Part shown: positions 1-64,000 of the stretch, piece after piece
Layout of the letters: every line of letters begins with the position of its first letter
Position numbering within the stretch: the first letter of the stretch is position 1
Assembly (NCBI RefSeq): GCF_015277895.1
Contig: NZ_CP063815.1
Location: forward strand, 2,914,001 to 2,978,000
DNA length: 64,000 nt
Origin: Microbacterium abyssi
Lineage (GTDB): Bacteria; Actinomycetota; Actinomycetes; Actinomycetales; Microbacteriaceae
Reading direction: 5' to 3'
Program-made: the position numbers and the translations under genes
The notes under the pieces: model-generated
What the model saw: the letters and a program-made list of their open reading frames with translations, nothing else
Database searches by the model: none
What the model was told of the DNA's origin: nothing

Positions 1-1
1 C

Positions 2-487
2 GGTGACAAGACCGTGAGCACCCTCGGCTCCTACGTGCGCGGCACCGCGACCGTAGCCGCCGTGGACGCCGTGGGGATCCTCATCGGCCTGCTCATCTTG
101 CAAGTTCCCCTCGCCATCCCTCTCGCTGTTCTGGTCTTCCTCCTCGCGTTCATCCCGATCGTTGGTGCGACCGTCGCCGGAATCCTCGCCGCGCTCGTCG
201 CACTGGTGGCCAACGGCTGGGTGAACGCCCTCATCGTGGTCGGCATCGTCATACTCGTCAATCAACTCGAGGGCAACTTTCTGCAACCCTTCCTCATGGG
301 ACGATCGATGAGGCTGCACGCGTTCGTCATTCTCGTCGCCCTGACCGTCGGAACAGTTCTCGGCGGAATCGTGGGGGCAGTTCTCGCCGTGCCGATCACC
401 GCCGCCTTGTGGGGAGTGATCAAGGTCTGGGACGGACCGCAGCTTCCCGCACGATGGGCTCGGCCGAAACAGCCTGCGAGCAACTGA
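2..487 (+). CDS. AI-2E family transporter, C-terminal part (truncated by window edge)
   Basis: The reading frame is open from base 2 and the true start lies outside the window. The visible 161 residues are nearly all hydrophobic membrane segments with the FIPIVGA signature typical of the C-terminal half of the AI-2E/PerM family (PF01594), which usually has about 350 residues. Members are multi-pass inner-membrane proteins; some export autoinducer-2, others have Na+/H+ antiport or unknown roles, so the substrate cannot be named. The tail (residues KVWDGPQLPARW onward) is short and polar. It converges on prpC with an 18-base gap. Confidence 0.8.
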   Translation, partial: GDKTVSTLGSYVRGTATVAAVDAVGILIGLLILQVPLAIPLAVLVFLLAFIPIVGATVAGILAALVALVANGWVNALIVVGIVILVNQLEGNFLQPFLMGRSMRLHAFVILVALTVGTVLGGIVGAVLAVPITAALWGVIKVWDGPQLPARWARPKQPASN

Positions 488-505
488 GCACGCAGCGCTC
501 CCGCA

Positions 506-1696
506 CTAGCCCGCGGCCTCTTCCGGTCGCTCCTGCACGTCGATCGCAGCCGTGTCCGGCTCGTACTCCTCGATATGCCGCTCGTCCACGCCGTTGTACG
601 CGGACAGCGGACGGATAAGCGCGTTCGACGCCTGCTGCTCCAGGATGTGCGCGGTCCAGCCGGTGATCCGCGCTGCGACGAACAGCGGCGTGAACGTCAG
701 GGTGTCGTAGCCGATGAGGTTGTACGCCGGCCCCGACGGGTAGTCGAGGTTCGGGTAGATGCCCTTCCGCCCGACGAACTCGCTCTCGAGCTTGTCGTAC
801 AGCTCGGCGACATCCGGACGATCGTAGTGCTCGACGAGGGTGTCGAGCGCTGCCTTCATCGTCGGCACCCGCGAGTCGCCGCGCTTGTAGACGCGGTGGC
901 CGAAGCCCATGATCTTGCGCTTCTCGGCGAGCGCGGTGTCGAGCCAGCCCGAGACCTCGGACGCCGAGCCGATCTCATCGAAGATGTGCATGACAGCCTC
1001 ATTGGCCCCGCCGTGCAGCGGGCCCTTCAGCGCACCGATGGCGCCGACGACAGCCGAGTACAGGTCACTCAGCGTCGAGGTGATCACACGAGCCGTGAAC
1101 GTGGATGCGTTGAACGAGTGCTCCGCGTACAGGATCATCGACCGGTTGAAGGCATCCACGACGACAGCATCCGGCTCCTCACCGAACGTCAGCCACAGGA
1201 AGTTCGCGGCGTAGTCGAGATCGTCGCGCGGCTCGACAGCATCCTGTCCGCGGCGACGACGCTGGCCGTACGCGACGATCGCAGGAAGCGCGGCGAACAG
1301 CTTGAGGCTGCGCTCGAGGTTCTCCTCGGGAGTGCCGACGGCATCCAGCACGTTGCTGATACCGGCCGTCTCGATGGCGCCGATCACGCTGACCGCGGTG
1401 CGCACCTCGTCCATCGGGTGCGAGTCGATCGGCAGACGATCGATGGCGTCCTTCACCTCGGGCGCGAGCGCACGGTGCTGACGCTCCGTCGCGCGGAAAG
1501 CCTCCAACTCCGCGGAAGTCGGCAGCTCACCATGCCAGAGCAGGTACGCGACCGCCTCGAACGACTGCGTCGATGCGAGCTCCTGCACGGGGTACCCGCG
1601 ATAGAGCAGGCTGTTCGTCTCGGGATTGACCTTGCTGACCGCCGTCTCATCCGCGACGACCCCTGCGAGGCCCTTCTTGATCTCGTTGTCAGCCAT
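506..1696 (-). CDS. prpC: 2-methylcitrate synthase / citrate synthase
   Basis: This enzyme condenses propionyl-CoA (or acetyl-CoA) with oxaloacetate in the cytoplasm. The 396-residue length fits the family. The catalytic triad is visible: His228 in LHGGANEAVM, His267 in GFGHRVYK and Asp318 in NLDYPSG. It is the last gene of the gntR-prpD-prpB-prpC operon, starting 3 bases after prpB, and that context favours methylcitrate synthase over the housekeeping citrate synthase, although such enzymes are often bifunctional. Regulation is probably through the GntR operator at 4789-4798. Confidence 0.93.
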   Translation of the reverse strand: MADNEIKKGLAGVVADETAVSKVNPETNSLLYRGYPVQELASTQSFEAVAYLLWHGELPTSAELEAFRATERQHRALAPEVKDAIDRLPIDSHPMDEVRTAVSVIGAIETAGISNVLDAVGTPEENLERSLKLFAALPAIVAYGQRRRRGQDAVEPRDDLDYAANFLWLTFGEEPDAVVVDAFNRSMILYAEHSFNASTFTARVITSTLSDLYSAVVGAIGALKGPLHGGANEAVMHIFDEIGSASEVSGWLDTALAEKRKIMGFGHRVYKRGDSRVPTMKAALDTLVEHYDRPDVAELYDKLESEFVGRKGIYPNLDYPSGPAYNLIGYDTLTFTPLFVAARITGWTAHILEQQASNALIRPLSAYNGVDERHIEEYEPDTAAIDVQERPEEAAG

Positions 1697-1699
1697 GGT

Positions 1700-2602
1700 T
1701 CACTCCTTCGTGATGGTGAAGTTGAAGACGCCGGAGTCGAAGTGGTTGTACGACTCGTAGTCGATCAGGTCGTAGAGGTCGGCGCGGTGCTGCATCTCAC
1801 CGAGCTTCGAGGTCAAGTGCCCCTCATCCAAGAGCGTATCGAGCGCACGCCCGGTCGCGCCCATCGCGATGCGCAGCATGGATACCGGCCAGATCACGAT
1901 GTTCACGCCTACATCGCGCAGCTGATCCACCGAGAACAGGTCCGATTTCCCAAACTCGGTCATGTTCGCCAGGATCGGCACGTCCACGGCGTCCCGCACC
2001 GCGGCGAACTCCTCGAGCGACCGCATCGCCTCGGGGAAGATCGCGTCGGCACCGGCATCCACCAGCGCCTTGGCACGGTCTTTCGCCGCCTCGAGACCGT
2101 CGACTGCGGCGATATCCGTGCGCGCCATGATCAGGAAGTTGTCGTCGCGCCGCGCGTCGACGGCGGCACGGATGCGCTTGACCGCCGTGTCGGAATCGAC
2201 GACGGCCTTGCCGTCGAGGTGACCGCAGCGCTTCGGGTTGATCTGGTCTTCGATGTGGGCGCCGGCGAGCCCGGCATCCTCGAGCGTCTGGATCGTGCGC
2301 GCCACGTTCATCGGCTCGCCGAACCCGGTGTCGGCGTCGATGATCGCCGGCAGCTCGGTCATGCGCGCGATCTGCTGACCGCGGCCGGCGACCTCCGTGA
2401 GCGTCGTCAGCCCGATGTCGGGCAACCCGAGGTCGGCGGAGAGCACGGCGCCCGAGATGTAGACGCCCTCGAACCCTTTCTGCTCGATCAGCCGCGCCGA
2501 CAGCGGGTTGAACGCGCCGGGGAACCGCAGCAGCTCGCCGGTCGCGAGACGCTCCCGGAACAGCCGCCGCTTCTCGGCGGGCGGGGTGTGCGAGTACAGC
2601 AT
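1700..2602 (-). CDS. prpB: Methylisocitrate lyase
   Basis: This enzyme cleaves 2-methylisocitrate to pyruvate and succinate, the last step of the methylcitrate cycle. The 300-residue protein has the isocitrate lyase/PEP mutase fold signatures: DADTGFGEP for Mg binding and KRCGH with the catalytic Cys126. Its start codon shares one base with the prpD stop codon, so translation is probably coupled. KRCGH and the short length separate it from true isocitrate lyase, which is over 400 residues. Confidence 0.94.
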   Translation of the reverse strand: MLYSHTPPAEKRRLFRERLATGELLRFPGAFNPLSARLIEQKGFEGVYISGAVLSADLGLPDIGLTTLTEVAGRGQQIARMTELPAIIDADTGFGEPMNVARTIQTLEDAGLAGAHIEDQINPKRCGHLDGKAVVDSDTAVKRIRAAVDARRDDNFLIMARTDIAAVDGLEAAKDRAKALVDAGADAIFPEAMRSLEEFAAVRDAVDVPILANMTEFGKSDLFSVDQLRDVGVNIVIWPVSMLRIAMGATGRALDTLLDEGHLTSKLGEMQHRADLYDLIDYESYNHFDSGVFNFTITKE

Positions 2603-4119
2603 CAGAACAGCCCCTGGGTGGCGGGGTCGGATGCCACGACACCCGGCTTCGCGATGATCGACAGTTCCGCGACCTCAGCGGCCGTGAGCTCGGGCAGGCG
2701 CTGCACCAGAGAGAGGAACCGCTCGATCTCCTCCGGTGCGAGCACCGGCTCGGCCAGCAGCCGGAACTTGTTGATGTAGTTCTCACGGGCGAACGGACGC
2801 GCGCCCAGCGGGTGCGCATCCGCCACGGCGATCTCGTCGACGAGCGTCGTGCCGTCCTTGAACGTGATCTCCACGCGACCGCCGAACGCCTTCTCGCTGA
2901 TGTCGTTCGAGTGATAGCGACGGGTCCACTCGGCATCCTCACGCGTGGTGACCCTGTTCCACAGTTCGACGGTGTCGGCGCGCGAAGCCCGCTCAGGCGC
3001 GTAGGAGTCGACGTGATGCCAGGTACCGTCCTGCAGCGCGACGGTGAAGATGTACGGGATCGAGTGGTCGAGCGTCTCGCGCGACGCTGTCGGGTCGTAC
3101 TTCTGCGGGTCGTTCGCCCCCGAGCCGATCACGTAGTGCGTGTGGTGGCTGGTGTGCAGAACCACCGATTCGATCGAAGCCGTGTCGACGCCTTCATTGT
3201 GCAGCTTCCGCGCCAGGTCGATCCAGGCCTGCGCCTGGTACTCGGCCGAGTGCTCCTTCGTGTACGAGTCGAGAATCGCACGCTTCGGCTCACCTGCAGC
3301 GGGAAGCGGCACCTCGTACGCGGCATCCTTGCCGTCCAGCATCCAGGCGATGACGCCGTCCTCGCCTTCGTAGATGGGCGACGGACTGGTCTGGCCGCGC
3401 ATGGCGCGGTCGACGGCCTCGACGGCCATCTTTCCCGCGAATGCGGGGGCGTGCGCCTTCCACGTCGAGATCTCGCCCTTGCGGCTCTGGCGAGTGGCGG
3501 TCGTGGTGTGCAGTGCCTGACTGACGGCTTGGTAGATCGTCTCGGCATCGAGGCCGAGCAGAGTTCCGATGCCGGCCGCGGCCGACGGGCCGAGGTGCGC
3601 GACGTGGTCGATCTTGTGCTTGTGCAGGCAGATCGCCTTCACGAGGTCGACCTGGATCTCGTACCCGGTCGCGAGCCCGCGGACGAGCGCGCGTCCGTCA
3701 CTGCCGGTGTGCTGTGCGACTGCGAGGATCGGCGGGATGTTGTCGCCGGGGTGCGAGTACTCGGCGGCGAGGAACGTGTCGTGATAGTCGAGCTCGCGCA
3801 CGGCCACACCGTTGGCCCAGGCCGCCCACTCGGGGCTGGTGCGCTGCTCGAGCGGGGCGCCGAAAACGTTCGCGCCCTCGCCGCCGGTTGAGACCGGGTG
3901 GCTGAACGCCTGGTCGCGGGCGGCGATGATCGGGCCGCGCGTGAGGGATGCTGCGGCCACCGACGCGTTGTCGATGATGCGGTTGATGATCATGTCGACG
4001 ACGTCCTGCTCGACCTCGACGGCGTCGGTGGCGACCTCGGCGATCTTCCAGGCCAGCTGCTCCCGGCGGGGCAGGTCCTCTTCGCTCTTGTAGACGCGGA
4101 CGTGGTGGTTGACGGTCAT
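2602..4119 (-). CDS. prpD: 2-methylcitrate dehydratase
   Basis: A MmgE/PrpD family protein of 505 residues, the expected length for PrpD. It dehydrates 2-methylcitrate to 2-methyl-cis-aconitate; rehydration would be done by an aconitase encoded elsewhere, since no acnD or prpF is present here. Family signatures such as [10 protein letters not shown] and [10 protein letters not shown] are visible in the N-terminal third. Its start overlaps the end of the gntR gene by 4 bases (ATGA), making it the first enzyme gene of the operon. Confidence 0.93.
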
Positions 4120-4781
4120 GACTGCCCTTCCCTAATGGAATCGAGGATGCTGGTGAGCGCATTGCGCAAGTGCACGTGCGTGGCGTGTGCGGCGAGGTCG
4201 CCGTCGCGTTCGGCGAGAGCCTCGGCGATGAGCCGGTGCTCGGCGACGGATGCCGCAAGCCGTTCGCGATTGTCGCGCGCCATGCGTCGCACCCGCACGA
4301 GGTGCGTGCGGACCGTGCGCAGTGCCGCGGAGATGTAGTCGTTGTCGACGGCGGCGTCGACGGCGGCGTCGAACCGGGCGATGAGCGCGTAGTAGTCCTC
4401 GCGTCCGGTGGCGGCATCGAGGGATGCTCCGGTAGCCGCGAATTCGGATGCCAGGGCCCCGAACAGCGCGGCATCTCCGCGTTCGGCCGCGAGCCGCGCG
4501 GCGGACTCCTCGAGCGCGCGGCGGATCTCGAACAGGGAGCGGATGTCGTCGGCGTCGATGCCGGTGACCACCGTGACGCGCGGGGACTGCTGCTCGACGA
4601 GGCCGTCGGCGCTCAGCTGCTGGAGCGCCTCGCGAAGAGGTGTGCGGCTCACGCCGAGACGGGCGGCCTGCTCGACCTCGGCGAGGACGGTGCCCGGCGC
4701 GAGTGCGCCGGACTGAATCTCCTCCAGCAGGGTCGCGTATGCGCGATCACTCGCTCTGGTGCGCTCGACGGTGGTGCTCAC
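4116..4781 (-). CDS. GntR/FCD-family regulator of the methylcitrate operon
   Basis: A 221-residue regulator. Residues 10-75 form a GntR winged helix ([20 protein letters not shown]) and the rest is a mostly helical FCD effector domain. I chose GTG at 4781 rather than the ATG at 4817 because a -10-like TACACT sits six bases before it and a perfect palindrome, GTGTATACAC, overlaps that -10. The gene leads the operon and overlaps prpD, so it very likely controls propionate catabolism and its own synthesis. The effector would be a methylcitrate-cycle intermediate or propionyl-CoA (inference). MtR/PrpR-type regulators of other phyla are unrelated. Confidence 0.88.
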
Positions 4782-4787
4782 ACGGCT

Positions 4788-4850
4788 AGTGTATACACAA
4801 ATCGCACCGTGGGGCACACGGAGTCACGCTGGAGCCGGGAACGTATACAG
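4788..4850 (-). promoter_or_regulatory. gntR-prp promoter with GTATAC operators
   Basis: On the minus strand, TACACT (4793-4788) lies six bases before the GTG start at 4781. The palindrome GTGTATACAC at 4789-4798 covers it, and a second GTATAC core (CGTATACAG) lies at 4842-4850. GTATAC-centred palindromes are typical of FCD-type GntR operators. Autorepression by blocking the -10 region is inferred. Confidence 0.65.
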
Positions 4851-4858
4851 CGAGCCGC

Positions 4859-5224
4859 TCAGCTCGCGTGCGTCGCGCTCTCGTACAGCCCGATCGAGTT
4901 GCCGTCGGGGTCAGCGATCGCCGCCCACCAGCTCGTCTCGCTGATCGGCTGTTTCTCCAGCAGCACGGTCGCTCCGGCCTCGACCGCCTTCGCGATGGTC
5001 TCGTCGATCGAGTCCACCTCGACGTACGAGCGCGGCTGGCTGAAGTCGGCGCTGCGTGGGGCGAGGCCACCGCCGCTGACCTTGTTCGGCGCCTGCCACA
5101 TCGGGTACCCCTCGTACCCGGGCACCTCGGCGATCTGCCATCCGAACAGTCCGGAGTAGAAGGCCTTCGCCGCCTCCATGTCCGCGACCGGGATGTCGAT
5201 GTGTGTGATGTCGCCGTGTGCCAT
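4859..5224 (-). CDS. VOC family protein (glyoxalase/bleomycin-resistance fold)
   Basis: A single-domain vicinal-oxygen-chelate protein of 121 residues. The start MAHGDITHIDIP is supported by a strong Shine-Dalgarno (GGAGAGGAG) and matches the usual VOC opening beta strand; longer in-frame starts upstream encode unrelated-looking sequence. Visible family features are HIDIPVADME at the N terminus, FYSGLFGW, and DPDGNSIGLYE near the end. Substrates of this subgroup are mostly unknown, and the protein could be a binding protein rather than an enzyme. It is transcribed away from the prp regulator. Confidence 0.82.
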   Translation of the reverse strand: MAHGDITHIDIPVADMEAAKAFYSGLFGWQIAEVPGYEGYPMWQAPNKVSGGGLAPRSADFSQPRSYVEVDSIDETIAKAVEAGATVLLEKQPISETSWWAAIADPDGNSIGLYESATHAS

Positions 5225-5237
5225 GTCGGCTCCTCTC

Positions 5238-6293
5238 CTACGGGTGGTCCGGCCCCGTGCGGGCACCGGCACGGCCAGCTTCGTCCGATGAGGCGCCGTC
5301 TTCAAGGGCATCCGCGGACTGTTCACCCGGCGGCGCCAGGACGGGATCCCCCGACATGGATGCCGCGGGCTCGCCGAGTTTCACGACGACGACGCCCGCG
5401 AGCACGAGCGCCGCGCCGATGCCCTGCAGCAGGTTCGGCAGCTGCCCGAGCAGCAACCATCCGAACAGCAGCGCCGCGACGACCTCGGCGAGCGCGATGA
5501 ACGAGGCCAGCCGCGAGCCGAGCAGGCGCGTGGACGCGATCCCGAGCACGTACGCCAGTGCCGTGGCGATGATCCCGATCGCCAGCACCGGCACGAACCA
5601 CGGCACGGTTCCGAATCGATACGTGACATCATCCGTGTTCCACGCCATCGGGAGGACGCCGACCAGACCGGCGACCGTGAGACCCGCCGCACCGACGAGA
5701 AGACCAGAACCCGCCAGCACGAGCGGCGGGAGTCCCGTGTCGCGCTTACCCGACAGGATGAAGTACGCCGCAGCCCCGACCATGGCGCCGAACGCCCAGA
5801 GGATGCCGCCGACATCGACGCTGCGACCCGAGAGGACGTCGAGCATGAGCACGAGACCGGCGAACGCGATCACGGCGCCGAGGATGCTGCGCCCAGTGGG
5901 CTTCTCGCCCCGCCGCATCCAGAGCCACAGCACGACGGCGATCGGAGCGGTGTACTCGATGAGGAGGGCGAGTCCCACATCCATCACGGCGACGGCCTGG
6001 AAGTAGAACAGCTGCGTGGCCGTCACGGCGAGCAGTCCGTAGGCGGCGATGACGCCTAGGTTGCGGCGCAGCACGCCCCAGCGTCCGCGCAGCGCGACGA
6101 GAGTCGGCACGAGCAGCACGAGCGCCGCCACCCAGATCCGCACAGTGACCGCCGCGCCCGGCGTCCAGCCCGCATCGATGAGCCCGCGAGCCCAGGCGCC
6201 CGACATCCCGAACGCGAATGCCGCCCCGATCGCGAGAGGAATGCCGAGCCGCAGGCGCGATCGCACACGCGTGTCATCTGCCAAGGCGCTCAT
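5238..6293 (-). CDS. EamA/DMT-family membrane transporter
   Basis: A 351-residue protein with about ten predicted membrane segments arranged as two EamA repeats (roughly residues 15-150 and 165-300) and a hydrophilic C-terminal tail rich in Ala, Gly and Asp. The family exports metabolites or amino acids; the substrate cannot be read from sequence. It lies 13 bases upstream of the VOC gene on the same strand and may be co-transcribed with it. It is divergent from the CGNR regulator, which may control it. A TAGCGT -10-like box lies eight bases before its ATG. Confidence 0.85.
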   Translation of the reverse strand: MSALADDTRVRSRLRLGIPLAIGAAFAFGMSGAWARGLIDAGWTPGAAVTVRIWVAALVLLVPTLVALRGRWGVLRRNLGVIAAYGLLAVTATQLFYFQAVAVMDVGLALLIEYTAPIAVVLWLWMRRGEKPTGRSILGAVIAFAGLVLMLDVLSGRSVDVGGILWAFGAMVGAAAYFILSGKRDTGLPPLVLAGSGLLVGAAGLTVAGLVGVLPMAWNTDDVTYRFGTVPWFVPVLAIGIIATALAYVLGIASTRLLGSRLASFIALAEVVAALLFGWLLLGQLPNLLQGIGAALVLAGVVVVKLGEPAASMSGDPVLAPPGEQSADALEDGASSDEAGRAGARTGPDHP

Positions 6294-6319
6294 GATGAAT
6301 GACGCTAGTCACCTGCGTG

Positions 6320-6331
6320 TAAGGTGTCAAC
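6320..6331 (+). promoter_or_regulatory. Leaderless-type -10 of the CGNR gene
   Basis: TAAGGT at 6320-6325 is followed by six bases and then the ATG at 6332, with no Shine-Dalgarno in between. Confidence 0.45.
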
Positions 6332-6862
6332 ATGCTGTTCACCGATGACACTGTTGAGGCGCTGCGCGCCGCGGCGCACCTCGTCAACAGCGCCGAGGAA
6401 CCGGACACGCTCGCGTCACCCGACGACTTCGAGGCGTTCCTCGCGGCGTTCCCCTACACAGGCCGCATCGACCGCGACGCCGACGAACTGGCAGCCCTGC
6501 GAGCCCTGCGCCGGCGCCTGCGCCAGATGCTGCTCGCACCGCGCGACGGCATGGTCGACGGCATCAACGAGGCGCTGCGCGATGTGACCTTCGACGCGCA
6601 CGTCGTCCGCCACGACGGCGCCGACTGGCACCTGCATGCGGTCGCCGACGACCGCCCGCTCGCCGAGCGCATCCTCGCCGAGACCGCCATGGCGCTTCTC
6701 GACGTCGTCCGGGCCGACGAGGGCAGCCGACTCACCGTGTGCGCCGACGCGGACTGCGAGGGCGTCGTACTCGACCTCTCCCGCAACCGGTCGCGCCGCT
6801 ACTGCTCCACGGCCTGCACGAACCGTAACGCCGTCGCCGCATACCGCGCGCGACAGCGCTGA
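6332..6862 (+). CDS. CGNR zinc-finger regulator (ABATE domain)
   Basis: A 176-residue protein of the actinobacterial stress-type regulators: an N-terminal ABATE domain (about residues 1-120), then a C-terminal zinc finger made of CADADC and CSTAC followed by a basic tail ending AAYRARQR. The hallmark CGNR motif reads CTNR here, but all four cysteines are kept. Divergent orientation to the EamA transporter suggests it regulates that gene (inference). The ATG appears leaderless. Confidence 0.85.
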   Translation: MLFTDDTVEALRAAAHLVNSAEEPDTLASPDDFEAFLAAFPYTGRIDRDADELAALRALRRRLRQMLLAPRDGMVDGINEALRDVTFDAHVVRHDGADWHLHAVADDRPLAERILAETAMALLDVVRADEGSRLTVCADADCEGVVLDLSRNRSRRYCSTACTNRNAVAAYRARQR

Positions 6863-6886
6863 CGGACGCGCGCCGGGTTCAAGCGC

Positions 6887-6947
6887 GTTCAGGTCGCGAA
6901 TACGGCCGCTCTGCACGCGTCATACCGACGGAAAGTGCGACCTGGAC
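6887..6947. repeat. 61-bp inverted-repeat element, copy A
   Basis: Begins GTTCAGGTCGC and ends GCGACCTGGAC, with a 39-base interior that keeps GCCG and TCATA..CGAC at the same positions as copies B, C and D. It lies between the convergent CGNR and cupin genes. Confidence 0.8.
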
Positions 6948-6979
6948 ATGGGTTGGTTCACCTCACCTGGACATGGGTT
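6940..6979. repeat. 15-bp direct repeat ACCTGGACATGGGTT
   Basis: Two exact copies at 6940-6954 and 6965-6979. The first overlaps the right arm of 61-bp element copy A and the second runs into the stop codon of the cupin gene. Possibly a duplication linked to insertion of the element. Confidence 0.6.
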
Positions 6980-7584
6980 CAGCCCGCGCGGTACCCCGTG
7001 TGGTCGGGGTTCGGCTTCAGCGCCCAGCCGTCCCCGTCCGCGACGACGAGGTTCTTCATGCCACCGGCCTCGGCGATCACGCCGTAGTCCTGCCCGGCAT
7101 CCGCGGCGTAGCAGAACAGCGTGACGAACGGCTCGTCGCCCACGTTGACGCTGCGGTGGATCCAGTGCCCCGGCACGTCGACGGCCTTGCCGGGGGTGAG
7201 CTCGATCGCAGACGTCTGCCCATCGAGGGTCTCCAGCAGCATCACGCCGCGCCCGCTCAGGCAGTAGTACAGCTCGGCACGATCGGCCACGGCGTGCAGG
7301 TGCCCGCGCGTGACGGCGAACTCCTCGCCGTACCGGCCGGGCAGCAGCGTGCTCGTGCCGACGATCAGCGCACCGGGCCCCTCCTGGTAGCGGTGGTCGT
7401 CAACCCAGTAGACCAGGTCGTCCGTTCCGTATTCGCCGACGGCATCCTGCCAGGCCTTGTCGTCGCGGTACACGCCGTCCATGTCGCCGAGGAACTTCTC
7501 ATAGCGACGCGAGCGCCCCTCGATGCCGCCCTGCGGCGAGATCTCCAGAAGGGTGGGGATGTCGACGGCGGGTGGGGTGCTCAC
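6979..7584 (-). CDS. Cupin-type glucose-6-phosphate isomerase family protein
   Basis: A 201-residue single cupin. The motif TRGHLHAVADRAELYYCLSG matches the metal-binding pattern GHxH...E of the cupin phosphoglucose isomerase family (PF06560), and a later His lies in VPGHWIH. I chose GTG at 7584 because it has a good GGAG box 8 bases upstream; the reading frame extends further but through the operator region. It is divergent from an FGGY kinase gene and shares the twin CTTGTNATTACAGG operators, so it probably isomerises an aldose or aldose phosphate in this sugar locus rather than serving glycolysis. Confidence 0.8.
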   Translation of the reverse strand: MSTPPAVDIPTLLEISPQGGIEGRSRRYEKFLGDMDGVYRDDKAWQDAVGEYGTDDLVYWVDDHRYQEGPGALIVGTSTLLPGRYGEEFAVTRGHLHAVADRAELYYCLSGRGVMLLETLDGQTSAIELTPGKAVDVPGHWIHRSVNVGDEPFVTLFCYAADAGQDYGVIAEAGGMKNLVVADGDGWALKPNPDHTGYRAG

Positions 7585-7600
7585 GATGGATCTCCTACTA

Positions 7601-7635
7601 CTTGTAACTACAGGACTTGTAATTACAGGTATACT
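7601..7635 (+). promoter_or_regulatory. Twin CTTGTNATTACAGG operators with -10 of the kinase operon
   Basis: CTTGTAACTACAGG (7601-7614) and CTTGTAATTACAGG (7616-7629) lie 15 bases apart centre to centre. TATACT at 7630-7635 follows directly and can serve as the -10 of the kinase operon. A bound repressor would also block the divergent cupin gene. Confidence 0.7.
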
Positions 7636-7683
7636 CCAAAACAGCACGATCCGGAACCGCAACCATCGAAGCAGGCACGAACT

Positions 7684-9279
7684 GTGATCATCGCCCACGA
7701 CCTCGGCACCACCGGGAACAAGGCCTCGCTGCACCACGACGACGGCCGTCCGGTCGCCTCCACGACCGTCGGCTATCCGGCGCACTTCGCCGCCGGCGGC
7801 ATCGCCGAGCAGGATCCCCAGGACTGGTGGAACGCCGTGGTGTCAGCCACCCGCGACCTCCTCTCTCGCACCGGCACAGCGCCCGCCGATGTGCAAGGCC
7901 TCGTGGTCAGCGGCCAGATGATGGGCGCCGTGCTGCTCGACGGCGATGGCGTCCCGGTGCGCCCGGCGATCATCTGGGCCGACACGCGCGCCGGCGCGCA
8001 GCAGCGCGAGCTCGAGGGCGTGCTCGGCGCCGAACACGCGTACGAACTGCTCGGCCACCGGTTGAACCCCACCTACTCCGTCGAGAAGGTCATGTGGGTG
8101 CGCGACAACGAGCCCGACGTCTGGGCCCGCGTCCGGCGCTTCTGCGTCGCGAAGGACTACATCGTCCTCGGCCTCACCGGGCGCCTCGCGACCGACCGCT
8201 CCGACGCCTCCGGCACGAACGCCTACGATCAGCGCACCGGCGACTGGTCCGACGAGGTTCTGCAGGCCGCCCGCCTCAACCGCACGCTCTTTCCCGAGAT
8301 CCTCGATTCGACGGCGATCGCCGGCACGCTGACGGATGCCGCCGCCGAAGCCCTGGGCCTGACGACCGCAGTGCGCGTCGTGATGGGCGGCGGCGACGGG
8401 CCGATGGCCGCCGTCGGATCCGGCATCGTCGCGCCGGAGGACGGCGCTTACGTGTGCCTGGGCACCTCCTCATGGATCTCGTTCGCGAGCGACACCCCCC
8501 TGATCGACAAAGGCCTTCGCACGTTCACATTCGACAACGTCGTGCCCGGGTCGTTCGTACCGACGGCGACGATGCAGGCCGGTGGCGCCTCGATCCAGTG
8601 GATCTCCGAGGCGCTCTCCGCCGATCCGGCGAAACCCGAGACTGCGCGACTCACGTCGGAGGCCGGCGGCGACCTCGATACCGAGGACCTCTACTTCCTC
8701 CCGTATCTGCTCGGCGAACGGTCTCCCATCTGGGATCCGAACGCCCGCGGCGCCTTCGTCGGCATCGGCCGCCATCACACCCGCCACCATCTCGTCCGCG
8801 CGGTGCTCGAGAGCATCGGGTACAACCTGCTCACCAGCATCCACGCGTTCCGCGAGTCCGGCGCGACGATCGACCGGATCGATGCTGTCGGCGGCGGAGC
8901 GCAGAGCGACGCGCTGCTGCAGGTCCTCGCCGACGTCTGGGGCGTGCCCGTGCGCCGGCGCACGATCGTCGAAGAGGCGAACAGCCTCGGCGCTGCGGTC
9001 ACCGGCGCCGTCGGCCTCGGGCTCGCCGACTTCTCGGCCGCCCGCGCCCTTAGCGAGGTGACGGCGGAGTTCACCCCGGATGCCGGTCGCCACGGCATCC
9101 ACGCCGAGCGCCATGCCCGCTTCACCGCCGCGTACGACGCCCTGGCGCCATGGTTCGCGTCCGGACCCGCACAGTCCGGGGGCCGACCCGACACAGGTCG
9201 GACCGATTCGCCGGATGCGTCCGACATCCGTGCATCCGGCCCCCAGAGTTTCTCCGCCGAGCCGGGAGATGACCGCTGA
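7684..9279 (+). CDS. FGGY-family carbohydrate kinase (xylulokinase-like)
   Basis: A 531-residue kinase with the two-domain FGGY fold. The N-terminal phosphate loop DLGTTGNKA, the substrate-region segment AIIWADTRAG, and the C-terminal DAVGGGAQSDALLQVLADV and EANSLGAAVTGA are clear. It phosphorylates a sugar with ATP; xylulokinase-like sequence suggests a ketose or polyol, but the substrate is not certain. Start GTG 7684 is chosen because the fold begins there; the ribosome-binding site is weak. The last 40 residues are a hydrophilic Ser/Gly/Asp-rich tail outside the family fold, encoded by a hairpin-rich DNA stretch (9178-9244). Confidence 0.85.
   Translation: MIIAHDLGTTGNKASLHHDDGRPVASTTVGYPAHFAAGGIAEQDPQDWWNAVVSATRDLLSRTGTAPADVQGLVVSGQMMGAVLLDGDGVPVRPAIIWADTRAGAQQRELEGVLGAEHAYELLGHRLNPTYSVEKVMWVRDNEPDVWARVRRFCVAKDYIVLGLTGRLATDRSDASGTNAYDQRTGDWSDEVLQAARLNRTLFPEILDSTAIAGTLTDAAAEALGLTTAVRVVMGGGDGPMAAVGSGIVAPEDGAYVCLGTSSWISFASDTPLIDKGLRTFTFDNVVPGSFVPTATMQAGGASIQWISEALSADPAKPETARLTSEAGGDLDTEDLYFLPYLLGERSPIWDPNARGAFVGIGRHHTRHHLVRAVLESIGYNLLTSIHAFRESGATIDRIDAVGGGAQSDALLQVLADVWGVPVRRRTIVEEANSLGAAVTGAVGLGLADFSAARALSEVTAEFTPDAGRHGIHAERHARFTAAYDALAPWFASGPAQSGGRPDTGRTDSPDASDIRASGPQSFSAEPGDDR
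9178..9244. other. Nested hairpins inside the 3' end of the kinase gene
   Basis: GGGGGCCG (9178-9185) pairs with CGGCCCCC (9237-9244). Inside are CCGACC/GGTCGG (9183-9188 with 9196-9201) and GGATGC/GCATCC (9212-9217 with 9232-9237). The stretch encodes the non-family tail of the kinase and looks like an element absorbed into the coding region. Confidence 0.5.
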
Positions 9280-10256
9280 TGGGCATCATCCTCGCCACCA
9301 GCCGATCGTTCTCGGACGGCGACCTCGACCTCGTCGCCCGAGCGGCGGATGCGGGACACGAGATCGTCCGCGGCCCCGCGCACCACGAGCTCCACGAGCT
9401 GGCGCCGCTGCTCGCGAAGGCGGACGCCTGGATCGCAGGCACCGGCCCCGTCACCGCCGCGCACCTGGATGCTGCACCGAACCTCAAGATCGTCGCCCGC
9501 TACGGCGTCGGCACCGAGGCGGTGGATCTCGACGCTGCAGCGACCCGCGGCATCCTCGTCACGAACACACCCGGTGCCAACGCCGATGCCGTCGCCGACC
9601 ACGCCGTCGGCCTCATGCTCGCCGCGCTCCGCCTCATCCCGGACGGCGACCGGCGCGTGCGCGACGGCGACTGGAGCGTCCGACGCGGGCGGGAACTCGG
9701 CGCCGCCACCGTCGGAATCGTCGGTTTCGGTCGCATCGGCCAGGGCGTCGCGAAGCGCCTCGACGGCTTCGGCCCGCGCATCCTCGCCGCCGACCCCTTC
9801 CTCACCGCCGAGCGCATCCGCGAGCTGGGCGCCGAGCCCGTCGAGCTCGACGAGCTGTTCCGCACCGCCGACCTCATCACCCTGCACGCTCCGGGCGGGC
9901 AACGGCTCGTCGACGCCGACCGGCTCGACGGCATCCCGCCCGGAACAATCATCGTCAACACCGCCCGGCCCGATCTCATCGACGAATGGGCGGTCGCCCA
10001 CGCACTGCGCGACCGCATCCTCGCCGGCTACGCCGCCGACACGCTCGACGGCGACACCGCGGCATCCGCCAGTCCCCTCCTCGCCGCGGAGCTCGCCGAG
10101 CACGTGATCGTCACCCCGCACCTGGGTGCACAGACCACGCAGGCCGTCGACAACATGGGCTCGATGTCGCTCGACGACGTGCTCGCCGTCCTCGCCGGCC
10201 GCGAGCCCGCTCATCCCGTTCAGGTCGCAGAGAACGCCGCAAAGCCGGCGTCATAG
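9279..10256 (+). CDS. D-2-hydroxyacid dehydrogenase family protein
   Basis: A 325-residue NAD-dependent dehydrogenase. The dinucleotide-binding motif is VGIVGFGRIGQG (around residue 150), and the downstream catalytic region carries the conserved NTARPDLIDE and TPHLGAQT segments with the catalytic His. It would reduce or oxidise a 2-keto/2-hydroxy acid formed from the sugar. Its start overlaps the kinase stop by one base (TGATG). The last dozen codons and the stop lie in 61-bp element copy B, so the natural C terminus may have been replaced by element sequence. Confidence 0.85.
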   Translation: MGIILATSRSFSDGDLDLVARAADAGHEIVRGPAHHELHELAPLLAKADAWIAGTGPVTAAHLDAAPNLKIVARYGVGTEAVDLDAAATRGILVTNTPGANADAVADHAVGLMLAALRLIPDGDRRVRDGDWSVRRGRELGAATVGIVGFGRIGQGVAKRLDGFGPRILAADPFLTAERIRELGAEPVELDELFRTADLITLHAPGGQRLVDADRLDGIPPGTIIVNTARPDLIDEWAVAHALRDRILAGYAADTLDGDTAASASPLLAAELAEHVIVTPHLGAQTTQAVDNMGSMSLDDVLAVLAGREPAHPVQVAENAAKPAS

Positions 10257-10278
10257 CGACGATATTCGCGACCCGAAC
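10218..10278. repeat. 61-bp inverted-repeat element, copy B
   Basis: Begins GTTCAGGTCGC and ends GCGACCCGAAC. It supplies the last codons and stop of the dehydrogenase gene and ends 18 bases before the next start codon. Confidence 0.8.
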
Positions 10279-10296
10279 CTCTACGAAAGGCCCCCG

Positions 10297-11226
10297 ATGA
10301 CCAGCACTTCCGCCTCCGACTACATGGGTTTCGTCGGCGTCACCACCGGTTCGTCGTCGATCATGAAGGTGTTCCCGCTGTGGGCCGACATCCTGGCGCT
10401 GCCCACTCGCACGCTCGTGGGGCACGATCTGCCGATGGATGCCACGACCGAGCAGTACCGGGCGATGGTCGAGCAGATCCGCGACGACCCGCACCACCGC
10501 GGCGCTCTGGTCACCACGCACAAGATGAACGTTTACGCCGCGGCATCCGACCTGTTCGATGAGCTCGACCCGTTCGCGGAGTCGTGCTCGGAGATCTCCA
10601 GCATCGCCAAGCGCGGCTCGCGCCTGTCCGGCAGGGCGAAGGACCCGATCACGGTAGACCTCGCGCTGAACGACTTCCTGCCAGCCGACCACTTCGCACG
10701 CACCGGGGCCGAGGTCATCATCCTCGGCGCCGGCGGCTCGGGCACGGCGCTGAGCTGGGCCCTGTCCGAACGTGCGGATGCCCCCTCGAAGGTGACCGTG
10801 ACCGCTCGCGACGACGCGAAGCTCGAGCACCTGCGCGAAGTCCATCGCCAGCACGGCACTCGTGACGGACTCATCGAGTACGTCCGCACCGACTCGGTCG
10901 AGGATGCCGCAGCACTGGTCGCCGCGGCGCCGCCCGGATCGCTCGTCGTCAACGCGACCGGGCTCGGCAAGGATCGCCCCGGCTCCCCGCTGCCCGACGA
11001 CGTCGTCTTCCCCGAGGGCGCGTACGTATGGGAGTTCAACTACCGCGGCTCACTGGAGTTCCTCCACCAGGCCCGCGCGCAGGAGGCCGAGCGCGGCCTG
11101 CACGTGGTCGACGGCTGGCGCTACTTCATCCACGGCTGGTCGCAGGTCGTCGCCGACGTGTTCGAGCTGACGCTGACCCCGGAGATCGTCGAGCAGCTCG
11201 CGGAGGCCGCCGAGGGAGTGCGCTGA
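10297..11226 (+). CDS. Shikimate dehydrogenase-like oxidoreductase
   Basis: A 309-residue AroE-fold protein. The N-terminal catalytic loop reads ALVTTHKMN with the conserved Lys, and the nucleotide-binding domain has ILGAGGSGTALSWAL. It differs from housekeeping AroE (usual NVTxPxK motif), and its place between a hydroxyacid dehydrogenase and a phosphotriesterase-like gene argues for a sugar-acid or cyclic-polyol substrate rather than shikimate. The ATG at 10297 follows an AAAGG box. It overlaps the next gene by one base. Confidence 0.75.
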   Translation: MTSTSASDYMGFVGVTTGSSSIMKVFPLWADILALPTRTLVGHDLPMDATTEQYRAMVEQIRDDPHHRGALVTTHKMNVYAAASDLFDELDPFAESCSEISSIAKRGSRLSGRAKDPITVDLALNDFLPADHFARTGAEVIILGAGGSGTALSWALSERADAPSKVTVTARDDAKLEHLREVHRQHGTRDGLIEYVRTDSVEDAAALVAAAPPGSLVVNATGLGKDRPGSPLPDDVVFPEGAYVWEFNYRGSLEFLHQARAQEAERGLHVVDGWRYFIHGWSQVVADVFELTLTPEIVEQLAEAAEGVR

Positions 11227-12185
11227 TGATCCGCACCGTGCTCGGCGACGTCGCACCCCCAACACTCGGGCCGACGAACTATCATGAGCACCTCTTCCAG
11301 GCGACCCCGCTGCTGCCGGGCGACGAGCTCGACGATGAGGACGCCTCGAGCGCCGAAGCCGTTCTCCTTCGAGACAGCGGCTTCGCCGCGATGGTGGATG
11401 CCACGCCCTTCGGCCTCGGTCGTGACCCGGAGGCCGTCGCGCGCATCAGCGCGGCGACCGGCCTGCGCATCGTCGCCACGACCGGCCGGCACCGCGAGGC
11501 GCACTACGGCGACGACCACCCGATGCAGGTATGGAACGCCGAGCAGCTCGCCGAGCTGTTCATCGCCGATATCACCAGGGGGATGCCTGCCGACGACGCC
11601 GTGGTCTTCGAGAGCCCCGACGTGCCGATCGCCCGAGCGCCGCAGGGCCGTCCGGTGCGCGCCGGCATGCTCAAGGGCGGCATCGACTACTGGCGGATCA
11701 GCGCGTTCGAGCGGACGACGCTCGATGGCCTGGCTGCCGCGCACCGCGCGACGAACGCGCCGGTCATGGTGCACTTGGAGTTCTGCACGGCCGCGCACGA
11801 AGTCCTCGACCTGCTGGCGGCGGAAGGCGTGGCATCCGATCGGGTCGTCCTCGCGCACGCCGACCGCGACCCCGATCCGGCGCTGCACGCCTCGCTTGTG
11901 GAGCGTGGCGCCTACCTCGGGTACGACGGCTTCGCACGCCCCCGCACGCGATCCGATGCGGAGCTGCTCGCGCTTACAGAGCAGGTCGTGGAGCGCGTCG
12001 GCGCCGACCGCATCCTGCTCGGCGGGGACGTCGCCCGCCGCACCCGGTACATCTCCTACGGCGGCATGCCCGGCCTCGCCTACCTCGGCGAGCGCTACCT
12101 GCCGCGGCTGCGTTCGGCGATCGGCACGGATGCCGTGGAGCGGATGCTGGTCGCCAATCCCGCTCGGCTGCTCGACCTGGGGTGA
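11226..12185 (+). CDS. Phosphotriesterase-family (amidohydrolase-fold) protein
   Basis: A 319-residue TIM-barrel metal hydrolase. The N-terminal metal site appears as NYHEH, with later ligands in VHLEFCTAAHE, LAHADRDPD and GGDVARR. Phosphotriesterase homology proteins in sugar operons are usually lactonases, so it may open a sugar-acid lactone made by a neighbouring dehydrogenase (inference). It is the last gene of the kinase operon; a large inverted repeat follows. The ATG at 11226 overlaps the upstream stop (TGATG). Confidence 0.8.
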   Translation: MIRTVLGDVAPPTLGPTNYHEHLFQATPLLPGDELDDEDASSAEAVLLRDSGFAAMVDATPFGLGRDPEAVARISAATGLRIVATTGRHREAHYGDDHPMQVWNAEQLAELFIADITRGMPADDAVVFESPDVPIARAPQGRPVRAGMLKGGIDYWRISAFERTTLDGLAAAHRATNAPVMVHLEFCTAAHEVLDLLAAEGVASDRVVLAHADRDPDPALHASLVERGAYLGYDGFARPRTRSDAELLALTEQVVERVGADRILLGGDVARRTRYISYGGMPGLAYLGERYLPRLRSAIGTDAVERMLVANPARLLDLG

Positions 12186-12192
12186 GGGGACG

Positions 12193-12370
12193 CTTCGACT
12201 CGTCGCTCACCGCGTTTCGTCTCGCTCCGCTCGCTCAACGACCCGCGGATCAGATCCTGCAGGGAGTTGAGCGAGCCAACGACCAACGGCGTCAGATCCT
12301 GCGGGTCGTTGAGCGCAGGCGGCGGAGCCGCCGAAGACGAAACGGGCTGAGCGACCGAAGGGAGTCGAAG
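12193..12370. repeat. Large dispersed inverted repeat (TTTCGTCTCGCT family), copy 1
   Basis: The left half carries CTTCGACTCG, TTTCGTCTCGCTCCGCTCGC and TCAACGACCCG. The right half carries their complements CGGGTCGTTGAGCG, GACGAAACGGGCTGAGCG and GAGTCGAAG. It fills the gap between two convergent operons. Confidence 0.8.
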
Positions 12371-12396
12371 CCACCCCACAGCATCCGAACGACGAA

Positions 12397-12426
12397 GCGG
12401 CCCCTCACCCGAAGGTGAGCGGCCGC
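12397..12426 (-). terminator. Terminator of the sugar ABC operon
   Basis: A 13-bp stem with one mismatch; the minus-strand RNA loop is UUCG (stem GCGGCCGCTCACC). It lies just after the substrate-binding protein gene. Confidence 0.75.
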
Positions 12427-12442
12427 CCGCGTCAGAAGAGGA

Positions 12443-13444
12443 TCACTCGTAGAGGACTGCGGCGATCTTCTCGTCTTCCATGTTGTCGGCGTCGTACCAG
12501 TACGAGCCGGTGTCGTAGAACTCCTCGACCGAGTCGCCGTTGGCCGCGTCGTACGCGGCCTGGACGACCTGCTCGCCGATGCCGATCGGGTCCTGCGTGA
12601 TCGCGCCGGCCATGGTGCCGTCCTTGATCGCGTTGATCTGGGCTGCTCCCGAGTCGAAGCCGATGATCGTCAGCTTGCCCTTCTCGAGGTTGAGCTCGTT
12701 CGCCGCGTTCACGACGCCGATGGCCGAGCCCTCGTTGGTGCCGTAGATGCCCTTGAGGTCAGGGTGCGCGGCGATCATGGCCTTGGCGATGTCGGCGGAC
12801 TTCAGGTGGTCGCCGTCGCCGTACTGGATGTCGACGATCTCGATGTCCGGGTAGTCCGACTCGATCTTCTCGACGAAGCCGTCACGACGCTCGACACCGG
12901 TGGAGTTGATCTGCGAGTGACCGACGATCGCTACCTCGCCCTCTCCGCCGATGAGCTCTGCCATGTGCTCGGCAGCCAGAGCGCCGGCGACCTTGCTGTC
13001 GGTGGCCGCGAGGCTGAGGCCCACGTCGCCGTTGCACGGAGCGTCGAAGTAGACGACCGGGATGTCCTGCGACTTCGCCTTCTCGAGCGGGGCGACGCAT
13101 GCCTCTGGGTCGAGGGCTGCGTACGCGATGGCATCCGGGTTCTTGTCGATCGCCGCCGTCAGCATCTCGAGCTGCTGGGCGATCTCGGTCTCTGCGGCCG
13201 GGCCCTCGAAGGTGATCCGGACGCCGAGCTCTTCTGCCTTCTGCTCAGCGCCCTTCTTGACGGCCTGCCAGAACTGGTGCTGGAAGCCCTTCGAGACGAG
13301 GGCGATGTACATCTCGCCGTCGCCACTGCCACCGCCTGTGTCGCCACCCTCTTCGATGACGTCACCACCGCCGGCACAGCCGGCCATGACGAGAGCGGAT
13401 GCGGCCACCAGGGCCGCGAATGCGGTCTTCTTGCCGAATTTCAT
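12443..13444 (-). CDS. Sugar ABC transporter substrate-binding lipoprotein
   Basis: A 333-residue RbsB-type binding protein (periplasmic-binding domain 4). A lipoprotein signal ends at LVMAGC with Cys23, followed by a Gly/Asp/Glu linker, so it should be anchored outside the membrane. The fold continues with VSKGFQHQFWQ and IIGFDSGA. Genes for permease and ATPase lie upstream in the same operon. Ribose-like proteins bind many sugars (ribose, allose, fucose and others), so the ligand is open. A strong terminator follows. Confidence 0.88.
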   Translation of the reverse strand: MKFGKKTAFAALVAASALVMAGCAGGGDVIEEGGDTGGGSGDGEMYIALVSKGFQHQFWQAVKKGAEQKAEELGVRITFEGPAAETEIAQQLEMLTAAIDKNPDAIAYAALDPEACVAPLEKAKSQDIPVVYFDAPCNGDVGLSLAATDSKVAGALAAEHMAELIGGEGEVAIVGHSQINSTGVERRDGFVEKIESDYPDIEIVDIQYGDGDHLKSADIAKAMIAAHPDLKGIYGTNEGSAIGVVNAANELNLEKGKLTIIGFDSGAAQINAIKDGTMAGAITQDPIGIGEQVVQAAYDAANGDSVEEFYDTGSYWYDADNMEDEKIAAVLYE

Positions 13445-13525
13445 GGAAACTCCATTGTTCGTGATGGGTACTGATCTGTGATGGGTGCCGGCCGGGGCCG
13501 ACGATGTGGACAGGGAAGGGAACGA

Positions 13526-14557
13526 TCAGGTTCGCTGGCGGTTGCGCAGCGAGTCGAGGAACACCGCGAGCAGGACGACGATGCCGACCACGACGTTCTG
13601 CCACTCGGTCTGGATCGACATGATGCGGAGGCCATTGACCAGCACGCTCATGATCAGCGCGCCGATCACAGTGCCGAGGATCGAGCCGCGGCCACCCAGC
13701 AGCGAGGTGCCGCCGATGATCACGGCCGCGATGGCCTGCAGCTCGTAGCCCATGCCGATCTGCGGTTGAGCCGAGTCGAGGCGGGAGGCGATGACGATGC
13801 CGGCGATGCCGGTGAAGGCACCGGCGAACATGTAGATGAAGATCGTCCAGCGGCGGGTGTTGACTCCGGACAGGCGCGTGGCCTCTTCGTTCGACCCGAT
13901 CGCGAACGTGTAGCGACCCAGCAGAGTCTTCGACAGGACGATCGCGGCGATGATCGCGAGGACCGCCGTGATGAGGACCGCGTTCGGGATGCCGGGGATG
14001 ATGACGCCGAGTGCGATCTTCTTGAAGTCCGGGGCGGACGACGAGAAGTAGATCGGCGCGACGTTGGAGACGACCAGGGCCAGACCGCCGGCGATCATCA
14101 TCATCGCCAGCGTGGCGATGAAGGGAGGCAGGCGCAGGAACGTGACGTTGACACCGTTGATGAGTCCCATCAGCACACCGGTGCCGACGCCGCCGATGAG
14201 GCCCAGCCACACCGGCAGCCCCCAGTTCGTGATGAACACACCGGTCATGACGGCGCACAGCGCCATCCCGGTCCCGAGCGACAGATCGATGCCGCCGGTG
14301 ATGATCACGAAGGTCGTGCCGAGGGCGAGGATGCCGATCACCGCAGTGGACAGCAGCACCGTGGCGATGTTGCTGAACGTGAAGAAGTTCGGGCTTGCGA
14401 TGGCGAAGAAGATCACGAGGATCACGAGCGTGCCGAACGCCAGCGACTGCTGAACCTGACGTTTCAGGAAGCCGGCGACGTCGCGCTTGTCGGTGTCCTC
14501 ATTGACGGCCTGCTGGATGACGGTCGTCGTCTCTCCGGACTGCTGTGGGGTGCTCAT
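13526..14557 (-). CDS. Sugar ABC transporter permease (RbsC family)
   Basis: A 343-residue membrane protein with 8-10 segments and the BPD_transp_2 signatures of ribose-type permeases: GGIDLSLGTG, SGVNTRRW and GGTSLLGGRGSILGTVIGA. It forms the channel for the importer with the ATPase encoded just upstream, whose stop codon overlaps its start. A long cytoplasmic N terminus (about 45 residues) precedes the first membrane segment. Confidence 0.9.
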   Translation of the reverse strand: MSTPQQSGETTTVIQQAVNEDTDKRDVAGFLKRQVQQSLAFGTLVILVIFFAIASPNFFTFSNIATVLLSTAVIGILALGTTFVIITGGIDLSLGTGMALCAVMTGVFITNWGLPVWLGLIGGVGTGVLMGLINGVNVTFLRLPPFIATLAMMMIAGGLALVVSNVAPIYFSSSAPDFKKIALGVIIPGIPNAVLITAVLAIIAAIVLSKTLLGRYTFAIGSNEEATRLSGVNTRRWTIFIYMFAGAFTGIAGIVIASRLDSAQPQIGMGYELQAIAAVIIGGTSLLGGRGSILGTVIGALIMSVLVNGLRIMSIQTEWQNVVVGIVVLLAVFLDSLRNRQRT

Positions 14558-16059
14558 CAGTCTTCCTCCCCGTGGGCTGCGAGTTGCATGATCTTCTCCT
14601 GGCTGGCTTCTTCGTTGCGGAGCGTTCCGGTGATCCGGCCGTTCGCGAACACGACGATGCGGTTCGCGACGCGCAGGATCTCCGGGAGCTCCGACGAGAT
14701 GACGATGATGGACTTTCCGGCGTCTGCGAGCTGCTGCATGAGCCGGTAGATCTCCTCCTTCGCACCGACGTCGATCCCTCGGGTCGGCTCATCGAAGATG
14801 AGGATGTCGCAGTCGCGCATCAGCCATCTGGCGATGACGACCTTCTGCTGATTCCCACCGGAGAGCAGCTTGACGATCTGTCCTACCGACGGGGTCTTCA
14901 CCCGCAGCTGCTGCACGTACTGCTTGGTCTGGTTCTTGGCCTTGCCGTCGCCCATCCAGCCCAGTGCACCCGCGTAGCTGCTCAGCGAGGCGAGGACCGT
15001 GTTGAACGTGACGTCCTGTTCGAGCATGAGGCCGAGCTGCTTGCGGTCCTCGGAGAGGTATCCGACGCCGCGCTTGACAGCATCCTCGGGCTGATGGATC
15101 TTGGCGTCGCGACCGTTGATCCTGATGGTTCCGGCACTGCGAGGGTCGGCGCCGATGACGGCGCGAGCCGTCTCGGTGCGCCCCGCGCCCATCAGGCCCG
15201 CGAACCCGAGGATCTCTCCGCGGTGCAGCTGGAAGGAGACGTCCTTCAGCAGGACTCTGGTGGACAGGCCGTCCACATCGAGCACGATGGGAGCGTCCTG
15301 GTGATCGCGGGCGGCGGGGCGGGTGCCCTCGTCGATGACGCGGCCGACCATCATCTCGATGATCTTCGGGACGCTGATCTCGCTCTTCTCGAGCGATCCG
15401 ATGTACTGCCCGTCGCGGAGCACGCTCACCCGGTCGGCGAGGCGGCGCAGCTCGTCCATGCGGTGCGAGATGTAGACGATTCCGGTGCCGTCCGCCTTGA
15501 GCTGCTCGATCAGGGTGAACAGCGTCTCGACCTCGCTGTCGGTCAGCGCGGAGGTCGGCTCGTCCATGATGAGCACCTTGGCGTTGAAGGACAGCGCCTT
15601 GGCGATCTCGACCATCTGCTGCTCGGCGACCGTGAGCTCGCCGACCTTCTGGCGCGGATCGAGCCGGATGTTCAGACGCTGCAGCAGTTCGGCGGTCTGC
15701 CTGTTGAGGCGACGCTCGGAGAGGAGGCCCGCAGAGGTGGGCTCGCGGCCGATGAAGATGTTCTGCGCGACGGTGAGGTCGGGCATCAGGTTGAGCTCCT
15801 GATGGATGATCGTGATGCCGAGCTGCTGGGCCTGGAGCGGGCTGGTCAGCTCCACCTCTTTGCCCTCGAACGTGATGGTGCCCTCGTCGCGGGTATAGAT
15901 CCCGGAGAGGATCTTCATCAGAGTCGACTTGCCGGCGCCGTTCTCGCCCACGAGCACGAGCACCTCGCCGGCGCGCACCTCGAGGTGCACATCCTCGAGT
16001 GCCTGCACACCGGGGAAGCCCTTGCTGATGCCTTCCACCCGGAGGATGGGATCGCTCAT
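14557..16059 (-). CDS. Sugar ABC transporter ATP-binding protein (RbsA type, two ATPase domains)
   Basis: A 500-residue fused ATPase. The first domain has Walker A GENGAGKST and Walker B VLIMDEPTSAL; the second has signature LLSGGNQQK and Walker B ILIFDEPTRG with a degenerate Walker A region (GLMGAGRTE), as is normal for this family. Start ATG 16059 has the Shine-Dalgarno AGGTGA. It is the first gene of the importer operon; an operator-like 14-mer lies about 140 bases upstream at 16201-16214. Confidence 0.92.
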   Translation of the reverse strand: MSDPILRVEGISKGFPGVQALEDVHLEVRAGEVLVLVGENGAGKSTLMKILSGIYTRDEGTITFEGKEVELTSPLQAQQLGITIIHQELNLMPDLTVAQNIFIGREPTSAGLLSERRLNRQTAELLQRLNIRLDPRQKVGELTVAEQQMVEIAKALSFNAKVLIMDEPTSALTDSEVETLFTLIEQLKADGTGIVYISHRMDELRRLADRVSVLRDGQYIGSLEKSEISVPKIIEMMVGRVIDEGTRPAARDHQDAPIVLDVDGLSTRVLLKDVSFQLHRGEILGFAGLMGAGRTETARAVIGADPRSAGTIRINGRDAKIHQPEDAVKRGVGYLSEDRKQLGLMLEQDVTFNTVLASLSSYAGALGWMGDGKAKNQTKQYVQQLRVKTPSVGQIVKLLSGGNQQKVVIARWLMRDCDILIFDEPTRGIDVGAKEEIYRLMQQLADAGKSIIVISSELPEILRVANRIVVFANGRITGTLRNEEASQEKIMQLAAHGEED

Positions 16060-16200
16060 GTGCTCACCTGCTTCCTTGAAGGGTCTTTCGGGTCGATTCC
16101 TTCGTGGAATCCATTTCAAACATCGGGTCAATTGTGCAGGCTCGATCGGCTCTGCGCAAGTTGTATCTAAATGTACCTAATGCGTTCTCCCCATGGTAGA

Positions 16201-16214
16201 CCTGTAATAACAAC
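16201..16214 (-). promoter_or_regulatory. CTTGTNATTACAGG-type operator
   Basis: The minus strand reads GTTGTTATTACAGG, matching the consensus of the other sites except the first base. It lies in the 197-base divergent region between the ABC importer operon and the epimerase-like gene, 43 bases from the latter's ATG. Confidence 0.6.
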
Positions 16215-16256
16215 TTTGTCACGGATGCGCTCGAACGCGCAGTGGAAGGGATCGAA

Positions 16257-17129
16257 ATGCTCATCGGCGCGCACGGATTGGTCTTCACCGGCACCTTCGA
16301 CGAGGCGGGCCTGCGGCGCGCCATCGAGGGGACGAAGAACGCCGGCTTCGACCTCATCGAGATTCCGCTGATGGATGCAGCGGGCTTCGACTCGGACCTC
16401 GCCGGCCGGATGCTGCGCGACAACGACCTCGCGGTGACGGCATCCCTCGGGCTGACGCCCGCCACCGATCTCACCAGCGACGACCCCGCTGTCGTCGCCG
16501 CCGGTGTCTCGACGCTGGAGCGCTGCCTCGACCACGTCGCGACCATGGGCGGCGACGTGCTGTGCGGCGTCATCTACTCGGCGATGGGCAAGTACATGAC
16601 CCCGGTGAGCGCCGCAGGCGTTGCGAACAGTCGGGAGGCGATCTCCGGTCTCGCGGCGAAGGCCGCGGAGCGCGGCATCCGACTCTCGCTCGAAGTCGTC
16701 AACCGCTACGAGTCGAACGTCTTCAACACCGGACGCGGCGCTCTGGCCTTCCTCGACGACGTCGCGGAGGACGTCAGCGTTCACCTGGACACGTACCACA
16801 TGAACATCGAGGAGTCGGACTTCTTCCAGCCGGTGCACGACGTCGCGAGGGCCGGCAAGCTCGGCTATGTGCACATCGGCGACAGCCACCGCGGATACCT
16901 CGGCACCGGCACGGTCGACTTCGCGACGTTCTTCCGCGCGCTGCACGACGTCGCCTACGACGGACCGGTCGTGTTCGAGTCGTTCTCGTCTGCCGTGGTG
17001 AGCGCCGAGCTCAGCAACACGCTGGGCATCTGGCGCAACCTGTGGCAGGACTCCGACGACCTCGCCGCGCACGCCAACCGCTACATCCGCGACGCGCTGC
17101 ACGCCGTCGGGACCATCGACCTGCACTAG
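16257..17129 (+). CDS. Sugar epimerase/isomerase, D-tagatose 3-epimerase-like
   Basis: A 290-residue TIM barrel. LDTYHMNIEE is close to the metal-site motif of ketose 3-epimerases (tagatose/psicose 3-epimerases), and Glu in SLEVVNRYESN plus the following His and Glu complete a plausible Mn/Co site. It probably interconverts ketoses at C3, but other members of the AP-endonuclease-2 fold act on sugar acids. ATG 16257 has an AAGGG box; a GTG five codons earlier is a weaker choice. It is divergent from the ABC importer and ends overlapping the convergent fucose mutarotase gene by 4 bases. Confidence 0.8.
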   Translation: MLIGAHGLVFTGTFDEAGLRRAIEGTKNAGFDLIEIPLMDAAGFDSDLAGRMLRDNDLAVTASLGLTPATDLTSDDPAVVAAGVSTLERCLDHVATMGGDVLCGVIYSAMGKYMTPVSAAGVANSREAISGLAAKAAERGIRLSLEVVNRYESNVFNTGRGALAFLDDVAEDVSVHLDTYHMNIEESDFFQPVHDVARAGKLGYVHIGDSHRGYLGTGTVDFATFFRALHDVAYDGPVVFESFSSAVVSAELSNTLGIWRNLWQDSDDLAAHANRYIRDALHAVGTIDLH

Positions 17130-17545
17130 GCGGAGGCATGCCCGACGACGCCCTTGCGGAGCAGCGCGTTGCCGTACTTTCGGGTCTCGCCGGTGCGAAC
17201 CATGAGGTAGGCGTGTTTCGCCACCTCGTAGTACGCGAAGCGCTCGACGAACCTCGTGGTCTCGAGGGTCGTGCCCGCGGCATCCATCAGCTCGCGCTGG
17301 ACGTCCAGCACCTCGCCGTCAGCGGACTCCATGAGGTCGAGTCCCGGCGCGTCATCCAGCGGGACGACGGTGCGGATCGCGGCGAGCACCTCCGGCGTCG
17401 TCGTGCCGGGCAGATCGACCGCGCGCTCGCCCAGCGCCCACGCGGGAAAGTGCGCGTCGGCGATGACAACGGCATCCGAGTGGCCCATGCGGTCGAGGTG
17501 CAGCAGCAGCTCACCGGTCAGCAGCGGGTTGATTCCTTCGAGCAT
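17126..17545 (-). CDS. RbsD/FucU family mutarotase, probable L-fucose mutarotase
   Basis: A 139-residue protein with the FucU hallmark MGHSDAVVIADAHFPA, where FucU proteins normally read MGHGDEIVIADANFP. It catalyses anomer exchange of a free sugar. Position downstream of L-fuconate dehydratase and an aldo/keto reductase on the same strand points to L-fucose. The start is supported by a strong GAGGAGG box. A 61-bp inverted repeat lies between it and the aldo/keto reductase gene, which could attenuate its expression. A second, more RbsD-like paralogue is at 25285. Confidence 0.85.
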   Translation of the reverse strand: MLEGINPLLTGELLLHLDRMGHSDAVVIADAHFPAWALGERAVDLPGTTTPEVLAAIRTVVPLDDAPGLDLMESADGEVLDVQRELMDAAGTTLETTRFVERFAYYEVAKHAYLMVRTGETRKYGNALLRKGVVGHASA

Positions 17546-17569
17546 GGTTCCTCCTCGGTCGAGCGGCGT

Positions 17570-17630
17570 GTTCAGGTCGCACATTCTGCCGGTATACGCG
17601 TCTCATAACGACAACGATCGCGACCTGAAC
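17570..17630. repeat. 61-bp inverted-repeat element, copy C
   Basis: The most perfect copy: GTTCAGGTCGC at one end and its exact complement GCGACCTGAAC at the other. It sits in the gap between the aldo/keto reductase and mutarotase genes. Confidence 0.85.
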
Positions 17631-17636
17631 GCGTGG

Positions 17637-18599
17637 TCAGGTCCCAATCAGCTTCTCGGCGGCGAGTTCGGCCCAGAAATCCGCAGGAATCTCGACAGCC
17701 GCGAGTCCGGCGTTCTGCCGCACCTGCTCCGGGCGGGAGCTGCCGACCACGACCGATCGGGTGGCGGCATCCCGGAGCGGGAACTGGATCGCGGCCGCAG
17801 GCAGCGGCACGTCGTGGGCGCGGCACACGGCGACGATGCGCTGCAGCCGGTCCCAGATCTCGTCGGGCACGCCGCCGTACTCGTAGCGGCTGTCGCGGGT
17901 CGGCTCGACCTTCGCGAGCAGGCCGGAATTGAAGACGGATGCCGCGACCACACCGGTCCCGCGCTCATGGCAGACCGGCAGCACCTCTTCGGCGGCGGGC
18001 TGCTCGAGCAGCGTGTACCGGCCGGCGATCATGACCGCATCGAGGTCGGCCTCGCGCACCGACCGCGCGAGCGCCTCCGACACCATCGAGCCGACGCCGA
18101 CCGCACCGACCGCACCCTCAGCGCGCAGCCGTTCGAGCGCGGGGAACGCCTCCGCAATCGCCAGGTCGAGATCGTGGCGCTCCGGGTCGTGCAGGTAGAC
18201 GAGGTCGATCCGGTCGATCCCCAGTCGCTCGCGCGATTCGTCGAGCGAAGTTCGGATGCCGGCATCCGAGAAGTCCCACACCCGCTGCACATCGTCCGGG
18301 ACGAAGAAGTCGTTGTCGGTGTCGAGACCGCCGGCGTACGCGGTGTTCGGGCGCAGCAGCCGTCCGGCTTTCGTCGACAGGAAGTACTCCTCGCGCGGCT
18401 TGGTCTGCAGGAACGCGCCGAGCCGCCGCTCCGACAGACCCAGCCCGTAGTGCGGCGCTGTGTCGAAGTAGCGGATGCCGGCATCCCACGCGGCATTCAG
18501 CACTGCCCAGGCCTCGTCATCCGTGAGCGCTCGGAAGAGATTGCCGACGTTCGCGGCGCCGTACCCGAGCGTCGGGATCTCCAGCTCAGTCCGTGACAT
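17637..18599 (-). CDS. Aldo/keto reductase, probable L-fucose (D-threo-aldose) dehydrogenase
   Basis: A 320-residue TIM-barrel oxidoreductase. The catalytic Asp and Tyr are in [13 protein letters not shown] and Lys in LSTKAGRLL. This branch resembles D-threo-aldose 1-dehydrogenases that oxidise L-fucose to L-fuconolactone with NAD(P). Its start lies inside the 3' end of the L-fuconate dehydratase gene, so the two are co-translated. ATG 18599 is preferred; a GTG two codons upstream is possible. Function is inferred mainly from family and neighbours. Confidence 0.82.
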
Positions 18600-19881
18600 G
18601 CGCACCCGTCCAGGCGTACTTCGCGATGCTCTCCGCCTTCATCTCCATGCTCGCACCGGCGGCGGTCGGCGCCATGTAGGAGCCGCCCCGGATGTCGGTG
18701 GGCACCACGAAGTGCTCGTGCAGGTGGTCGACGTATTCGATCAGGCGCCCCTCACGGGTTCCCGTGACGGCGACGAAGTCGAACATCGACAGGTGCTGCA
18801 CGGCCTCGCAGAGGCCGACTCCGCCGGCATGCGGGCAGACCGGCACGCCGAACTTCGCCGCGAGCAGCAGGTTTGCGATGTTCTCGTTCACGCCGGCGAC
18901 GCGCACGGCGTCGATCTGCATGACCTCGATCGCCTCCGCCTGCAGCAGCTGCTTGAAGATCATCCTGTTCTGCGCGTGCTCTCCGGTCGCGACCCGGATC
19001 GGCGCGACGCCGCGTGCGATCTCCGCGTGACCGAGGATGTCGTCCGGGCTGGTGGGCTCCTCGATCCAGGCCGGTTTGAACTCGGCGAGCGCGTTCACCC
19101 ATTCGATCGCCTCCGACACCTCCCAGCGCTGGTTCGCGTCGATCGCGATCGGGAAGTCGGGCCCGAGGACCTCGCGGGCCTTGCGGAAGCGGCGGATGTC
19201 GTCGTCGAGGTCGGCACCGACCTTGAGCTTGATCTGCGTGAAGCCGTCAGCGAGCGCCTCGCGCGCGAGGCGCTCGAGCTTCTCGTCGGAGTAGCCGAGC
19301 CAGCCGGGGCTGGTCGTGTACCCCGGGTAGCCGGTGGCCAGCAGCTCGGCCTCGCGCTCTTCGCGTCCGGCCACGCCGGCGCGGAGGATCTCCAGCGCCT
19401 CCTCGCGGGTGAGCGCGTTGGTGAGGTACCGGAAGTCGACGAGGTCGACGATCTCCTCCGGCGTCATCCTCGAGAGCAGCTGCCAGAGCGGGAGTCCCGC
19501 GCGCTTGGCCTTGATGTCCCACAACGCGTTGATCACGGCGCCGATGGCCATGTGCATGACGCCCTTCTCCGGGCCCAGCCATCGCAGCTGCGAGTCGCCG
19601 ATGATGTCGCGGAATGTGCCGCCCATGTCATCCAGCAGCGGTTCGATCTCGCGGTCGACGAGGTGACCGGCGAGCGCGTCGATCGCGGCGACCTGCACGT
19701 CGTTGCCGCGACCGATCGTGAACACGAAGGAGTGGCCGGCGATGTCGTCGGATGCGTCTGTGCGGATCACGACGTATGCCGCCGAGTAGTCCGGGTCTGG
19801 GTTCATCGCGTCGGAGCCGTCCAGGCTCAGAGACGTGGGAAAGCGGATGTCAGTCGTCTCAAGGGCGACGATGCGGCTCAC
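18586..19881 (-). CDS. L-fuconate dehydratase (enolase superfamily)
   Basis: A 431-residue enolase-superfamily protein. The N-terminal signature [18 protein letters not shown] and FTIGRGND is characteristic of L-fuconate dehydratases. The catalytic KxK is in IKLKVGAD, a metal ligand in AIDANQRW, and the second base region in [13 protein letters not shown]. It converts L-fuconate to 2-keto-3-deoxy-L-fuconate. GTG 19881 is chosen because of a GGAGAGGA box and because the fold starts there. Transcribed from a promoter facing that of the FAH gene. Confidence 0.92.
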
Positions 19882-19925
19882 AGCGGTCCTCTCCTGCGTG
19901 CAGCGAATCAATCTGCACGGATCCC

Positions 19926-19959
19926 TTGGAGTGTAAACATCGGATGTCTATACTGTCAA
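19926..19959. promoter_or_regulatory. Face-to-face fucose promoters sharing one operator
   Basis: Plus strand: -35 TTGGAG (19926-19931), 17-base spacer, -10 TATACT (19949-19954) toward the FAH gene. Minus strand: -35 TTGACA (complement of 19954-19959), 18-base spacer, -10 TACACT (complement of 19930-19935) toward the dehydratase. The palindrome ACATCGGATGT (19937-19947) sits in both spacers. Confidence 0.75.
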
Positions 19960-20005
19960 TCAGACATGCCGCCTGATGGCGGCTCCCCAACGAGGTAGGA
20001 GAACC

Positions 20006-20866
20006 ATGAAGTTCGCGCGGCTTGGCGCCCCTGGATCCGAGATTCCCGTCCTGATCGACGGCGACCGACACCTCGACCTCCGGCCTGTGACATCCGATGT
20101 CAACGGAGACTTCCTCGCCGGCGACTTCCGCACTCGCGTGGCCGAGGCGCTGGCAGCCGGAGAGCTTCCCGAACTCGAGAACGCTGCGGATCTGCGCATC
20201 GGCGCCCCGATCGCCCGGCCGAGCGCGGTGATCTGCATCGGCATGAACTACGCCGCGCACGCGGCGGAATCGGGTTCCGAGCCGCCGAAGATCCCGATCA
20301 TCTTCCTGAAGACGCCGAACACCGTGGTCGGCCCGAATGACACCGTGACGATCCCCCGAGGCAGCGAGAAGACCGACTGGGAGGTCGAGCTCGGCATCGT
20401 CATCGGCGCCCGCGTCGCCTACCTCGACTCGCCGGACGAAGCCGACTCGCACATCGCCGGCTACGTCACCGCGAACGACGTCTCCGAGCGCGACTTCCAG
20501 ATGGCGGTCTCGGGCGGACAGTGGTCGAAGGGCAAGATCGCGGCGGGCTTCAACCCGACGGGCCCTTGGCTCGTCACCCCGGACGAGGTCGACGCCGGAG
20601 CCCTCAACCTGCGGAGTTTCGTGAACGGCGAGCCCCGTCAGGACTCGAACACCTCGGACATGATCTTCGACGTGCGCACCATCGTGCACCACCTGTCGCA
20701 GTACGTGACTCTCGAGCCCGGCGACCTCATCCTCACCGGCACCCCGCAGGGCGTGGCGCTGTCGGGCAAGTACCCGTATCTCACCGATGGTGACGTCGTC
20801 GACATCGAGATCGACGGGCTCGGACACCAGCGCCAGAAGTTCGTCGCGTGGGAGTCGGCGAAGTGA
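20006..20866 (+). CDS. Fumarylacetoacetate hydrolase-family protein, probable 2,4-diketo-3-deoxy-L-fuconate hydrolase
   Basis: A 286-residue FAH-fold hydrolase. Signatures: MNYAAHAAESG, metal-site EKTDWEVELGIVIG, TANDVSERDFQ and GDLILTGTPQGVALSG. In oxidative L-fucose pathways this family splits 2,4-diketo-3-deoxy-L-fuconate into pyruvate and lactate, which fits the neighbours. ATG 20006 has a GTAGGAGA box. The end overlaps the SDR start (GTGA). Other FAH proteins are isomerases or decarboxylases, so the assignment rests on context. Confidence 0.85.
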   Translation: MKFARLGAPGSEIPVLIDGDRHLDLRPVTSDVNGDFLAGDFRTRVAEALAAGELPELENAADLRIGAPIARPSAVICIGMNYAAHAAESGSEPPKIPIIFLKTPNTVVGPNDTVTIPRGSEKTDWEVELGIVIGARVAYLDSPDEADSHIAGYVTANDVSERDFQMAVSGGQWSKGKIAAGFNPTGPWLVTPDEVDAGALNLRSFVNGEPRQDSNTSDMIFDVRTIVHHLSQYVTLEPGDLILTGTPQGVALSGKYPYLTDGDVVDIEIDGLGHQRQKFVAWESAK

Positions 20867-21615
20867 GTGCACAGCTGGAAGGTCTCGTCGCGATCGTCAC
20901 CGGCGGCGCATCCGGCATCGGTGCGGCCATCGCCGCACGGCTGCACGCCGACGGCGCGCAGATCGCCGTGCTCGACCGCGACACGTCCGGCGCCGACGAG
21001 CGCTTCGCCGCGTTCACGGCCGACGTCTCGGATCGCGCGAGCGTGGATGCCGCGGTCGCGGCGGTCGCGGAGAGGTTCGGCCGCATCGACATCGTCGTGA
21101 ACAACGCAGGCATCGGCGCGGTCGGCGACATCAGCGTGAACGACGACGACGAGTGGGCCCGTGTGCTGTCCGTGAACGTAACCGGCATCGCGCGCGTGAC
21201 TTCGGCCGCCCTGCCGTGGCTGCGCCGGTCGACTGCGGCGGCGGTGTGCAACACGGCATCCATCGCGTCGACGACGGGACTGCCGCAGCGCGCCCTGTAC
21301 AGCGCGTCGAAGGGCGCCGTCTCTGCGCTCACCCGCGCGATGGCGGCGGACCATCTGCGCGAGGGCATCCGCGTGAACGCCGTGAACCCGGGCACTGCCG
21401 ACACTCCGTGGGTCGGGCGTCTGCTCGGTCAGGCGGCCGATCCCGACGCGGAGCGCACGGCCCTCGAGGCCCGGCAGCCGCACGGCCGGCTGGTCAGCCC
21501 AGACGAGGTCGCGGCTGCCGTCGCGTATCTGGTGAGTCCCGCTGCCGGATCGACGACCGGCACGTTCATCGAGGTCGACGGAGGCATGGCGCAGCTGCGC
21601 CTGCGCGCGGAGTAG
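20863..21615 (+). CDS. SDR oxidoreductase, probable 2-keto-3-deoxy-L-fuconate dehydrogenase
   Basis: A classical short-chain dehydrogenase of 250 residues: cofactor motif TGGASGIG, NNAG, catalytic Ser in TASIAS and YSASK, ending with FIEVDGGMAQLRL. It would oxidise C4 of 2-keto-3-deoxy-L-fuconate with NAD, feeding the FAH hydrolase whose gene it overlaps by 4 bases. GTG 20863 is used because of that overlap and because the fold starts a few residues later. It is followed by a large dispersed repeat. Confidence 0.85.
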   Translation: MSAQLEGLVAIVTGGASGIGAAIAARLHADGAQIAVLDRDTSGADERFAAFTADVSDRASVDAAVAAVAERFGRIDIVVNNAGIGAVGDISVNDDDEWARVLSVNVTGIARVTSAALPWLRRSTAAAVCNTASIASTTGLPQRALYSASKGAVSALTRAMAADHLREGIRVNAVNPGTADTPWVGRLLGQAADPDAERTALEARQPHGRLVSPDEVAAAVAYLVSPAAGSTTGTFIEVDGGMAQLRLRAE

Positions 21616-21637
21616 CCCCCGGGCGCAGGAACTCTCC

Positions 21638-21828
21638 GGTCGTTGAGCGGAGTCACCGGGATGCTGTCCCACGCGGGTCGTTGAGCGGAGTCGCGCAGCG
21701 ACGCAGACGAAACGGGCTGAGCGAGGAGCCGGAGGCGACGAGTCGAAGCCTGGACCTCTGTCGTGGCTTCGACTCGCTTGCGCTCGCTCACGCCGTTTCG
21801 ACTCGCTGACGCTCGCTCAACGACCCAC
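21638..21828. repeat. Large dispersed inverted repeat (TTTCGTCTCGCT family), copy 2
   Basis: Contains GGTCGTTGAGCGGAGTC twice, then GACGAAACGGGCTGAGCG, then the inverted CTTCGACTCGC, CCGTTTCGACTCGC and GCTCAACGACCCA. It fills the gap between the convergent SDR and lactonase genes; about 65 further bases up to 21895 show nothing recognisable. Confidence 0.8.
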
Positions 21829-21895
21829 GGGGAGGCTGCAACGTCCGCGGGGATACGCGACTCGGATCAGCCCGCGCGCGCTTCACCCATGGTCG

Positions 21896-22771
21896 CTACG
21901 CGAGTCCGTAGAAGCGCGCGGCGTTGTCCCACATGATCGCGTCGACGGCGAGATCGCGGGATGCCGCCCAGGACGCGACCGCGTCCGCCCACGCGCCGAT
22001 CACATCAGGGTCGATGACTGCGCCGCGCGGGGAGGAGGTGACCGCTGAGACCGGCCAGTCGCTGCCGAACATCAGCCGATCCTCGCCGAACGCCGACAGC
22101 GCGACATCGAAGAACGGCTCCAGCTGGACGGGGCTCCAGTCACCGCCCGCCTCGGCCGGCAGGCCGGACAGTTTGCAGAACACCTGTTCGTGCGCGGCAA
22201 CAGCGCGCAGAGCATCCGCCCATTCCGCAGACGGTGCGACCGGCGACCCCGCGGTCCCGACCTCGGGCTTTCCCAGGTGGTCGAGCACCATCCGCAGCCG
22301 CGGGAGATCGGCGGCGAGCGCGGCGACGTCGCGCAGCTGGGTCACGCCGCGCACACATGCATCGAAGGTCAGGTCTCGCTCCGCGAGCATCTGAGCGCCG
22401 GCGCGGAAAGCCTCGTCCCCGGCGAACCCGTCCGCCTCGCCCTGCAGCAGATGCCGGACGCCGACGACAAGCGGATGCTGCGCGACAGCATCCAGGTCTC
22501 GTTCCGTCTCAGCGCCGCGATCGAGCCGGACACCTGCGACGATGCCCTCGACGCCCGTGGTCGCGGCGATCGAGGCGACCCACTCGACCTCGTCGAAGAA
22601 CTGCTCGGGCGCGCAATCGGCCTGCACGAAGACCGCCGCGTGCTCGTCTTCCGGCCTTCGCGCCGCCGCCACCTCCTCCGCGGCGAAGCGCGCGAGCAAC
22701 GGTCCCTCCAGCCAGTCGTACGCCAGTCGGGACGGGTTCCACAGGTGCAGGTGTGAATCAAGAACACGCAT
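21896..22771 (-). CDS. Amidohydrolase, probable L-fucono-1,5-lactonase
   Basis: A 291-residue TIM-barrel amidohydrolase of the COG3618 type. It opens with MRVLDSHLHLW (metal-binding HxH), has VLDHLGKPEV in the middle and ends with MFGSDWPVSA holding the conserved Asp. Family members open sugar lactones such as L-fuconolactone and L-rhamnonolactone. It is adjacent to and divergent from the FadR-type regulator. ATG 22771 is chosen because the conserved core starts at that Met. Confidence 0.85.
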   Translation of the reverse strand: MRVLDSHLHLWNPSRLAYDWLEGPLLARFAAEEVAAARRPEDEHAAVFVQADCAPEQFFDEVEWVASIAATTGVEGIVAGVRLDRGAETERDLDAVAQHPLVVGVRHLLQGEADGFAGDEAFRAGAQMLAERDLTFDACVRGVTQLRDVAALAADLPRLRMVLDHLGKPEVGTAGSPVAPSAEWADALRAVAAHEQVFCKLSGLPAEAGGDWSPVQLEPFFDVALSAFGEDRLMFGSDWPVSAVTSSPRGAVIDPDVIGAWADAVASWAASRDLAVDAIMWDNAARFYGLA

Positions 22772-22788
22772 ACGACCATCCTGCCGCA

Positions 22789-22811
22789 GACATCCGACCA
22801 ATGGCTAGAAT
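22789..22811 (+). promoter_or_regulatory. fadR-type gene promoter with operator half-site
   Basis: GACATCCGACCA (22789-22800) shares ACATCCGA with the fucose operator. TAGAAT at 22806-22811 is a good -10, seven bases before ATG 22819. No clear -35 is seen. Confidence 0.55.
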
Positions 22812-22818
22812 GACGGTC

Positions 22819-23496
22819 ATGGCTGTCACCGATGAGGCGATCGAGAAGATCAAGGCGATGATCGTGTCCGGAGAGCTCTCCCCCGGCGACCGCCTGCCGC
22901 CCGAGAAGGAGCTCGCCGAGCGGCTCGGACTCTCGCGCAATTCGATGCGCGAGGCGGTGAAGGCCCTCGAGGTCATCCGAGTGCTCGATGTGCGCCGCGG
23001 CGACGGCACGTACGTCACCAGCCTCGAGCCTCACCTGCTGCTCGAGGCGATCTCCTTCGTCGCCGACATGCACGACGACGACTCTCTCCTCGAGATCTTC
23101 GCCGTGCGGCGGATGCTGGAGTCCCAGGCCACCGGACTCGCTGCGACGCTGGGCACCGATGACGCCGTCGCCGCGCTCCACGCCGAGATCTCGTCCCTCG
23201 ACGCCGACGTTACGATCGACGATCTCGTCGATCACGACATCCGCTTCCACCGTGAGATCGTGCGGATGGCCGGCAACACCTACCTCGCGAGCCTGATCGA
23301 GAGCCTCAGCGGCCAGACGGTGCGGGCCAGGGTGTGGCGTGGACTCACCGAGCAGGGCGCGGTCGAGCGGACGCTGTCCGAGCACCGTGCGATCGCCGAC
23401 GCGATCGCACAGCACGATCCGAACCTGGCCACATCGCTCGCCACCGCGCACATCGCCGGCGTCGAGCGCTGGCTGCGTCAGGCCGCGACTGCCTGA
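22819..23496 (+). CDS. FadR/GntR-type regulator of the L-fucose genes
   Basis: A 225-residue FCD-class GntR protein: winged helix at residues 5-75 (ELAERLGLSRNSMREAVKAL, DGTYVTS) and an FCD domain with helical metal/ligand-site residues (DHDIRFHREIV, SEHRAIADAI). ATG 22819 is chosen because TAGAAT lies seven bases upstream and there is no Shine-Dalgarno, which suggests a leaderless mRNA; ATGs at 22801 and 22810 are alternatives. Its place at the edge of the fucose genes and the shared ACATCCGA sequence suggest it represses them and itself. Confidence 0.85.
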   Translation: MAVTDEAIEKIKAMIVSGELSPGDRLPPEKELAERLGLSRNSMREAVKALEVIRVLDVRRGDGTYVTSLEPHLLLEAISFVADMHDDDSLLEIFAVRRMLESQATGLAATLGTDDAVAALHAEISSLDADVTIDDLVDHDIRFHREIVRMAGNTYLASLIESLSGQTVRARVWRGLTEQGAVERTLSEHRAIADAIAQHDPNLATSLATAHIAGVERWLRQAATA

Positions 23497-23519
23497 TCCG
23501 TGCTCGCGCTGCCGCCCGT

Positions 23520-24188
23520 CTACGCGCCGATGCGGCCCATCGCGGCCTCGAACTCCGCTGCCGAGCGGTCGCTGACCTCGTGGAACAGCAGTTCGTCGAG
23601 CACGTCCGGCGCGGCCGTGAAGTACGGCACGCCCGCCAGTCGCAGCGAGACGATGTCCTCCGCAGAGCGGAGGCTCGCAGCGAGCACGTTCGTCTCGCTG
23701 CCCGCACAGACCTCCTGCATCCTGGCGATCAGCGTGTCGCCGTCGACGCCCGCGTCGCGCAACCGGCCGAGGTACGGCGCGATGTACCGCGCGCCGATGC
23801 TCGCGGCGGCGAGCGCCTGACCGACCGAGTACACGGCCGTCACGAGAACGCTCACCCCGTCGGAGACGAGGGCGGATGCCGCGGCGAACCCCTCGGCCGT
23901 GGCGGGGACCTTAACGGCCACCCGGTCGCCGAGCGTGCGGATGGGCTCCGCATTGGCCAGCAGCTCCCGGCGCGACGCGCCCCAGGTCTGGAAGAAGATC
24001 TCCCGCGCGCCCTCGTCCTTCCAGCGGGCGTAGAGGTCAGGGATCTCGTCGGCACTGCGCCCGCCCCGCTCGAGGATCGTGGGGTTGGTCGTCACGCCGT
24101 GCACGACACCGGCGCGCAGCAGCCGGGAGACCCGATCGAGGTCGGCGCTGTCGACGTACAGGCGCGGAGCGGAGGCGGCAGCAGACAT
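23520..24188 (-). CDS. Transaldolase / fructose-6-phosphate aldolase-like protein
   Basis: A 222-residue class I aldolase of the small transaldolase (TalC/MipB) type. The Schiff-base Lys is in VAVKVPAT, and VTTNPTILERGG is the conserved phosphate-side motif. Its length matches F6P aldolase-like proteins rather than the 320-370 residue pentose-phosphate transaldolases. ATG 24188 has a GAGGAG box. It is divergent from ribokinase across two operator-like boxes, so it probably belongs to a sugar catabolic module rather than central metabolism. Confidence 0.85.
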   Translation of the reverse strand: MSAAASAPRLYVDSADLDRVSRLLRAGVVHGVTTNPTILERGGRSADEIPDLYARWKDEGAREIFFQTWGASRRELLANAEPIRTLGDRVAVKVPATAEGFAAASALVSDGVSVLVTAVYSVGQALAAASIGARYIAPYLGRLRDAGVDGDTLIARMQEVCAGSETNVLAASLRSAEDIVSLRLAGVPYFTAAPDVLDELLFHEVSDRSAAEFEAAMGRIGA

Positions 24189-24223
24189 GGGAGTGCTCCT
24201 CGGGAACAAGAGGGGAGACGCAA

Positions 24224-24264
24224 CCTGTCGTTACAGGTGCGGATTCGGCTAATGTAATGACAGG
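24224..24264. promoter_or_regulatory. Two CTTGTNATTACAGG-like operators between transaldolase and ribokinase
   Basis: CCTGTCGTTACAGG (24224-24237) is nearly palindromic. AATGTAATGACAGG (24251-24264) reads CCTGTCATTACATT on the other strand. They lie 27 bases apart in the divergent promoter region. Confidence 0.6.
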
Positions 24265-24288
24265 AACCGGCGAAGTCAAAGGAGCCCC

Positions 24289-25272
24289 ATGCCCGCCTCC
24301 CCCACCGAAGGACGCACCGGCGTCGTCATCGTCGGAAGCGTCACGGCGGATGTGACGACCTTCTCCCAGCGCCTCCCCGCCAGGGGCGAGACCATCCTCG
24401 GCGATCAGTTCACGCTGTTCCTCGGCGGCAAGGGCGCGAACCAGGCGGTCGCTGCCGGACGCGCCGGCGCCCGCACCAGCTTCGTCGGCTGCGTCGGCGA
24501 CGACCTGTTCCACGACCTCATCGTCGACGGCCTGACGGATGCCGGCGTGGACCTCGCGCACCTGCGCACCGTCCCCGGCCCGACCGGCATCGCCCACATC
24601 CGGGTGGATGCCTCGGCGCAGAACGACATCGTCATGGTTCCGCTCGCGAACGCCGAGCTCAGCACTGCGCAGATCGACGCGGCGCTGGACGACCTCGCCA
24701 GCACGGCATCCGTTCTGCTGACCCAGCTCGAGACGCCGTCGGCTCTCACCACGCACATCACGTCGCGCGGACAGGAACTCGGCTTCACCGTCATCCTCGA
24801 CCCGGCCCCCGCCGCTCCCCTGCCCGCCGACGTGTGGGGCAGCATCGACATCGTCACGCCGAACGAGACGGAGGCCTCGGTGCTCAGCGGCATCGAGGTG
24901 ACGGATGCCGCAAGCGCCGAACAGGCCGGACGCTGGTTCCTCGACCAGGGCGTCGGCGCCGCCGTCATCACCCTCGCCGCGCAGGGCTCCTGCGTCGTGA
25001 CGCCGGAGGGCAGCACCATCGTCACGCCGATGCCTGTGGAGGCCGTCGACACCACCGCCGCAGGCGACGCGTACGCCGGGTACCTCGGCGCCGCGCTCGC
25101 GAACGGTGCGACGCTGACCGATGCCGTCCGCGTGGCCACCGCCGCCGGGGCCCTCACCGTCACGAAGCACGGTGCCTCTCCGAGCCTTCCCGTCCGCGCC
25201 GATGTCGACGCCTTCCTCGCCCAGCGCGGCGACGGCACCCTGCATAACGACAGCGCCGCGCGCGCATCCTGA
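24289..25272 (+). CDS. rbsK: Ribokinase (PfkB family)
   Basis: A 327-residue PfkB kinase. GGKGANQAVAAGRAG near the N terminus and the catalytic DTTAAGDAYAGYL near the C terminus (Asp base; AAGD anion hole as in known ribokinases) are clear. It phosphorylates ribose or a related sugar at the 5-hydroxyl with ATP. ATG 24289 has a GGAG box. It is followed 12 bases later by rbsD and then the GntR gene, forming one operon. The exact sugar is uncertain since the ABC importer is 8 kb away. Confidence 0.83.
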   Translation: MPASPTEGRTGVVIVGSVTADVTTFSQRLPARGETILGDQFTLFLGGKGANQAVAAGRAGARTSFVGCVGDDLFHDLIVDGLTDAGVDLAHLRTVPGPTGIAHIRVDASAQNDIVMVPLANAELSTAQIDAALDDLASTASVLLTQLETPSALTTHITSRGQELGFTVILDPAPAAPLPADVWGSIDIVTPNETEASVLSGIEVTDAASAEQAGRWFLDQGVGAAVITLAAQGSCVVTPEGSTIVTPMPVEAVDTTAAGDAYAGYLGAALANGATLTDAVRVATAAGALTVTKHGASPSLPVRADVDAFLAQRGDGTLHNDSAARAS

Positions 25273-25284
25273 TCAGGAGCCACC

Positions 25285-25683
25285 ATGCGAAAGACCTCGA
25301 CGACGATCAACCCCGCGCTCTCGCGCGTGATCAGTGAGACCGGGCACACGGATCTCATCGTGGTGACCGATGCCGGTCTCCCCATTCCGCCCGGCTCCGA
25401 GCGGATCGACCTCGCCTATCGCCCGGGCGCCCCTGCGTTCTTCGACGTGCTCGACACTGTGCTCGCCGAGATGGTGGTCGAGGGCGCGACCGTGTCGGCG
25501 GAGGTCGCCGACCACAGCCCCGAGGTGCTGGCGCAGTTGCGCGACCGGCTCCCCGGCATCGAGATCGAGCTCGTGCCGCACGTGGAGTTCAAGAAGCGCA
25601 CGCACGGAGCCCGCGCGTTCGTCCGCTCGGGCGAGTTCACGCCGTACGCCAACGTCATCCTGCACGCAGGGGTGGCGTACTAG
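25285..25683 (+). CDS. rbsD: D-ribose pyranase (RbsD)
   Basis: A 132-residue RbsD/FucU-fold protein: INPALSRVISETGHTDLIVV with the conserved His, then VTDAGLPIP, and a C-terminal GEFTPYANVILHAGV. This closely follows RbsD rather than FucU. It converts pyranose to furanose forms of ribose for RbsK, whose gene is just upstream. A GGAG box precedes the start. Its stop codon directly abuts the next ATG. Confidence 0.88.
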   Translation: MRKTSTTINPALSRVISETGHTDLIVVTDAGLPIPPGSERIDLAYRPGAPAFFDVLDTVLAEMVVEGATVSAEVADHSPEVLAQLRDRLPGIEIELVPHVEFKKRTHGARAFVRSGEFTPYANVILHAGVAY

Positions 25684-26505
25684 ATGTCCGCCCAGCGCGG
25701 CGCCGATGCGATCGACCGGCACTCCGCAGCGCCGATGTACGACCAGTTGCGCCAGCTCATCATCGACGGTATCGAACGCGACGGCCTCCAGCCCGGCGAT
25801 CCGCTCCCCGGCGAGCACCGGCTGTGCGAGCGCTACGGCATCTCCCGCACGGTGGTGCGGCAGGCGCTCGCCCAGCTCGAGCACGAGGGCATGGTGGAGC
25901 GGGTCAAGGGCAAGGGCACGTTCGTGTCTCGCCCGCGGACGAGCGAGTCGCTGGTGCACACCCTGATCGGCCTGTACGACGATGTCGAGCGGCGCGGCGG
26001 TCACGTGCACAGCGACATCCTGCGCCATGAGCGCGAGGATGCCGACCCCGAGGTCGCCGCCGCTCTCGAGGTGCCCATCGGCTCTCCCGTGATCGCCCTC
26101 GAGCGGCTCCGGCACGTGGACGGCGAACCGTGGTCGCTGTCGACGACCTGGATGCCGGAAGCCGTCGGCGCCGTCACCCTCGGGGTCGACCTGTCCGAGG
26201 CATCCCTCTACCGGCTGCTCGCCGACCACGGCATCCAGGCCACGGACGGCGTGCGCTCCGCCGAGGCGACCGTCGCGACTCACGATCACGCTCAGCACCT
26301 GGGCGTCAGCGCGGGGTCGGCGCTGCTGCGCCTGCGCAGCGTCAGCCGAGATGCGTCCGGAATTCCGATCGAGTACTTCGTCGCGCTGCACCGCGGTGAC
26401 CGCTCGAGATTCGAGTTCCGGCTGCGACAGGAGCAGTCCCAGGCGTCGCTTCTGCATGTCGATGGCACCGGTGGCACGTCCAGGGCGGGTACAGTCTCTG
26501 TCTGA
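25684..26505 (+). CDS. GntR/HutC-family regulator with UTRA domain
   Basis: A 273-residue HutC-type repressor. The winged helix (about residues 12-80: RYGISRTVVRQALAQLEHEG, KGKGTFVS) is followed by a UTRA ligand domain ending RSRFEFRLRQ. Being last in the rbsK-rbsD operon with no gap, it most likely senses the sugar or its phosphate and controls this operon. It is the best candidate for binding the CTTGTNATTACAGG sites here and at 7.6, 16.2 and 33.1 kb, since HutC proteins bind palindromes with TGT/ACA arms (inference). Confidence 0.87.
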   Translation: MSAQRGADAIDRHSAAPMYDQLRQLIIDGIERDGLQPGDPLPGEHRLCERYGISRTVVRQALAQLEHEGMVERVKGKGTFVSRPRTSESLVHTLIGLYDDVERRGGHVHSDILRHEREDADPEVAAALEVPIGSPVIALERLRHVDGEPWSLSTTWMPEAVGAVTLGVDLSEASLYRLLADHGIQATDGVRSAEATVATHDHAQHLGVSAGSALLRLRSVSRDASGIPIEYFVALHRGDRSRFEFRLRQEQSQASLLHVDGTGGTSRAGTVSV

Positions 26506-26534
26506 GGTGACCACGCGCCTCGGAGAGGACGACG

Positions 26535-26792
26535 ATGGTCGACGCTGATCCCACTTCCGGCCGGGCGCCCGGCAACGAGCGCGATGACGCCGAGACGGAT
26601 TCTCCGCCGCCGCTGGCAGATCTGACCGACCGCCCCTCCCCGGCACCCGGTCCGCTCACCAAGCCCGCACCGGTGGTGCGTCCGCCCAGGCAGCGGGCAC
26701 GCTGGATCGTCCCGGTCACCGTGGTCCTGGTACTGGCCGCCGTGGCCGCCGGGATCATCGTGTGGCAGGCGGCGCAGTCCGGCATCGCATGA
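26535..26792 (+). CDS. Small single-pass membrane protein
   Basis: An 85-residue protein of unknown function. The first 55 residues are polar and proline-rich and would lie in the cytoplasm. RARWIV starts one membrane helix, and only a short tail follows it. GGAGAGGA precedes the ATG. The stop overlaps the start of the Cds1-like gene (ATGA), which implies coupled translation. Confidence 0.65.
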
Positions 26793-27850
26793 CGTCCTGG
26801 ACCAGCAACGCGATCGCCCTGCTGGAGGCCGACGCCAATCGCAGCGCCGACACGCACCTGCACGTGTTCCCGCTGCCCGCCGAGTGGGGCATCGATCTCT
26901 ACCTGAAGGACGAGTCGGTGCATCCGACCGGCTCCCTCAAGCATCGCCTCGCCCGCTCGCTCGTCCTATACGGACTGGTGAACGGGCGCATCCGCGAGAA
27001 CACCACCCTCGTCGAAGCATCCAGCGGATCGACGGCGGTGTCGGAGGCGTACTTCGCCCGGATGCTGGGACTCGACTTCATCACCGTCGTGCCGCGCTCC
27101 ACCAGCCCGGAGAAGATCGAGCTCATCGAGTTCTACGGCGGACGCTGCCATTACGTGGACCGCGCACCGGACATGTACGGCGAGGCCGAGCGGCTCGCGT
27201 CCGAGTGCGGCGGGCACTACCTCGACCAGTTCACGTACGCCGAGCGCGCGACCGATTGGCGCGGCAACAACAACATCGCCGAGAGCGTTTTCAGCCAGCT
27301 CGAACGGGAGCGGCATCCGATCCCGGAGTGGATTGTCGTCGGCGCCGGCACCGGCGGCACCAGCGCGACCTTCGGCCGGTACGTTCGCTACCGCCAGCAT
27401 CCGACCCGCATCGCCGTCGTCGATCCGGAGGGGTCGGCGTTCTACGGCGGCTGGAGCACGGGCGCTGCGGACTACACGACCGGCACGCCCAGCCGCATAG
27501 AGGGCATCGGGCGGCCGCGGGTCGAGCCGTCGTTCGTTCCGAGCGTGATCGACGAGATGCTGCAGATCCCGGATGCCGCGTCGGTGGCCGCCATCCGGCT
27601 GCTGAAGGAGCGCACGCTGCACTGGGCGGGCGGGTCGACCGGCACCAACCTGGTCGGCGCGTTCCAGCTCATCGCCCGGATGCGCGCTGCCGGCCGGACG
27701 GGCAGCGTCGTGACGCTGATCTGCGACGGCGGTGCTCGCTATGCCGGCACGTACTACTCCGATGAGTGGGTCGCGACGCAGAGCTGGGATCTCGCCCCGC
27801 ACCGCGACCGGATGGAGCGCTTCCTGGAAACCGGCGTCTGGTTCCCCTGA
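26789..27850 (+). CDS. PLP-dependent cysteine synthase/desulfhydrase family (Cds1-like)
   Basis: A 353-residue fold-type II PLP enzyme. The PLP Lys is in [14 protein letters not shown], followed by [15 protein letters not shown], and the glycine loop is [15 protein letters not shown]. The N-terminal pattern ([19 protein letters not shown]) and LYLKDES match from memory the mycobacterial L-cysteine desulfhydrase Cds1 group more than CysK or CBS. It may release sulfide from cysteine, but a biosynthetic role is possible. Coupled to the upstream small membrane protein. Confidence 0.78.
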
Positions 27851-27872
27851 CCCGAGTGGGCGGGCGCCGGGC

Positions 27873-27884
27873 TACGCTGGCCGC
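27873..27884 (+). promoter_or_regulatory. Leaderless-type -10 of the ACT-domain gene
   Basis: TACGCT (27873-27878), six bases, then ATG 27885. Confidence 0.5.
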
Positions 27885-28391
27885 ATGACCACTCTGATCC
27901 TCACCGTCGCCGGATCCGACCGCCCCGGCCTCGTCGCCGCCGTCGCCGACATCGTGGACGCCCACGGCGGCAACTGGGAGAGCAGCCAGCTCGCCGAGCT
28001 CGCGGGCGTCTTCGCCGGAGTCATCCAGGTGTCGGTCGCATCAGAGCGGGAGGGCGACCTGCAGGATGCCCTGCGCGCGCTCGACGGACTGCTGACAGTC
28101 TCGGTGCACACCGGCGCGGATGCCGTGACCGCCGCCGAGCAGCCCATCACCCTGCAAGTGCTCGGCAACGACCGGCCCGGCATCGTGCGCGAGGTCTCGA
28201 CCGTGCTGCGCGCGCACGAGCTCAGCATCCAGGACATGACCACCGAGACGCGGGATGCCGCGATGGCCGGCGGCCGGTTGTTCGAGGCATCAGTGGCGGC
28301 CACGGTGCCGGCATCCGCCGATCTGGCGGCGCTCCGCGCCGACCTGGAGCGGCTCACTGCCGAGCTCCAGGTCGACATCACGCTGGAGTGA
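27885..28391 (+). CDS. Tandem ACT-domain protein (GcvR-like)
   Basis: A 168-residue protein made of two ACT domains: residues 1-75 (TVAGSDRPGLVAAVADIV) and 85-168 (VLGNDRPGIVREVSTVL). The layout is that of glycine-cleavage-system repressor GcvR and its relatives, which bind amino acids and act by protein-protein contact. No catalytic domain is present. The start ATG appears leaderless, with a -10 six bases upstream. Confidence 0.82.
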   Translation: MTTLILTVAGSDRPGLVAAVADIVDAHGGNWESSQLAELAGVFAGVIQVSVASEREGDLQDALRALDGLLTVSVHTGADAVTAAEQPITLQVLGNDRPGIVREVSTVLRAHELSIQDMTTETRDAAMAGGRLFEASVAATVPASADLAALRADLERLTAELQVDITLE

Positions 28392-28401
28392 GGGTGGCGA
28401 G

Positions 28402-28546
28402 GCTTCGACTCCCTTCGGTCGCTCAGCCCGTTTCGTCTCCTCGCTGCGCTCGTCGCTCAACGACCCGTACAGAAGTTGCGGGTCGTTGAGCGAGCGAAGC
28501 GAGACGAAACGGCTTGAGCGAGGAGCGCAGCGACGAGTCGAAAGCC
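28402..28546. repeat. Large dispersed inverted repeat (TTTCGTCTCGCT family), copy 3
   Basis: The cleanest copy: GCTTCGACTCCC, CTCAGCCCGTTTCGTCTC and GCTCAACGACCCG on the left; CGGGTCGTTGAGCG, GAGACGAAACGGCTTGAGCG and CGAGTCGAAAGC on the right, with a loop of about ten bases. It lies between convergent genes and could end transcription from both sides. Confidence 0.85.
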
Positions 28547-28563
28547 CTCGCTCCGCCCGGCGC

Positions 28564-29577
28564 TCAGGCCAACCGTGTCTTCGGCGAGACCGAATAGGTG
28601 TGCTCGGCGTCGCGGTTGACCGTGCCGCCGAGCGCCTCATCGATCGCCGCGAGCGTGTCGGCGTCGAGTCCGACGCCCGAGGCCTTGACCGTGTCGGCGA
28701 GCTGCTCGGGCCGGGATGCTCCGACCAGCGCCGCCGCGACGTTGGGGTTCTGCAGCACCCACGCGATCGCGAGCTGCGGCATCGTCAGCCCTGCCTGCTC
28801 GGCGATCGGCTTCAGCCGCTGCACGGCCGTCAGCACCTCGTCATTCAGGAAGCGCTGGATGAAGTGCGCACCACTCTTCTCATCCGTCGCACGCGATCCC
28901 TCCGGCACCGGCTGCCCGGGCAGGTACTTGCCGCTCAGCACGCCCTGCGCCATCGGCGACCACACGATCTGCGAGATGCCGAGCTCTTCGGATGCCGGCA
29001 CCACCTTGCCCTCGATGGCTCGGTGCAGCATCGAGTACTCCGGCTGGTTCGAGATGAGCTGCACGCCCAGCTGCTTCGCCAGCGCGTGCCCCTCGCGCAG
29101 CTGCTCTGCGGTCCATTCGCTGACGCCGATGTACAGCGCCTTGCCCTGACGAACCACATCGGCGAACGCCTGGAAGGTCTCCTCCAGCGGTGTCTCGTAG
29201 TCGAAGCGGTGCGCCTGGTACAGGTCGACGTAGTCGGTGCCGAGGCGCTTCAGCGAGCCGTTGATCGACTCGAGGATGTGCTTGCGGGACAGTCCGGTGT
29301 CGTTCGGGCCCTTGGGTCCGGTCGGGAAGTACACCTTGGTGAAGATCTCGAGGCTCTCGCGTCGCTGGCCCTCGAGCGCCTTGCCGAGGATGACCTCGGC
29401 CGCCGTGTTGGCGTAGGTGTCGGCGGTATCGAACGTGGTGATGCCGGCGTCGAGCGCCGCGTGCACGGTCCGAACCGCGGCGTCGTCTTCGACTTGGGAT
29501 GCGTGGGTGACCCAGTTGCCGTAGGTGATCTCCGAGACCTTGAGGCCGCTGTTTCCGAGGTAGCGATAGTTGACCAT
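28564..29577 (-). CDS. Aldo/keto reductase (Kv-beta/YghZ-like)
   Basis: A 337-residue TIM-barrel NADPH oxidoreductase. Catalytic Asp and Tyr are in FDTADTYANTAAE, Lys in IFTKVYFPTG, and the cofactor end in VGASRPEQL. The subgroup includes the potassium-channel beta subunit-like and methylglyoxal reductase-like enzymes; the substrate is unknown. TAGCGT lies six bases before the ATG with no Shine-Dalgarno, so the mRNA is probably leaderless. Confidence 0.88.
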   Translation of the reverse strand: MVNYRYLGNSGLKVSEITYGNWVTHASQVEDDAAVRTVHAALDAGITTFDTADTYANTAAEVILGKALEGQRRESLEIFTKVYFPTGPKGPNDTGLSRKHILESINGSLKRLGTDYVDLYQAHRFDYETPLEETFQAFADVVRQGKALYIGVSEWTAEQLREGHALAKQLGVQLISNQPEYSMLHRAIEGKVVPASEELGISQIVWSPMAQGVLSGKYLPGQPVPEGSRATDEKSGAHFIQRFLNDEVLTAVQRLKPIAEQAGLTMPQLAIAWVLQNPNVAAALVGASRPEQLADTVKASGVGLDADTLAAIDEALGGTVNRDAEHTYSVSPKTRLA

Positions 29578-29583
29578 GGGTCC

Positions 29584-29589
29584 ACGCTA
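29584..29589 (-). promoter_or_regulatory. Leaderless-type -10 of the aldo/keto reductase gene
   Basis: The minus strand reads TAGCGT, six bases, ATG 29577. Confidence 0.5.
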
Positions 29590-29595
29590 CGGCCT

Positions 29596-30090
29596 TCAGG
29601 CAGGAGCGGGCTCGTATCGCGATCCGATCGCTGTGCTGACGGCGAGGACGATGACGGCCACAGCGGCGAGAGCGCTGATCGCGTAGAGCGGGAGGTGCCC
29701 TGCCGAGTAGCTTCGACCGGAGATCATGAACGTGTCGGCGAGCGCCATACCGGGTCCGAACGATGCCATGAAGTACGCGGGCGCGCCGAGCACCAGCAAC
29801 GCGAGCGGACCGGCCGCAGCCACGATCGGTGGGGCCTTCGTCGCGATGCACACCCATGCCGCAGCGACCGCGAGAACCACGCCGATTCCGAGGATCCCGA
29901 GGACCCAGGCCATGCTGAACATCTGGCCGGCTTCGGCGATCGCGGCATAAATCTCATCGAGACTGCTCCCGGGCACTGCGGCGAGCGGATTCACCACAAG
30001 CACGTGCACCGCTCCCCACACGGCGTATGCGGCGACAGCGAGCGCGCCGATGATCGAGATGAGGAAGGTGCCCCGCCGCGATGAGGTCAT
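29596..30090 (-). CDS. Four-helix integral membrane protein, function unknown
   Basis: A 164-residue protein with about four membrane segments (residues 8-30, 55-78, 85-108 and 130-152) and short loops. I do not recognise a family. TAGAAT lies six bases before ATG 30090, so it probably has its own leaderless promoter. It ends 18 bases upstream of the aldo/keto reductase start. Confidence 0.65.
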   Translation of the reverse strand: MTSSRRGTFLISIIGALAVAAYAVWGAVHVLVVNPLAAVPGSSLDEIYAAIAEAGQMFSMAWVLGILGIGVVLAVAAAWVCIATKAPPIVAAAGPLALLVLGAPAYFMASFGPGMALADTFMISGRSYSAGHLPLYAISALAAVAVIVLAVSTAIGSRYEPAPA

Positions 30091-30096
30091 ACCGCG

Positions 30097-30102
30097 ATTC
30101 TA
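30097..30102 (-). promoter_or_regulatory. Leaderless-type -10 of the membrane-protein gene
   Basis: The minus strand reads TAGAAT, six bases, ATG 30090. Confidence 0.55.
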
Positions 30103-30119
30103 GGCAGGGCAGCAGAGCC

Positions 30120-30177
30120 ATGCTGTATGAGTCATGCCGGTGCTGAGCACTGAGAATCGGCACAACGTATACAGCAT
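30120..30177. repeat. 58-bp palindromic element
   Basis: The outer arms are ATGCTGTAT (30120-30128) and ATACAGCAT (30169-30177). Inside are TGCCG/CGGCA and the small palindrome GTGCTGAGCAC. It lies between two minus-strand genes, just after DUF4407, and may act as a terminator or be a small dispersed element. Confidence 0.6.
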
Positions 30178-30199
30178 CCGGCGCGTCCGCGCCGAGACG

Positions 30200-31732
30200 C
30201 TACACAGAGACCGACTCCCGCAGGTCGGCGCGCGTCACCGGCTGAGTGGGGACGTCGCTGGTCGATCCGCCGGGATCGGACGCAGGGTCGGATGCCGCGG
30301 CATCCGCCGTCGTGACGATCGACGCCCTGTCGCGGAATCCCTCTGCCGTCACCCTGTCGAGGTCGACCTGCTTGCGGATCGCGTACGCCTTCTCGTACAG
30401 CGACGGGTCGCCGTAGCTCGTGAGCACCTTCACGATCACGGGCAGGAGCTCGATCATGAAGAACAGCGCCGCGATGAGCCAGTGCGCCCACCAGATGGTC
30501 GGCTCTTTCTCGGCCAGGCGGTTCAGCCCGCTGATCTGGCTGAGCAGCCCGACCGCTCCGGCGTTGCCCTCCGCGACGGAGTCCGCGCGCGCGTTGTAGG
30601 CGTCGAGCGCCTGCTGATACGTGTCGCGCGCGGCCGGCAGCTGGTCGTTGGCCTGCTGCCGGTTGGCGGTCTCGGAGGTGGCGGTGTTCTCCTTCGCAGA
30701 CGTCTCGGCGGCGGCGAGGTCGTCGTTCGCGGTGCGCAGCTGGGCCGCGAGCGCGTCGTAGGTCTGCTGTGCCTGCGCGAGCTGAGCCTCCGCGGCGTCG
30801 GAGCTCGAGCCCTCGCCGTTGACGCCCGTGCAGCCGGGCACCTCTCCCGCGCCCTCGCCGGTCAGCTCGCACTGGTACAGCGCCCGCGCGGAGTCGATCA
30901 CCTTCTGCTGCTCGGCCATCTTCGCCGTGATGTCGTCGACGGTGCTCTGCGCGGCAGAGGTCGATGCCGACCCGGACTCGGTGTCGGCGACGATGCCGGT
31001 GGCCGCCTGGTTCTCGAGGGTCGCGACGCGCTCGGATGCGGCATCCAGCGCCTTCCGCTCGGGGCCGCTCTCCAGAGCATCCTGATCCGACTGCGCCTGC
31101 ACGATGTTCGTCGCGGCGACCTCGCGGGAGATGTCATTGTGGAACACCTGCAGTACGAGCGGCTCGGCCACGAGGAATCCGATCAGCATGGCCATCGCGA
31201 CGCGGGGCAGCGCGAGGCCGATCAGCTTCCAGATGCTGCGCGTCGACGTCATGGTCGAGGTGAGGAAGCGGTCGAGGTTGAAGATGACCGCCGCCCAGAT
31301 GATCGCGAGCGGCACCGCGATCCAGATGGCCGCCTGCACACCCGTGGTGAGGGCGAAGAGCATCGAGATCGCCGAGACCAGGGCGGTGCCGGCGAGCACG
31401 AAGAACATCTGCACGAAACGCGGCGTCTCGCCCGGAACACGGTCGAGCACTTCGCCGTCGGCTCCTCCGAGGATCGCCATGGTGCGCATGCGCGACCCGG
31501 GCGTGCGCGGCTTCTTCACACGAGCCGATGCCGTCGGTGCCGTGCCCGTCGACTGGTTGGCGGTCGGCCGGCTGGCGGTCGGCTCGCTGGCGGTCGACTG
31601 GCTGCCGACCGGCTCGTAATCGCGCAGGAAGTCGATGTCGTCATCGTCGACCGAGCCGTTCGGGGCGTCGGTGTCGAATGAGATCTTGCCGTCAGAACCC
31701 ATGCGGCCGTCACGATGTGCGGAATAGGACAT
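30200..31732 (-). CDS. DUF4407 domain-containing membrane protein
   Basis: A 510-residue protein. Residues 1-75 are a Ser/Thr/Ala-rich cytoplasmic region. Two membrane helices follow (about 105-150), then NLDRFLTSTM and another helix pair near 185. A long coiled-coil-like extracytoplasmic stretch (about 205-400) contains a Cys pair (YQCELTGEG, VPGCTGV), and a final membrane helix lies near 435. This fits the DUF4407 family, which has no known function. TAGTCT sits six bases before the ATG. A later Met (31702) is an alternative start. Confidence 0.82.
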   Translation of the reverse strand: MSYSAHRDGRMGSDGKISFDTDAPNGSVDDDDIDFLRDYEPVGSQSTASEPTASRPTANQSTGTAPTASARVKKPRTPGSRMRTMAILGGADGEVLDRVPGETPRFVQMFFVLAGTALVSAISMLFALTTGVQAAIWIAVPLAIIWAAVIFNLDRFLTSTMTSTRSIWKLIGLALPRVAMAMLIGFLVAEPLVLQVFHNDISREVAATNIVQAQSDQDALESGPERKALDAASERVATLENQAATGIVADTESGSASTSAAQSTVDDITAKMAEQQKVIDSARALYQCELTGEGAGEVPGCTGVNGEGSSSDAAEAQLAQAQQTYDALAAQLRTANDDLAAAETSAKENTATSETANRQQANDQLPAARDTYQQALDAYNARADSVAEGNAGAVGLLSQISGLNRLAEKEPTIWWAHWLIAALFFMIELLPVIVKVLTSYGDPSLYEKAYAIRKQVDLDRVTAEGFRDRASIVTTADAAASDPASDPGGSTSDVPTQPVTRADLRESVSV

Positions 31733-31738
31733 CCCTAG

Positions 31739-31744
31739 AGACTA
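31739..31744 (-). promoter_or_regulatory. Leaderless-type -10 of the DUF4407 gene
   Basis: The minus strand reads TAGTCT, six bases, ATG 31732. Confidence 0.5.
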
Positions 31745-31772
31745 AGAAACTCCGCCTGTGGGACAGCCGGAA

Positions 31773-31791
31773 GGCGCCTGAGAGCGGCGCC
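31773..31791 (-). terminator. Possible weak terminator after rlmN
   Basis: GGCGCC (31773-31778) and GGCGCC (31786-31791) form a 6-bp stem with a 7-base loop, 15 bases past the rlmN stop. There is no T tract. Confidence 0.35.
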
Positions 31792-31805
31792 CCAGGAAGC
31801 TCGAG

Positions 31806-33047
31806 TCACAGCGCGGCCGCAGCCGCTTCATCTTCCGTCGTGGCCACGAGCTGGCCGCAGGCGCCGTCGATCTCCTTGCCGCGGGTGTCGCGGAGGGTGG
31901 TCGGGATGCCGGCGTCGTTGAGACGGCGGACGAACTCGGCCGTGACGTCCTTCTCGGACGCGGTCCACACCGACTCCGGGGTCGGGTTCAGCGGGATCGG
32001 GTTGACGTGCACCCAGCCGCGGCCGCGCTGGTTGAGCTTCTCCGCCAGCAGGTCGGCGCGCCAGGCGTGGTCGTTCATGTCCTTGATGAGCGCGTACTCG
32101 ATCGAGACGCGGCGGCCGGTCTTCTCGTAGTACTCGCGTGCGGCATCCAGCGCCTCGTCGACCTTCCAGCGCGAGTTCACCGGGATGAGCTCGTCACGCA
32201 GGTGGTCGTCCGGCGCATGCAGCGACAGCGCGAAGGTGACCGGGATGTTCTCGTCGGCGAGCTTCCTGATCGCCGGCACCAGTCCGACCGTCGACACGGT
32301 GATGCCGCGGGCGCTCATGCCGAGTCCGTCGGGCTGAGGGGCGACCATGATGCGCACGGCATCCATCACCCGCTTGTAGTTCGCGAGCGGCTCTCCCATG
32401 CCCATGAAGACGATGTTCGAGACGCGCTCCATGCTGTGATCGTCGGCCTTCTTGCCGCCCAGGCCGCCCTCGGCGATGAGGCGGTTGGCGCGGACGATCT
32501 GCTCGATGATCTCGGCGGTCGACATGTTGCGGGTCAGCCCCGCCTGGCCGGTGGCGCAGAACGGGCAGTTCATGCCGCAGCCGGCCTGGCTCGACACGCA
32601 CAGCGTGATGCGGCCGGGGTAGCGCATGAGCACCGACTCGACGAGCGCGCCGTCGTGCAGTCGCCACAGGAACTTGATCGTGTCGCCGCGATCGGTCTCG
32701 AGACGACGCACCTCGGTGAGCAGCGGCGGCAGCATCCCGGCTACCAGCTCCTCGCGCTGCGAGGCAGGGAGGTCCGTCATCTCGGCCGCGTCGGACGTGT
32801 AGTGCGTGAAGTAGTGGGTCGAGAGCTGCTTCGCGCGGAAGCCGGGAAGCCCCAGCTCCTTGACCTTCTCGGTGCGCTCGGCGGGCGTGAGGTCGGCGAG
32901 GTGCACCGGCGGCTTGCCGCGCTTCGGGCTCGCGAACTGCAGCAGCGGGCGGCCCGACTCGTCCGTCTTCTGGGTCCAGCCCTCGGTCCGCGGGCGCACC
33001 TGCGGTTTTGCGGGACCCGTCGAGCGGATGCGGGAGTTCTCGGTCAT
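31806..33047 (-). CDS. rlmN: 23S rRNA adenine-2503 C2-methyltransferase
   Basis: A 413-residue radical-SAM RNA methyltransferase. The iron-sulfur cluster motif CGMNCPFC (CxxxCxxC) and the later GMGEPLANY and [12 protein letters not shown] segments are diagnostic of RlmN/Cfr. It modifies A2503 of 23S rRNA and probably also tRNA. ATG 33047 has a strong GGAGGGT box; the 40-residue N-terminal extension before the fold is common in actinobacteria. A housekeeping gene, unlinked to the sugar loci around it. Confidence 0.94.
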
Positions 33048-33106
33048 ACCCTCCAGGGTACGGGCTCGCGAGTGAGAAGACGCTGGAGTGCTCGGCATCC
33101 CGCGCA

Positions 33107-33137
33107 CTTGTCATTACAGGTTGTGATCCGGGAGAAT
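33107..33137 (+). promoter_or_regulatory. KDPG-aldolase promoter with CTTGTNATTACAGG operator
   Basis: CTTGTCATTACAGG lies at 33107-33120. Its TTGTCA (33108-33113) can be the -35, with GAGAAT (33132-33137) as -10 at an 18-base spacing. Binding would block the -35. Confidence 0.65.
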
Positions 33138-33164
33138 GGGACCGCACCCCGATCAAGGAGCCTC

Positions 33165-33803
33165 ATGACCGACCGTCTCGCCCGCGCACGCACCACCGGC
33201 GTCCTCGCCGTCCTGCGCGCGCCCTCCCCCGAGCTCGCCCTCGAGACCGCCGAAGCGATCATCCGCGGCGGCATCACCGGCATCGAGGTCACGTACTCCA
33301 CGCCCGACGCCCCGGCCGTCATCCGTGAACTCATCGCCCGGCACGGGGATGCCGCCTACATCGGCGCCGGCACCGTAACGACCGCCGAGCAGGCGCGGGA
33401 CGCGGCCGACGCAGGCGCCGAGTTCCTGGTGAGCCCCGGCACCCTGCCCGACCTCACGCGCGCGATGCTCGACACCGGCGCCGTCGTCATGACCGGCGCG
33501 ATGACGCCGACCGAGGTCATGGGCGCGCTGGCGCTCGACGTCGACGTGGTGAAGATCTTCCCGGCATCCCTCGGCGGGCCCTCGTACCTCGGCGCGCTCC
33601 GCGGACCGTTCCCGGATGCTCCGCTCATGCCGACCGGCGGCGTGAAGCCCGACAATCTCGCCGACTGGTTCGCGGCGGGCTCGGTGGCCGTCGGCGCCGG
33701 CGGCGACCTGGCGAACTCCGCGTCGATCAAGGCCGGGGACTGGGACGACATCACGCAGCGCGCCGCGCGTTTCGCAGCCGCGCTCTCCGCAATCCGCGGC
33801 TGA
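33165..33803 (+). CDS. eda: KDPG/KHG-type aldolase
   Basis: A 212-residue class I aldolase of the Eda family. The catalytic Glu is in ITGIEVTYSTP and the Schiff-base Lys in DVVKIFPAS, with the phosphate loop MPTGGVKPDN. It splits 2-keto-3-deoxy-6-phospho sugar acids into pyruvate and an aldehyde; no Entner-Doudoroff dehydratase is nearby. AAGGAG precedes ATG 33165. It forms an operon with the TauE-like gene (2-base gap) and carries the shared operator, so it probably serves the unknown sugar system. Confidence 0.88.
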   Translation: MTDRLARARTTGVLAVLRAPSPELALETAEAIIRGGITGIEVTYSTPDAPAVIRELIARHGDAAYIGAGTVTTAEQARDAADAGAEFLVSPGTLPDLTRAMLDTGAVVMTGAMTPTEVMGALALDVDVVKIFPASLGGPSYLGALRGPFPDAPLMPTGGVKPDNLADWFAAGSVAVGAGGDLANSASIKAGDWDDITQRAARFAAALSAIRG

Positions 33804-33805
33804 GC

Positions 33806-34552
33806 GTGATCGAACTGCTGCCGTGGGCCTGGGCCGCCCTCGGCATCGCCGCCCTGACAGTGGGGCTGGCGAAGACCGCGATCCCCGGTGGCGGCATCCT
33901 GCCCGTCGCGATCTTCGCGACCGTGCTCCCCGCGCGCACTTCGACCGCAGCGCTCCTGCTGCTACTGATCGTCGGCGACGTTTTCGCGCTGATCGCCTAT
34001 CGTCGGCATGCGCATTGGCCGACGCTGCTGCGGCTCGCCCCGGCCGTGCTGGTGGGGCTGCTGGCCGGGTTCGCGTTCCTCGCGATCGGCGATGACGCCC
34101 TCGTGCGCCGCGCGATCGCCGTCATTCTGCTGGCGATGATCGCCGTGACCCTGTGGCGTCGCTGGCGGCAGCGCCGCCAGGATGCCACGCCCACCGCGCA
34201 CGGTCTCGTCGCGGCATCCGCCTACGGCGGGTTCGCCGGCTTCACGACCATGGTCGCGAACGCGGCAGGACCGGTGATGTCGATGTACTTCCTCGCCATG
34301 CGCACGCCGGTGCAGGTGTTCCTCGGCACCTCGGCGTGGTTCTTCGCGATCGTGAACGTGTTCAAGGTGCCGTTCCTCGCTGGCATCGGACTGTTCGATG
34401 CCGAGGTGCTGCTGATGGATGCCGTGCTCGTCCCGCTCGTCGTCGCAGGAGCGTTCGCCGGGCTCTGGCTGGCACGCCGCATGAAGCAGCAGGTCTTCGA
34501 CCGCATCGTGATCGGCCTGACGATCGTCGGCGCGGTGTACCTGCTGTTCTGA
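33806..34552 (+). CDS. TauE/SafE-family membrane exporter
   Basis: A 248-residue protein with about eight membrane segments in two homologous halves; GLAKTAIPGGGILPV and AYGGFAGFTTMVANAAGPVM are the paired repeat motifs of the family (PF01925). Some members export sulfite, sulfoacetate or other organic anions; many have no known substrate. GTG 33806 lies two bases past the aldolase stop, so the two are translationally linked. This pairing suggests export of an end product made from the aldolase substrate (inference). Confidence 0.83.
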   Translation: MIELLPWAWAALGIAALTVGLAKTAIPGGGILPVAIFATVLPARTSTAALLLLLIVGDVFALIAYRRHAHWPTLLRLAPAVLVGLLAGFAFLAIGDDALVRRAIAVILLAMIAVTLWRRWRQRRQDATPTAHGLVAASAYGGFAGFTTMVANAAGPVMSMYFLAMRTPVQVFLGTSAWFFAIVNVFKVPFLAGIGLFDAEVLLMDAVLVPLVVAGAFAGLWLARRMKQQVFDRIVIGLTIVGAVYLLF

Positions 34553-34562
34553 GTCGGTCGCC

Positions 34563-34613
34563 TGTCCGGAAAGGTGCGGGTGTCACGGCATCCGACCCGC
34601 CGCAACCCGGACA
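34563..34613. repeat. 51-bp inverted-repeat element, unit 1
   Basis: Bounded by TGTCCGG and CCGGACA. The left part, TGTCCGGAAAGGTGCG, is shared with unit 2. Confidence 0.75.
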
Positions 34614-34626
34614 CGCTCCGGAGGCA

Positions 34627-34677
34627 TGTCCGGGAAGGTGCGAATGGATGCCGTACGCACCCACAACACCCCGGACA
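34627..34677. repeat. 51-bp inverted-repeat element, unit 2
   Basis: Same ends and the same 51-base length as unit 1, placed 64 bases further on. It begins TGTCCGGGAAGGTGCG and ends CCCCGGACA. Both units fill the gap between the convergent TauE-like and SDR genes. Confidence 0.75.
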
Positions 34678-34727
34678 TGCTGCGGTTGGCGCGACGGCGC
34701 GGGCGACGACGGGCGCGGGGCGACGGG

Positions 34728-35561
34728 TCAGTCGAGGAAGATGTCCGGGAACAGCCGGTCGTCGGGCGTGCCGGGAATCGCGGCGTAGCCGGAGAAGTCG
34801 GTCACGCCGTCCGCTTCCAGGACGTCCTCGACGATCAGGCTCTGCCCGGTGTACTCGGCTGCCGTCTTCGTGAGCACGGCGTATGCGGCATCCGCATAGA
34901 TGTCGGCGGTGCGGCTGGCGGCCATGACCTTGTCGCCGCCGAGCAGGTTCTGCACCGCGGCGGTCGCGATCGTCGTGCGCGGCCACAGCGTGTTCGCCGC
35001 GATGCCGTCCGATGCGAACTCTGCGGCGAGGCCGAGCGTGACCATGGTCATGCCGTACTTCGCGAGCGTGTAGCCGGTGTGCGCGCCGAGCCACTTCGGC
35101 GTCGGGTTCAGCGGCGGGGACAGCGAGAGGATGTGCGGATTGGCGGCCTCGCGCAGCTGCGGGATCGCCGCGCGCGAAAGCATGAACGTGCCGCGGACGT
35201 TGACGTCCTGCATGAGGTCGTACTTCTTCGCGCCGAGATCGAGCGAGCGCGACAGGTCGATGACGCTGGCGTTGTTGATGACGATGTCGATGCCGCCGAA
35301 CTCGCCCTGCGTCGTCATGACCGCCTCGGTGATGTCGTCGTCCTCGCGCACGTCGCCGACGATCGGCAGCGCGTTGCCGCCGGCCGCTCGGATCTGCTCG
35401 GCAGCGGTGTGGACCGTGCCCTCGAGCTTCGGATGCGGGGTGTCGGTCTTCGCGAGCATGGCGATGTTCGCACCGTCCCGCGCGGCGCGCAGCGCGATCG
35501 CGAGGCCGATGCCGCGGCTGCCGCCCGACATCAGGATGGTCTTTCCGGCCAGGGTGGTCAT
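34728..35561 (-). CDS. SDR family oxidoreductase (HSDL2-like)
   Basis: A 277-residue short-chain dehydrogenase: cofactor motif SGGSRGIG, NNAS, and YTLAKYGM in the catalytic region. The long segment after the cofactor motif (AKTDTPHPKLEGT) and LSPPLNPTP match the hydroxysteroid dehydrogenase-like 2 group, whose natural substrates are unclear but may be lipid-related. The 61-bp element copy D lies between it and the next SDR upstream, so the two may not be co-transcribed. Confidence 0.85.
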   Translation of the reverse strand: MTTLAGKTILMSGGSRGIGLAIALRAARDGANIAMLAKTDTPHPKLEGTVHTAAEQIRAAGGNALPIVGDVREDDDITEAVMTTQGEFGGIDIVINNASVIDLSRSLDLGAKKYDLMQDVNVRGTFMLSRAAIPQLREAANPHILSLSPPLNPTPKWLGAHTGYTLAKYGMTMVTLGLAAEFASDGIAANTLWPRTTIATAAVQNLLGGDKVMAASRTADIYADAAYAVLTKTAAEYTGQSLIVEDVLEADGVTDFSGYAAIPGTPDDRLFPDIFLD

Positions 35562-35573
35562 GTCTCTCCTCGG

Positions 35574-35634
35574 TTTCGGGTCGCAGATTCTGCTGTCATC
35601 CGCGGCTCAGAACGGCAGAGAACGCGACCTGAGC
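35574..35634. repeat. 61-bp inverted-repeat element, copy D
   Basis: Begins TTTCGGGTCGC and ends GCGACCTGAGC. The interior keeps the conserved positions of the other copies and shows extra pairing (TTCTGC with GCAGAG). It lies between two minus-strand SDR genes. Confidence 0.75.
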
Positions 35635-35646
35635 AGCTGAATCGGG

Positions 35647-36411
35647 TCACTTGGGCGCCATGCGGATGGCACCGTCGAGGCGGATGGTCTCGCCGTTGAG
35701 GTAATCGTTCTCGACGATGCTCTGGACGAGCGCGGCGTACTCCGCCGGTTTTCCGAGGCGAGCGGGGTACGGCACCTGCTCGCCGAGCGAGGCCTGCGCG
35801 GCCTCCGGGAGCCCGGCGAGCATCGGCGTCTCCATGATCCCCGGGGCGATCGTGCACACGCGGATGCCGTACCGGGCCAGCTCGCGCGCGATCGGCAGGG
35901 TCATGGCGTGCACGCCGCCCTTGGACGCCGAGTACGCCGGCTGGCCGATCTGCCCGTCGAACGCGGCGACGGATGCCGTGTTCACGATGACCCCGCGGTC
36001 GGTCGACCCGGCCGCGGGGTCGTTCTTGGCGATGACCGCGGCCGCCTGAGAGGTCAAGTTGAACGTGCCGACCAGGTTGATGCGGACGATGCGCTCGAAA
36101 TCGGCGAGCACCGCGGGGTTGCCGTCCCTGTCGATGACCTTGGCGGGCGGGGCGATGCCCGCGCAGTTCACGACGATCCGCAGCGGCACGTGCTCGTTCG
36201 CCGCGGCGACGGCGGAGGCAGCATCCTCAGCGCTGGTGACATCGCCGGGGGCGAAGGCGCCACCGAGCTCCGCAGCCATCTCCGCGCCGGCGGATGACGG
36301 CAGATCGAGCAGCGTGACGTGCGCGCCTGCGGCGGCGAGCGCACGCGCGGTGGCGAGGCCGAGGCCGGAGGCGCCGCCGGTGATCAGCGCACCGGATCCC
36401 TGAATCTGCAT
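35647..36411 (-). CDS. SDR oxidoreductase, 3-hydroxyacyl-CoA dehydrogenase type
   Basis: A 254-residue short-chain dehydrogenase: TGGASGLG, NCAG, YSASKGGVHAM and RLDGAIRMAPK at the end. The sequence between (APGIMETPMLAGLPE) resembles the HSD17B10-like type II 3-hydroxyacyl-CoA dehydrogenases of fatty acid or branched-chain amino acid breakdown. A GAAGGAGA box precedes ATG 36411. No other beta-oxidation gene is adjacent. Confidence 0.86.
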   Translation of the reverse strand: MQIQGSGALITGGASGLGLATARALAAAGAHVTLLDLPSSAGAEMAAELGGAFAPGDVTSAEDAASAVAAANEHVPLRIVVNCAGIAPPAKVIDRDGNPAVLADFERIVRINLVGTFNLTSQAAAVIAKNDPAAGSTDRGVIVNTASVAAFDGQIGQPAYSASKGGVHAMTLPIARELARYGIRVCTIAPGIMETPMLAGLPEAAQASLGEQVPYPARLGKPAEYAALVQSIVENDYLNGETIRLDGAIRMAPK

Positions 36412-36509
36412 GGGTTCTCCTTCGAACGATTCTGCAACTCGGTCTCAGCATACGCGGTGCTCAGTGTCATCCTCTGGCGTCCGCGGGCGCTGAGGTGTTG
36501 GCTGGAGCC

Positions 36510-36869
36510 ATGGAACTGCGTCGCAAGCGAGCCTACGACACCGCCGAAGCCTCAGACGGCTTCCGCGTGCTGGTCGACCGGCTGTGGCCGCGGGGCGTCT
36601 CGAAGGAGCGGGCGGAGATCGATCTGTGGGCGAAGGACGCCGCGCCCAGCCCCGACCTGCGCAAGGAGTGGCACACGGCATCCGATGCGGACTGGGATGT
36701 GTACGCCAACCGCTACCGCGCTGAGCTCGCCGGCGAGAGCGCGCCCGCGCTCGAGGAGCTGGCCGACGAGTTGAAGACGCACAAGGTGGTCACGCTCGTG
36801 TACGCGGCCCACGACGAGAATCACAACCATGCCGTGGTGCTCGACGAAGCGCTGCGGGAACTGCTGTGA
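36510..36869 (+). CDS. DUF488 family protein
   Basis: A 119-residue protein with the DUF488 signatures RVLVDRLWPRGVSKE near the N terminus and TLVYAAHDENHNHAVVL near the end. The function of this widespread small family is unknown. ATG 36510 is chosen because the conserved core begins MELRRKRAYD; a GGAG box is very close (3 bases). It overlaps the next gene's start by one base. Confidence 0.82.
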   Translation: MELRRKRAYDTAEASDGFRVLVDRLWPRGVSKERAEIDLWAKDAAPSPDLRKEWHTASDADWDVYANRYRAELAGESAPALEELADELKTHKVVTLVYAAHDENHNHAVVLDEALRELL

Positions 36870-37603
36870 TGACGATCCCGACGGGTGAAGTGGTCGTTCC
36901 GGCACAGGTGCGGGAGCTCGCCCGCGGCGCCGACCTGACGCCGGTATGGCACAACGACTACGGCGGAATCACCTTCCGCGCGAGCGGCGACTTCGACCCG
37001 TTCTACATCAAGTGGGGTCCGCGGAACCTCGAGTTCGCATTGCGCGATGAGGCCGAGCGGATGCGGTGGGCGGAGCGATGGATTCATGTGCCCCGTGTTC
37101 TCGACCACGGGGAGGACGAGACGCATGAGTGGCTGCTCACCGCAGCGATCGAGGGACGGAGCGCCGTCGATCCGCGCTGGGTCGCCGATCCTGCGACAGC
37201 GGTGCGAGCCGTCGGCGAGGGCCTGCGTGCGATGCATGATGCACTCCGCGCGCGGGAGTGCCCGTGGGACTGGAGCGTACCCGGACGGATCGCGAACGCC
37301 GAGTCACGCGGCATCCGGGTGCCGAGCGCCCTGCGAGACGCACCGCCGATCGACCGTCTCGTCGTCTGCCACGGCGACGCCTGCTGTCCGAACACCCTCG
37401 TCGGCGATGATGGCCGCTGGATCGCCCACGTCGACCTCGCGCTGCTGGGCACCGCCGACCGCTGGGCGGACATCGCCGTGGCATCCATGAGCACCGAATG
37501 GAACTATGGCCCGGGGTGGGAGGATGCACTCATCGAGGCATACGGTCTCGAACCCGACCGCGAGCGTCTCGCCTACTACCGCGATCTGTGGAACGCGACC
37601 TGA
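36869..37603 (+). CDS. APH-type phosphotransferase (aminoglycoside 3'-phosphotransferase-like)
   Basis: A 244-residue kinase of the aminoglycoside/choline kinase fold: a central catalytic VVCHGDACCPNTLV (HGDxxxxN) and the metal-binding DLALLGTADRWADIA. Lys in FYIKWGP would bind ATP. The order of motifs is that of APH(3') enzymes, but chromosomal homologues in soil actinobacteria often have other substrates, so resistance should not be assumed. It starts one base after the DUF488 stop begins, so it is co-translated. Confidence 0.8.
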   Translation: MTIPTGEVVVPAQVRELARGADLTPVWHNDYGGITFRASGDFDPFYIKWGPRNLEFALRDEAERMRWAERWIHVPRVLDHGEDETHEWLLTAAIEGRSAVDPRWVADPATAVRAVGEGLRAMHDALRARECPWDWSVPGRIANAESRGIRVPSALRDAPPIDRLVVCHGDACCPNTLVGDDGRWIAHVDLALLGTADRWADIAVASMSTEWNYGPGWEDALIEAYGLEPDRERLAYYRDLWNAT

Positions 37604-37615
37604 ACGGGAGCCACG

Positions 37616-38008
37616 ATGCCGCATCCGCTGATGTTCTCGCCCGACGATCCGCTGCTGGCGCGCGTGCGGGAGATCGCGCTCGCGCTCCCCGAGGCCGATG
37701 AGAAGGTCAGTCATGGCCGACCGGCTTTCTTCACGCAGAAGGTGTTCTGCTATTTCGGCGGCTCGCAGCGGATCAATGAGGAGTGGGTCGCGCACGACGC
37801 GGCGATCATTGTGCGGCCGGATCCGGATGATGATCCCGCCCTGCGGCAGGATCCGAGGTTCTGGGTGCCGGCGTACCTGGGCCCATCGGGCTGGCTCGGC
37901 ATCGACATCGACGAGGGCACGGACTGGCAGGAGATCGCAGAGCTGATCGACGCCTCGTACCGCGTGACGGCACCGCGGCGGCTCGTGAAGGAGCTCGACG
38001 AGCGCTGA
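37616..38008 (+). CDS. MmcQ/YjbR family DNA-binding protein
   Basis: A 130-residue single-domain protein. LALPEADEKVSHGRPAFF and the later WVPAYLGPSGWLGIDID follow the MmcQ/YjbR fold, which resembles a DNA-binding CyaY-like domain but has no settled role. A GGGAG box precedes ATG 37616. It follows the APH gene by 12 bases, probably as the last gene of the DUF488-APH-MmcQ operon. It converges on ykoC with a 2-base gap. Confidence 0.82.
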   Translation: MPHPLMFSPDDPLLARVREIALALPEADEKVSHGRPAFFTQKVFCYFGGSQRINEEWVAHDAAIIVRPDPDDDPALRQDPRFWVPAYLGPSGWLGIDIDEGTDWQEIAELIDASYRVTAPRRLVKELDER

Positions 38009-38010
38009 CC

Positions 38011-38820
38011 TCAGCCGGCGACGGACGGCCCGAGGATGAAGTTCCAGGTGCCGAAGACGACGGCGGCGGTGATCGCCGCGGCGGGGATCAGTATCCCGAT
38101 CAGCACCAGCACGGTGTCGCCGCGGTCCCACCGTGACGGTCGCGCCCAGCTGCGGGCGGCCGGGCCGCCGAAGCCGCGCGCCTCCATCGCCGTGGCGAGC
38201 GACGACCCGCGCCGGATCGCGAGCACGAAGAGCGCGAACGCCATCCCGATGCCCCGCCGGATCCGCCCCTGATCGGCCACGCCGCGCGCCCTGCGCGCCA
38301 GTGCGAGCGCCCGCCAGTCGTCGGCGAGCAGTCCGAGCATCCTCATCCCGGCCAGCGCGCCGATCACGAACCGTGCCGGAAGGCGCGCCCGCTGCGCCAG
38401 ATCGTCGGCGAGATCGGTCGGATCGACCGTGACGAAGAGCACGATCGCCGGGAGGCCGATCGCCAGAACGCGCACGGCCGTCGCCGCGGCGAGCGCGAGC
38501 GACCCGTCACTGACGCGCATCACGAACCACTCGAAGTGGATGGTCCCGCTCGTCGCGCCGTAGAGCGCGATCGTCACGGCGCTGAGCGGAGCGGCGATCC
38601 ACAACACCGCGGTGCGCAGCCAGAACTCTCTCGCACGGAGCCCCGCGAGCAGCAGCAGCGGTATCTCCAGCACCAGCGCGACGGCGGCCGAGAGCACATC
38701 GATGGTCAGGATGAGGGGGATGCTGACCAGCAGCGCCGCGGCGAGTTTTGCCAGAGCGCTGCGCGGTGCGATGGGGCCGGAGCGCTGGACGCGACCGGAG
38801 TCCGCGGAGAGGTCGGTCAT
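38011..38820 (-). CDS. ykoC: ECF transporter T component (thiamine-precursor type)
   Basis: A 269-residue EcfT/CbiQ-family membrane protein with about six segments. The coupling-helix motifs with Ala-Arg-Gly are seen in ALARRARGVADQ and ATAMEARGFGG. It couples the S component to the ATPase in the membrane. Its start overlaps the ATPase gene end by 4 bases. The TPP riboswitch ahead of the operon supports a thiamine-precursor (HMP) role like Bacillus YkoC. Confidence 0.87.
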   Translation of the reverse strand: MTDLSADSGRVQRSGPIAPRSALAKLAAALLVSIPLILTIDVLSAAVALVLEIPLLLLAGLRAREFWLRTAVLWIAAPLSAVTIALYGATSGTIHFEWFVMRVSDGSLALAAATAVRVLAIGLPAIVLFVTVDPTDLADDLAQRARLPARFVIGALAGMRMLGLLADDWRALALARRARGVADQGRIRRGIGMAFALFVLAIRRGSSLATAMEARGFGGPAARSWARPSRWDRGDTVLVLIGILIPAAAITAAVVFGTWNFILGPSVAG

Positions 38821-40310
38821 CGTCCGACCTCGATCCGCCGCGCGTGCAGCGCCCGCAGCACATCCTCGTCGTGCGAGACGACGACGATGGCGGTGCCCTG
38901 ATCTCGCAGGCGCGCGATGATCGCCACGAGCTCGGCCCAGGTCGCGGCATCCTGCCCGAAGGTCGGCTCGTCGAGCACGAGCACGCGCGGCCGGGTGGCG
39001 AGCGCCGCGGCGACCGTGAGGCGCCGTTTCTCGCCACCGGAGAGCGTGTACGGGTTCGCCTCGGCCAGCGCGCTGAGACGAAGGCGCACAAGCAGGTCAT
39101 CGACCCTGACGGCCACCTCGTCGGGGCCGAGGCCGAGCGCGCGGGGGCCGGTCGACAGCTCCTCGCGTACCGTGCGCGCCAGGAGCTGATGCTCGGGGCT
39201 CTGCAGCACCGCACCGATCCGGGTCAGCAGCGCGCGCGATGACCACCTGCCCGGTTCGGGCTTCTCGCCGGCAGCGAGCGCGGCGGATGCCGTCACCCGG
39301 CCGCTCTCGGGCGCGATGAGGCCCGCGAGGGTGAGGCCGAGCGTCGACTTGCCCGCGCCGTTCGGGCCCACGACCCCGAACACCTCACCTGCGCGCAGGC
39401 CGAGGTCGAAGGGACCGGCGACCGGCACGCCTCTGCGCCGCGCGACGACGAGTCCCTCGGCGCGCAGCAGCTCCTCTCCCGGCGGAGCGGCGGGCGGCGG
39501 GGGGAAGACCGGCGGATGCCCCGGAACCCATACCCCGGCGGCGGCGAGCTCGTCACCGCGGGCGCCGAGCACGGCATCCGGTGTGCCGTCGGCGAGCACG
39601 ACCGTCGTCTCGCCCTCGACGCCGCTCCCGCTGCTGCCGAGGACGATCACGCGATCGACCAGGGGGAGCCACACGTCGATGCGGTGCTCGATCACGACGA
39701 GCGTCGCCCCGGTCGCGTCCAGCACGCGCTTCACCGCGTCGCGCACTTCGCCGACCCCGTCGGGGTCGAGGTTCGCGGTCGGCTCGTCGAGCAGGATCGC
39801 GCCCGGGCGCATCGCCAGGACACCGGCGAGCGCGAGTCGCTGCTTCTGGCCGCCGGACAGCGCCGCCGTCGAGTGCTCCAGTGGCAGATCGAGGCCGACC
39901 GCGTCCAGAGCGGCGTGCACGCGCGGCCAGATCTCCTCGCGCGGCACTCCGAGGTTCTCGCACCCGAACGCCACGTCGTCGCCCACCCTGGCGAGGATCG
40001 TCTGGGTGTCCGGGTCCTGCAGCACCATGCCCACGCGCCCATGGGCCTTGGCGGCCGGCATCCCGTCGATGAGCAACTCGCCGACCTCCTCGCCCTCGTC
40101 GGCACCGCCGAGCACGCCGCCAAACGCCTGCAGCAGGGTCGACTTGCCGGATCCGGATGCTCCCAGCAGCAGCACACGCTCGCCCGGGGCGATCGTCAGC
40201 GAGACGTCGCGCAGCGCCCAGCGCAGGCGGGTGGCGTAGCGCCACCCCCACGACCGGGCCTCCAGCGTCGCGGGGATGGGCGCCGCGCCCTGGCCTGCCG
40301 GGATCGTCAC
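38817..40310 (-). CDS. ykoD: ECF transporter ATPase with two fused ABC domains
   Basis: A 497-residue fusion of two energy-coupling ATPases. Domain 1: Walker A LLGASGSGKST, signature LSGGQKQRLALAG, Walker B ILLDEPTANLD. Domain 2: VVGPNGAGKST, LSGGEKRRLTV, VLVLDEPTFGQD. Both look catalytically intact. GTG 40310 overlaps the end of the S-component gene (GTGA). The fused form is typical of YkoD in the YkoEDC thiamine-precursor transporter. Confidence 0.9.
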   Translation of the reverse strand: MTIPAGQGAAPIPATLEARSWGWRYATRLRWALRDVSLTIAPGERVLLLGASGSGKSTLLQAFGGVLGGADEGEEVGELLIDGMPAAKAHGRVGMVLQDPDTQTILARVGDDVAFGCENLGVPREEIWPRVHAALDAVGLDLPLEHSTAALSGGQKQRLALAGVLAMRPGAILLDEPTANLDPDGVGEVRDAVKRVLDATGATLVVIEHRIDVWLPLVDRVIVLGSSGSGVEGETTVVLADGTPDAVLGARGDELAAAGVWVPGHPPVFPPPPAAPPGEELLRAEGLVVARRRGVPVAGPFDLGLRAGEVFGVVGPNGAGKSTLGLTLAGLIAPESGRVTASAALAAGEKPEPGRWSSRALLTRIGAVLQSPEHQLLARTVREELSTGPRALGLGPDEVAVRVDDLLVRLRLSALAEANPYTLSGGEKRRLTVAAALATRPRVLVLDEPTFGQDAATWAELVAIIARLRDQGTAIVVVSHDEDVLRALHARRIEVGR

Positions 40311-40942
40311 ACGCGCGCGGTCGCCGCGCGTCCCGAGGCGAAGCGGTTCAGGGCGCCGGTGGCGGCGAGACCGCGGGCGATCAGCCATCCACCTAGACCG
40401 GCGATGACGGCACCCGAGACGGTGGTCGAGGCGATGTACACGCTCGTGAACAGCAGGTCTGCGCCCGGATACCAGAGGATGCGGTCGTTGATGCCGCAGG
40501 CGAGTCCTGCACCCGCGCCGGCGAGGATGGCAACCGGCAGACGCCACACCCCGTAGAGGAAGATCAGGAAGATCAGTTCGGCGCCCAGCCCCTGCACGAG
40601 GCCGGAGGCGATCGTCAGCGGGCCCCACTGGTTGCCGATGAGCGCCGAGATCACCGCGGCGACCAGTTCGGTGTAGAGGGCGGCGCCGGGCTTGCGGATG
40701 ATGAGGCCGCCGAGCACGCCGGCGATGAGCCAGGGACCGGCGAGCAGACCCTGCACGCCGGGCAGCAACGGCTTCAACAGAGTGCTCGGCGCCTCGTAGC
40801 CGACGTTCCACAGCAGGAAGATCACGGCGCAGGCGACGGCGATGACACTGGCGACGACGATGTCGACGACGCGCCAGCGCCACAGATCCGGGCGACGGAG
40901 ACCCTTCGCGGTGGTTGCCGAAGCAGACATGGGTGTACTCAT
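40307..40942 (-). CDS. ykoE: ECF transporter S component, thiamine-precursor binding
   Basis: A 211-residue protein with about five or six membrane segments and the YkoE-family features PWLIAGVLGGLIIRKPGAA and GNQWG. It is the substrate-binding subunit, probably for hydroxymethylpyrimidine or thiamine. ATG 40942 has GGAGGAG directly after the TPP riboswitch, so translation is likely ligand-controlled. First gene of ykoE-ykoD-ykoC. Confidence 0.88.
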   Translation of the reverse strand: MSTPMSASATTAKGLRRPDLWRWRVVDIVVASVIAVACAVIFLLWNVGYEAPSTLLKPLLPGVQGLLAGPWLIAGVLGGLIIRKPGAALYTELVAAVISALIGNQWGPLTIASGLVQGLGAELIFLIFLYGVWRLPVAILAGAGAGLACGINDRILWYPGADLLFTSVYIASTTVSGAVIAGLGGWLIARGLAATGALNRFASGRAATARV

Positions 40943-40950
40943 CTGAACTC

Positions 40951-41036
40951 CTCCCTGCGCCGGCATGATCCGGATCAGGTTCGACGGTCGAAGCGCGGTT
41001 CGCTTCCTCTCAGCCCGGCTGGCCCGGACTCCCGTG
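40951..41036 (-). ncRNA. TPP riboswitch (THI element)
   Basis: On the minus strand: GGGAGTCC, then GGCTGAGAGG (complement of 41006-41015), then CGAACCTGATCCGGATCATG and CCGGCGCAGGGAGGAG. These are the conserved THI-box sequences in order. The final AGGGAGGAG is also the Shine-Dalgarno of ykoE, so binding of thiamine diphosphate should hide the ribosome-binding site. Confidence 0.93.
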
Positions 41037-41102
41037 GTTGTGAAGTCGATCATACCCACTGCACTCCGGCCGCGGCTTCACGCCGGCACGCGCGCGATTG
41101 GG

Positions 41103-41108
41103 TAGCGT
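41103..41108 (+). promoter_or_regulatory. Leaderless-type -10 of the S11 peptidase gene
   Basis: TAGCGT, six bases, GTG 41115; no Shine-Dalgarno. Confidence 0.55.
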
Positions 41109-41114
41109 GAACTG

Positions 41115-42755
41115 GTGATCTCCGACGATGTGACGCCTGCTGCAGGCGCGACGACCCGACGCGCTCGGCGCGCGATCCGTCGTGCGGCCGAGTTGTCGCG
41201 CACGCCGACGCTCCCGTTCAGCGATGCGGACGCCACCACTGTCCTCGAGGCTCCCCTCCCCCGACCCGCGGAATCCGCGCCCGAGCAGGTGGATGTAGCA
41301 CCCGATGCTCTCGATGAGGCACCGGCGGCCGACCTGCCGCCCCTGCGCGCCGAGGACTCTGATCCCGTCGAGGAGAGCGCGGCCGAACGCCTCGTGGAGT
41401 GGGCGGGCCCGTCGCGCCCGGCGACCGCGCTGAGCTGGCTCGCGACGACCGATGTCGCGGAATCCAGCCGCCCTGCCGATCTCAATGCGATAACGATGGA
41501 CGGCCCGGTCACGGATCTGCTCGCGGATGCGAAGCTGCGACCCGCACTCCTGCACGGTCGATGGCTGGTTCCGCTGGGAACCCTCGCCACCTGTGCCATC
41601 GCGTACAGCGCGAGCATGCTGGTGTGGCCGCTGCACGAAGTGCCGCCGATGGTGCAGCCCGTCGAGTTCGCGACCGTGGCATCCGCGCCCGCCGAGATCG
41701 TGTGGCCGTCGGCGGGCAGCGCCGGTCTGAGCATGGCAGGCGTCTCGTCCGCGGCATCCGCCACGCAGGCTGTGTCGATCGCCAGCGTGACGAAGGTGGT
41801 CAGCAGCCTGATGGTGCTCGATCAGATGCCGCTGCAAGTCGGCGAGCAGGGGCCCGAATTCGCCTTCGACTACGGCGACACCCTGGAGTACTGGGATTAC
41901 CGCAGTGCCAACCAGTCCGCGCTCGACGTTCCCGTCGACGGCGTGCTGACGGAGTACCAGCTGCTGCAGGGCACGCTGATGGGGTCGGCGAACAACTACA
42001 TCGACCGGCTCGCACGAGAGATCTGGGGTTCGGACCAGCAGTTCGCCCAGGCCGCCGAGTCGTGGCTCGCCGAACGCGGCCTCGACGACATCACGGTCGT
42101 GACGCCATCGGGCTTCGACGAGGGCAACATCGCCACCCCGGAGGCGCTGCTGCGCCTCGGCGAACGCGCCATGCAGAATCCCGTGTTCGCGGAGATCGTC
42201 GGCACGGTCAGCGCTGAGATCCCGGGAGCGGGGCTGGTCGAGAACACCAACGGGATGCTGGCAGATCCCGGCGTCGTCGGCATCAAGACCGGTACGCTCG
42301 TCGGCTGGAATCTGCTCACCGCGAAGGACGTCACGGTCGGCGACACCACCGTGCACCTCTACGCATCGGTGCTGAACCAGAGCGACGACGCGGAGCGGCT
42401 CGCCGTGACGCGTTCGCTGTTCGATCAGGCCGAGGCTGCGCTGGCGACGATCTCTCCCGCTCTGCCCTCTGGCACCGTGGTCGGCGAGATCAGCACCCCG
42501 TGGGGCACGAGCGTCGACATCGTCTCGGATGAGGATGCGACCGTGGTGCTGTGGGACGGCACCACCGCGACCGCCGCTGCCACGTTCGATCTGGGCGACC
42601 AGCGCGCAGACGGCGAGGACGTCGGCACGGTCACGGTGACGGGCCCCGTGGACCAGGCGACCGTCGACGCGTCGCTGGCGGAGGAGATCGCGGGCCCGAG
42701 CCCCTGGTGGCGCCTGACGCACCCGCTGGAGCTGCTCGGCCTCAGCTCGAAGTGA
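41115..42755 (+). CDS. D-alanyl-D-alanine carboxypeptidase-like protein (peptidase S11)
   Basis: A 546-residue protein. A long cytoplasmic N-terminal region (about 150 residues, acidic and Pro/Ala-rich) precedes one membrane helix near 155-175. The outer domain has the penicillin-binding triad: SVTK with Ser224 and Lys227, SAN at 291-293, and KTG at 391-393. It should trim peptidoglycan stem peptides outside the membrane. The cytoplasmic extension is unusual for this class and may bind a partner or be phosphorylated. The GTG start appears leaderless. A strong terminator follows. Confidence 0.85.
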   Translation: MISDDVTPAAGATTRRARRAIRRAAELSRTPTLPFSDADATTVLEAPLPRPAESAPEQVDVAPDALDEAPAADLPPLRAEDSDPVEESAAERLVEWAGPSRPATALSWLATTDVAESSRPADLNAITMDGPVTDLLADAKLRPALLHGRWLVPLGTLATCAIAYSASMLVWPLHEVPPMVQPVEFATVASAPAEIVWPSAGSAGLSMAGVSSAASATQAVSIASVTKVVSSLMVLDQMPLQVGEQGPEFAFDYGDTLEYWDYRSANQSALDVPVDGVLTEYQLLQGTLMGSANNYIDRLAREIWGSDQQFAQAAESWLAERGLDDITVVTPSGFDEGNIATPEALLRLGERAMQNPVFAEIVGTVSAEIPGAGLVENTNGMLADPGVVGIKTGTLVGWNLLTAKDVTVGDTTVHLYASVLNQSDDAERLAVTRSLFDQAEAALATISPALPSGTVVGEISTPWGTSVDIVSDEDATVVLWDGTTATAAATFDLGDQRADGEDVGTVTVTGPVDQATVDASLAEEIAGPSPWWRLTHPLELLGLSSK

Positions 42756-42801
42756 CGTGAACGGGGTGGACGGTCGCGTCGCGCCGCCCACCCCGTTCAC
42801 G
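42756..42801. terminator. Bidirectional terminator
   Basis: A perfect 14-bp stem: CGTGAACGGGGTGG (42756-42769) with CCACCCCGTTCACG (42788-42801). It lies between the convergent S11 peptidase and ABC exporter genes; there is no T tract. Confidence 0.75.
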
Positions 42802-42805
42802 TGCG

Positions 42806-44953
42806 TCACCGCTCGGCGGGCTCGTCCACCGTCTCGGTCGCCTCGGCCTCACCAGACGCGACGACGGGAACCGCGTCGGTCATGGCCTCTTCGGCATCTA
42901 TATCGGTCGCAGCCTGCTCGAACTGCGACTGGTACAGCCGCCAATAGGCGCCCTGCGCCGCGATGAGCTCGTCATGCGAGCCCTTCTCGACGATGTCGCC
43001 GTGCTCCATCACGAGGATGAGGTCGGCATCGCGGATCGTGGAGAGGCGGTGCGCGATCACGAACGACGTACGGCCCTTGCGGAGCGCCGCCATCGCGTGC
43101 TGCAGCAGCAGCTCGGTGCGGGTGTCGACCGCGCTCGTCGCCTCGTCGAGGATCAGGATCGACGGCTGCGACACGAACGCGCGGGCGATCGTGATGAGCT
43201 GGCGTTCACCGGCGGACACGTTCGAGGCGTCCTCGTCGAGAACCGTCTCGTACCCCTCGGGAAGGGCGTGCACGAATCGGTCGACGTACGTCGCCGTAGC
43301 CGCTTCGATGACCTCTTCATCGGTCGCGGTGGAGCGTCCGTAGCGGATGTTCTCGAGGATCGATCCTGCGAACAGCCACGGGTCCTGCAGCACCATGCCG
43401 GTGCGTGAGCGCAGCTCGGAGCGGGTGACGCCGGCGATGTCCTGTCCGTCGATGAGGATGCGGCCGGAGCTCAGCTCGTAGAACCGCATGATCAGGTTGA
43501 CCAGGGTGGTCTTCCCCGCCCCCGTCGGTCCGACGATCGCGACGGTCTGCCCAGGCTCGACCCGGAACGACAGGTCCCGGATCAGCGGGCGATCCGGCGT
43601 GTACGAGAACGACACGTCCTGGAACTCGATGACGCCGCGGCCTTCGACTGCGGGATCGGGCAGTGAAGCGGCATCCTGGGCGTCGGCCTCCTCCTCATCG
43701 GCGTCGAGGAAGTCGAACACGCGCTCGGCCGAGGCCGTACCGGACTGCACGACCGCCGCCATGCCGCCCAGCTCGGACAGCGGCTGCGTGAACTGCTGCG
43801 AGTACTGGATGAACGCCTGCACGTCGCCCAGGCGGAGCTGCCCGCTGGCGACCATGAGCCCGCCGAGCACCGCGATGCCGACGAAGGTCAGGCTGCCGAC
43901 GAAGGTCATGGCCGGCATGATGATGCCCGACAGGAACTGCGCCTTGAAGCTCGCCTGGTACAGCTCCTCGTTCTCGGCCTGGAAGCTCTCGAGAGCCTCC
44001 TGCTCGCGACCGAAGACCTTGACCAGCGCGTGACCGGAGAAGGACTCCTCGACGCGGGCGTTCAGACGTCCGACCTTGCGCCACTGGCTGCCGAAGGCCT
44101 TCTGCGAACGCGGGCCGATGACGCCGAAGATGACGCCCATCAGCGGCAGTGCGACGAGCGCGACCAGTGCCAGCTGCCACGAGATCGAGAACATCATGAT
44201 CAGCACGCCGATCACGGTCAGGACCGACGTCAGCGCACCGGACAGCGACTGCTGCATGGTCTGCGTGATGTTGTCGATGTCGTTCGTGACGCGGGAGATC
44301 AGCTCACCGCGCTGCACCTTGTCGAAGTAGGACAGTGGCAGCCGGTTGATCTTCGCCTCGACGGATTCGCGCAGGCGCCACATCGTGCGCACCATGATCA
44401 CGTTGATCACGTACCCCTGCAGCCAGCTGAGGAGGGCGGCGACCACGTAGATCGCCAGCACGGCGATGATCACCCAGCGCAACCGGTCGAAGTCGATGCC
44501 GGCCCCGACCTGGAAGCTGTCGAACGCGGCGACCATGTTGGCGAAGTCGTCCTCGCCCTGCGATCGCAGCATCTCGACGACCTGCTCCTGCGTCGTGCCG
44601 GCCGGTACGCCGTTGTCGCCGAGCATCTTGGAGATGTAGCCCTCGTAGATGAGGTTGGTGGCCTCGCCGAGCACCTTCGGGGCGGCGACGGTCAGCACGA
44701 CGCCGATCGCTCCGAAGAACGACACCAGCACGAACCAGAGTGCGGAGGGCTTGAGCAGCCCGATCATCCGCCCGAAGCTCCTGCCGAAGTTGTCGGCCTT
44801 GCCGGGGGCTACGGCATCCCAGTCGCCGGAGTTCTGACGTGCTTGCTCGGCGAGCTCCGCCTCGTACTGCTCGTCGGGGGTCAGCGTCGCGGTCGGGCCG
44901 ACCTTCGTGTCGATGGGAGCCCCTTCGACGGGCTCGGGAAGCGACGTGCTCAT
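42806..44953 (-). CDS. ABC exporter subunit with canonical ATPase site
   Basis: A 715-residue half-transporter: cytoplasmic N terminus (about 65 residues), six membrane helices (about 70-400), then an ATPase with Walker A VGPTGAGKTT, signature VSAGERQL, Walker B ILILDEATSAVD and switch VIAHRLST. An extra hydrophilic loop (about residues 105-140) lies between the first two helices, and a Glu/Thr-rich tail follows the ATPase. It pairs with the upstream gene, which it overlaps by 4 bases (ATGA). Family members export drugs, lipids or peptides; the substrate is unknown. Confidence 0.9.
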   Translation of the reverse strand: MSTSLPEPVEGAPIDTKVGPTATLTPDEQYEAELAEQARQNSGDWDAVAPGKADNFGRSFGRMIGLLKPSALWFVLVSFFGAIGVVLTVAAPKVLGEATNLIYEGYISKMLGDNGVPAGTTQEQVVEMLRSQGEDDFANMVAAFDSFQVGAGIDFDRLRWVIIAVLAIYVVAALLSWLQGYVINVIMVRTMWRLRESVEAKINRLPLSYFDKVQRGELISRVTNDIDNITQTMQQSLSGALTSVLTVIGVLIMMFSISWQLALVALVALPLMGVIFGVIGPRSQKAFGSQWRKVGRLNARVEESFSGHALVKVFGREQEALESFQAENEELYQASFKAQFLSGIIMPAMTFVGSLTFVGIAVLGGLMVASGQLRLGDVQAFIQYSQQFTQPLSELGGMAAVVQSGTASAERVFDFLDADEEEADAQDAASLPDPAVEGRGVIEFQDVSFSYTPDRPLIRDLSFRVEPGQTVAIVGPTGAGKTTLVNLIMRFYELSSGRILIDGQDIAGVTRSELRSRTGMVLQDPWLFAGSILENIRYGRSTATDEEVIEAATATYVDRFVHALPEGYETVLDEDASNVSAGERQLITIARAFVSQPSILILDEATSAVDTRTELLLQHAMAALRKGRTSFVIAHRLSTIRDADLILVMEHGDIVEKGSHDELIAAQGAYWRLYQSQFEQAATDIDAEEAMTDAVPVVASGEAEATETVDEPAER

Positions 44954-46677
44954 GCGTCCACCCCCAGCTGCGACTCGACGATCTCGCGGTAGGTGTCGTT
45001 GCTGGCGACGAGTTCCTCGTGCGTTCCGACGCCGACCATCTCTCCTCCTTCGAGGACGACGATGCGATCGGCGTCCGTGATGGTTGACACGCGCTGGGCG
45101 ACGACGATCTTCGTCACCTGCGGCAGTTCTCGCCACAGCGCTTGCCGCAACCTCGCGTCCGTGGTCAGGTCGAGCGCCGAGAACGAATCGTCGAAGACGA
45201 GGATCTGCGGCTGGTGCACCAGGGCACGGGCGATCGCGAGACGCTGACGCTGACCGCCCGACACGTTCGTGCCGCCCTGTGCGATGCGGGACTCGAGCCC
45301 CTCGGGCATCTCGGAGACGAAGTCCTTCGCCTGCGCGATCTCGAGCGCATGCCAGAGTTCCTCATCTGTGGCATCCGAACGGCCGTACCGGAGGTTCGAG
45401 GCGATCGTCCCGGTGAACAGGAACGGACGCTGCGGCACCAGGCCGATCGTCTTCCACAGCGCGTCCATGTCGGCTTCGCGCACGTCTACGCCGCCGACCC
45501 GAACGGCACCGCCGGTGACGTCGAACAGGCGGGGCACGAGCGAGACCAGGGTCGTCTTCCCGGCACCGGTCGACCCGACGATCGCGACGGTCTCGCCGCG
45601 CTCCGCGCCGAACGAGATGTTCTGCAGCACGGGTGCATCGGCTCCCGGATAAGTGAACTCGACGTTCTCGAACATGACCGTTCCGGGAACGGGGAAGTCC
45701 GTGGCACCGTCCTCAGGGCGCTCGAGGGTCGACTCCGCGTCGAGGACCTCACCGACGCGCTCCGCGGAGACCGCGGCGCGGGGGATCATGATCGCCATGA
45801 AGCTGGCCATGATCACGCCGCCCATGATCTGGCCGATGTACTGCATGAAGGCGAACAGCGTTCCCACCTCGACGTTGCCGTTCTGGACCTCGAGGCCGCC
45901 GAACCAGATGACACCGACGACGGTGACGTTGAGGATCAGCATGAACAGCGGGAACAGCAGTACGAACAGCGAGCCGATGTTGCGGCCGAGGATCATGAGG
46001 TCGGTGTTCGCCTCGCGGAACCGCTCCTCCTCCACGCGCTCTCGGACGAACGCACGGACGACGCGCACCCCGGTGAGCTGTTCGCGCATGACGCGGTTGA
46101 TCTGATCGAGCTTGCCCTGGTTGCGCCGGAACAGCGGCACCATGCGCCCGATCACGAGTACCGCCGCGATGAGCAGGACGGGGACCGAGACGCCGATCAG
46201 CCAGCTGAGCCCGACGTCCTGCTGCACGGCCATGATGATGCCGCCGATGGCCAGCATCGGGGCCATGACGAACATCGTCGCGCCCATCATCGCCAGCATC
46301 TGCACCTGCTGCACGTCGTTGGTGTTGCGGGTGATGAGCGATCCGGCGCCGAACTGCGAGACCTCTCTCTCAGAGAAGCCGCTGACCCGCGCGAACACGT
46401 CGGAGCGGATGTCGCGCCCCACGCTCATGGCGGCTTTGGCGGCGAAGTAGGTCGCGATCACGGAGCTGACGATCTGGCCGAGGGAGACGACCAGCATCCA
46501 GACGCCGGTGCGCCAGATGTAACCGGTGTCGGCGGTGGCGACGCCCTCGTTGATGATGTCGGCGTTCAGCCGCGGGAGGTACAGCGCGGCCAGCGCGCTG
46601 ATGAACTGGAACACGAGCACGCCGACCAGCAGCGGCCAATATCTGGAGAGGTAGCGGAAGAGGAGTTTTCCGAGCAT
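44950..46677 (-). CDS. ABC exporter subunit with degenerate ATPase site
   Basis: A 575-residue half-transporter: six membrane helices (about 15-300) and an ATPase with Walker A VGSTGAGKTT and signature VSGGQRQRLAIA. Walker B is LVFDDSFSALD (Asp in place of the catalytic Glu) and the switch is VVAQRVST (Gln in place of His). This is the pattern of the non-hydrolysing partner in heterodimeric exporters such as TM287/288 and LmrCD. ATG 46677 has an AAAGGA box. Confidence 0.9.
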   Translation of the reverse strand: MLGKLLFRYLSRYWPLLVGVLVFQFISALAALYLPRLNADIINEGVATADTGYIWRTGVWMLVVSLGQIVSSVIATYFAAKAAMSVGRDIRSDVFARVSGFSEREVSQFGAGSLITRNTNDVQQVQMLAMMGATMFVMAPMLAIGGIIMAVQQDVGLSWLIGVSVPVLLIAAVLVIGRMVPLFRRNQGKLDQINRVMREQLTGVRVVRAFVRERVEEERFREANTDLMILGRNIGSLFVLLFPLFMLILNVTVVGVIWFGGLEVQNGNVEVGTLFAFMQYIGQIMGGVIMASFMAIMIPRAAVSAERVGEVLDAESTLERPEDGATDFPVPGTVMFENVEFTYPGADAPVLQNISFGAERGETVAIVGSTGAGKTTLVSLVPRLFDVTGGAVRVGGVDVREADMDALWKTIGLVPQRPFLFTGTIASNLRYGRSDATDEELWHALEIAQAKDFVSEMPEGLESRIAQGGTNVSGGQRQRLAIARALVHQPQILVFDDSFSALDLTTDARLRQALWRELPQVTKIVVAQRVSTITDADRIVVLEGGEMVGVGTHEELVASNDTYREIVESQLGVDA

Positions 46678-46759
46678 GGTGGGTCCTTTTGGGGAGCGGG
46701 CCGAATGGGCCACCAGATAGCGTGCCACGCCCCACGGACATTGCACATCCCTGATCCGC

Positions 46760-46765
46760 ATTATC
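46760..46765 (-). promoter_or_regulatory. Possible -10 of the ABC exporter operon
   Basis: GATAAT on the minus strand in the 158-base gap upstream of the exporter pair. No convincing -35 is seen. Confidence 0.35.
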
Positions 46766-46835
46766 CGCTCAGGGCGAACGAGTCGCTGAAGACAGCGGTT
46801 TTCTCGCCCGGGTCCAGAAAAGGAAGCCGCGGGAT

Positions 46836-47897
46836 TCAGTCGAACAGCGGCACGTCGGGCACATATGCGCGGGCATCGGCGCCGGCGTCCTCGGCGAGCT
46901 GCGAGATCGTCGCCGGCTGCCACTTCGGCGAGCGGTCCTTGTCGACCAACTGGGCGCGGATCCCCTCGACGAGGTCCGGATGCCGCCGCACGAACCACAT
47001 CACGCGCCGGTACTCTCCGACCAGCGCCTCGCGCAGGTCCCCCTCGCGTGCTTCGCGGACCGCGTCGAGCGTGACCGCGAGGCCCGTCGGCGAGAGCTCC
47101 GAGAGCATGGCGGCCGTGGCGGATGCCGACACCTCCGTACGCACGGAGAGCCGCTGTGCGATCTCGGTGACGGTGCCGGCCGAGAATACCTCGTCGATCC
47201 ACGCGCGCTCGGCGGAGAGCCCAGATCGTTCGGGGGTCTCGTCGAACAGCAGCACCAGTTCCGACGGACTGGTCGGATCGGCCCGCTTGCCCAGCGCCTC
47301 GCGGAGCTCTCCCAGGTGCTGCGAGGGCACGTAGTGGTCGGCGAACCCGGCGTACACGGCATCCGCCGCCGACATCGTGCCGCCCGTGAGCCCGAGGTAC
47401 TCGCCTATCCGGCCAGGCGCCCGGCCCAGCAGGTACGTGCCGCCGACATCGGGGGTGAATCCGATCCGCGTCTCCGGCATCGCCAGCCGGCTGCGCTCGG
47501 TGACCACGCGGATGTCGGCGTGACCTGCGACGCCGATCCCGCCGCCCATCGTGATGCCGTCCGCGATCGCGACGACCGTCTTCGGATAGTCGGCGATCAT
47601 CAGGTTGAGCGCGTACTCAGCGCGGAAGAACTCGGATGCGCCCTGCGCATCGCCCCCTACGATCTGGTCGTACAGCGCACGCACGTCGCCGCCGGCGCAC
47701 AGCCCGCGCTCTCCCTCCCCGTCGATGAGGACGATGTCGATGTCGGTGTCGTCGCGCCACGCGTCCAGCGCCGCGGTCGCCTGCCGGATCATGTCGAGGT
47801 CGAGCGCATTGATCGCCTTCGGCCGGTTGAGGGTGAGTCGGCCGAGGGCTCCTTCTGTGCGAACGAGAACAGTCGGGGCCGCATCGATGTCAGTCAC
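46836..47897 (-). CDS. Enoyl-CoA hydratase/isomerase family, probable 3-hydroxyisobutyryl-CoA hydrolase
   Basis: A 353-residue crotonase-fold protein. CAGGDVRALYD and ITMGGGIGV form the oxyanion region, and MPETRIGFTPDVGGTYLL with EYLGLTG and ADHYVP is characteristic of HIBYL-CoA hydrolases, which act in valine breakdown. The length also fits that group and exceeds that of simple enoyl-CoA hydratases. GTG 47897 is used; GTG 47906 is an alternative with a weak GGCGGA box. It is divergent from the ABC ATPase gene. Confidence 0.82.
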   Translation of the reverse strand: MTDIDAAPTVLVRTEGALGRLTLNRPKAINALDLDMIRQATAALDAWRDDTDIDIVLIDGEGERGLCAGGDVRALYDQIVGGDAQGASEFFRAEYALNLMIADYPKTVVAIADGITMGGGIGVAGHADIRVVTERSRLAMPETRIGFTPDVGGTYLLGRAPGRIGEYLGLTGGTMSAADAVYAGFADHYVPSQHLGELREALGKRADPTSPSELVLLFDETPERSGLSAERAWIDEVFSAGTVTEIAQRLSVRTEVSASATAAMLSELSPTGLAVTLDAVREAREGDLREALVGEYRRVMWFVRRHPDLVEGIRAQLVDKDRSPKWQPATISQLAEDAGADARAYVPDVPLFD

Positions 47898-48006
47898 GGA
47901 TGCCACGTTACATCCGCCTGTTCTGGACTTTATGCGTGCGGCCGATGCGAGATTCTGCGGCTTTTCCGGCAAGATGGGGAGAACGCCCATGCAGGAAAGG
48001 CACCGG

Positions 48007-49395
48007 ATGGCAGACGGACAGCTGATCGAGTTCGACCACGCGACCAAGCGCTTCGGCGCCGTCGCGGCAGTGTCGGACTTCTCCGCGCGCGTCAATCCTG
48101 GCGTGGTGACCGGATTCCTCGGCCCGAACGGAGCCGGCAAGACCACCACGCTGCGCATGCTGCTCGGGCTGGAGCGCCCGACGAGCGGTACGGCCACGAT
48201 CGGCGGCAGCCGCTACGCCGAGCTGCGCAGTCCTGCGCGTGTGATCGGCGCGATGATGGAGGATCCCGGCTTCCGCCCTCGTCGCTCGGTCGAGCGTCAT
48301 CTGATCACCGCGGCCAAGGCGGGCGGCATCCCGCTGTCGCGCGTGGGCGAGCTGCTCTCGTTCGTCGGCCTCGGGAACGACGCCGATACCCGGATCGCCG
48401 CGCTCTCGCTGGGGATGCGTCAGCGTCTGAGCGCCGCCACGGCGCTGCTCGGCGACCCCGGTGTGCTCGTCCTGGACGAGCCGGCCAACGGTCTCGACCC
48501 CGAGGGCATCCGTTGGATGCGCACCCTCATCCGCGGCCTCGCCGATGAGGGTCGCACCGTGCTGGTCTCCTCTCACGTGCTCTCGGAGGTCGAGCAGATC
48601 GCCGACGAGATCCTGGTGATCGCGCACGGCGAGCTCAAGTTCGCCGGCACCATGGAAGACCTCGCCGATCCGCAGACCGGTCCGGTCGTGGTGGATGCCG
48701 CGGACCGCAGCGCGCTGTCGGAGTCGCTGAAGGATGCCGGGTACGAGTTCGAGATCCTGCGCTCAGGGCTGACGGTGCGTGGCAGCGACGCCGCGACCAT
48801 CGGCGGCATCACCGCTCGCGCCGGCGTCGCACTGACCACGCTGCAGCAGCGGGGCCCGACTCTCGAAGACGTGTTCCTCGACCTCGTGCACGACCGATAC
48901 GTGAAGCCCGCTCCCCTCACAGACGAGACGGCTCTCTTCGAGCTGCCGGTCGACGCTCCGGAGGACGCCGTAGAGGCCGTCGAGGACGCGGAGCAGGAGC
49001 AGGTGCAGGCCGAAGAGGAGCAGGTCAACGACCCGCAGGAGACCGACGCCTCGGAGGCGGACACCGAGCGGGTCGCCCCGCGAGCCGAAGGCGAGACGAA
49101 ACGCGCTGAGCGAGCGGAGCGAGACGAAGCGTCCTCCTCCGACGAATCCGCCTCCGCCGACGAGCGTCCGCTCCCAGGCATCGCCGATCTGGCCGCAGTT
49201 GCCAGCATGTTCGCCAATCCGGTCACCGATCCCAGCATCGCGGCCGCGGGGATCGAGGCCGCCGAGGCCGAAGAAGCGGAAGAAGCCGACCCCGAGAACT
49301 TCGACGCGACGCGTGTCATCGACGTCGTCCCGTCGTTCGAGGCAGACGCCGATGCGGGCTCAGACGCCGAGAACTCAGACGCCGAGCAGCGCTGA
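48007..49395 (+). CDS. ABC transporter ATP-binding protein with long acidic C-terminal tail
   Basis: A 462-residue protein. Residues 1-235 are a DrrA/BcrA-like ATPase (Walker A GPNGAGKTTT, signature LSLGMRQRLSAA, Walker B VLVLDEPANGLD) followed by a small C-terminal domain to about 305. The last 150 residues are Glu/Asp/Ala-rich, low complexity and not part of the family. Part of this tail (residues 359-375) is encoded by a fragment of the TTTCGTCTCGCT-type dispersed repeat. No permease gene is adjacent, so its partner must be elsewhere. ATG 48007 has an AGGAAAGG box. Confidence 0.85.
   Translation: MADGQLIEFDHATKRFGAVAAVSDFSARVNPGVVTGFLGPNGAGKTTTLRMLLGLERPTSGTATIGGSRYAELRSPARVIGAMMEDPGFRPRRSVERHLITAAKAGGIPLSRVGELLSFVGLGNDADTRIAALSLGMRQRLSAATALLGDPGVLVLDEPANGLDPEGIRWMRTLIRGLADEGRTVLVSSHVLSEVEQIADEILVIAHGELKFAGTMEDLADPQTGPVVVDAADRSALSESLKDAGYEFEILRSGLTVRGSDAATIGGITARAGVALTTLQQRGPTLEDVFLDLVHDRYVKPAPLTDETALFELPVDAPEDAVEAVEDAEQEQVQAEEEQVNDPQETDASEADTERVAPRAEGETKRAERAERDEASSSDESASADERPLPGIADLAAVASMFANPVTDPSIAAAGIEAAEAEEAEEADPENFDATRVIDVVPSFEADADAGSDAENSDAEQR
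49081..49132. repeat. Dispersed repeat fragment inside the ABC ATPase gene (copy 4)
   Basis: GAGACGAAACGCGCTGAGCG and AGCGGAGCGAGACGAAGCG are read in frame as a basic/acidic stretch. A further piece, GGTCAACGACCCGCAG, lies at 49023-49038. Confidence 0.7.
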
Positions 49396-49397
49396 CG

Positions 49398-49847
49398 TCA
49401 GACCGGTCGCGGCCTGATGACCGGGCGCTGACGACCGGTCACGACCGGGACCGGAGCGGTGCCCGCGATCTCGACGACGTCGACCGGCTCCTCCGACACA
49501 TCCAGGCGGAGCGCCTGCGTCAGCGCGAGCCCGTGGCGGGTCGTGAAGATGAGGCGCTGGAACTGCTCGTCGCCCTCGAGGTCGATGACGACGCTCGGAC
49601 GACGCCGACGGATCAGGACGAAATCCGTGGTCGCCGCGGCCTTCCACGTGCCGGCCGCGAGGATGCCGGGGATGTGGGTGCCCGGCCCCGGTACGCCGCG
49701 CAACCAGGTCCATGCGTCATCCGTGAGCTGCACCTTCGTGATCGTCTCACGGGCGACTCGCAGATTCTCGCGGTGAAACGTGGCAGCACGCTCGAGCGGA
49801 GAGAGCACAACCTCAAGCTGTGTCTGGTCCAGGAGCAGGGTCACCAT
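49398..49847 (-). CDS. Conserved hypothetical protein
   Basis: A 149-residue soluble protein with no family I can name. Its beta-rich sequence (KVQLTDDAWTWLRGV, AGTWKAAATTDFVLI, VVIDLEGDEQFQRLIFTT) with a Trp-rich core suggests a PH-like small barrel. No signal peptide or membrane helix is visible. CAGACT lies six bases before the ATG, so it is probably leaderless. It converges on the ABC ATPase gene with a 2-base gap. Confidence 0.65.
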   Translation of the reverse strand: MVTLLLDQTQLEVVLSPLERAATFHRENLRVARETITKVQLTDDAWTWLRGVPGPGTHIPGILAAGTWKAAATTDFVLIRRRRPSVVIDLEGDEQFQRLIFTTRHGLALTQALRLDVSEEPVDVVEIAGTAPVPVVTGRQRPVIRPRPV

Positions 49848-49853
49848 TCGTCC

Positions 49854-49859
49854 AGTCTG
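49854..49859 (-). promoter_or_regulatory. Leaderless-type -10 (CAGACT)
   Basis: The minus strand reads CAGACT, six bases, ATG 49847. The same CAGACT box and spacing occur before chdC and the HhH-GPD gene. Confidence 0.45.
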
Positions 49860-49937
49860 CCAGCGTCCGCCGCGATTCTGTCTGCGACTTCCTCACAGGA
49901 CCACAACGATCCCCTTGTGCGTGTGCGCCAATGCGCG

Positions 49938-51263
49938 TCAGGCGGGACGAGCGGATGCCGCGGCGCGAGCCGCCGCAGGAAGCGCAGCCTCGATGCGGCT
50001 GAGCGCCGTGTCGTCATGTGCTGCGGTGAGGAACCACGCCTCGAACACGCTCGGCGGCAGAGCCACACCCTGCTCGCGCATCGAGTGGAAGAACGGCGCG
50101 TAGCGGAAGGACTCCTGCGCTTGGGCCTCGGCATAGGTTCGCGGCGCCTGCGGCGCGAACGCCACGCCGAACAGGTTGCCCGCGCGCGGAATTGCGTGCA
50201 CGACTCCGGCCTCGGTCAGCGCAGCGCCCAGGGCGTCTGCGATGCGGGCCGCGGCGGCATCCACCTTGGCGTACACGGCGGGGGTCGCCAGACGCAGCGT
50301 CTCGAGTCCGGCTGCGACCGACAGCGGGTTCCCGGACAGGGTGCCGGCCTGGTACACGGGGCCCGTCGGGGCGAGCATGTCCATGACGCCGGCGCGACCG
50401 CCGAGAGCGGCCAGCGGCATCCCGCCGCCGACGACCTTGCCGAACGTGATGATGTCGGGCAGGTACTCCTCGCCGGTCGCGGCCTGCAGCGCCCAGAAGC
50501 CTGCGTGGTGCACGCGGAATCCGGTGAGCACCTCGTCGAGGATCATCAGCGCGCCGTGCGCGTGCGCGGTGTCGGCGATGAAGCGGTTGAATCCGGGCTC
50601 GGGCACGACGACGCCCATGTTGGCCGATGCGGCCTCGACGATGACGGCGGCGATCCGGTCGCCGTGCTCCGCGAACACGGCCTCGAGCGCGGCACGGTCG
50701 TTGTAGCCGATCACCAGCGTCTGCGCGGCGATCGGCGCCGGCACGCCGGCCGAGCCGGGCAGCGCGAGCGTCGCGACGCCGGAGCCCGCTTCGGCGAGCA
50801 GGCCGTCGGAGTGCCCGTGATAGTGGCCGGCGAACTTCACGAGCAGATCACGTCCGGTCGCGCCTCGGGCGAGACGGATCGCGGTCATGGTGGCTTCGGT
50901 GCCGGTCGAGACGAGGCGGACGCGTTCGATCGGCGCGAGGTCACCGAGGCGCACACGCTCGGTGATCTTGCGAGCGAGTGCGACCTCGCCCTCGGTGGGA
51001 GCGCCGAACGAGAGCCCGCGGGTCGCGGCTTCCTGGACTGCGGCGACGACCTCGGGATGCGCGTGCCCGAGCAGCGCAGGCCCCCAGGACGCGACCAGGT
51101 CGACGTACTCGTCGCCGGCGGCATCGGTCACATACGGGCCGCGTGCGGATGCCAGGAACCGGGGCGTCCCGCCGACGGAGCCGTAAGCCCGCACGGGCGA
51201 GTTCACGCCGCCGGGGGTCACCGCTCGCGCGGCGGAGAACAGCTCGTCGTTGCGATCGGTCAT
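49938..51263 (-). CDS. hemL: Glutamate-1-semialdehyde 2,1-aminomutase
   Basis: A 441-residue class III aminotransferase-fold enzyme with PLP Lys in [17 protein letters not shown]. It converts glutamate-1-semialdehyde to 5-aminolevulinate, the C5-pathway step after HemA. N-terminal [11 protein letters not shown] and [12 protein letters not shown] support HemL rather than another aminotransferase. It lies downstream of hemB in the same direction but is separated from it by a 150-base repeat region, so it may have its own promoter or be attenuated. Confidence 0.93.
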
Positions 51264-51290
51264 GATGTCTCCTCGGTCTTGTTTCGGTCC

Positions 51291-51404
51291 GGCTTCGACT
51301 CGCCTGCGGCTCGCTCAGCCCGTTTCGTCTCGCTTCGCTCGCTCAACGATCCGCGTGAAGTCCTTCCGACAACCACGGGACCACCCTCGCTCAACGACCC
51401 GCGC
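51291..51404. repeat. Large dispersed inverted repeat (TTTCGTCTCGCT family), copy 5
   Basis: The left half is intact (GCTTCGACTCGC, CTCAGCCCGTTTCGTCTCGC, GCTCAACGATCCGCG). A second CGCTCAACGACCCGCG stands in the same direction rather than inverted, so this copy is degenerate. Located between hemB and hemL. Confidence 0.75.
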
Positions 51405-51413
51405 GACACCGGG

Positions 51414-52394
51414 TCAGCGGTCGCGGAGCCAGTGGGCCGCCTCGGTCGCCCAGTACGTGAGGACCGCGTCTGCGCCTGCGCGCCGGATGGACAGCAGCGA
51501 TTCGAGCACGGCGGCACGGCGATCGATCCAGCCGTTCGCCGCGGCCGCTTCGATCATCGCGTACTCGCCGGAGATCTGGTACGCCCAGACCGGCACGTGC
51601 ACGGCGTCGCGCACCTCGCGCAGCACGTCGAGGAAGCTCATGGCGGGCTTGACCATCACGACGTCGGCGCCCTCGGCCTCGTCGATCAGCGCCTCCCGGA
51701 CGCCCTCCCGACGGTTGCCGGGGTCGAGCTGATACGTGCGGCGGTCGCCCTCCAGCTGCGAGTCGACGGCTTCGCGGAACGGTCCGTAGAACGCGCTCGC
51801 GTACTTGGCCGCGTAGCCGAGCAGCAGCGTGTCGGTGAAGCCCTCGCCATCCAGGCCCCGACGGATCGCCGCGACCTGGCCGTCCATCATCCCGGAGAGC
51901 CCGAGCAGGTGGGATCCGGCGCGCGCCTGCGCGAGCGCCATGGCGACGTACCGATCCAGCGTCGCGTCATTGTCGACGGAGCCGTCGGAGGCGAGCACGC
52001 CGCAGTGGCCGTGGTCGGTGAACTCATCCAGGCACAGGTCGGTCTGCACGACCAGCGCATCTCCGACCTCGCGGACGAGCGCGCGCGTGGCCACGTTGAG
52101 GATGCCGTCCGGATCGTCGGCACCCGAGCCGATCGCATCACGAACGGCGGGTACGCCGAACAGCATCACGCCGCCCACGCCCGCCTCGGCGGTCTCGACC
52201 GCAGCGCGACGCAGCGAGTCCATCGAGTGCTGCGCGACACCCGGCATCGATGAGATCTGTGCGGCCTCGGTCAATCCTTCGCGGACGAACATAGGCAGCA
52301 CGAGCTGCCGCGGCTCGAGCGACGTCTCGCGAGCGATTGCGCGGACTGCCGGCGACCTGCGCAGACGCCTGGGCCGTATCTCGGGGAAGCTCAC
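51414..52394 (-). CDS. hemB: Delta-aminolevulinic acid dehydratase (porphobilinogen synthase)
   Basis: A 326-residue enzyme that joins two 5-aminolevulinate molecules to porphobilinogen. The two active-site Lys are in LLGYAAKYASAFYGPFR and VMVKPAMSFLD. The metal loop DLCLDEFTDHGHCG keeps two Cys, with Asp in place of the middle one, a form common in bacteria. GTG 52394 overlaps the hemD stop (GTGA). Confidence 0.93.
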   Translation of the reverse strand: MSFPEIRPRRLRRSPAVRAIARETSLEPRQLVLPMFVREGLTEAAQISSMPGVAQHSMDSLRRAAVETAEAGVGGVMLFGVPAVRDAIGSGADDPDGILNVATRALVREVGDALVVQTDLCLDEFTDHGHCGVLASDGSVDNDATLDRYVAMALAQARAGSHLLGLSGMMDGQVAAIRRGLDGEGFTDTLLLGYAAKYASAFYGPFREAVDSQLEGDRRTYQLDPGNRREGVREALIDEAEGADVVMVKPAMSFLDVLREVRDAVHVPVWAYQISGEYAMIEAAAANGWIDRRAAVLESLLSIRRAGADAVLTYWATEAAHWLRDR

Positions 52395-53191
52395 GGCGCG
52401 AACTCGTCTGCTGCGTGCGGAAGCGTGAAGTGCGAAACCGCGTCGATCAGTGCGTCGACTGTCTGCTTGTCGGCGACGACGGTGATCGGGAGCCCTGCCC
52501 GGCGGGCGTCCTTCGCGGTGCGCGGACCGATCGCGGCGAGCAGCGTGTCGTCGGGGATATTCGGGAACTGCTCCCGGACCTGCTGCGCCACCGAGCCGCT
52601 GGTGATGAGGATCGCGTTGATCCGGCCGCTGTCGACGTCGCGGCGGATCCGATCGGTGACGGGCACGCCGACCGTGCGATAAGCGACGATGCTCGACACG
52701 TCGTGCCCAGCGGCGATGAGCGAGCGCGTGAGGACGGGCTTGGCGATCTCGCTGCGCAGCGTCAGGATGCGGCGAGGCTCCGGCTCGAGTGCGATGAGCT
52801 GCTCCGCCATGCCCTCGGCAGAATTGTCCGTCTCGGGAACGAGTGCGACCTCGTAACCGACCGCCTGGAGGGCGGTCGCGGTGGTCTCGCCGACGGCGGC
52901 GATCTTCGTCGACTTCGGCACGACGGCGCGGTGCGCGAAGAGCACGTCCACCGTGGTGGCGCTGGTGACGGTGAGCCAGTCGAACTCTCCTGCGGCCAGT
53001 TTCTCGAGCGCGTCGTCGAGAGCGGCCTGGTCGGTGGTCGGCCCGAAGTTGATCAGCGGAGCGACGACCGGGACAGCGCCCTGGGCGCGCAACGACGCGG
53101 CGACGCCGTCGCCCCACGGGCCTCCTCGCGGGACGAGGACGCGCCAGCCGCTCAACGGCTTCTCATGCTTCGATTCGGGTGTCGTGGTCAT
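52391..53191 (-). CDS. hemD: Uroporphyrinogen-III synthase
   Basis: A 266-residue HemD-fold protein. Sequence conservation is low in this family; supporting features are WRVLVPRGGPWGD at the start, DWLTVTSATTV, VALVPETDNSAEGM and ILITSGSVAQQVRE. It cyclises hydroxymethylbilane with inversion of ring D. Gene order hemC-hemD-hemB with overlapping ends makes the call firm. Confidence 0.9.
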   Translation of the reverse strand: MTTTPESKHEKPLSGWRVLVPRGGPWGDGVAASLRAQGAVPVVAPLINFGPTTDQAALDDALEKLAAGEFDWLTVTSATTVDVLFAHRAVVPKSTKIAAVGETTATALQAVGYEVALVPETDNSAEGMAEQLIALEPEPRRILTLRSEIAKPVLTRSLIAAGHDVSSIVAYRTVGVPVTDRIRRDVDSGRINAILITSGSVAQQVREQFPNIPDDTLLAAIGPRTAKDARRAGLPITVVADKQTVDALIDAVSHFTLPHAADEFAP

Positions 53192-54183
53192 CAGGGTTGC
53201 TCTCGGGGTACGAGGTCGGCCGCCCCTTGTTCGAGCAGCCGACGGGCGACAGAAAGCCCGAACTCGCGTGCTGCGTGATTCGGGTCCGCACCATCGGCAG
53301 CATCCGCATCGTTGCCACTGCCGTGACTCCGAATATACCCCCGGTTCAGGGATTCAGTGACGTCGAGCCCGATCCGCCGCTCTCCGTCCGGATCGTAGAC
53401 GATCGTGCGGACCCGGAGCGACGTGCCGGTGACGACGGCGTGCGCGGCCATCGGCGCCTGGCATCCGGCGTCCAGTCCCTCGAGGATCGCGCGCTCCACG
53501 GTGATGGCGAGACGGGTGTCCTCGTCGTCGAGTTCGGCGAGCGCTGCGCGCAGATCGGATGCCGCATCGGCGGTGGTCTCGACGGCCAGCGAGCCCTGCC
53601 CAGGGGCGGTCGGCCACTCGGCGAGCCCGAGCTCCTCGCGTTTGAGAGTGGTCTCCGAGCCGAGCCGGGACAGGCCCGCTGCGGCGAGGATGACGGCATC
53701 CAGATCGCCGGTCTCCACCCGCGCCAGACGCGAGTCGACGTTGCCGCGGATGTCGACGACCTCTGTACGCGGCGCACGCAGGCGGACCTGCGCGATGCGC
53801 CGGGGCGACCCGGTGCCCACCTTGGCGCCGGCGGGCAGCGCGTGCAGCGGGATGCCGTCGCGGGTGATCACGACATCGCGGGCGTCCTCGCGTGGCGGGG
53901 TCGCGGCGATGACGAGCCCTTCTGGAACCGCGGTGGGGAGATCCTTCAGGGAGTGGACGAGGAAGTCGCACTCACCGGCGAGCAGCGCCTCGCGCAGGCG
54001 GGTGGCGAAGACGCCGAGCCCGCCGATCTGCGACAGAGACGCGCGGTTGGTGTCGCCCTCGGAGACGATCGGAACGAGTTCGACCCTGCGTCCGGAGATC
54101 TTCTCGAGGGCCGCGGCGACGTGCCCGGACTGCGCCTGGGCGAGAGCGCTTCGGCGCGTGCCGAGACGAATGGGGGTGGACAT
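53191..54183 (-). CDS. hemC: Hydroxymethylbilane synthase (porphobilinogen deaminase)
   Basis: A 330-residue enzyme that polymerises four porphobilinogens. It starts IRLGTRRSALAQAQ, has VHSLKDLPT and GTGSPRRIAQ, and the dipyrromethane cofactor Cys in LDAGCQAPMAAHA. A Gly/Asp/Ala-rich insert (about residues 280-300) is unusual but sits in a surface region of the third domain. ATG 54183 begins eight bases after the end of chdC, and the stop overlaps the hemD start. Confidence 0.93.
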   Translation of the reverse strand: MSTPIRLGTRRSALAQAQSGHVAAALEKISGRRVELVPIVSEGDTNRASLSQIGGLGVFATRLREALLAGECDFLVHSLKDLPTAVPEGLVIAATPPREDARDVVITRDGIPLHALPAGAKVGTGSPRRIAQVRLRAPRTEVVDIRGNVDSRLARVETGDLDAVILAAAGLSRLGSETTLKREELGLAEWPTAPGQGSLAVETTADAASDLRAALAELDDEDTRLAITVERAILEGLDAGCQAPMAAHAVVTGTSLRVRTIVYDPDGERRIGLDVTESLNRGYIRSHGSGNDADAADGADPNHAAREFGLSVARRLLEQGAADLVPREQP

Positions 54184-54191
54184 GGCGGGGC

Positions 54192-54869
54192 CTACTGGAG
54201 GACGTCCGCGATCTCGTCGAAGCGGAGGCGCCTGCCGGTGTAGAACGGCACCTCCTCCTTCACATAGCGGCGCGCATCGGTGTAGCGCAGGTCGCGCATG
54301 AGATCCACGAGTTCGGTGACATCGTCGGCCTCGAGCGGCAGCAGCCACTCGTAGTCGCCCAGTGCGAACGCGGCGACGGTGTTGGCGATAACGCCCGTGA
54401 ACGCGGCGCCCTTGCGGCCGTGGTCGGCGAGCATCTTGCGACGCTCGTCCTCAGGGGCGAGGTACCACTCCGGCGTGCGGACGAACGGGTACAGGCACAG
54501 CCATCCCTTCGGCTCGACACCGCGCAGGAAACCGGGCACGTGCGCGCGGTTGAATTCGGCGTCGCGGTGCGCCCCCATGACGTTCCAGACCGGCAGCAGG
54601 GTGCGCAGCAGCTCGGTGCGGCGCAGTCGGCGCAGGGCCTTCTGGAGCTCCTCCGCCGTGTCGCCGTGCAGCCAGACCATCAAGTCGGCGTCGGCCTTCA
54701 GCCCGGAGACGTCGTAGAAGCCGCGGACGGTGACGCCGGCATCCTCGATGTGGCCGACGATGGTCTCGAGTTCGGTGGCGTCCGTCTCGGCGACGGGAGC
54801 ATCGGGGTTGCGTCGCCAGACGGCCCAGAGGGTGAAACCGGACGGGTTCTGTTCACTCACTTCGGACAT
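54192..54869 (-). CDS. chdC: Coproheme decarboxylase (HemQ)
   Basis: A 225-residue chlorite-dismutase-family protein. TLWAVWRRNP, the catalytic Tyr region LYPFVRTPEWYL, GDYEWLLPLEADD and VPFYTGRR identify ChdC. It turns coproheme III into heme b with peroxide, the final step of the coproporphyrin-dependent pathway of Gram-positive bacteria. ATG 54869 appears leaderless (CAGACT six bases upstream), so it may be the first gene of the chdC-hemC-hemD-hemB transcript. The ferrochelatase gene cpfC is not in the window. Confidence 0.92.
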   Translation of the reverse strand: MSEVSEQNPSGFTLWAVWRRNPDAPVAETDATELETIVGHIEDAGVTVRGFYDVSGLKADADLMVWLHGDTAEELQKALRRLRRTELLRTLLPVWNVMGAHRDAEFNRAHVPGFLRGVEPKGWLCLYPFVRTPEWYLAPEDERRKMLADHGRKGAAFTGVIANTVAAFALGDYEWLLPLEADDVTELVDLMRDLRYTDARRYVKEEVPFYTGRRLRFDEIADVLQ

Positions 54870-54875
54870 GCTCCC

Positions 54876-54881
54876 AGTCTG
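54876..54881 (-). promoter_or_regulatory. Leaderless-type -10 of chdC
   Basis: The minus strand reads CAGACT, six bases, ATG 54869. Confidence 0.45.
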
Positions 54882-54924
54882 CCCCTTTCCTTGACGGGGA
54901 GCGAATGCGCGACGAAGAGGACCC

Positions 54925-55200
54925 TCAGCGGGCGATGGCGCGGGCGATGGCCCAGACCAGTCCGCCCGCGACGGCGGCGACCCCGACCGCAGCGGCGATG
55001 GCGCCGACAGGGTTGCGGTCGGCGAAGGCGCGCGCCTTCGCGGCTCCACGGCGGGAGGCCTTCTCGATGCGGCGCGGGAAATTGCCCTTGACCTCGATGG
55101 CGGCCAGCGCGGCCTTCAGCTCGGCACGTGCGGATTGCACGGGATCGCTGATCCCGGCGGGAACGGCGGTGCGGGGCAGGGCGGACTCAGAGCTTGTCAT
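54925..55200 (-). CDS. Small protein with C-terminal membrane helix (DUF3618-like)
   Basis: A 91-residue protein. The N-terminal 60 residues are amphipathic (SARAELKAALAAIEVKGNF, RRIEKASRRG) and a single hydrophobic helix follows (GAIAAAVGVAAVAGGLVWAI). It resembles the small DUF3618-type proteins of actinobacterial envelopes; the family call is tentative. The start overlaps the end of the holin-like gene by 14 bases, so the two are translated together. Confidence 0.68.
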   Translation of the reverse strand: MTSSESALPRTAVPAGISDPVQSARAELKAALAAIEVKGNFPRRIEKASRRGAAKARAFADRNPVGAIAAAVGVAAVAGGLVWAIARAIAR

Positions 55201-55594
55201 CACCGGCATCCTTCACAAGTCGAATATCGGTCGCGACGGCCTGGCCGGGATTCTCGCGACGCAGCACCTTCCGGAACTTCAGCAGGCCGAACAGCACGCA
55301 CACGATCACGCACAGAAGCAGCAGGCCGATGACCGCCAGCGCGGAGAGCCACACCGGCCACCACGACGACAAGCCGGCGACGGCGAACACGAGGATCATC
55401 GGCACGAGCCAGAACAGGAAGAACAGCGCGATGACGAACCAGACGCTGCCGATTCCGGCATCCTTCGCGGTGCGCGAGATCCACGCCTTCGCGGCATCGA
55501 CCTCGGCCTTGACCAGCTTCGTGACGAGTTCCGGGAGGTCGCCGAGGAGGGTCAGGAGACTGTCGTCAGCGCGGTCACGGTATCCGCGGACCAT
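55187..55594 (-). CDS. Phage holin-like membrane protein (PF07332 type)
   Basis: A 135-residue protein with an amphipathic N-terminal helix (PELVTKLVKAEVDAAKAW) and two membrane helices (about 52-74 and 80-104). This is the pattern of the actinobacterial holin III superfamily, which is mostly chromosomal and not linked to phage lysis. It lies one base after the stop of the YtxH-like gene and belongs to a three-gene envelope unit inside the heme cluster. Confidence 0.75.
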   Translation of the reverse strand: MVRGYRDRADDSLLTLLGDLPELVTKLVKAEVDAAKAWISRTAKDAGIGSVWFVIALFFLFWLVPMILVFAVAGLSSWWPVWLSALAVIGLLLLCVIVCVLFGLLKFRKVLRRENPGQAVATDIRLVKDAGDDKL

Positions 55595-55595
55595 G

Positions 55596-56003
55596 TCACT
55601 TCCCGTTCGTCGTGGTGTTCTTCGCGCCGGTCGAAGACGTCGACGTGCTCTTCTTGGACGATGCGGACTTCTTGGCCGCGTCGACCGCGTCCTCCAGCGC
55701 ATCCTCGACGTGATCGACGGCCTTCTTGCCGGTTGCGATCGCCGAGTCCAGCTTCTCACCGGGAGTGTCTCCGTCGCCGGCGGCCTTGGCGACCTTCACG
55801 ACACCGTTCCAGATCGCGCCGGGCACCTCTGATGCCTTCGCGCCGACGAAGGCCTTCGCCTTCTCGACCTGGTTCTGGACGGAATCCTTGTTCCAGACCT
55901 TCAGCCACTGCGTCTTGATCTGCTCGTAGCGCTCGCGTCCGGCGCGTGTTCCGAGTACGTAACCGACGCCGAGTCCGACGACGAGTCCGATCTTCCCCTT
56001 CAT
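55596..56003 (-). CDS. YtxH-like small envelope protein
   Basis: A 135-residue protein. It starts with a glycine-rich short hydrophobic segment (KIGLVVGLGVGYVLGTRAG) followed by RERYEQIKTQ, an arrangement typical of YtxH-like proteins, then a long charged helical region and a Ser/Thr/Lys-rich tail (from about residue 112). It is probably a membrane-attached stress or envelope protein of unknown function. First gene of the three-gene unit with the holin-like and DUF3618-like genes. Confidence 0.7.
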   Translation of the reverse strand: MKGKIGLVVGLGVGYVLGTRAGRERYEQIKTQWLKVWNKDSVQNQVEKAKAFVGAKASEVPGAIWNGVVKVAKAAGDGDTPGEKLDSAIATGKKAVDHVEDALEDAVDAAKKSASSKKSTSTSSTGAKNTTTNGK

Positions 56004-56099
56004 GGGGTCTCCTCACGTTGTTCCGGTCGAGCCGCTGGCGTGGGTGCCGTCGGCCAGGGCTCCAGCGTAACGCCGTATGCCGAAATCGGCATCTACGGC

Positions 56100-57593
56100 T
56101 CAGGGGGTTGACAGCGGGCCGCCATCACCCCAAAGAAGCGCTCGGCGGACGCGGTCCGCCTCGGTCATCGCGTCCGGGACGACCTGCGCGAGGCCCGTAC
56201 CCGACAGCCAGGCTCCGACGACGCCGAGGCCGTCGACCTTCTGCACGGCGGTGCGAACCGCACGGCGGCGGTCGGCCGCTCCTATCAGGGAGGACGGCTG
56301 CGACTGCGCGAACCGCGCACGGTGCGCCGCGATCAGCACGGACTCCGGCAGCGCGACGCCGAGGAGCGCCTCGGCCTCCGTCAGCGCGAGGCGCGCGGCC
56401 GCGTCGTCGTCGAGCTCGCCCGTCGCCGCCGGCTCGCCCTGGGCGCCGAAGGAGACCCGCACGACGTGCCGGCCGCCTGCGGCCGCACGGAGCCACTCCC
56501 ACTTGGCAGTCGCGTGCGTGAGCGCCTTCGCGATGTGGCTGCCGGGCACCGTGAGCACACCGGTGCCGCGGGGCGCGGCATCCAGCGACGGGGCGTCGAG
56601 CAGCAGGCTGACGATCTCGATCTGCGGCGCCTCGCCCTCGGCGCCGAGGCCGGTGACTTGTCCGTCGAGCAGGGCGCGGGCGCTCGGCTCGGCGGTGGCC
56701 ACGATCAGGGCATCCGCCGACACGGTCTCAGCCGATGGCTCCTCGCCCTCGGCGGCGATCGGGAAGCTCACGGTCCAGCCGTCGCCGTCCCTGACGATCG
56801 CGTCGACCGGTACTCCGGTGCGGACGACGGCGCCGAGCTCCTCGAGATCCGCGGCGAGCGCGTCCACCAGGACGCTCATGCCGCCCGCGATCGCCTCGAC
56901 CGCCGAGCCCGGCGCCTTCTTCGCACGATCAGCGCGATCGGCCAGCAACTGCGCGACGCCGCCGGAGAGAGAGCCGGCCCGGGTGAGGGCCTCGTTGAGT
57001 CCGGGGGCGGCGATCTCGGTGTCGACGTCGTCCGGGTCCGCCGAGTACACGCCGGCGGTGACGGGTGCCACCAGCAGGTCGCGCACCTTCGCGCCCATCC
57101 GCTTCGAGACGAGCGTGCCGAGGCTGCGCTCCTGGCCGATCGTCAGCGGCGGGCGGAGGCGGTCGACGTAGGCCCGCCACGCACCGCCCCAGCCGATGAT
57201 GCGGCGCACGTCATCGGCGAACGGGTTGGCAGGGATCCCGAGGATCCCGCCCTTGGGCAGGGGCGCGGCGTCGACTCCGAGGGCGCCGACCAGCCAGGCG
57301 CCGGCCGGATTCGGGGTGACGATCGCATCGGTGAGTCCGAGCTCGTCGAGGAGGGTGCGGACGTGCCCGCCGCGGGTCGCGTAGCTCTCGGCGCCGGCAT
57401 CCACCGTCACACCGTCGAGCTCCGCCCGGCGGATCGCCCCGCCGAGTTCCGCTGCCGCCTCGAGGACGGTGACGTGCATTCCGACCTTCGCGCATTCCCG
57501 CGCGGCGACGAGTCCTGCCATGCCGCCGCCGACCACGACGACGTGACGGTGCGCCGCCCTGGCGGCGAGGTCTGCGGTGCCGTCCGTGCTCAT
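56100..57593 (-). CDS. cgoX: Coproporphyrinogen III / protoporphyrinogen oxidase
   Basis: A 497-residue flavoprotein (also called HemY). The FAD-binding VVVVGGGMAGLVAARE is at the N terminus and AGAESYATRGG and TVLEAAAELGGAIR follow. With chdC nearby, the expected reaction is oxidation of coproporphyrinogen III to coproporphyrin III. ATG 57593 overlaps the hemE stop by 4 bases (ATGA), so hemE and cgoX are one transcript. Confidence 0.91.
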   Translation of the reverse strand: MSTDGTADLAARAAHRHVVVVGGGMAGLVAARECAKVGMHVTVLEAAAELGGAIRRAELDGVTVDAGAESYATRGGHVRTLLDELGLTDAIVTPNPAGAWLVGALGVDAAPLPKGGILGIPANPFADDVRRIIGWGGAWRAYVDRLRPPLTIGQERSLGTLVSKRMGAKVRDLLVAPVTAGVYSADPDDVDTEIAAPGLNEALTRAGSLSGGVAQLLADRADRAKKAPGSAVEAIAGGMSVLVDALAADLEELGAVVRTGVPVDAIVRDGDGWTVSFPIAAEGEEPSAETVSADALIVATAEPSARALLDGQVTGLGAEGEAPQIEIVSLLLDAPSLDAAPRGTGVLTVPGSHIAKALTHATAKWEWLRAAAGGRHVVRVSFGAQGEPAATGELDDDAAARLALTEAEALLGVALPESVLIAAHRARFAQSQPSSLIGAADRRRAVRTAVQKVDGLGVVGAWLSGTGLAQVVPDAMTEADRVRRALLWGDGGPLSTP

Positions 57594-58609
57594 GAGTGCG
57601 CGAGCTCGACGATGCGGGTGAGCTGGTCGGGGTCGGTCTCCGGGGGCACGCCGTGGCCGAGATTGAGGATGTGCGCGCATGCGGCGCGGCCCCTTTCGAT
57701 GACGTCGCGGACGTGCGCTTCGAGCACCTCCCAGGGCGCCTGCAGCATGGCCGGGTCGATGTTGCCCTGGACCGTGACGTCGTGGCCGAGGATGCCGGCG
57801 GCCTCGTCGAGCGGCTGACGCCAGTCGACGCCGACGGCGGATGCCGCACCGTCCAGGCGCATGTCTGCCAGGAAGGGACCGGTGCCGACGCCGAAGTGGA
57901 TCACCGGCAGGCCGAGGTCGGTGACCGCCGCCCGGGAGTGCGGGGCGACGTGCGCGCGGTAGTCGGCCGGGTTCAGCGACCCCGCCCAGGAGTCGAACAG
58001 CTGCACGGTCGCGGCGCCCGCGTCACGCTGCGCCTCGAGGAAGCGGCGGGAGACGCGTGCCAGCCAGCCGGCCAGACGGTTCCACGCTTCCGGATCGGTG
58101 TGCATCATGGCCCGTGCGCGCAGGTGCTCCTTGGAGGGGCCGCCCTCGACGAGATACGCGGCGAGGGTGAAGGGAGCTCCGGCGAAGCCGATCAGCGGGG
58201 TGTCTCCCAGTTCGTCCGTGACGATGCGTACCGCCTCGGCGATGGCCGTGGTGTCCAAGCCCTCCGGGTCGATCGCCGTGATGCGGTCGACGTCGGCACG
58301 GGTGCGGACGGGATCGGCGAACACCGGGCCGCGCCCCGGCTCGATGACGACGTCGACGCCGGCGAGGCGCAGAGGGATGACGATGTCGCTGAAGAACACG
58401 GCCGCGTCGACCCTGTGCCGGCGCACCGGCTGCAGCGTGATCTCGGCCGCGAGGTCGGGGGTCAGGCAGGCATCCAGCATCCGGGTGCCGACGCGCAGCT
58501 CACGGTACTCCGGGAGCGATCGGCCGGCCTGGCGCATGAACCAGACCGGAGTCTGCTCCGGTCGGTCTCCGGCGAGTGCGCGCAGCAGCGGGGCGTTCGA
58601 GGAAGGCAT
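57590..58609 (-). CDS. hemE: Uroporphyrinogen decarboxylase
   Basis: A 339-residue enzyme that removes four carboxyl groups from uroporphyrinogen III to give coproporphyrinogen III. Diagnostic motifs are WFMRQAGRSLPEYRELR, FFSDIVIPLRLAG with a conserved Asp, and GFAGAPFTLAAYL. ATG 58609 has a GGGAGGATGGGATC leader with a good Shine-Dalgarno. It is divergent from hemA with a 98-base gap. Confidence 0.94.
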   Translation of the reverse strand: MPSSNAPLLRALAGDRPEQTPVWFMRQAGRSLPEYRELRVGTRMLDACLTPDLAAEITLQPVRRHRVDAAVFFSDIVIPLRLAGVDVVIEPGRGPVFADPVRTRADVDRITAIDPEGLDTTAIAEAVRIVTDELGDTPLIGFAGAPFTLAAYLVEGGPSKEHLRARAMMHTDPEAWNRLAGWLARVSRRFLEAQRDAGAATVQLFDSWAGSLNPADYRAHVAPHSRAAVTDLGLPVIHFGVGTGPFLADMRLDGAASAVGVDWRQPLDEAAGILGHDVTVQGNIDPAMLQAPWEVLEAHVRDVIERGRAACAHILNLGHGVPPETDPDQLTRIVELAHS

Positions 58610-58695
58610 GATCCCATCCTCCCATCCGGGACGCATGAACCGCCTGTCAGTGCATCGTCAGGCGCCCCTCGGAGAAGGCTCCCGGCGAAGCGGCG

Positions 58696-58701
58696 TAGAA
58701 T
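58696..58701 (+). promoter_or_regulatory. Leaderless-type -10 of hemA
   Basis: TAGAAT, six bases, GTG 58708; no Shine-Dalgarno. Confidence 0.65.
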
Positions 58702-58707
58702 GGTCAG

Positions 58708-60012
58708 GTGCTGCTGTGTGTGACGGCGAGTCACAAGACCGCCTCCTTCGACATGCTCGAACGATTGAGCCGCACCCCTGACGACGTCGCGCCGAACCTC
58801 CTTCGCCTGGCCTCGTGCGTGCAGGGGGCCGTTGTGCTCTCCACGTGCAACCGCTTCGAGGCGTACATCGAGGTCGACGAACCGGTGACCGCCGCAGGCG
58901 CGGTCGGGGTCGAAGCCGTGCTCGAGGCGATCGAGGAGTCCACCGGCATCCCCTCGGCCGAGCTCGACGGCGCCTACGCGGTGCACTCGGGCCGCCGGGT
59001 CGCCGAGCACCTGTTCGCCGTGGCATCCGGACTGGAGTCCGTCGTCCCCGGTGAGGGCGAGATCGCAGGCCAGGTGCGCCGCGCGCTGACGGCGGCGCGC
59101 AAGGAGGGCACCACCTCCCCCGAGCTCGAGCGTCTGTTCCAGCGCGCGAGCCAGGCCCAGCGCAAGGTCAAGAACGTCACCGCGCTCGGCCGCGCCGGCC
59201 GCTCGCTGGTGCGACTGTCGCTCGAACTGGCCGACAGCCGCATCGCCGACTGGTCTGCCGAGCGCGTGCTGCTGGTCGGCACCGGCGCGTACGCCGCCGT
59301 CACCCTCGCCACGCTCCGCGAGCGCGGTGCGACGGACATCTCGGTGTATTCGCCGTCCGGTCGCGCCGAGCTCTTCGCGAAGAAGCACGGTCTCACCGCC
59401 GTCGCCGACGAGGACTACGCCCGCGTCGCATCGCGGTCGAGCCTGCTGATCACCTGCACGAACGCCGCGGAAGAGCCGGTCCTGGGGCCCGCGCACCTGC
59501 AGGCGCCGACCGGACCCGTCGCCGTCGGCTGCCCGATGGGCGCGCCCACGTCGCAGCTGGTCATCGATCTCGGGATGCCGCGCAATGTGGATCCAGCCGT
59601 CGCGAACCTGGAGGGCGTCGCGCTGCTGGATCTGGAGACGATCCGACTGCACGCGCCGCTCGAGGAGCTGCAGGCGACGGATGCCGCCCGCACCGTCGTG
59701 CGCGATGCCGCCGACACGTTCAACGTGGTGGGCGACCGGCAGAGCGTCACCCCCGCCGTCGTCGCCTTCCGCTCGCACATCTTCGCGCTGATGGAGGCCG
59801 AGATCGAGCGCGCCCGCGCCCGTGGTGACGAGGACGGCCGCGTCGAGCAGGCGATGCGTCACCTCGCAGGCGTCCTCACGCACACGCCCACGACGCGCGC
59901 GCACGAGCTGGCCGCCGACGGCCGCGGCGCCGACTTCGTCGCGGCGCTCGAGACGATCTACGGCATCCGTCCTGCGAACGAGGGCCTCGACGAGCAGTCT
60001 GCGACCGCCTGA
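58708..60012 (+). CDS. hemA: Glutamyl-tRNA reductase
   Basis: A 434-residue enzyme that starts the C5 heme pathway by reducing glutamyl-tRNA to glutamate-1-semialdehyde with NADPH. The catalytic Cys is in VLSTCNRFEAY, and the nucleotide-binding domain carries LLVGTGAYAAVTL. The usual ESQILGQVK region reads VPGEGEIAGQV here, as in other actinobacteria. GTG 58708 is almost certainly leaderless. hemA is the only heme gene here on the plus strand. Confidence 0.93.
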   Translation: MLLCVTASHKTASFDMLERLSRTPDDVAPNLLRLASCVQGAVVLSTCNRFEAYIEVDEPVTAAGAVGVEAVLEAIEESTGIPSAELDGAYAVHSGRRVAEHLFAVASGLESVVPGEGEIAGQVRRALTAARKEGTTSPELERLFQRASQAQRKVKNVTALGRAGRSLVRLSLELADSRIADWSAERVLLVGTGAYAAVTLATLRERGATDISVYSPSGRAELFAKKHGLTAVADEDYARVASRSSLLITCTNAAEEPVLGPAHLQAPTGPVAVGCPMGAPTSQLVIDLGMPRNVDPAVANLEGVALLDLETIRLHAPLEELQATDAARTVVRDAADTFNVVGDRQSVTPAVVAFRSHIFALMEAEIERARARGDEDGRVEQAMRHLAGVLTHTPTTRAHELAADGRGADFVAALETIYGIRPANEGLDEQSATA

Positions 60013-60013
60013 G

Positions 60014-60580
60014 TCACCGTTGCCGATTCCGGCGCCTCGACCGCGACCGCAGCACCAGGGTCCACGCCGCATAGCCGCACACCACGGCCGCGACGACGGG
60101 CAGCGCGGCTGCGCGCCACGGCCCCGTCACTGCCGCGTTGAGCCAGCCCAGCAGCGGCACGCTGTACCAGAGACGCCCGAGGACCTGCGTCTCGTGGACG
60201 GGCTCAGGGTCGGGAGCGGCGTTCGCATCGCCCTTCGTGATGAAGTGGCCGCGCGCTGTGTCGACGACTCGGTGCGTGACGACCGTCGGATCACCGGCAA
60301 TGGGGCGAAAGGCGATGACGTCGGCGATCTCGATGTCTTCGGCGCGCACCGGTTGCGTGACGATCAGGACTCCCTGTGGAAGCGCCGGAGCCATCGAACC
60401 ATCACTGCTCGTGAACGCGCTCGCGCCTGTCGCCCATGGCACCCCCAGCACCAGCATGGCGGTGAGCACGAGCATTCCCATGATGCCCGCACTCACGCCA
60501 TACCAGAGCGCCACCCCCATCGACCGCGGCTTCGCTTCGGTCGTTGACGGCTGATCCGGCTCCTTGTTCTGCTCGGTCAC
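60014..60580 (-). CDS. SipW/ER-type signal peptidase I
   Basis: A 188-residue membrane peptidase. One membrane helix near residues 20-45 is followed by the catalytic Ser region SSDGSMAPALPQG and then VTHRVVD, where His stands in place of the Lys of ordinary bacterial signal peptidases. KGDANAAPDPEPV follows, and a second membrane helix lies near the C terminus. This Ser/His form is the SipW/Sec11 type, often dedicated to a few exported proteins; no client gene is adjacent. GTG 60580 is the best start but the Shine-Dalgarno is weak. Confidence 0.82.
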   Translation of the reverse strand: MTEQNKEPDQPSTTEAKPRSMGVALWYGVSAGIMGMLVLTAMLVLGVPWATGASAFTSSDGSMAPALPQGVLIVTQPVRAEDIEIADVIAFRPIAGDPTVVTHRVVDTARGHFITKGDANAAPDPEPVHETQVLGRLWYSVPLLGWLNAAVTGPWRAAALPVVAAVVCGYAAWTLVLRSRSRRRNRQR

Positions 60581-60705
60581 CGGCTCTGCCTCGTCCCCAG
60601 CAATCCGATTCCGGCCCCTCGTTCCGGGTGCCCCTTTCGGGAGCAACGCTGGCCCGTCATCGATAATCAAACGATATTGACCTTTGGCCAGCAGCACTAG
60701 GTCTT
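60581..60705. other. AT-richer intergenic region upstream of the signal peptidase gene
   Basis: The stretch 60655-60720 (around CGATAATCAAACGATATTGA) is markedly poorer in GC than its surroundings. The signal peptidase frame stays open through it, but with rare codons, so I read it as promoter rather than coding. Confidence 0.4.
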
Positions 60706-62895
60706 TCAGCCACCAAAACGGGTGGATGCGGCATCCGATGACGCAGTCGCCAGCGCGTCGCGACCGGCCGGGAGAACCCTGCCGATGAAACTGCCGGAGG
60801 CTCCGTCCAGCTCTTCCACGAGCCACGCGCGCAGCAGTTCGAGTTGTTCGTCGTCGATCTCCCGATCGGCGACATCGTCGATCAGCACGACATCGACGCC
60901 TCGGGCCCGTGCCCTCGCGGCCGCGGCCACCACGACGGGCGCCCCCAGTCGGCCGGCGCGATATCCGTCCCGCAGCTCCCCCTCGTGCACGAGGCACCGG
61001 CGGATCTCTTCATCGGTCAGCTCGGTGCCCTCGCCGATGCGGGTGAGCAACGGCCCGAACGTCTCATCCCACCGCGCGACCTTCTCCTCTGCACGCGCCG
61101 TGACCTCGGCGAGCCATGCACGCTCGCTGGTGGCTCGCAGCGCGGCTGCCCTGTCGCGCTCGGCGTGACGATCCAGCACTCGGAGGGAGACCGCGAGCCC
61201 AGCGGCTGCCCCCACCACCACGATCGCGCGCATGAGAGCGGCGCGCACCTCGTCGAAGGGACCGGGGACGACGGCGAGCGCCAGCAGCGCGGTCGCAGGG
61301 ATCATTAGCATCAGCGCCGCCGCGGGTCGCACCCGGAGGCACAGCATCCCGAGCACGACGGATGCCGTCACGTACGGCCACATCCCCGCATACGTAGGCG
61401 CGCCGGCGGTGTCCGGCACGACGACGCCTCCCAGCATCGTGCCGACGGCCCCGAGGGTGAGCGTCCCCGCTATGGCGACAGTCGCGGTGCCGGCGCGTCC
61501 GGCGCGCCACGACACGACCACGAACGCGGCGGCGAGGGCGACTCCCGCTGCGACCGCCGGAAGGGGCTGACGCAGCCAGAAGAACGAGTAGAGGGCGAGC
61601 GTGAGGGGGCCGGCGGCGAGCAGCGCGCCGGCCAGGCGCATGTCGCGGTCTCGCAGCAGCCCGTCGGCCGGCGGCGCGAACCGTTGCGCGGGACTGCTCG
61701 GGTTCCACGAGGTGTCGACGACAACGCCCTCACCCGGTGCCGTATGCACCTCGGCGCGCCCGCCGACCGCCCGCAGCCGAGCGATGATGCTCACGGCGAT
61801 GCCCAGCCGGCCCGGCACGACGGCGTCCTGATCGAACCCCGGCCCGTCATCGCGGACTTCGACGCGGATGCCATGCCCGATGCGGGTCAGCGTCACGCTC
61901 GCCGCGTTCCCGGGCGCGTGCGTGCGGACATTGACGAGCGCCTGCTGCGCGGCGCCGCTCATCGCCTCGGCGACGTCGCCGGGAACCACGGCCGCCGTTC
62001 CAGGCATCTCCAGTTCGGGAATCTCGCTGAACTGCGCCCCGTGGTTTCGGGCGAGCTCCTGCAGCCCCGCCCGGAACGTGGCGACGGCGACCTCCTCTGT
62101 CGACGGAGTCATCAACGCGTTCAGCGACTCACGTGCCTGGCGAGCCTGTGCGGCCAGGGCGGGCCGCATCTCGGCCGTCGCCCGCGCGGCGAACGCGAGC
62201 GTCGCCAGCACCTCGTCGTGCACGAGCGCCTGCGCCCGGGCATCGACGTCGCGGCGCGCGGCGCTCTCCGCCTCGCGCGCCGCGGCGTCGCGCGCGAGGG
62301 CCGCAGCGGCATCCGCTCGCTGCGCGCGGGCGAGCGTCGCACTCGCCAGCGCGCACAGCAGCACGGCCGTCGCGAAGGACTGCACATTGTTCGCGACGGC
62401 GTTGGCGGAGCGGTCATCCATCGCGATGCGCAGCAGCGGCACGAACACTCCGAGGGCTCCCAGCACGATCCACCCGCCCGCGGGCCCCCAGGCGATCACG
62501 GCCGCGAGAACCGGCAGCGAGGTGACGGTGAGCAACCAGGAGAGCTGACCGCTGGGCGAAGCTCCGCTGAGCGCGAGCACCGGCCAGGCGAGCGCGACGA
62601 GAGCGAGGTACCCGCACGCCGCGACGCCGTTCATCACGGCGATCATGCGCCGCCCACTCCACTGTGCGAGCAGACCGACGGCGATCAGGATTCCGATGAT
62701 CGTCAGGATCGCGGCCTGGAACGCGGGCGGATGCTCAGCGGGATCACCCTGGACGACGACGGTCGCGACACCCAGCGCGGCGAGCGCAGCCAGAGCGCCG
62801 TTGCCGGCGGTCAGCACCCGCGCGGCTAGCAGTTCGTGACGTTCGGCAGACGACTCCTCGGCGCCTTCCGCGCGGAGGGACGCAGTGCGGCTCAT
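60706..62895 (-). CDS. NarL-type sensor histidine kinase with membrane segments on both sides of the kinase core
   Basis: A 729-residue protein. Residues 25-200 hold about five or six membrane helices. A coiled coil (about 200-235) leads to the phospho-acceptor region ALVHDEVLATLAF, then an HATPase domain with ALVNVRTHA (N box) and VRDDGPGFDQ (G1). After residue 410 comes a second block of about six membrane helices to 585, another coiled coil, and a soluble domain of about 120 residues ending at the C terminus. A kinase core between two membrane blocks is unusual. Its start overlaps the end of the LuxR regulator gene. Confidence 0.82.
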   Translation of the reverse strand: MSRTASLRAEGAEESSAERHELLAARVLTAGNGALAALAALGVATVVVQGDPAEHPPAFQAAILTIIGILIAVGLLAQWSGRRMIAVMNGVAACGYLALVALAWPVLALSGASPSGQLSWLLTVTSLPVLAAVIAWGPAGGWIVLGALGVFVPLLRIAMDDRSANAVANNVQSFATAVLLCALASATLARAQRADAAAALARDAAAREAESAARRDVDARAQALVHDEVLATLAFAARATAEMRPALAAQARQARESLNALMTPSTEEVAVATFRAGLQELARNHGAQFSEIPELEMPGTAAVVPGDVAEAMSGAAQQALVNVRTHAPGNAASVTLTRIGHGIRVEVRDDGPGFDQDAVVPGRLGIAVSIIARLRAVGGRAEVHTAPGEGVVVDTSWNPSSPAQRFAPPADGLLRDRDMRLAGALLAAGPLTLALYSFFWLRQPLPAVAAGVALAAAFVVVSWRAGRAGTATVAIAGTLTLGAVGTMLGGVVVPDTAGAPTYAGMWPYVTASVVLGMLCLRVRPAAALMLMIPATALLALAVVPGPFDEVRAALMRAIVVVGAAAGLAVSLRVLDRHAERDRAAALRATSERAWLAEVTARAEEKVARWDETFGPLLTRIGEGTELTDEEIRRCLVHEGELRDGYRAGRLGAPVVVAAAARARARGVDVVLIDDVADREIDDEQLELLRAWLVEELDGASGSFIGRVLPAGRDALATASSDAASTRFGG

Positions 62896-63539
62896 GTGCG
62901 ACCGGGGACGGGGAGGTACCCGTCTTCGACTCCGCGTCGGTACAGCTCGACCTTGGTCGGGGCGGGGCGCCCGAGCCGCTGATAGACCAGTTTGATCCGC
63001 TTGAGGTGGTCATTGACCGTGTTCTCGCTGATCCCGAGTCGCGTCGCGACCTGCTTGGCTCCGATGCCGGAGGCGTACAGTGCGAGCACGCTCCGCTCGC
63101 GGTCGGTGAGCGGAGCGCTCTCCAGGTCGGGGTCCGCGTCGACGGTCACGGCCCATTCGGTGTCGACGATCGGCTCTCCGCGCGCCGCACGCTGGATCGC
63201 CGACAGGATCGCCGACGGCGGCGCGGACTTCCGCACCACCCCCAGCGCGTCGGTGCGGAGCGCCTCGCGAACGAGGAAGCGGTCCTCGCCCGAGGTCAGG
63301 AAAAGCACCGCGGCCTCGCGTTCCCGCAGTCGTTGCACGTTCTCGACGGGGGTGGTCCCATCGCGGAGCATGAGGTCGAGCACCACGAGATCGGGGTGCA
63401 GATCGGCCTGCCGGAGCTCACCGACCGACGAGACGGCTCCGACGAACTCGAGATCGCTCGCGCCGTCGATGAGCGGACCGATCGCCAGACCGACCAGTGC
63501 GTGGTCGTCGACGATCGCGACGCTGAATGTGCCCGCCAT
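62892..63539 (-). CDS. LuxR/NarL-family response regulator
   Basis: A 215-residue regulator: a receiver domain (residues 5-120) with acidic pocket IVDDH and phospho-acceptor Asp in VVLDLMLRDG, then a LuxR helix-turn-helix (ASGIGAKQVATRLGISENT, DHLKRIK). It is the first gene of the pair and overlaps the histidine kinase gene by 4 bases, so they form a two-component system; the stimulus and targets are unknown. TAGGTT lies six bases before ATG 63539, suggesting a leaderless mRNA. Confidence 0.9.
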   Translation of the reverse strand: MAGTFSVAIVDDHALVGLAIGPLIDGASDLEFVGAVSSVGELRQADLHPDLVVLDLMLRDGTTPVENVQRLREREAAVLFLTSGEDRFLVREALRTDALGVVRKSAPPSAILSAIQRAARGEPIVDTEWAVTVDADPDLESAPLTDRERSVLALYASGIGAKQVATRLGISENTVNDHLKRIKLVYQRLGRPAPTKVELYRRGVEDGYLPVPGRT

Positions 63540-63545
63540 GGCTCA

Positions 63546-63551
63546 AACCTA
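63546..63551 (-). promoter_or_regulatory. Leaderless-type -10 of the response regulator gene
   Basis: The minus strand reads TAGGTT, six bases, ATG 63539. Confidence 0.5.
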
Positions 63552-63592
63552 GAGCAGTCCAGACATGCCGACACCTGGTTGCCGGTCGGTGC

Positions 63593-63598
63593 CAGACT
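63593..63598 (+). promoter_or_regulatory. Leaderless-type -10 of the HhH-GPD gene
   Basis: CAGACT, six bases, ATG 63605. Confidence 0.4.
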
Positions 63599-63604
63599 GG
63601 ATGC

Positions 63605-64000
63605 ATGGCCCTGCACATCACCGACGACGCCGCTGCCGACCGGCTGCTCACCGAGAATCCGCTCGCCCTCCTGATCGGCATGCTCCTCGACCAGCAGGTC
63701 CCGATGGAGACGGCGTTCGCCGGACCGCTGAAGATCGAGCAGCGCACGGGGCGGGTCGATGCTGTCGCGATCGCCGGGATGGAGCCGGATCGCCTCTTGG
63801 AGGCGTTCAAGGAGACGCCGGCCGTGCACCGGTTCCCCGGCTCGATGGCGACTCGCGTGCAGACGCTGTGCCAGGAGCTCGTCGACTCCTGGGGCGGCGA
63901 TGCCTCGGCCCTGTGGACACAGGGGGACCCGGACGGGGCGGAGGTGCTGCGCCGTCTGAAGAAGCTGCCGGGCTTCGGCGAGCAGAAGGCGAAGATCTTC
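63605..64000 (+). CDS. HhH-GPD-type base-excision repair protein, N-terminal part
   Basis: Open from ATG 63605 to the window end: 132 codons with no stop. MALHITDDAAADRLL, then ALLIGMLLDQQVPMETAF and the helix-hairpin-helix RLKKLPGFGEQKAKIF, match the small actinobacterial HhH-GPD proteins (about 190 residues). The catalytic region would follow beyond the edge. It probably removes damaged bases from DNA; the lesion is unknown. Confidence 0.85.
   Translation, partial: MALHITDDAAADRLLTENPLALLIGMLLDQQVPMETAFAGPLKIEQRTGRVDAVAIAGMEPDRLLEAFKETPAVHRFPGSMATRVQTLCQELVDSWGGDASALWTQGDPDGAEVLRRLKKLPGFGEQKAKIF

Follow-up and report, generated by a model that had tools for sequence, protein, structure and literature searches.

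Genes and palindromes at four loci

Four loci lie within the window (the whole stretch of 64,000 nucleotides analysed). The first holds a gene for a cupin sugar(-phosphate) isomerase of the archaeal phosphoglucose isomerase type (6979..7584, minus strand; PF06560), divergent from a plus-strand operon for four products: an FGGY carbohydrate kinase, xylulokinase-like (7684..9279; TIGR01312, 383.6 bits, cut-off 380.25); a D-isomer-specific 2-hydroxyacid dehydrogenase (9279..10256; profile match); a shikimate-dehydrogenase-like oxidoreductase (10333..11226), whose matches lie far under the curated cut-offs; and a phosphotriesterase-family enzyme (11223..12185), nearest to phospho-furanose lactonases. 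The best-scoring named family for this last protein is NF045706, but at 94.4 bits against a cut-off of 630 it is not filed as a phospho-furanose lactonase. The second locus encodes, on the minus strand, an ABC sugar importer: substrate-binding protein (12443..13444), permease (13526..14557), and double ATPase (14557..16059; RbsA-like, 589.9 against a curated cut-off of 745). Divergent from it is the gene for a TIM-barrel epimerase/isomerase, D-psicose-3-epimerase-like (16242..17129, plus strand; 152.5 bits, cut-off 300), a regulon member in this lineage. At the third, a transaldolase/fructose-6-phosphate-aldolase-like gene (23520..24188, minus strand) diverges from plus-strand genes for a ribokinase-like PfkB kinase (24289..25272; 289.2, just under the curated cut-off of 299.65), RbsD, D-ribose pyranase (25285..25683; NF008761, 150.7 bits, cut-off 93), and a GntR/HutC-type regulator with GntR and UTRA domains (25684..26505), the proposed repressor and sensor. 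The fourth contains a KDPG/KHG-aldolase-family gene (33165..33803, plus strand) and, directly 3' of it, one for a TauE/SafE exporter (33806..34552, plus strand), probably a passenger. Profile matches bore out the descriptions that the initial annotation gave for these genes. L-fucose-like genes lie between the loci, among them one for a GntR-FCD regulator (22834-23496).

A 14-bp palindrome close to CYTGTAATTACARG is common to the loci; its GT-N4-AC spacing is that of HutC-type GntR regulators. Six copies were predicted as operators; the third is assigned to the minus strand, the others to neither. Two occupy the cupin/FGGY divergent promoter: CTTGTAACTACAGG (7601..7614) and CTTGTAATTACAGG (7616..7629), the latter followed at once by TATACT, by eye the likely −10 element of the FGGY operon. 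One, GTTGTTATTACAGG (16201..16214), lies in the divergent promoter of the importer and the TIM-barrel gene. The transaldolase/ribokinase divergent promoter again has two, CCTGTCGTTACAGG (24224..24237) and, 27 bp from it, AATGTAATGACAGG (24251..24264). The sixth, CTTGTCATTACAGG (33107..33120), is in the aldolase promoter. With start codons as chosen in the analysis, all six are intergenic. (An rlmN reading frame is readable from 33107 and would touch the last site by one base.)

All six sites proposed initially are present, well above the chance level. With up to three mismatches allowed, the window contains 12 strand-matches to CTTGTNATTACAGG, whereas 100 shuffles gave 2.05 ± 1.28 and never more than 6; 11 of the 12 represent the six sites, and the remaining one is at 55193. 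The ideal palindrome at the same tolerance finds exactly the six, against 0.23 expected. The printed consensus fits poorly at 24224 (2 mismatches) and 24251 (3 mismatches), and yet few parts of their spacer are better conserved than these sites. Both the motif scan of the window and the promoters of relatives show no such site at the intervening L-fucose-like genes.

Throughout the 3.27-Mb genome, the motif has 17 strand-matches with up to two mismatches, versus 10 for the reversed pattern; outside the four-locus stretch it is therefore no commoner than chance. Ten sites are off-locus, six within predicted genes and four intergenic. For five of these, eight proteins encoded at the site or next to it were scanned; one is an aldehyde dehydrogenase, and none belongs to a sugar-specific family. 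The possibility of additional members outside the four loci was rejected: the top off-locus sites fall within genes for a helicase and a zeta-toxin-like protein, or have a disrupted TGT/ACA core, between genes for a histidine kinase and a DAO oxidoreductase. Across 14 genomes, too, the motif is not spread through the genome: with up to one mismatch, 58 of 67 strand-matches fall at regulon promoters, and the other nine compare with seven for the reversed control (split by coordinate comparison).

Conservation and loss of the sites

Comparison within the genus addresses orthologous promoters. Where the regulator is present, the operator is found at the kinase/cupin promoter in 43 of 43 genomes; genus-wide, it precedes ribokinase in 43/43, transaldolase in 42/42, and the importer in 36/36. 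(The automated kinase/cupin count was 28/43, its scope being only the 250 bp before genes with an aligned start; the other 15 genomes, G043 included, have a second cupin type, and operator sites are present.) Among control upstream regions, none of 502 scores at least 15, the maximum being 9.4. These controls exclude rlmN (3/25 at 15 or above) and EamA (1/6), whose upstream stretches can reach the aldolase's or the cupin's site, as well as the TIM-barrel gene, which shares the importer's. The spacers are otherwise variable; the operator footprints are conserved column by column.

The kinase (at least 68% identity) occurs in 43 of 44 genomes with the regulator, versus 2 of 154 without. The whole pathway goes missing along with the GntR-UTRA protein, and co-loss taken by itself would fit any of the genes lost together. 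Among the part of the cluster genes scanned, however, the GntR-UTRA gene is the only fitting regulator.

In 37 of the 41 genomes that have the regulator, the aldolase carries its own operator site; three of the remaining four have the aldolase gene within the kinase operon. For aldolase genes outside that operon, the site is present in 36/37 genomes with the regulator and in 0/12 with no GntR-UTRA orthologue (Fisher p = 1.4e-10). The one exception, G022, has the regulator and a degenerate site (score 8.6). G036 falls outside the 37, its upstream stretch not having been taken in; a separate genome motif scan located its site. Also excluded from the comparison were G030 (77% complete), which has a site although no GntR was found in it, and the divergent aldolases of G173, G050, G139, and G164 (at most 60% identity). 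Three regulator-containing genomes, G134, G125, and G171, had no match to the aldolase with an E value of 1e-50 or lower. One of the 12 regulator-less genomes, G023, is 83% complete. Two others, G196 and G060, carry the gene for a remote GntR-UTRA paralogue (29-30%) some 0.7 kb away from the aldolase, and a different regulator may therefore have taken over there.

The importer offers a parallel case: G075 lacks the regulator, keeps the importer, and has lost the importer operator. In G030 and G162 (the latter 76% complete), sites are present and no GntR orthologue was found. With these two incomplete genomes and G022 as exceptions, then, sites are kept upstream of orthologues, gone where the GntR-UTRA orthologue is absent, and rare elsewhere in the genome, as a single regulon predicts. 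The refuting conditions named at the outset that could be checked, a motif just as frequent within genes or without conservation upstream of orthologues, turn out in favour of the initial annotation.

The exporter fares differently. The initial annotation had counted TauE with the aldolase, but its gene directly follows that for the aldolase in only six of 21 checkable genomes; firm membership was therefore dropped in favour of a probable passenger. (The rlmN gene adjoins the aldolase in only some of the loci compared, L240 of G034 among them, but in neither L241 of G196 nor L242 of G060.)

A GntR-UTRA protein as the probable repressor

Together, these patterns make it very probable that the six palindromes are operators of one dispersed regulon under the GntR/HutC (UTRA) repressor encoded at 25684-26505. 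The GntR-UTRA protein is almost certainly the regulator of these sites, which supports the candidate originally named. Its amino-terminal GntR winged helix-turn-helix (PF00392, 68.9 bits, cut-off 27) is joined to a carboxyl-terminal UTRA effector domain (PF07702, 116.3 bits, cut-off 23.8). GT-N4-AC is described as the usual HutC operator spacing in PMC4494728, and the operator, TGT-AATT-ACA, follows this rule of GT and AC four nucleotides apart.

The closest models are NagR (YvoA) of Bacillus subtilis and DasR of Streptomyces coelicolor, which share the GntR DNA-binding domain, UTRA sensor, and near-palindromic GT-N4-AC operators. PMC4333415 describes more than one sugar operon preceded by a NagR operator, with the regulator gene inside one, as here, and names Arg48 as the major-groove arginine contacting G−4. 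The matching residue, equated through the DasR alignment, is Arg in 61/61 aligned sequences, and G−4 and T−3 occur in 240/240 half-sites of 120 sites (chosen by a score of at least 15, which favours this result). At the position of NagR Arg38, in contrast, Arg never occurs: His mostly takes its place, and the corresponding operator base, −5, is T where the NagR and DasR operators have G. The target genes, too, form a different pathway.

The GntR-UTRA protein probably acts as a repressor. Without inducer, its dimer would occupy the operators, overlapping or abutting likely promoter elements, and would silence the genes for importer, isomerase, kinase, dehydrogenases, lactonase, aldolase, transaldolase, ribokinase/RbsD, and the regulator itself. 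The presumed effector, a sugar or sugar phosphate, would bind the UTRA domain and release the repressor. By eye, TTGTCA in the sixth operator could be the −35 element for a GAGAAT −10 element starting 18 bp downstream.

An activator, or a mixed activator/repressor, is an improbable alternative to plain repression. It would accommodate the importer operator, about 140 bp from the start codon, but not so readily the aldolase operator overlapping the likely −35 element or the FGGY operator abutting the likely −10 (both by eye); moreover, the nearest solved relatives, DasR and YvoA, are deposited as repressors. A different binder is a far more doubtful proposal. The GntR-FCD protein is also of the GntR family, and its gene sits between the loci. 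However, orthologues (75-90% identity) are kept in nine of the 12 genomes that have the aldolase and lack the site, which rules it out as the binder. The 14-bp site is absent from its own promoter (0/39) and from those of the L-fucose-like operons (FAH, 0/37; dehydratase, 0/37), which are marked by a different conserved box; and FadR-type operators are mostly GT-N3-AC, according to PMC4494728.

Most remote is the idea that chance resemblance or ordinary promoter sequence accounts for the shared motif. Its letters do overlap likely promoter elements, and two of the six sites differ by two or three bases from the printed consensus. But GAGAAT stays at the aldolase in eight of the 12 regulator-less genomes though the operator is gone (by eye), and the operator columns are conserved one by one. 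Conservation at orthologous promoters, set against 0/502 controls at the same score, speaks against chance resemblance, which was rejected.

Proposed pathway and probable origin of the dispersed regulon

The initial annotation held that the substrate cannot be read from any one locus, and curated family names indeed single out none. Speculatively, the kinase would phosphorylate a sugar, which the phosphosugar isomerase would then isomerise; oxidation would give a phospho-aldonolactone, opened by the phosphotriesterase-family lactonase; and the 2-hydroxyacid dehydrogenase would form a 2-keto-phosphoaldonate for cleavage by the KDPG-family aldolase. Solved phospho-furanose lactonases of the phosphotriesterase superfamily (3pnz, 3msr/3ovg) are the chains nearest by sequence to the 11223..12185 product. 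D-ribose utilisation (RbsABC, RbsK, RbsD) likewise has a ribokinase-like kinase, RbsD (here over the curated cut-off), and an RbsA-like ABC importer. It differs in that the regulator here is GntR/HutC, and in the additional FGGY kinase, cupin isomerase, lactonase, two dehydrogenases, and aldolase.

The importer belongs to the regulon in this genus, as first proposed, but joined it in some lineages only: the operator is absent from its promoter in five of five other-genus regions checked. This predicted operator is thus lineage-specific, being present in Microbacterium and a few other lineages. The importer may be shared with the intervening L-fucose-like genes, and its promoter probably also carries the box of the neighbouring GntR-FCD regulator. 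The joint proposal, an unrecognised, dehydratase-free phosphorylating-oxidative sugar pathway plus an importer shared with an L-fucose-like pathway through a two-regulator promoter, is tentative and less likely than not.

Openly licensed PubMed Central texts, the only ones searched, yielded nothing on the regulon or the enzyme set among the papers listed. Some of these texts contain one of two 10-base cores, and none of those listed concerned the regulon by title. (Another search matched only work on Listeria, judged by title or abstract.) The regulon itself appears to be new; the kind of regulator and operator, GntR/HutC, is already known. For a sugar pathway not identifiable from family names alone, there is now an operator, a likely regulator, and a closed set of genes, which allow the substrate to be found by an expression or binding screen.

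The regulon's dispersal is best viewed from other genera, where most of its genes usually sit together in a single cluster that also has the GntR gene and these operators. Matching sites occur near the GntR orthologue in 17/17 such genomes, and the aldolase lies inside the kinase operon in 14 of the 15 stretches that include that operon. (Two distant clusters, L231 and L232, have no ribokinase, RbsD, or transaldolase homologue in a 20-kb stretch.) Hence, the four separate loci of the initial annotation do share an operator but probably are not independent. They would be scattered pieces of an older cluster, the aldolase gene having its own operator copy at its separate place. We infer that this aldolase moved, rather than that a second one was recruited. 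The result clearly exemplifies a gene cluster whose pieces kept their operators as they dispersed, complemented by losses in which the operator vanished from a retained aldolase or importer gene.

Operator distribution

The regulon is new and its regulator type is known; a search of openly licensed papers found no description of the regulon. The window lies at 2914001-2978000 on a single 3.27-Mb contig, and its genes were mapped by Pfam and NCBIfam scans. The initial annotation had placed six copies of a 14-bp operator before four sugar-use loci, and all six were found at those positions. Across the whole genome, up to two mismatches gave 17 strand-matches versus 10 for the reversed pattern. 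Ten off-locus sites lie within predicted genes (six) or between genes (four), and none of eight proteins scanned at or beside five of them belongs to a sugar-specific family. Nor is the motif spread genome-wide: with up to one mismatch, CTTGTNATTACARG gave 67 strand-matches in 14 genomes versus 7 for the reversed control, of which coordinate comparison assigned 58 to regulon promoters and 9 elsewhere.

Orthologues of the GntR-UTRA regulator (25684-26505, plus strand; at least 59% identity) occur in 44 of 198 Microbacterium genomes, its own included; 125 have a match at E ≤ 1e-20, the non-orthologues among those listed being at most 40% identical. A matrix built from the six window sites only was applied to 250 bp upstream (cut-off 15). 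As proposed, the operator is conserved before orthologous genes: ribokinase (43/43 genomes), transaldolase (42/42), and importer ATPase (36/36). Promoters of the kinase or cupin likewise have it, in 43/43. Control upstream regions, where no site was expected and intra-operon genes were counted, gave 0 of 502 at 15 or above (top score 9.4). The ribokinase site also recurs in all 42 named loci with a regulator relative (40 Microbacterium, one Leucobacter, one Salinibacterium), a count that is not independent since many are the same genomes. Operator cores are near-invariant amid largely variable flanks both between ribokinase and transaldolase (41 genomes) and in the importer promoter (35 genomes), which also holds other conserved blocks, so that conservation there is not confined to the operator. 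One genome group has exchanged the cupin for a second type (33-37% identity) in reversed orientation, running with the kinase; an operator pair precedes this arrangement too (stretches L105, L106, L111, L112 and others).

Joint absence of regulator and sites

Of the 44 genomes that encode the regulator, 43 have a kinase orthologue (at least 68% identity; two partial), versus 2 of the 154 without the regulator. The exceptions are G107 (regulator but no kinase; 79% complete) and G030 and G162 (kinase but no regulator; 77% and 76% complete). The aldolase is retained in more genomes than the kinase. Where it lies outside the kinase operon, the site precedes it in 36 of the 37 regulator-carrying genomes versus 0 of the 12 that lack the regulator (Fisher p = 1.4e-10). 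The one exception, G022, has a degenerate site (score 8.6); G036, outside the 37, has the site too. In the aldolase tree, genomes without the regulator are interspersed, and well-supported branches force at least four label changes (support is rough, and the "without" rows take in G030 and G173). Repeated loss is thus likely. (By eye, 8 of the 12 genomes without it keep GAGAAT near the aldolase start, the operator being gone.) Similarly, G075 lacks the regulator and keeps the importer (88-91% identical); its importer operator is gone (best score -2.5), while the AATTGACCCGATGTTTG stretch is unchanged.

Could the second regulator, GntR-FCD (22834-23496), bind the operator instead? Nine of the 12 site-less genomes encode it at 75-90% identity, which rules it out.

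Three further genomes without the regulator, G173, G074 and G089, have kinases at 49-59% identity and no site. Their compared stretches (L171, L173, L174) carry diverged core copies (kinase, lactonase, oxidoreductase, dehydrogenase) and no GntR-UTRA match; these possibly represent the same pathway under a different regulator. In two of the 12, G196 and G060 (stretches L241, L242), which lack the regulator and aldolase operator, a distant paralogue of GntR-UTRA type (29-30% identity) lies about 0.7 kb from the aldolase.

A probable ancestral cluster

A family-wide search of 398 genomes gave GntR matches at E ≤ 1e-60 in 20; 17 of these belong to 11 genera outside Microbacterium (49-63% identity). 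All 17 have matching sites in the compared stretch. The elements usually run transaldolase, site, ribokinase, RbsD, GntR, site; then cupin, kinase, 2-hydroxyacid dehydrogenase, aldolase, oxidoreductase and lactonase, with the importer alongside. Individual genes are absent from some clusters, and in two distant ones (L231, L232) no homologue of ribokinase, RbsD or transaldolase turned up over the 20 kb compared. Within the genus, G043, G086 and G167 share this order. The simplest reading is therefore that the four loci are fragments of a single cluster.

The aldolase lies within the kinase operon in 14 of the 15 other-genus stretches that cover that operon; the operon is beyond reach of the remaining two. 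At its separate place, the aldolase has its own operator copy. The genus search found one aldolase match per genome at E ≤ 1e-50, consistent with a move, though recruitment of a second aldolase could also account for this position. The importer operator was found in none of five other-genus regions checked; two further ones, L216 and L217, carry a lower-scoring site (15.1 and 14.8) ahead of the gene for the binding protein, and G086, G167 and Leucobacter komagatae have the importer operator.

Control, pathway and a possibly shared importer

According to PMC4494728, GT and AC are mostly separated by 4 nt in HutC-type operators and by 3 nt in FadR-type ones; the operator here, GT-AATT-AC, shares the HutC-type spacing. 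In NagR, Arg48 contacts G-4 and Arg38 contacts G-5 (PMC4333415). These positions were transferred to the regulator through alignment with DasR. The Arg48 equivalent is Arg in 61 of 61 aligned regulator sequences; the Arg38 equivalent is never Arg, with His in 55 sequences and Leu, Phe or Ser in the other 6. Correspondingly, all 240 half-sites have G-4 and T at -5, a uniformity favored by score selection (120 entries at 15 or above, some being one site read twice, for cupin and for kinase). Thus, the Arg48/G-4 pair of NagR is kept, whereas the Arg38 position and base -5 both differ.

By eye, the operator shares bases with the probable -35 of the aldolase gene, and at the kinase gene it directly adjoins the probable -10; control is therefore most likely repression by occlusion. 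We infer binding, sign and ligand as follows: the bound regulator would occlude the promoter, and a sugar ligand would relieve repression.

The core genes encode the importer, cupin isomerase, FGGY kinase, 2-hydroxyacid dehydrogenase, aldolase, shikimate-dehydrogenase-like oxidoreductase and phosphotriesterase-family lactonase. A putative six-step order is consistent with this set: phosphorylation; isomerization; oxidation to a phospho-lactone; opening; oxidation at C2; and cleavage. The nearest solved chains to the lactonase are 3pnz and 3msr/3ovg, whose substrates we take to be pentonolactone phosphates.

Between the importer and transaldolase lies a gene set (17126-23496) encoding a FucU-like protein, aldo/keto reductase, enolase-family dehydratase, FAA hydrolase, SDR, amidohydrolase and the GntR-FCD regulator. 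It looks like a non-phosphorylating L-fucose-type pathway, a name taken from families; matches to named models were under curated cut-offs. All of its promoters lack the operator. Related boxes occur in the promoters of the importer (ACATCGGGTCAAT, 16120-16132), the GntR-FCD gene (ACATCCGACCAAT, 22790-22802) and the L-fucose-like operons (AACATCGGATGT, 19936-19947), and G075 retains ACATCGGGTCAAT after losing the GntR-UTRA operator. The boxes are probably the GntR-FCD operator, which would place the importer under dual control. This common box suggests that one importer may serve two regulons, and that the substrate may be sterically L-fucose-like; D-arabinose is a guess at one such candidate.

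The importer/epimerase promoter also contains a 10-bp direct repeat, TTGTATCTAAATGTACCTAA (16161-16180), with no further copies in the window at up to three mismatches. It is nearly invariant across 35 genus genomes and recognizable in five other-genus regions without the GntR operator there. Elsewhere in the window, an apparent methylcitrate (propionate) operon (506-4817) has a GntR-FCD gene of its own.
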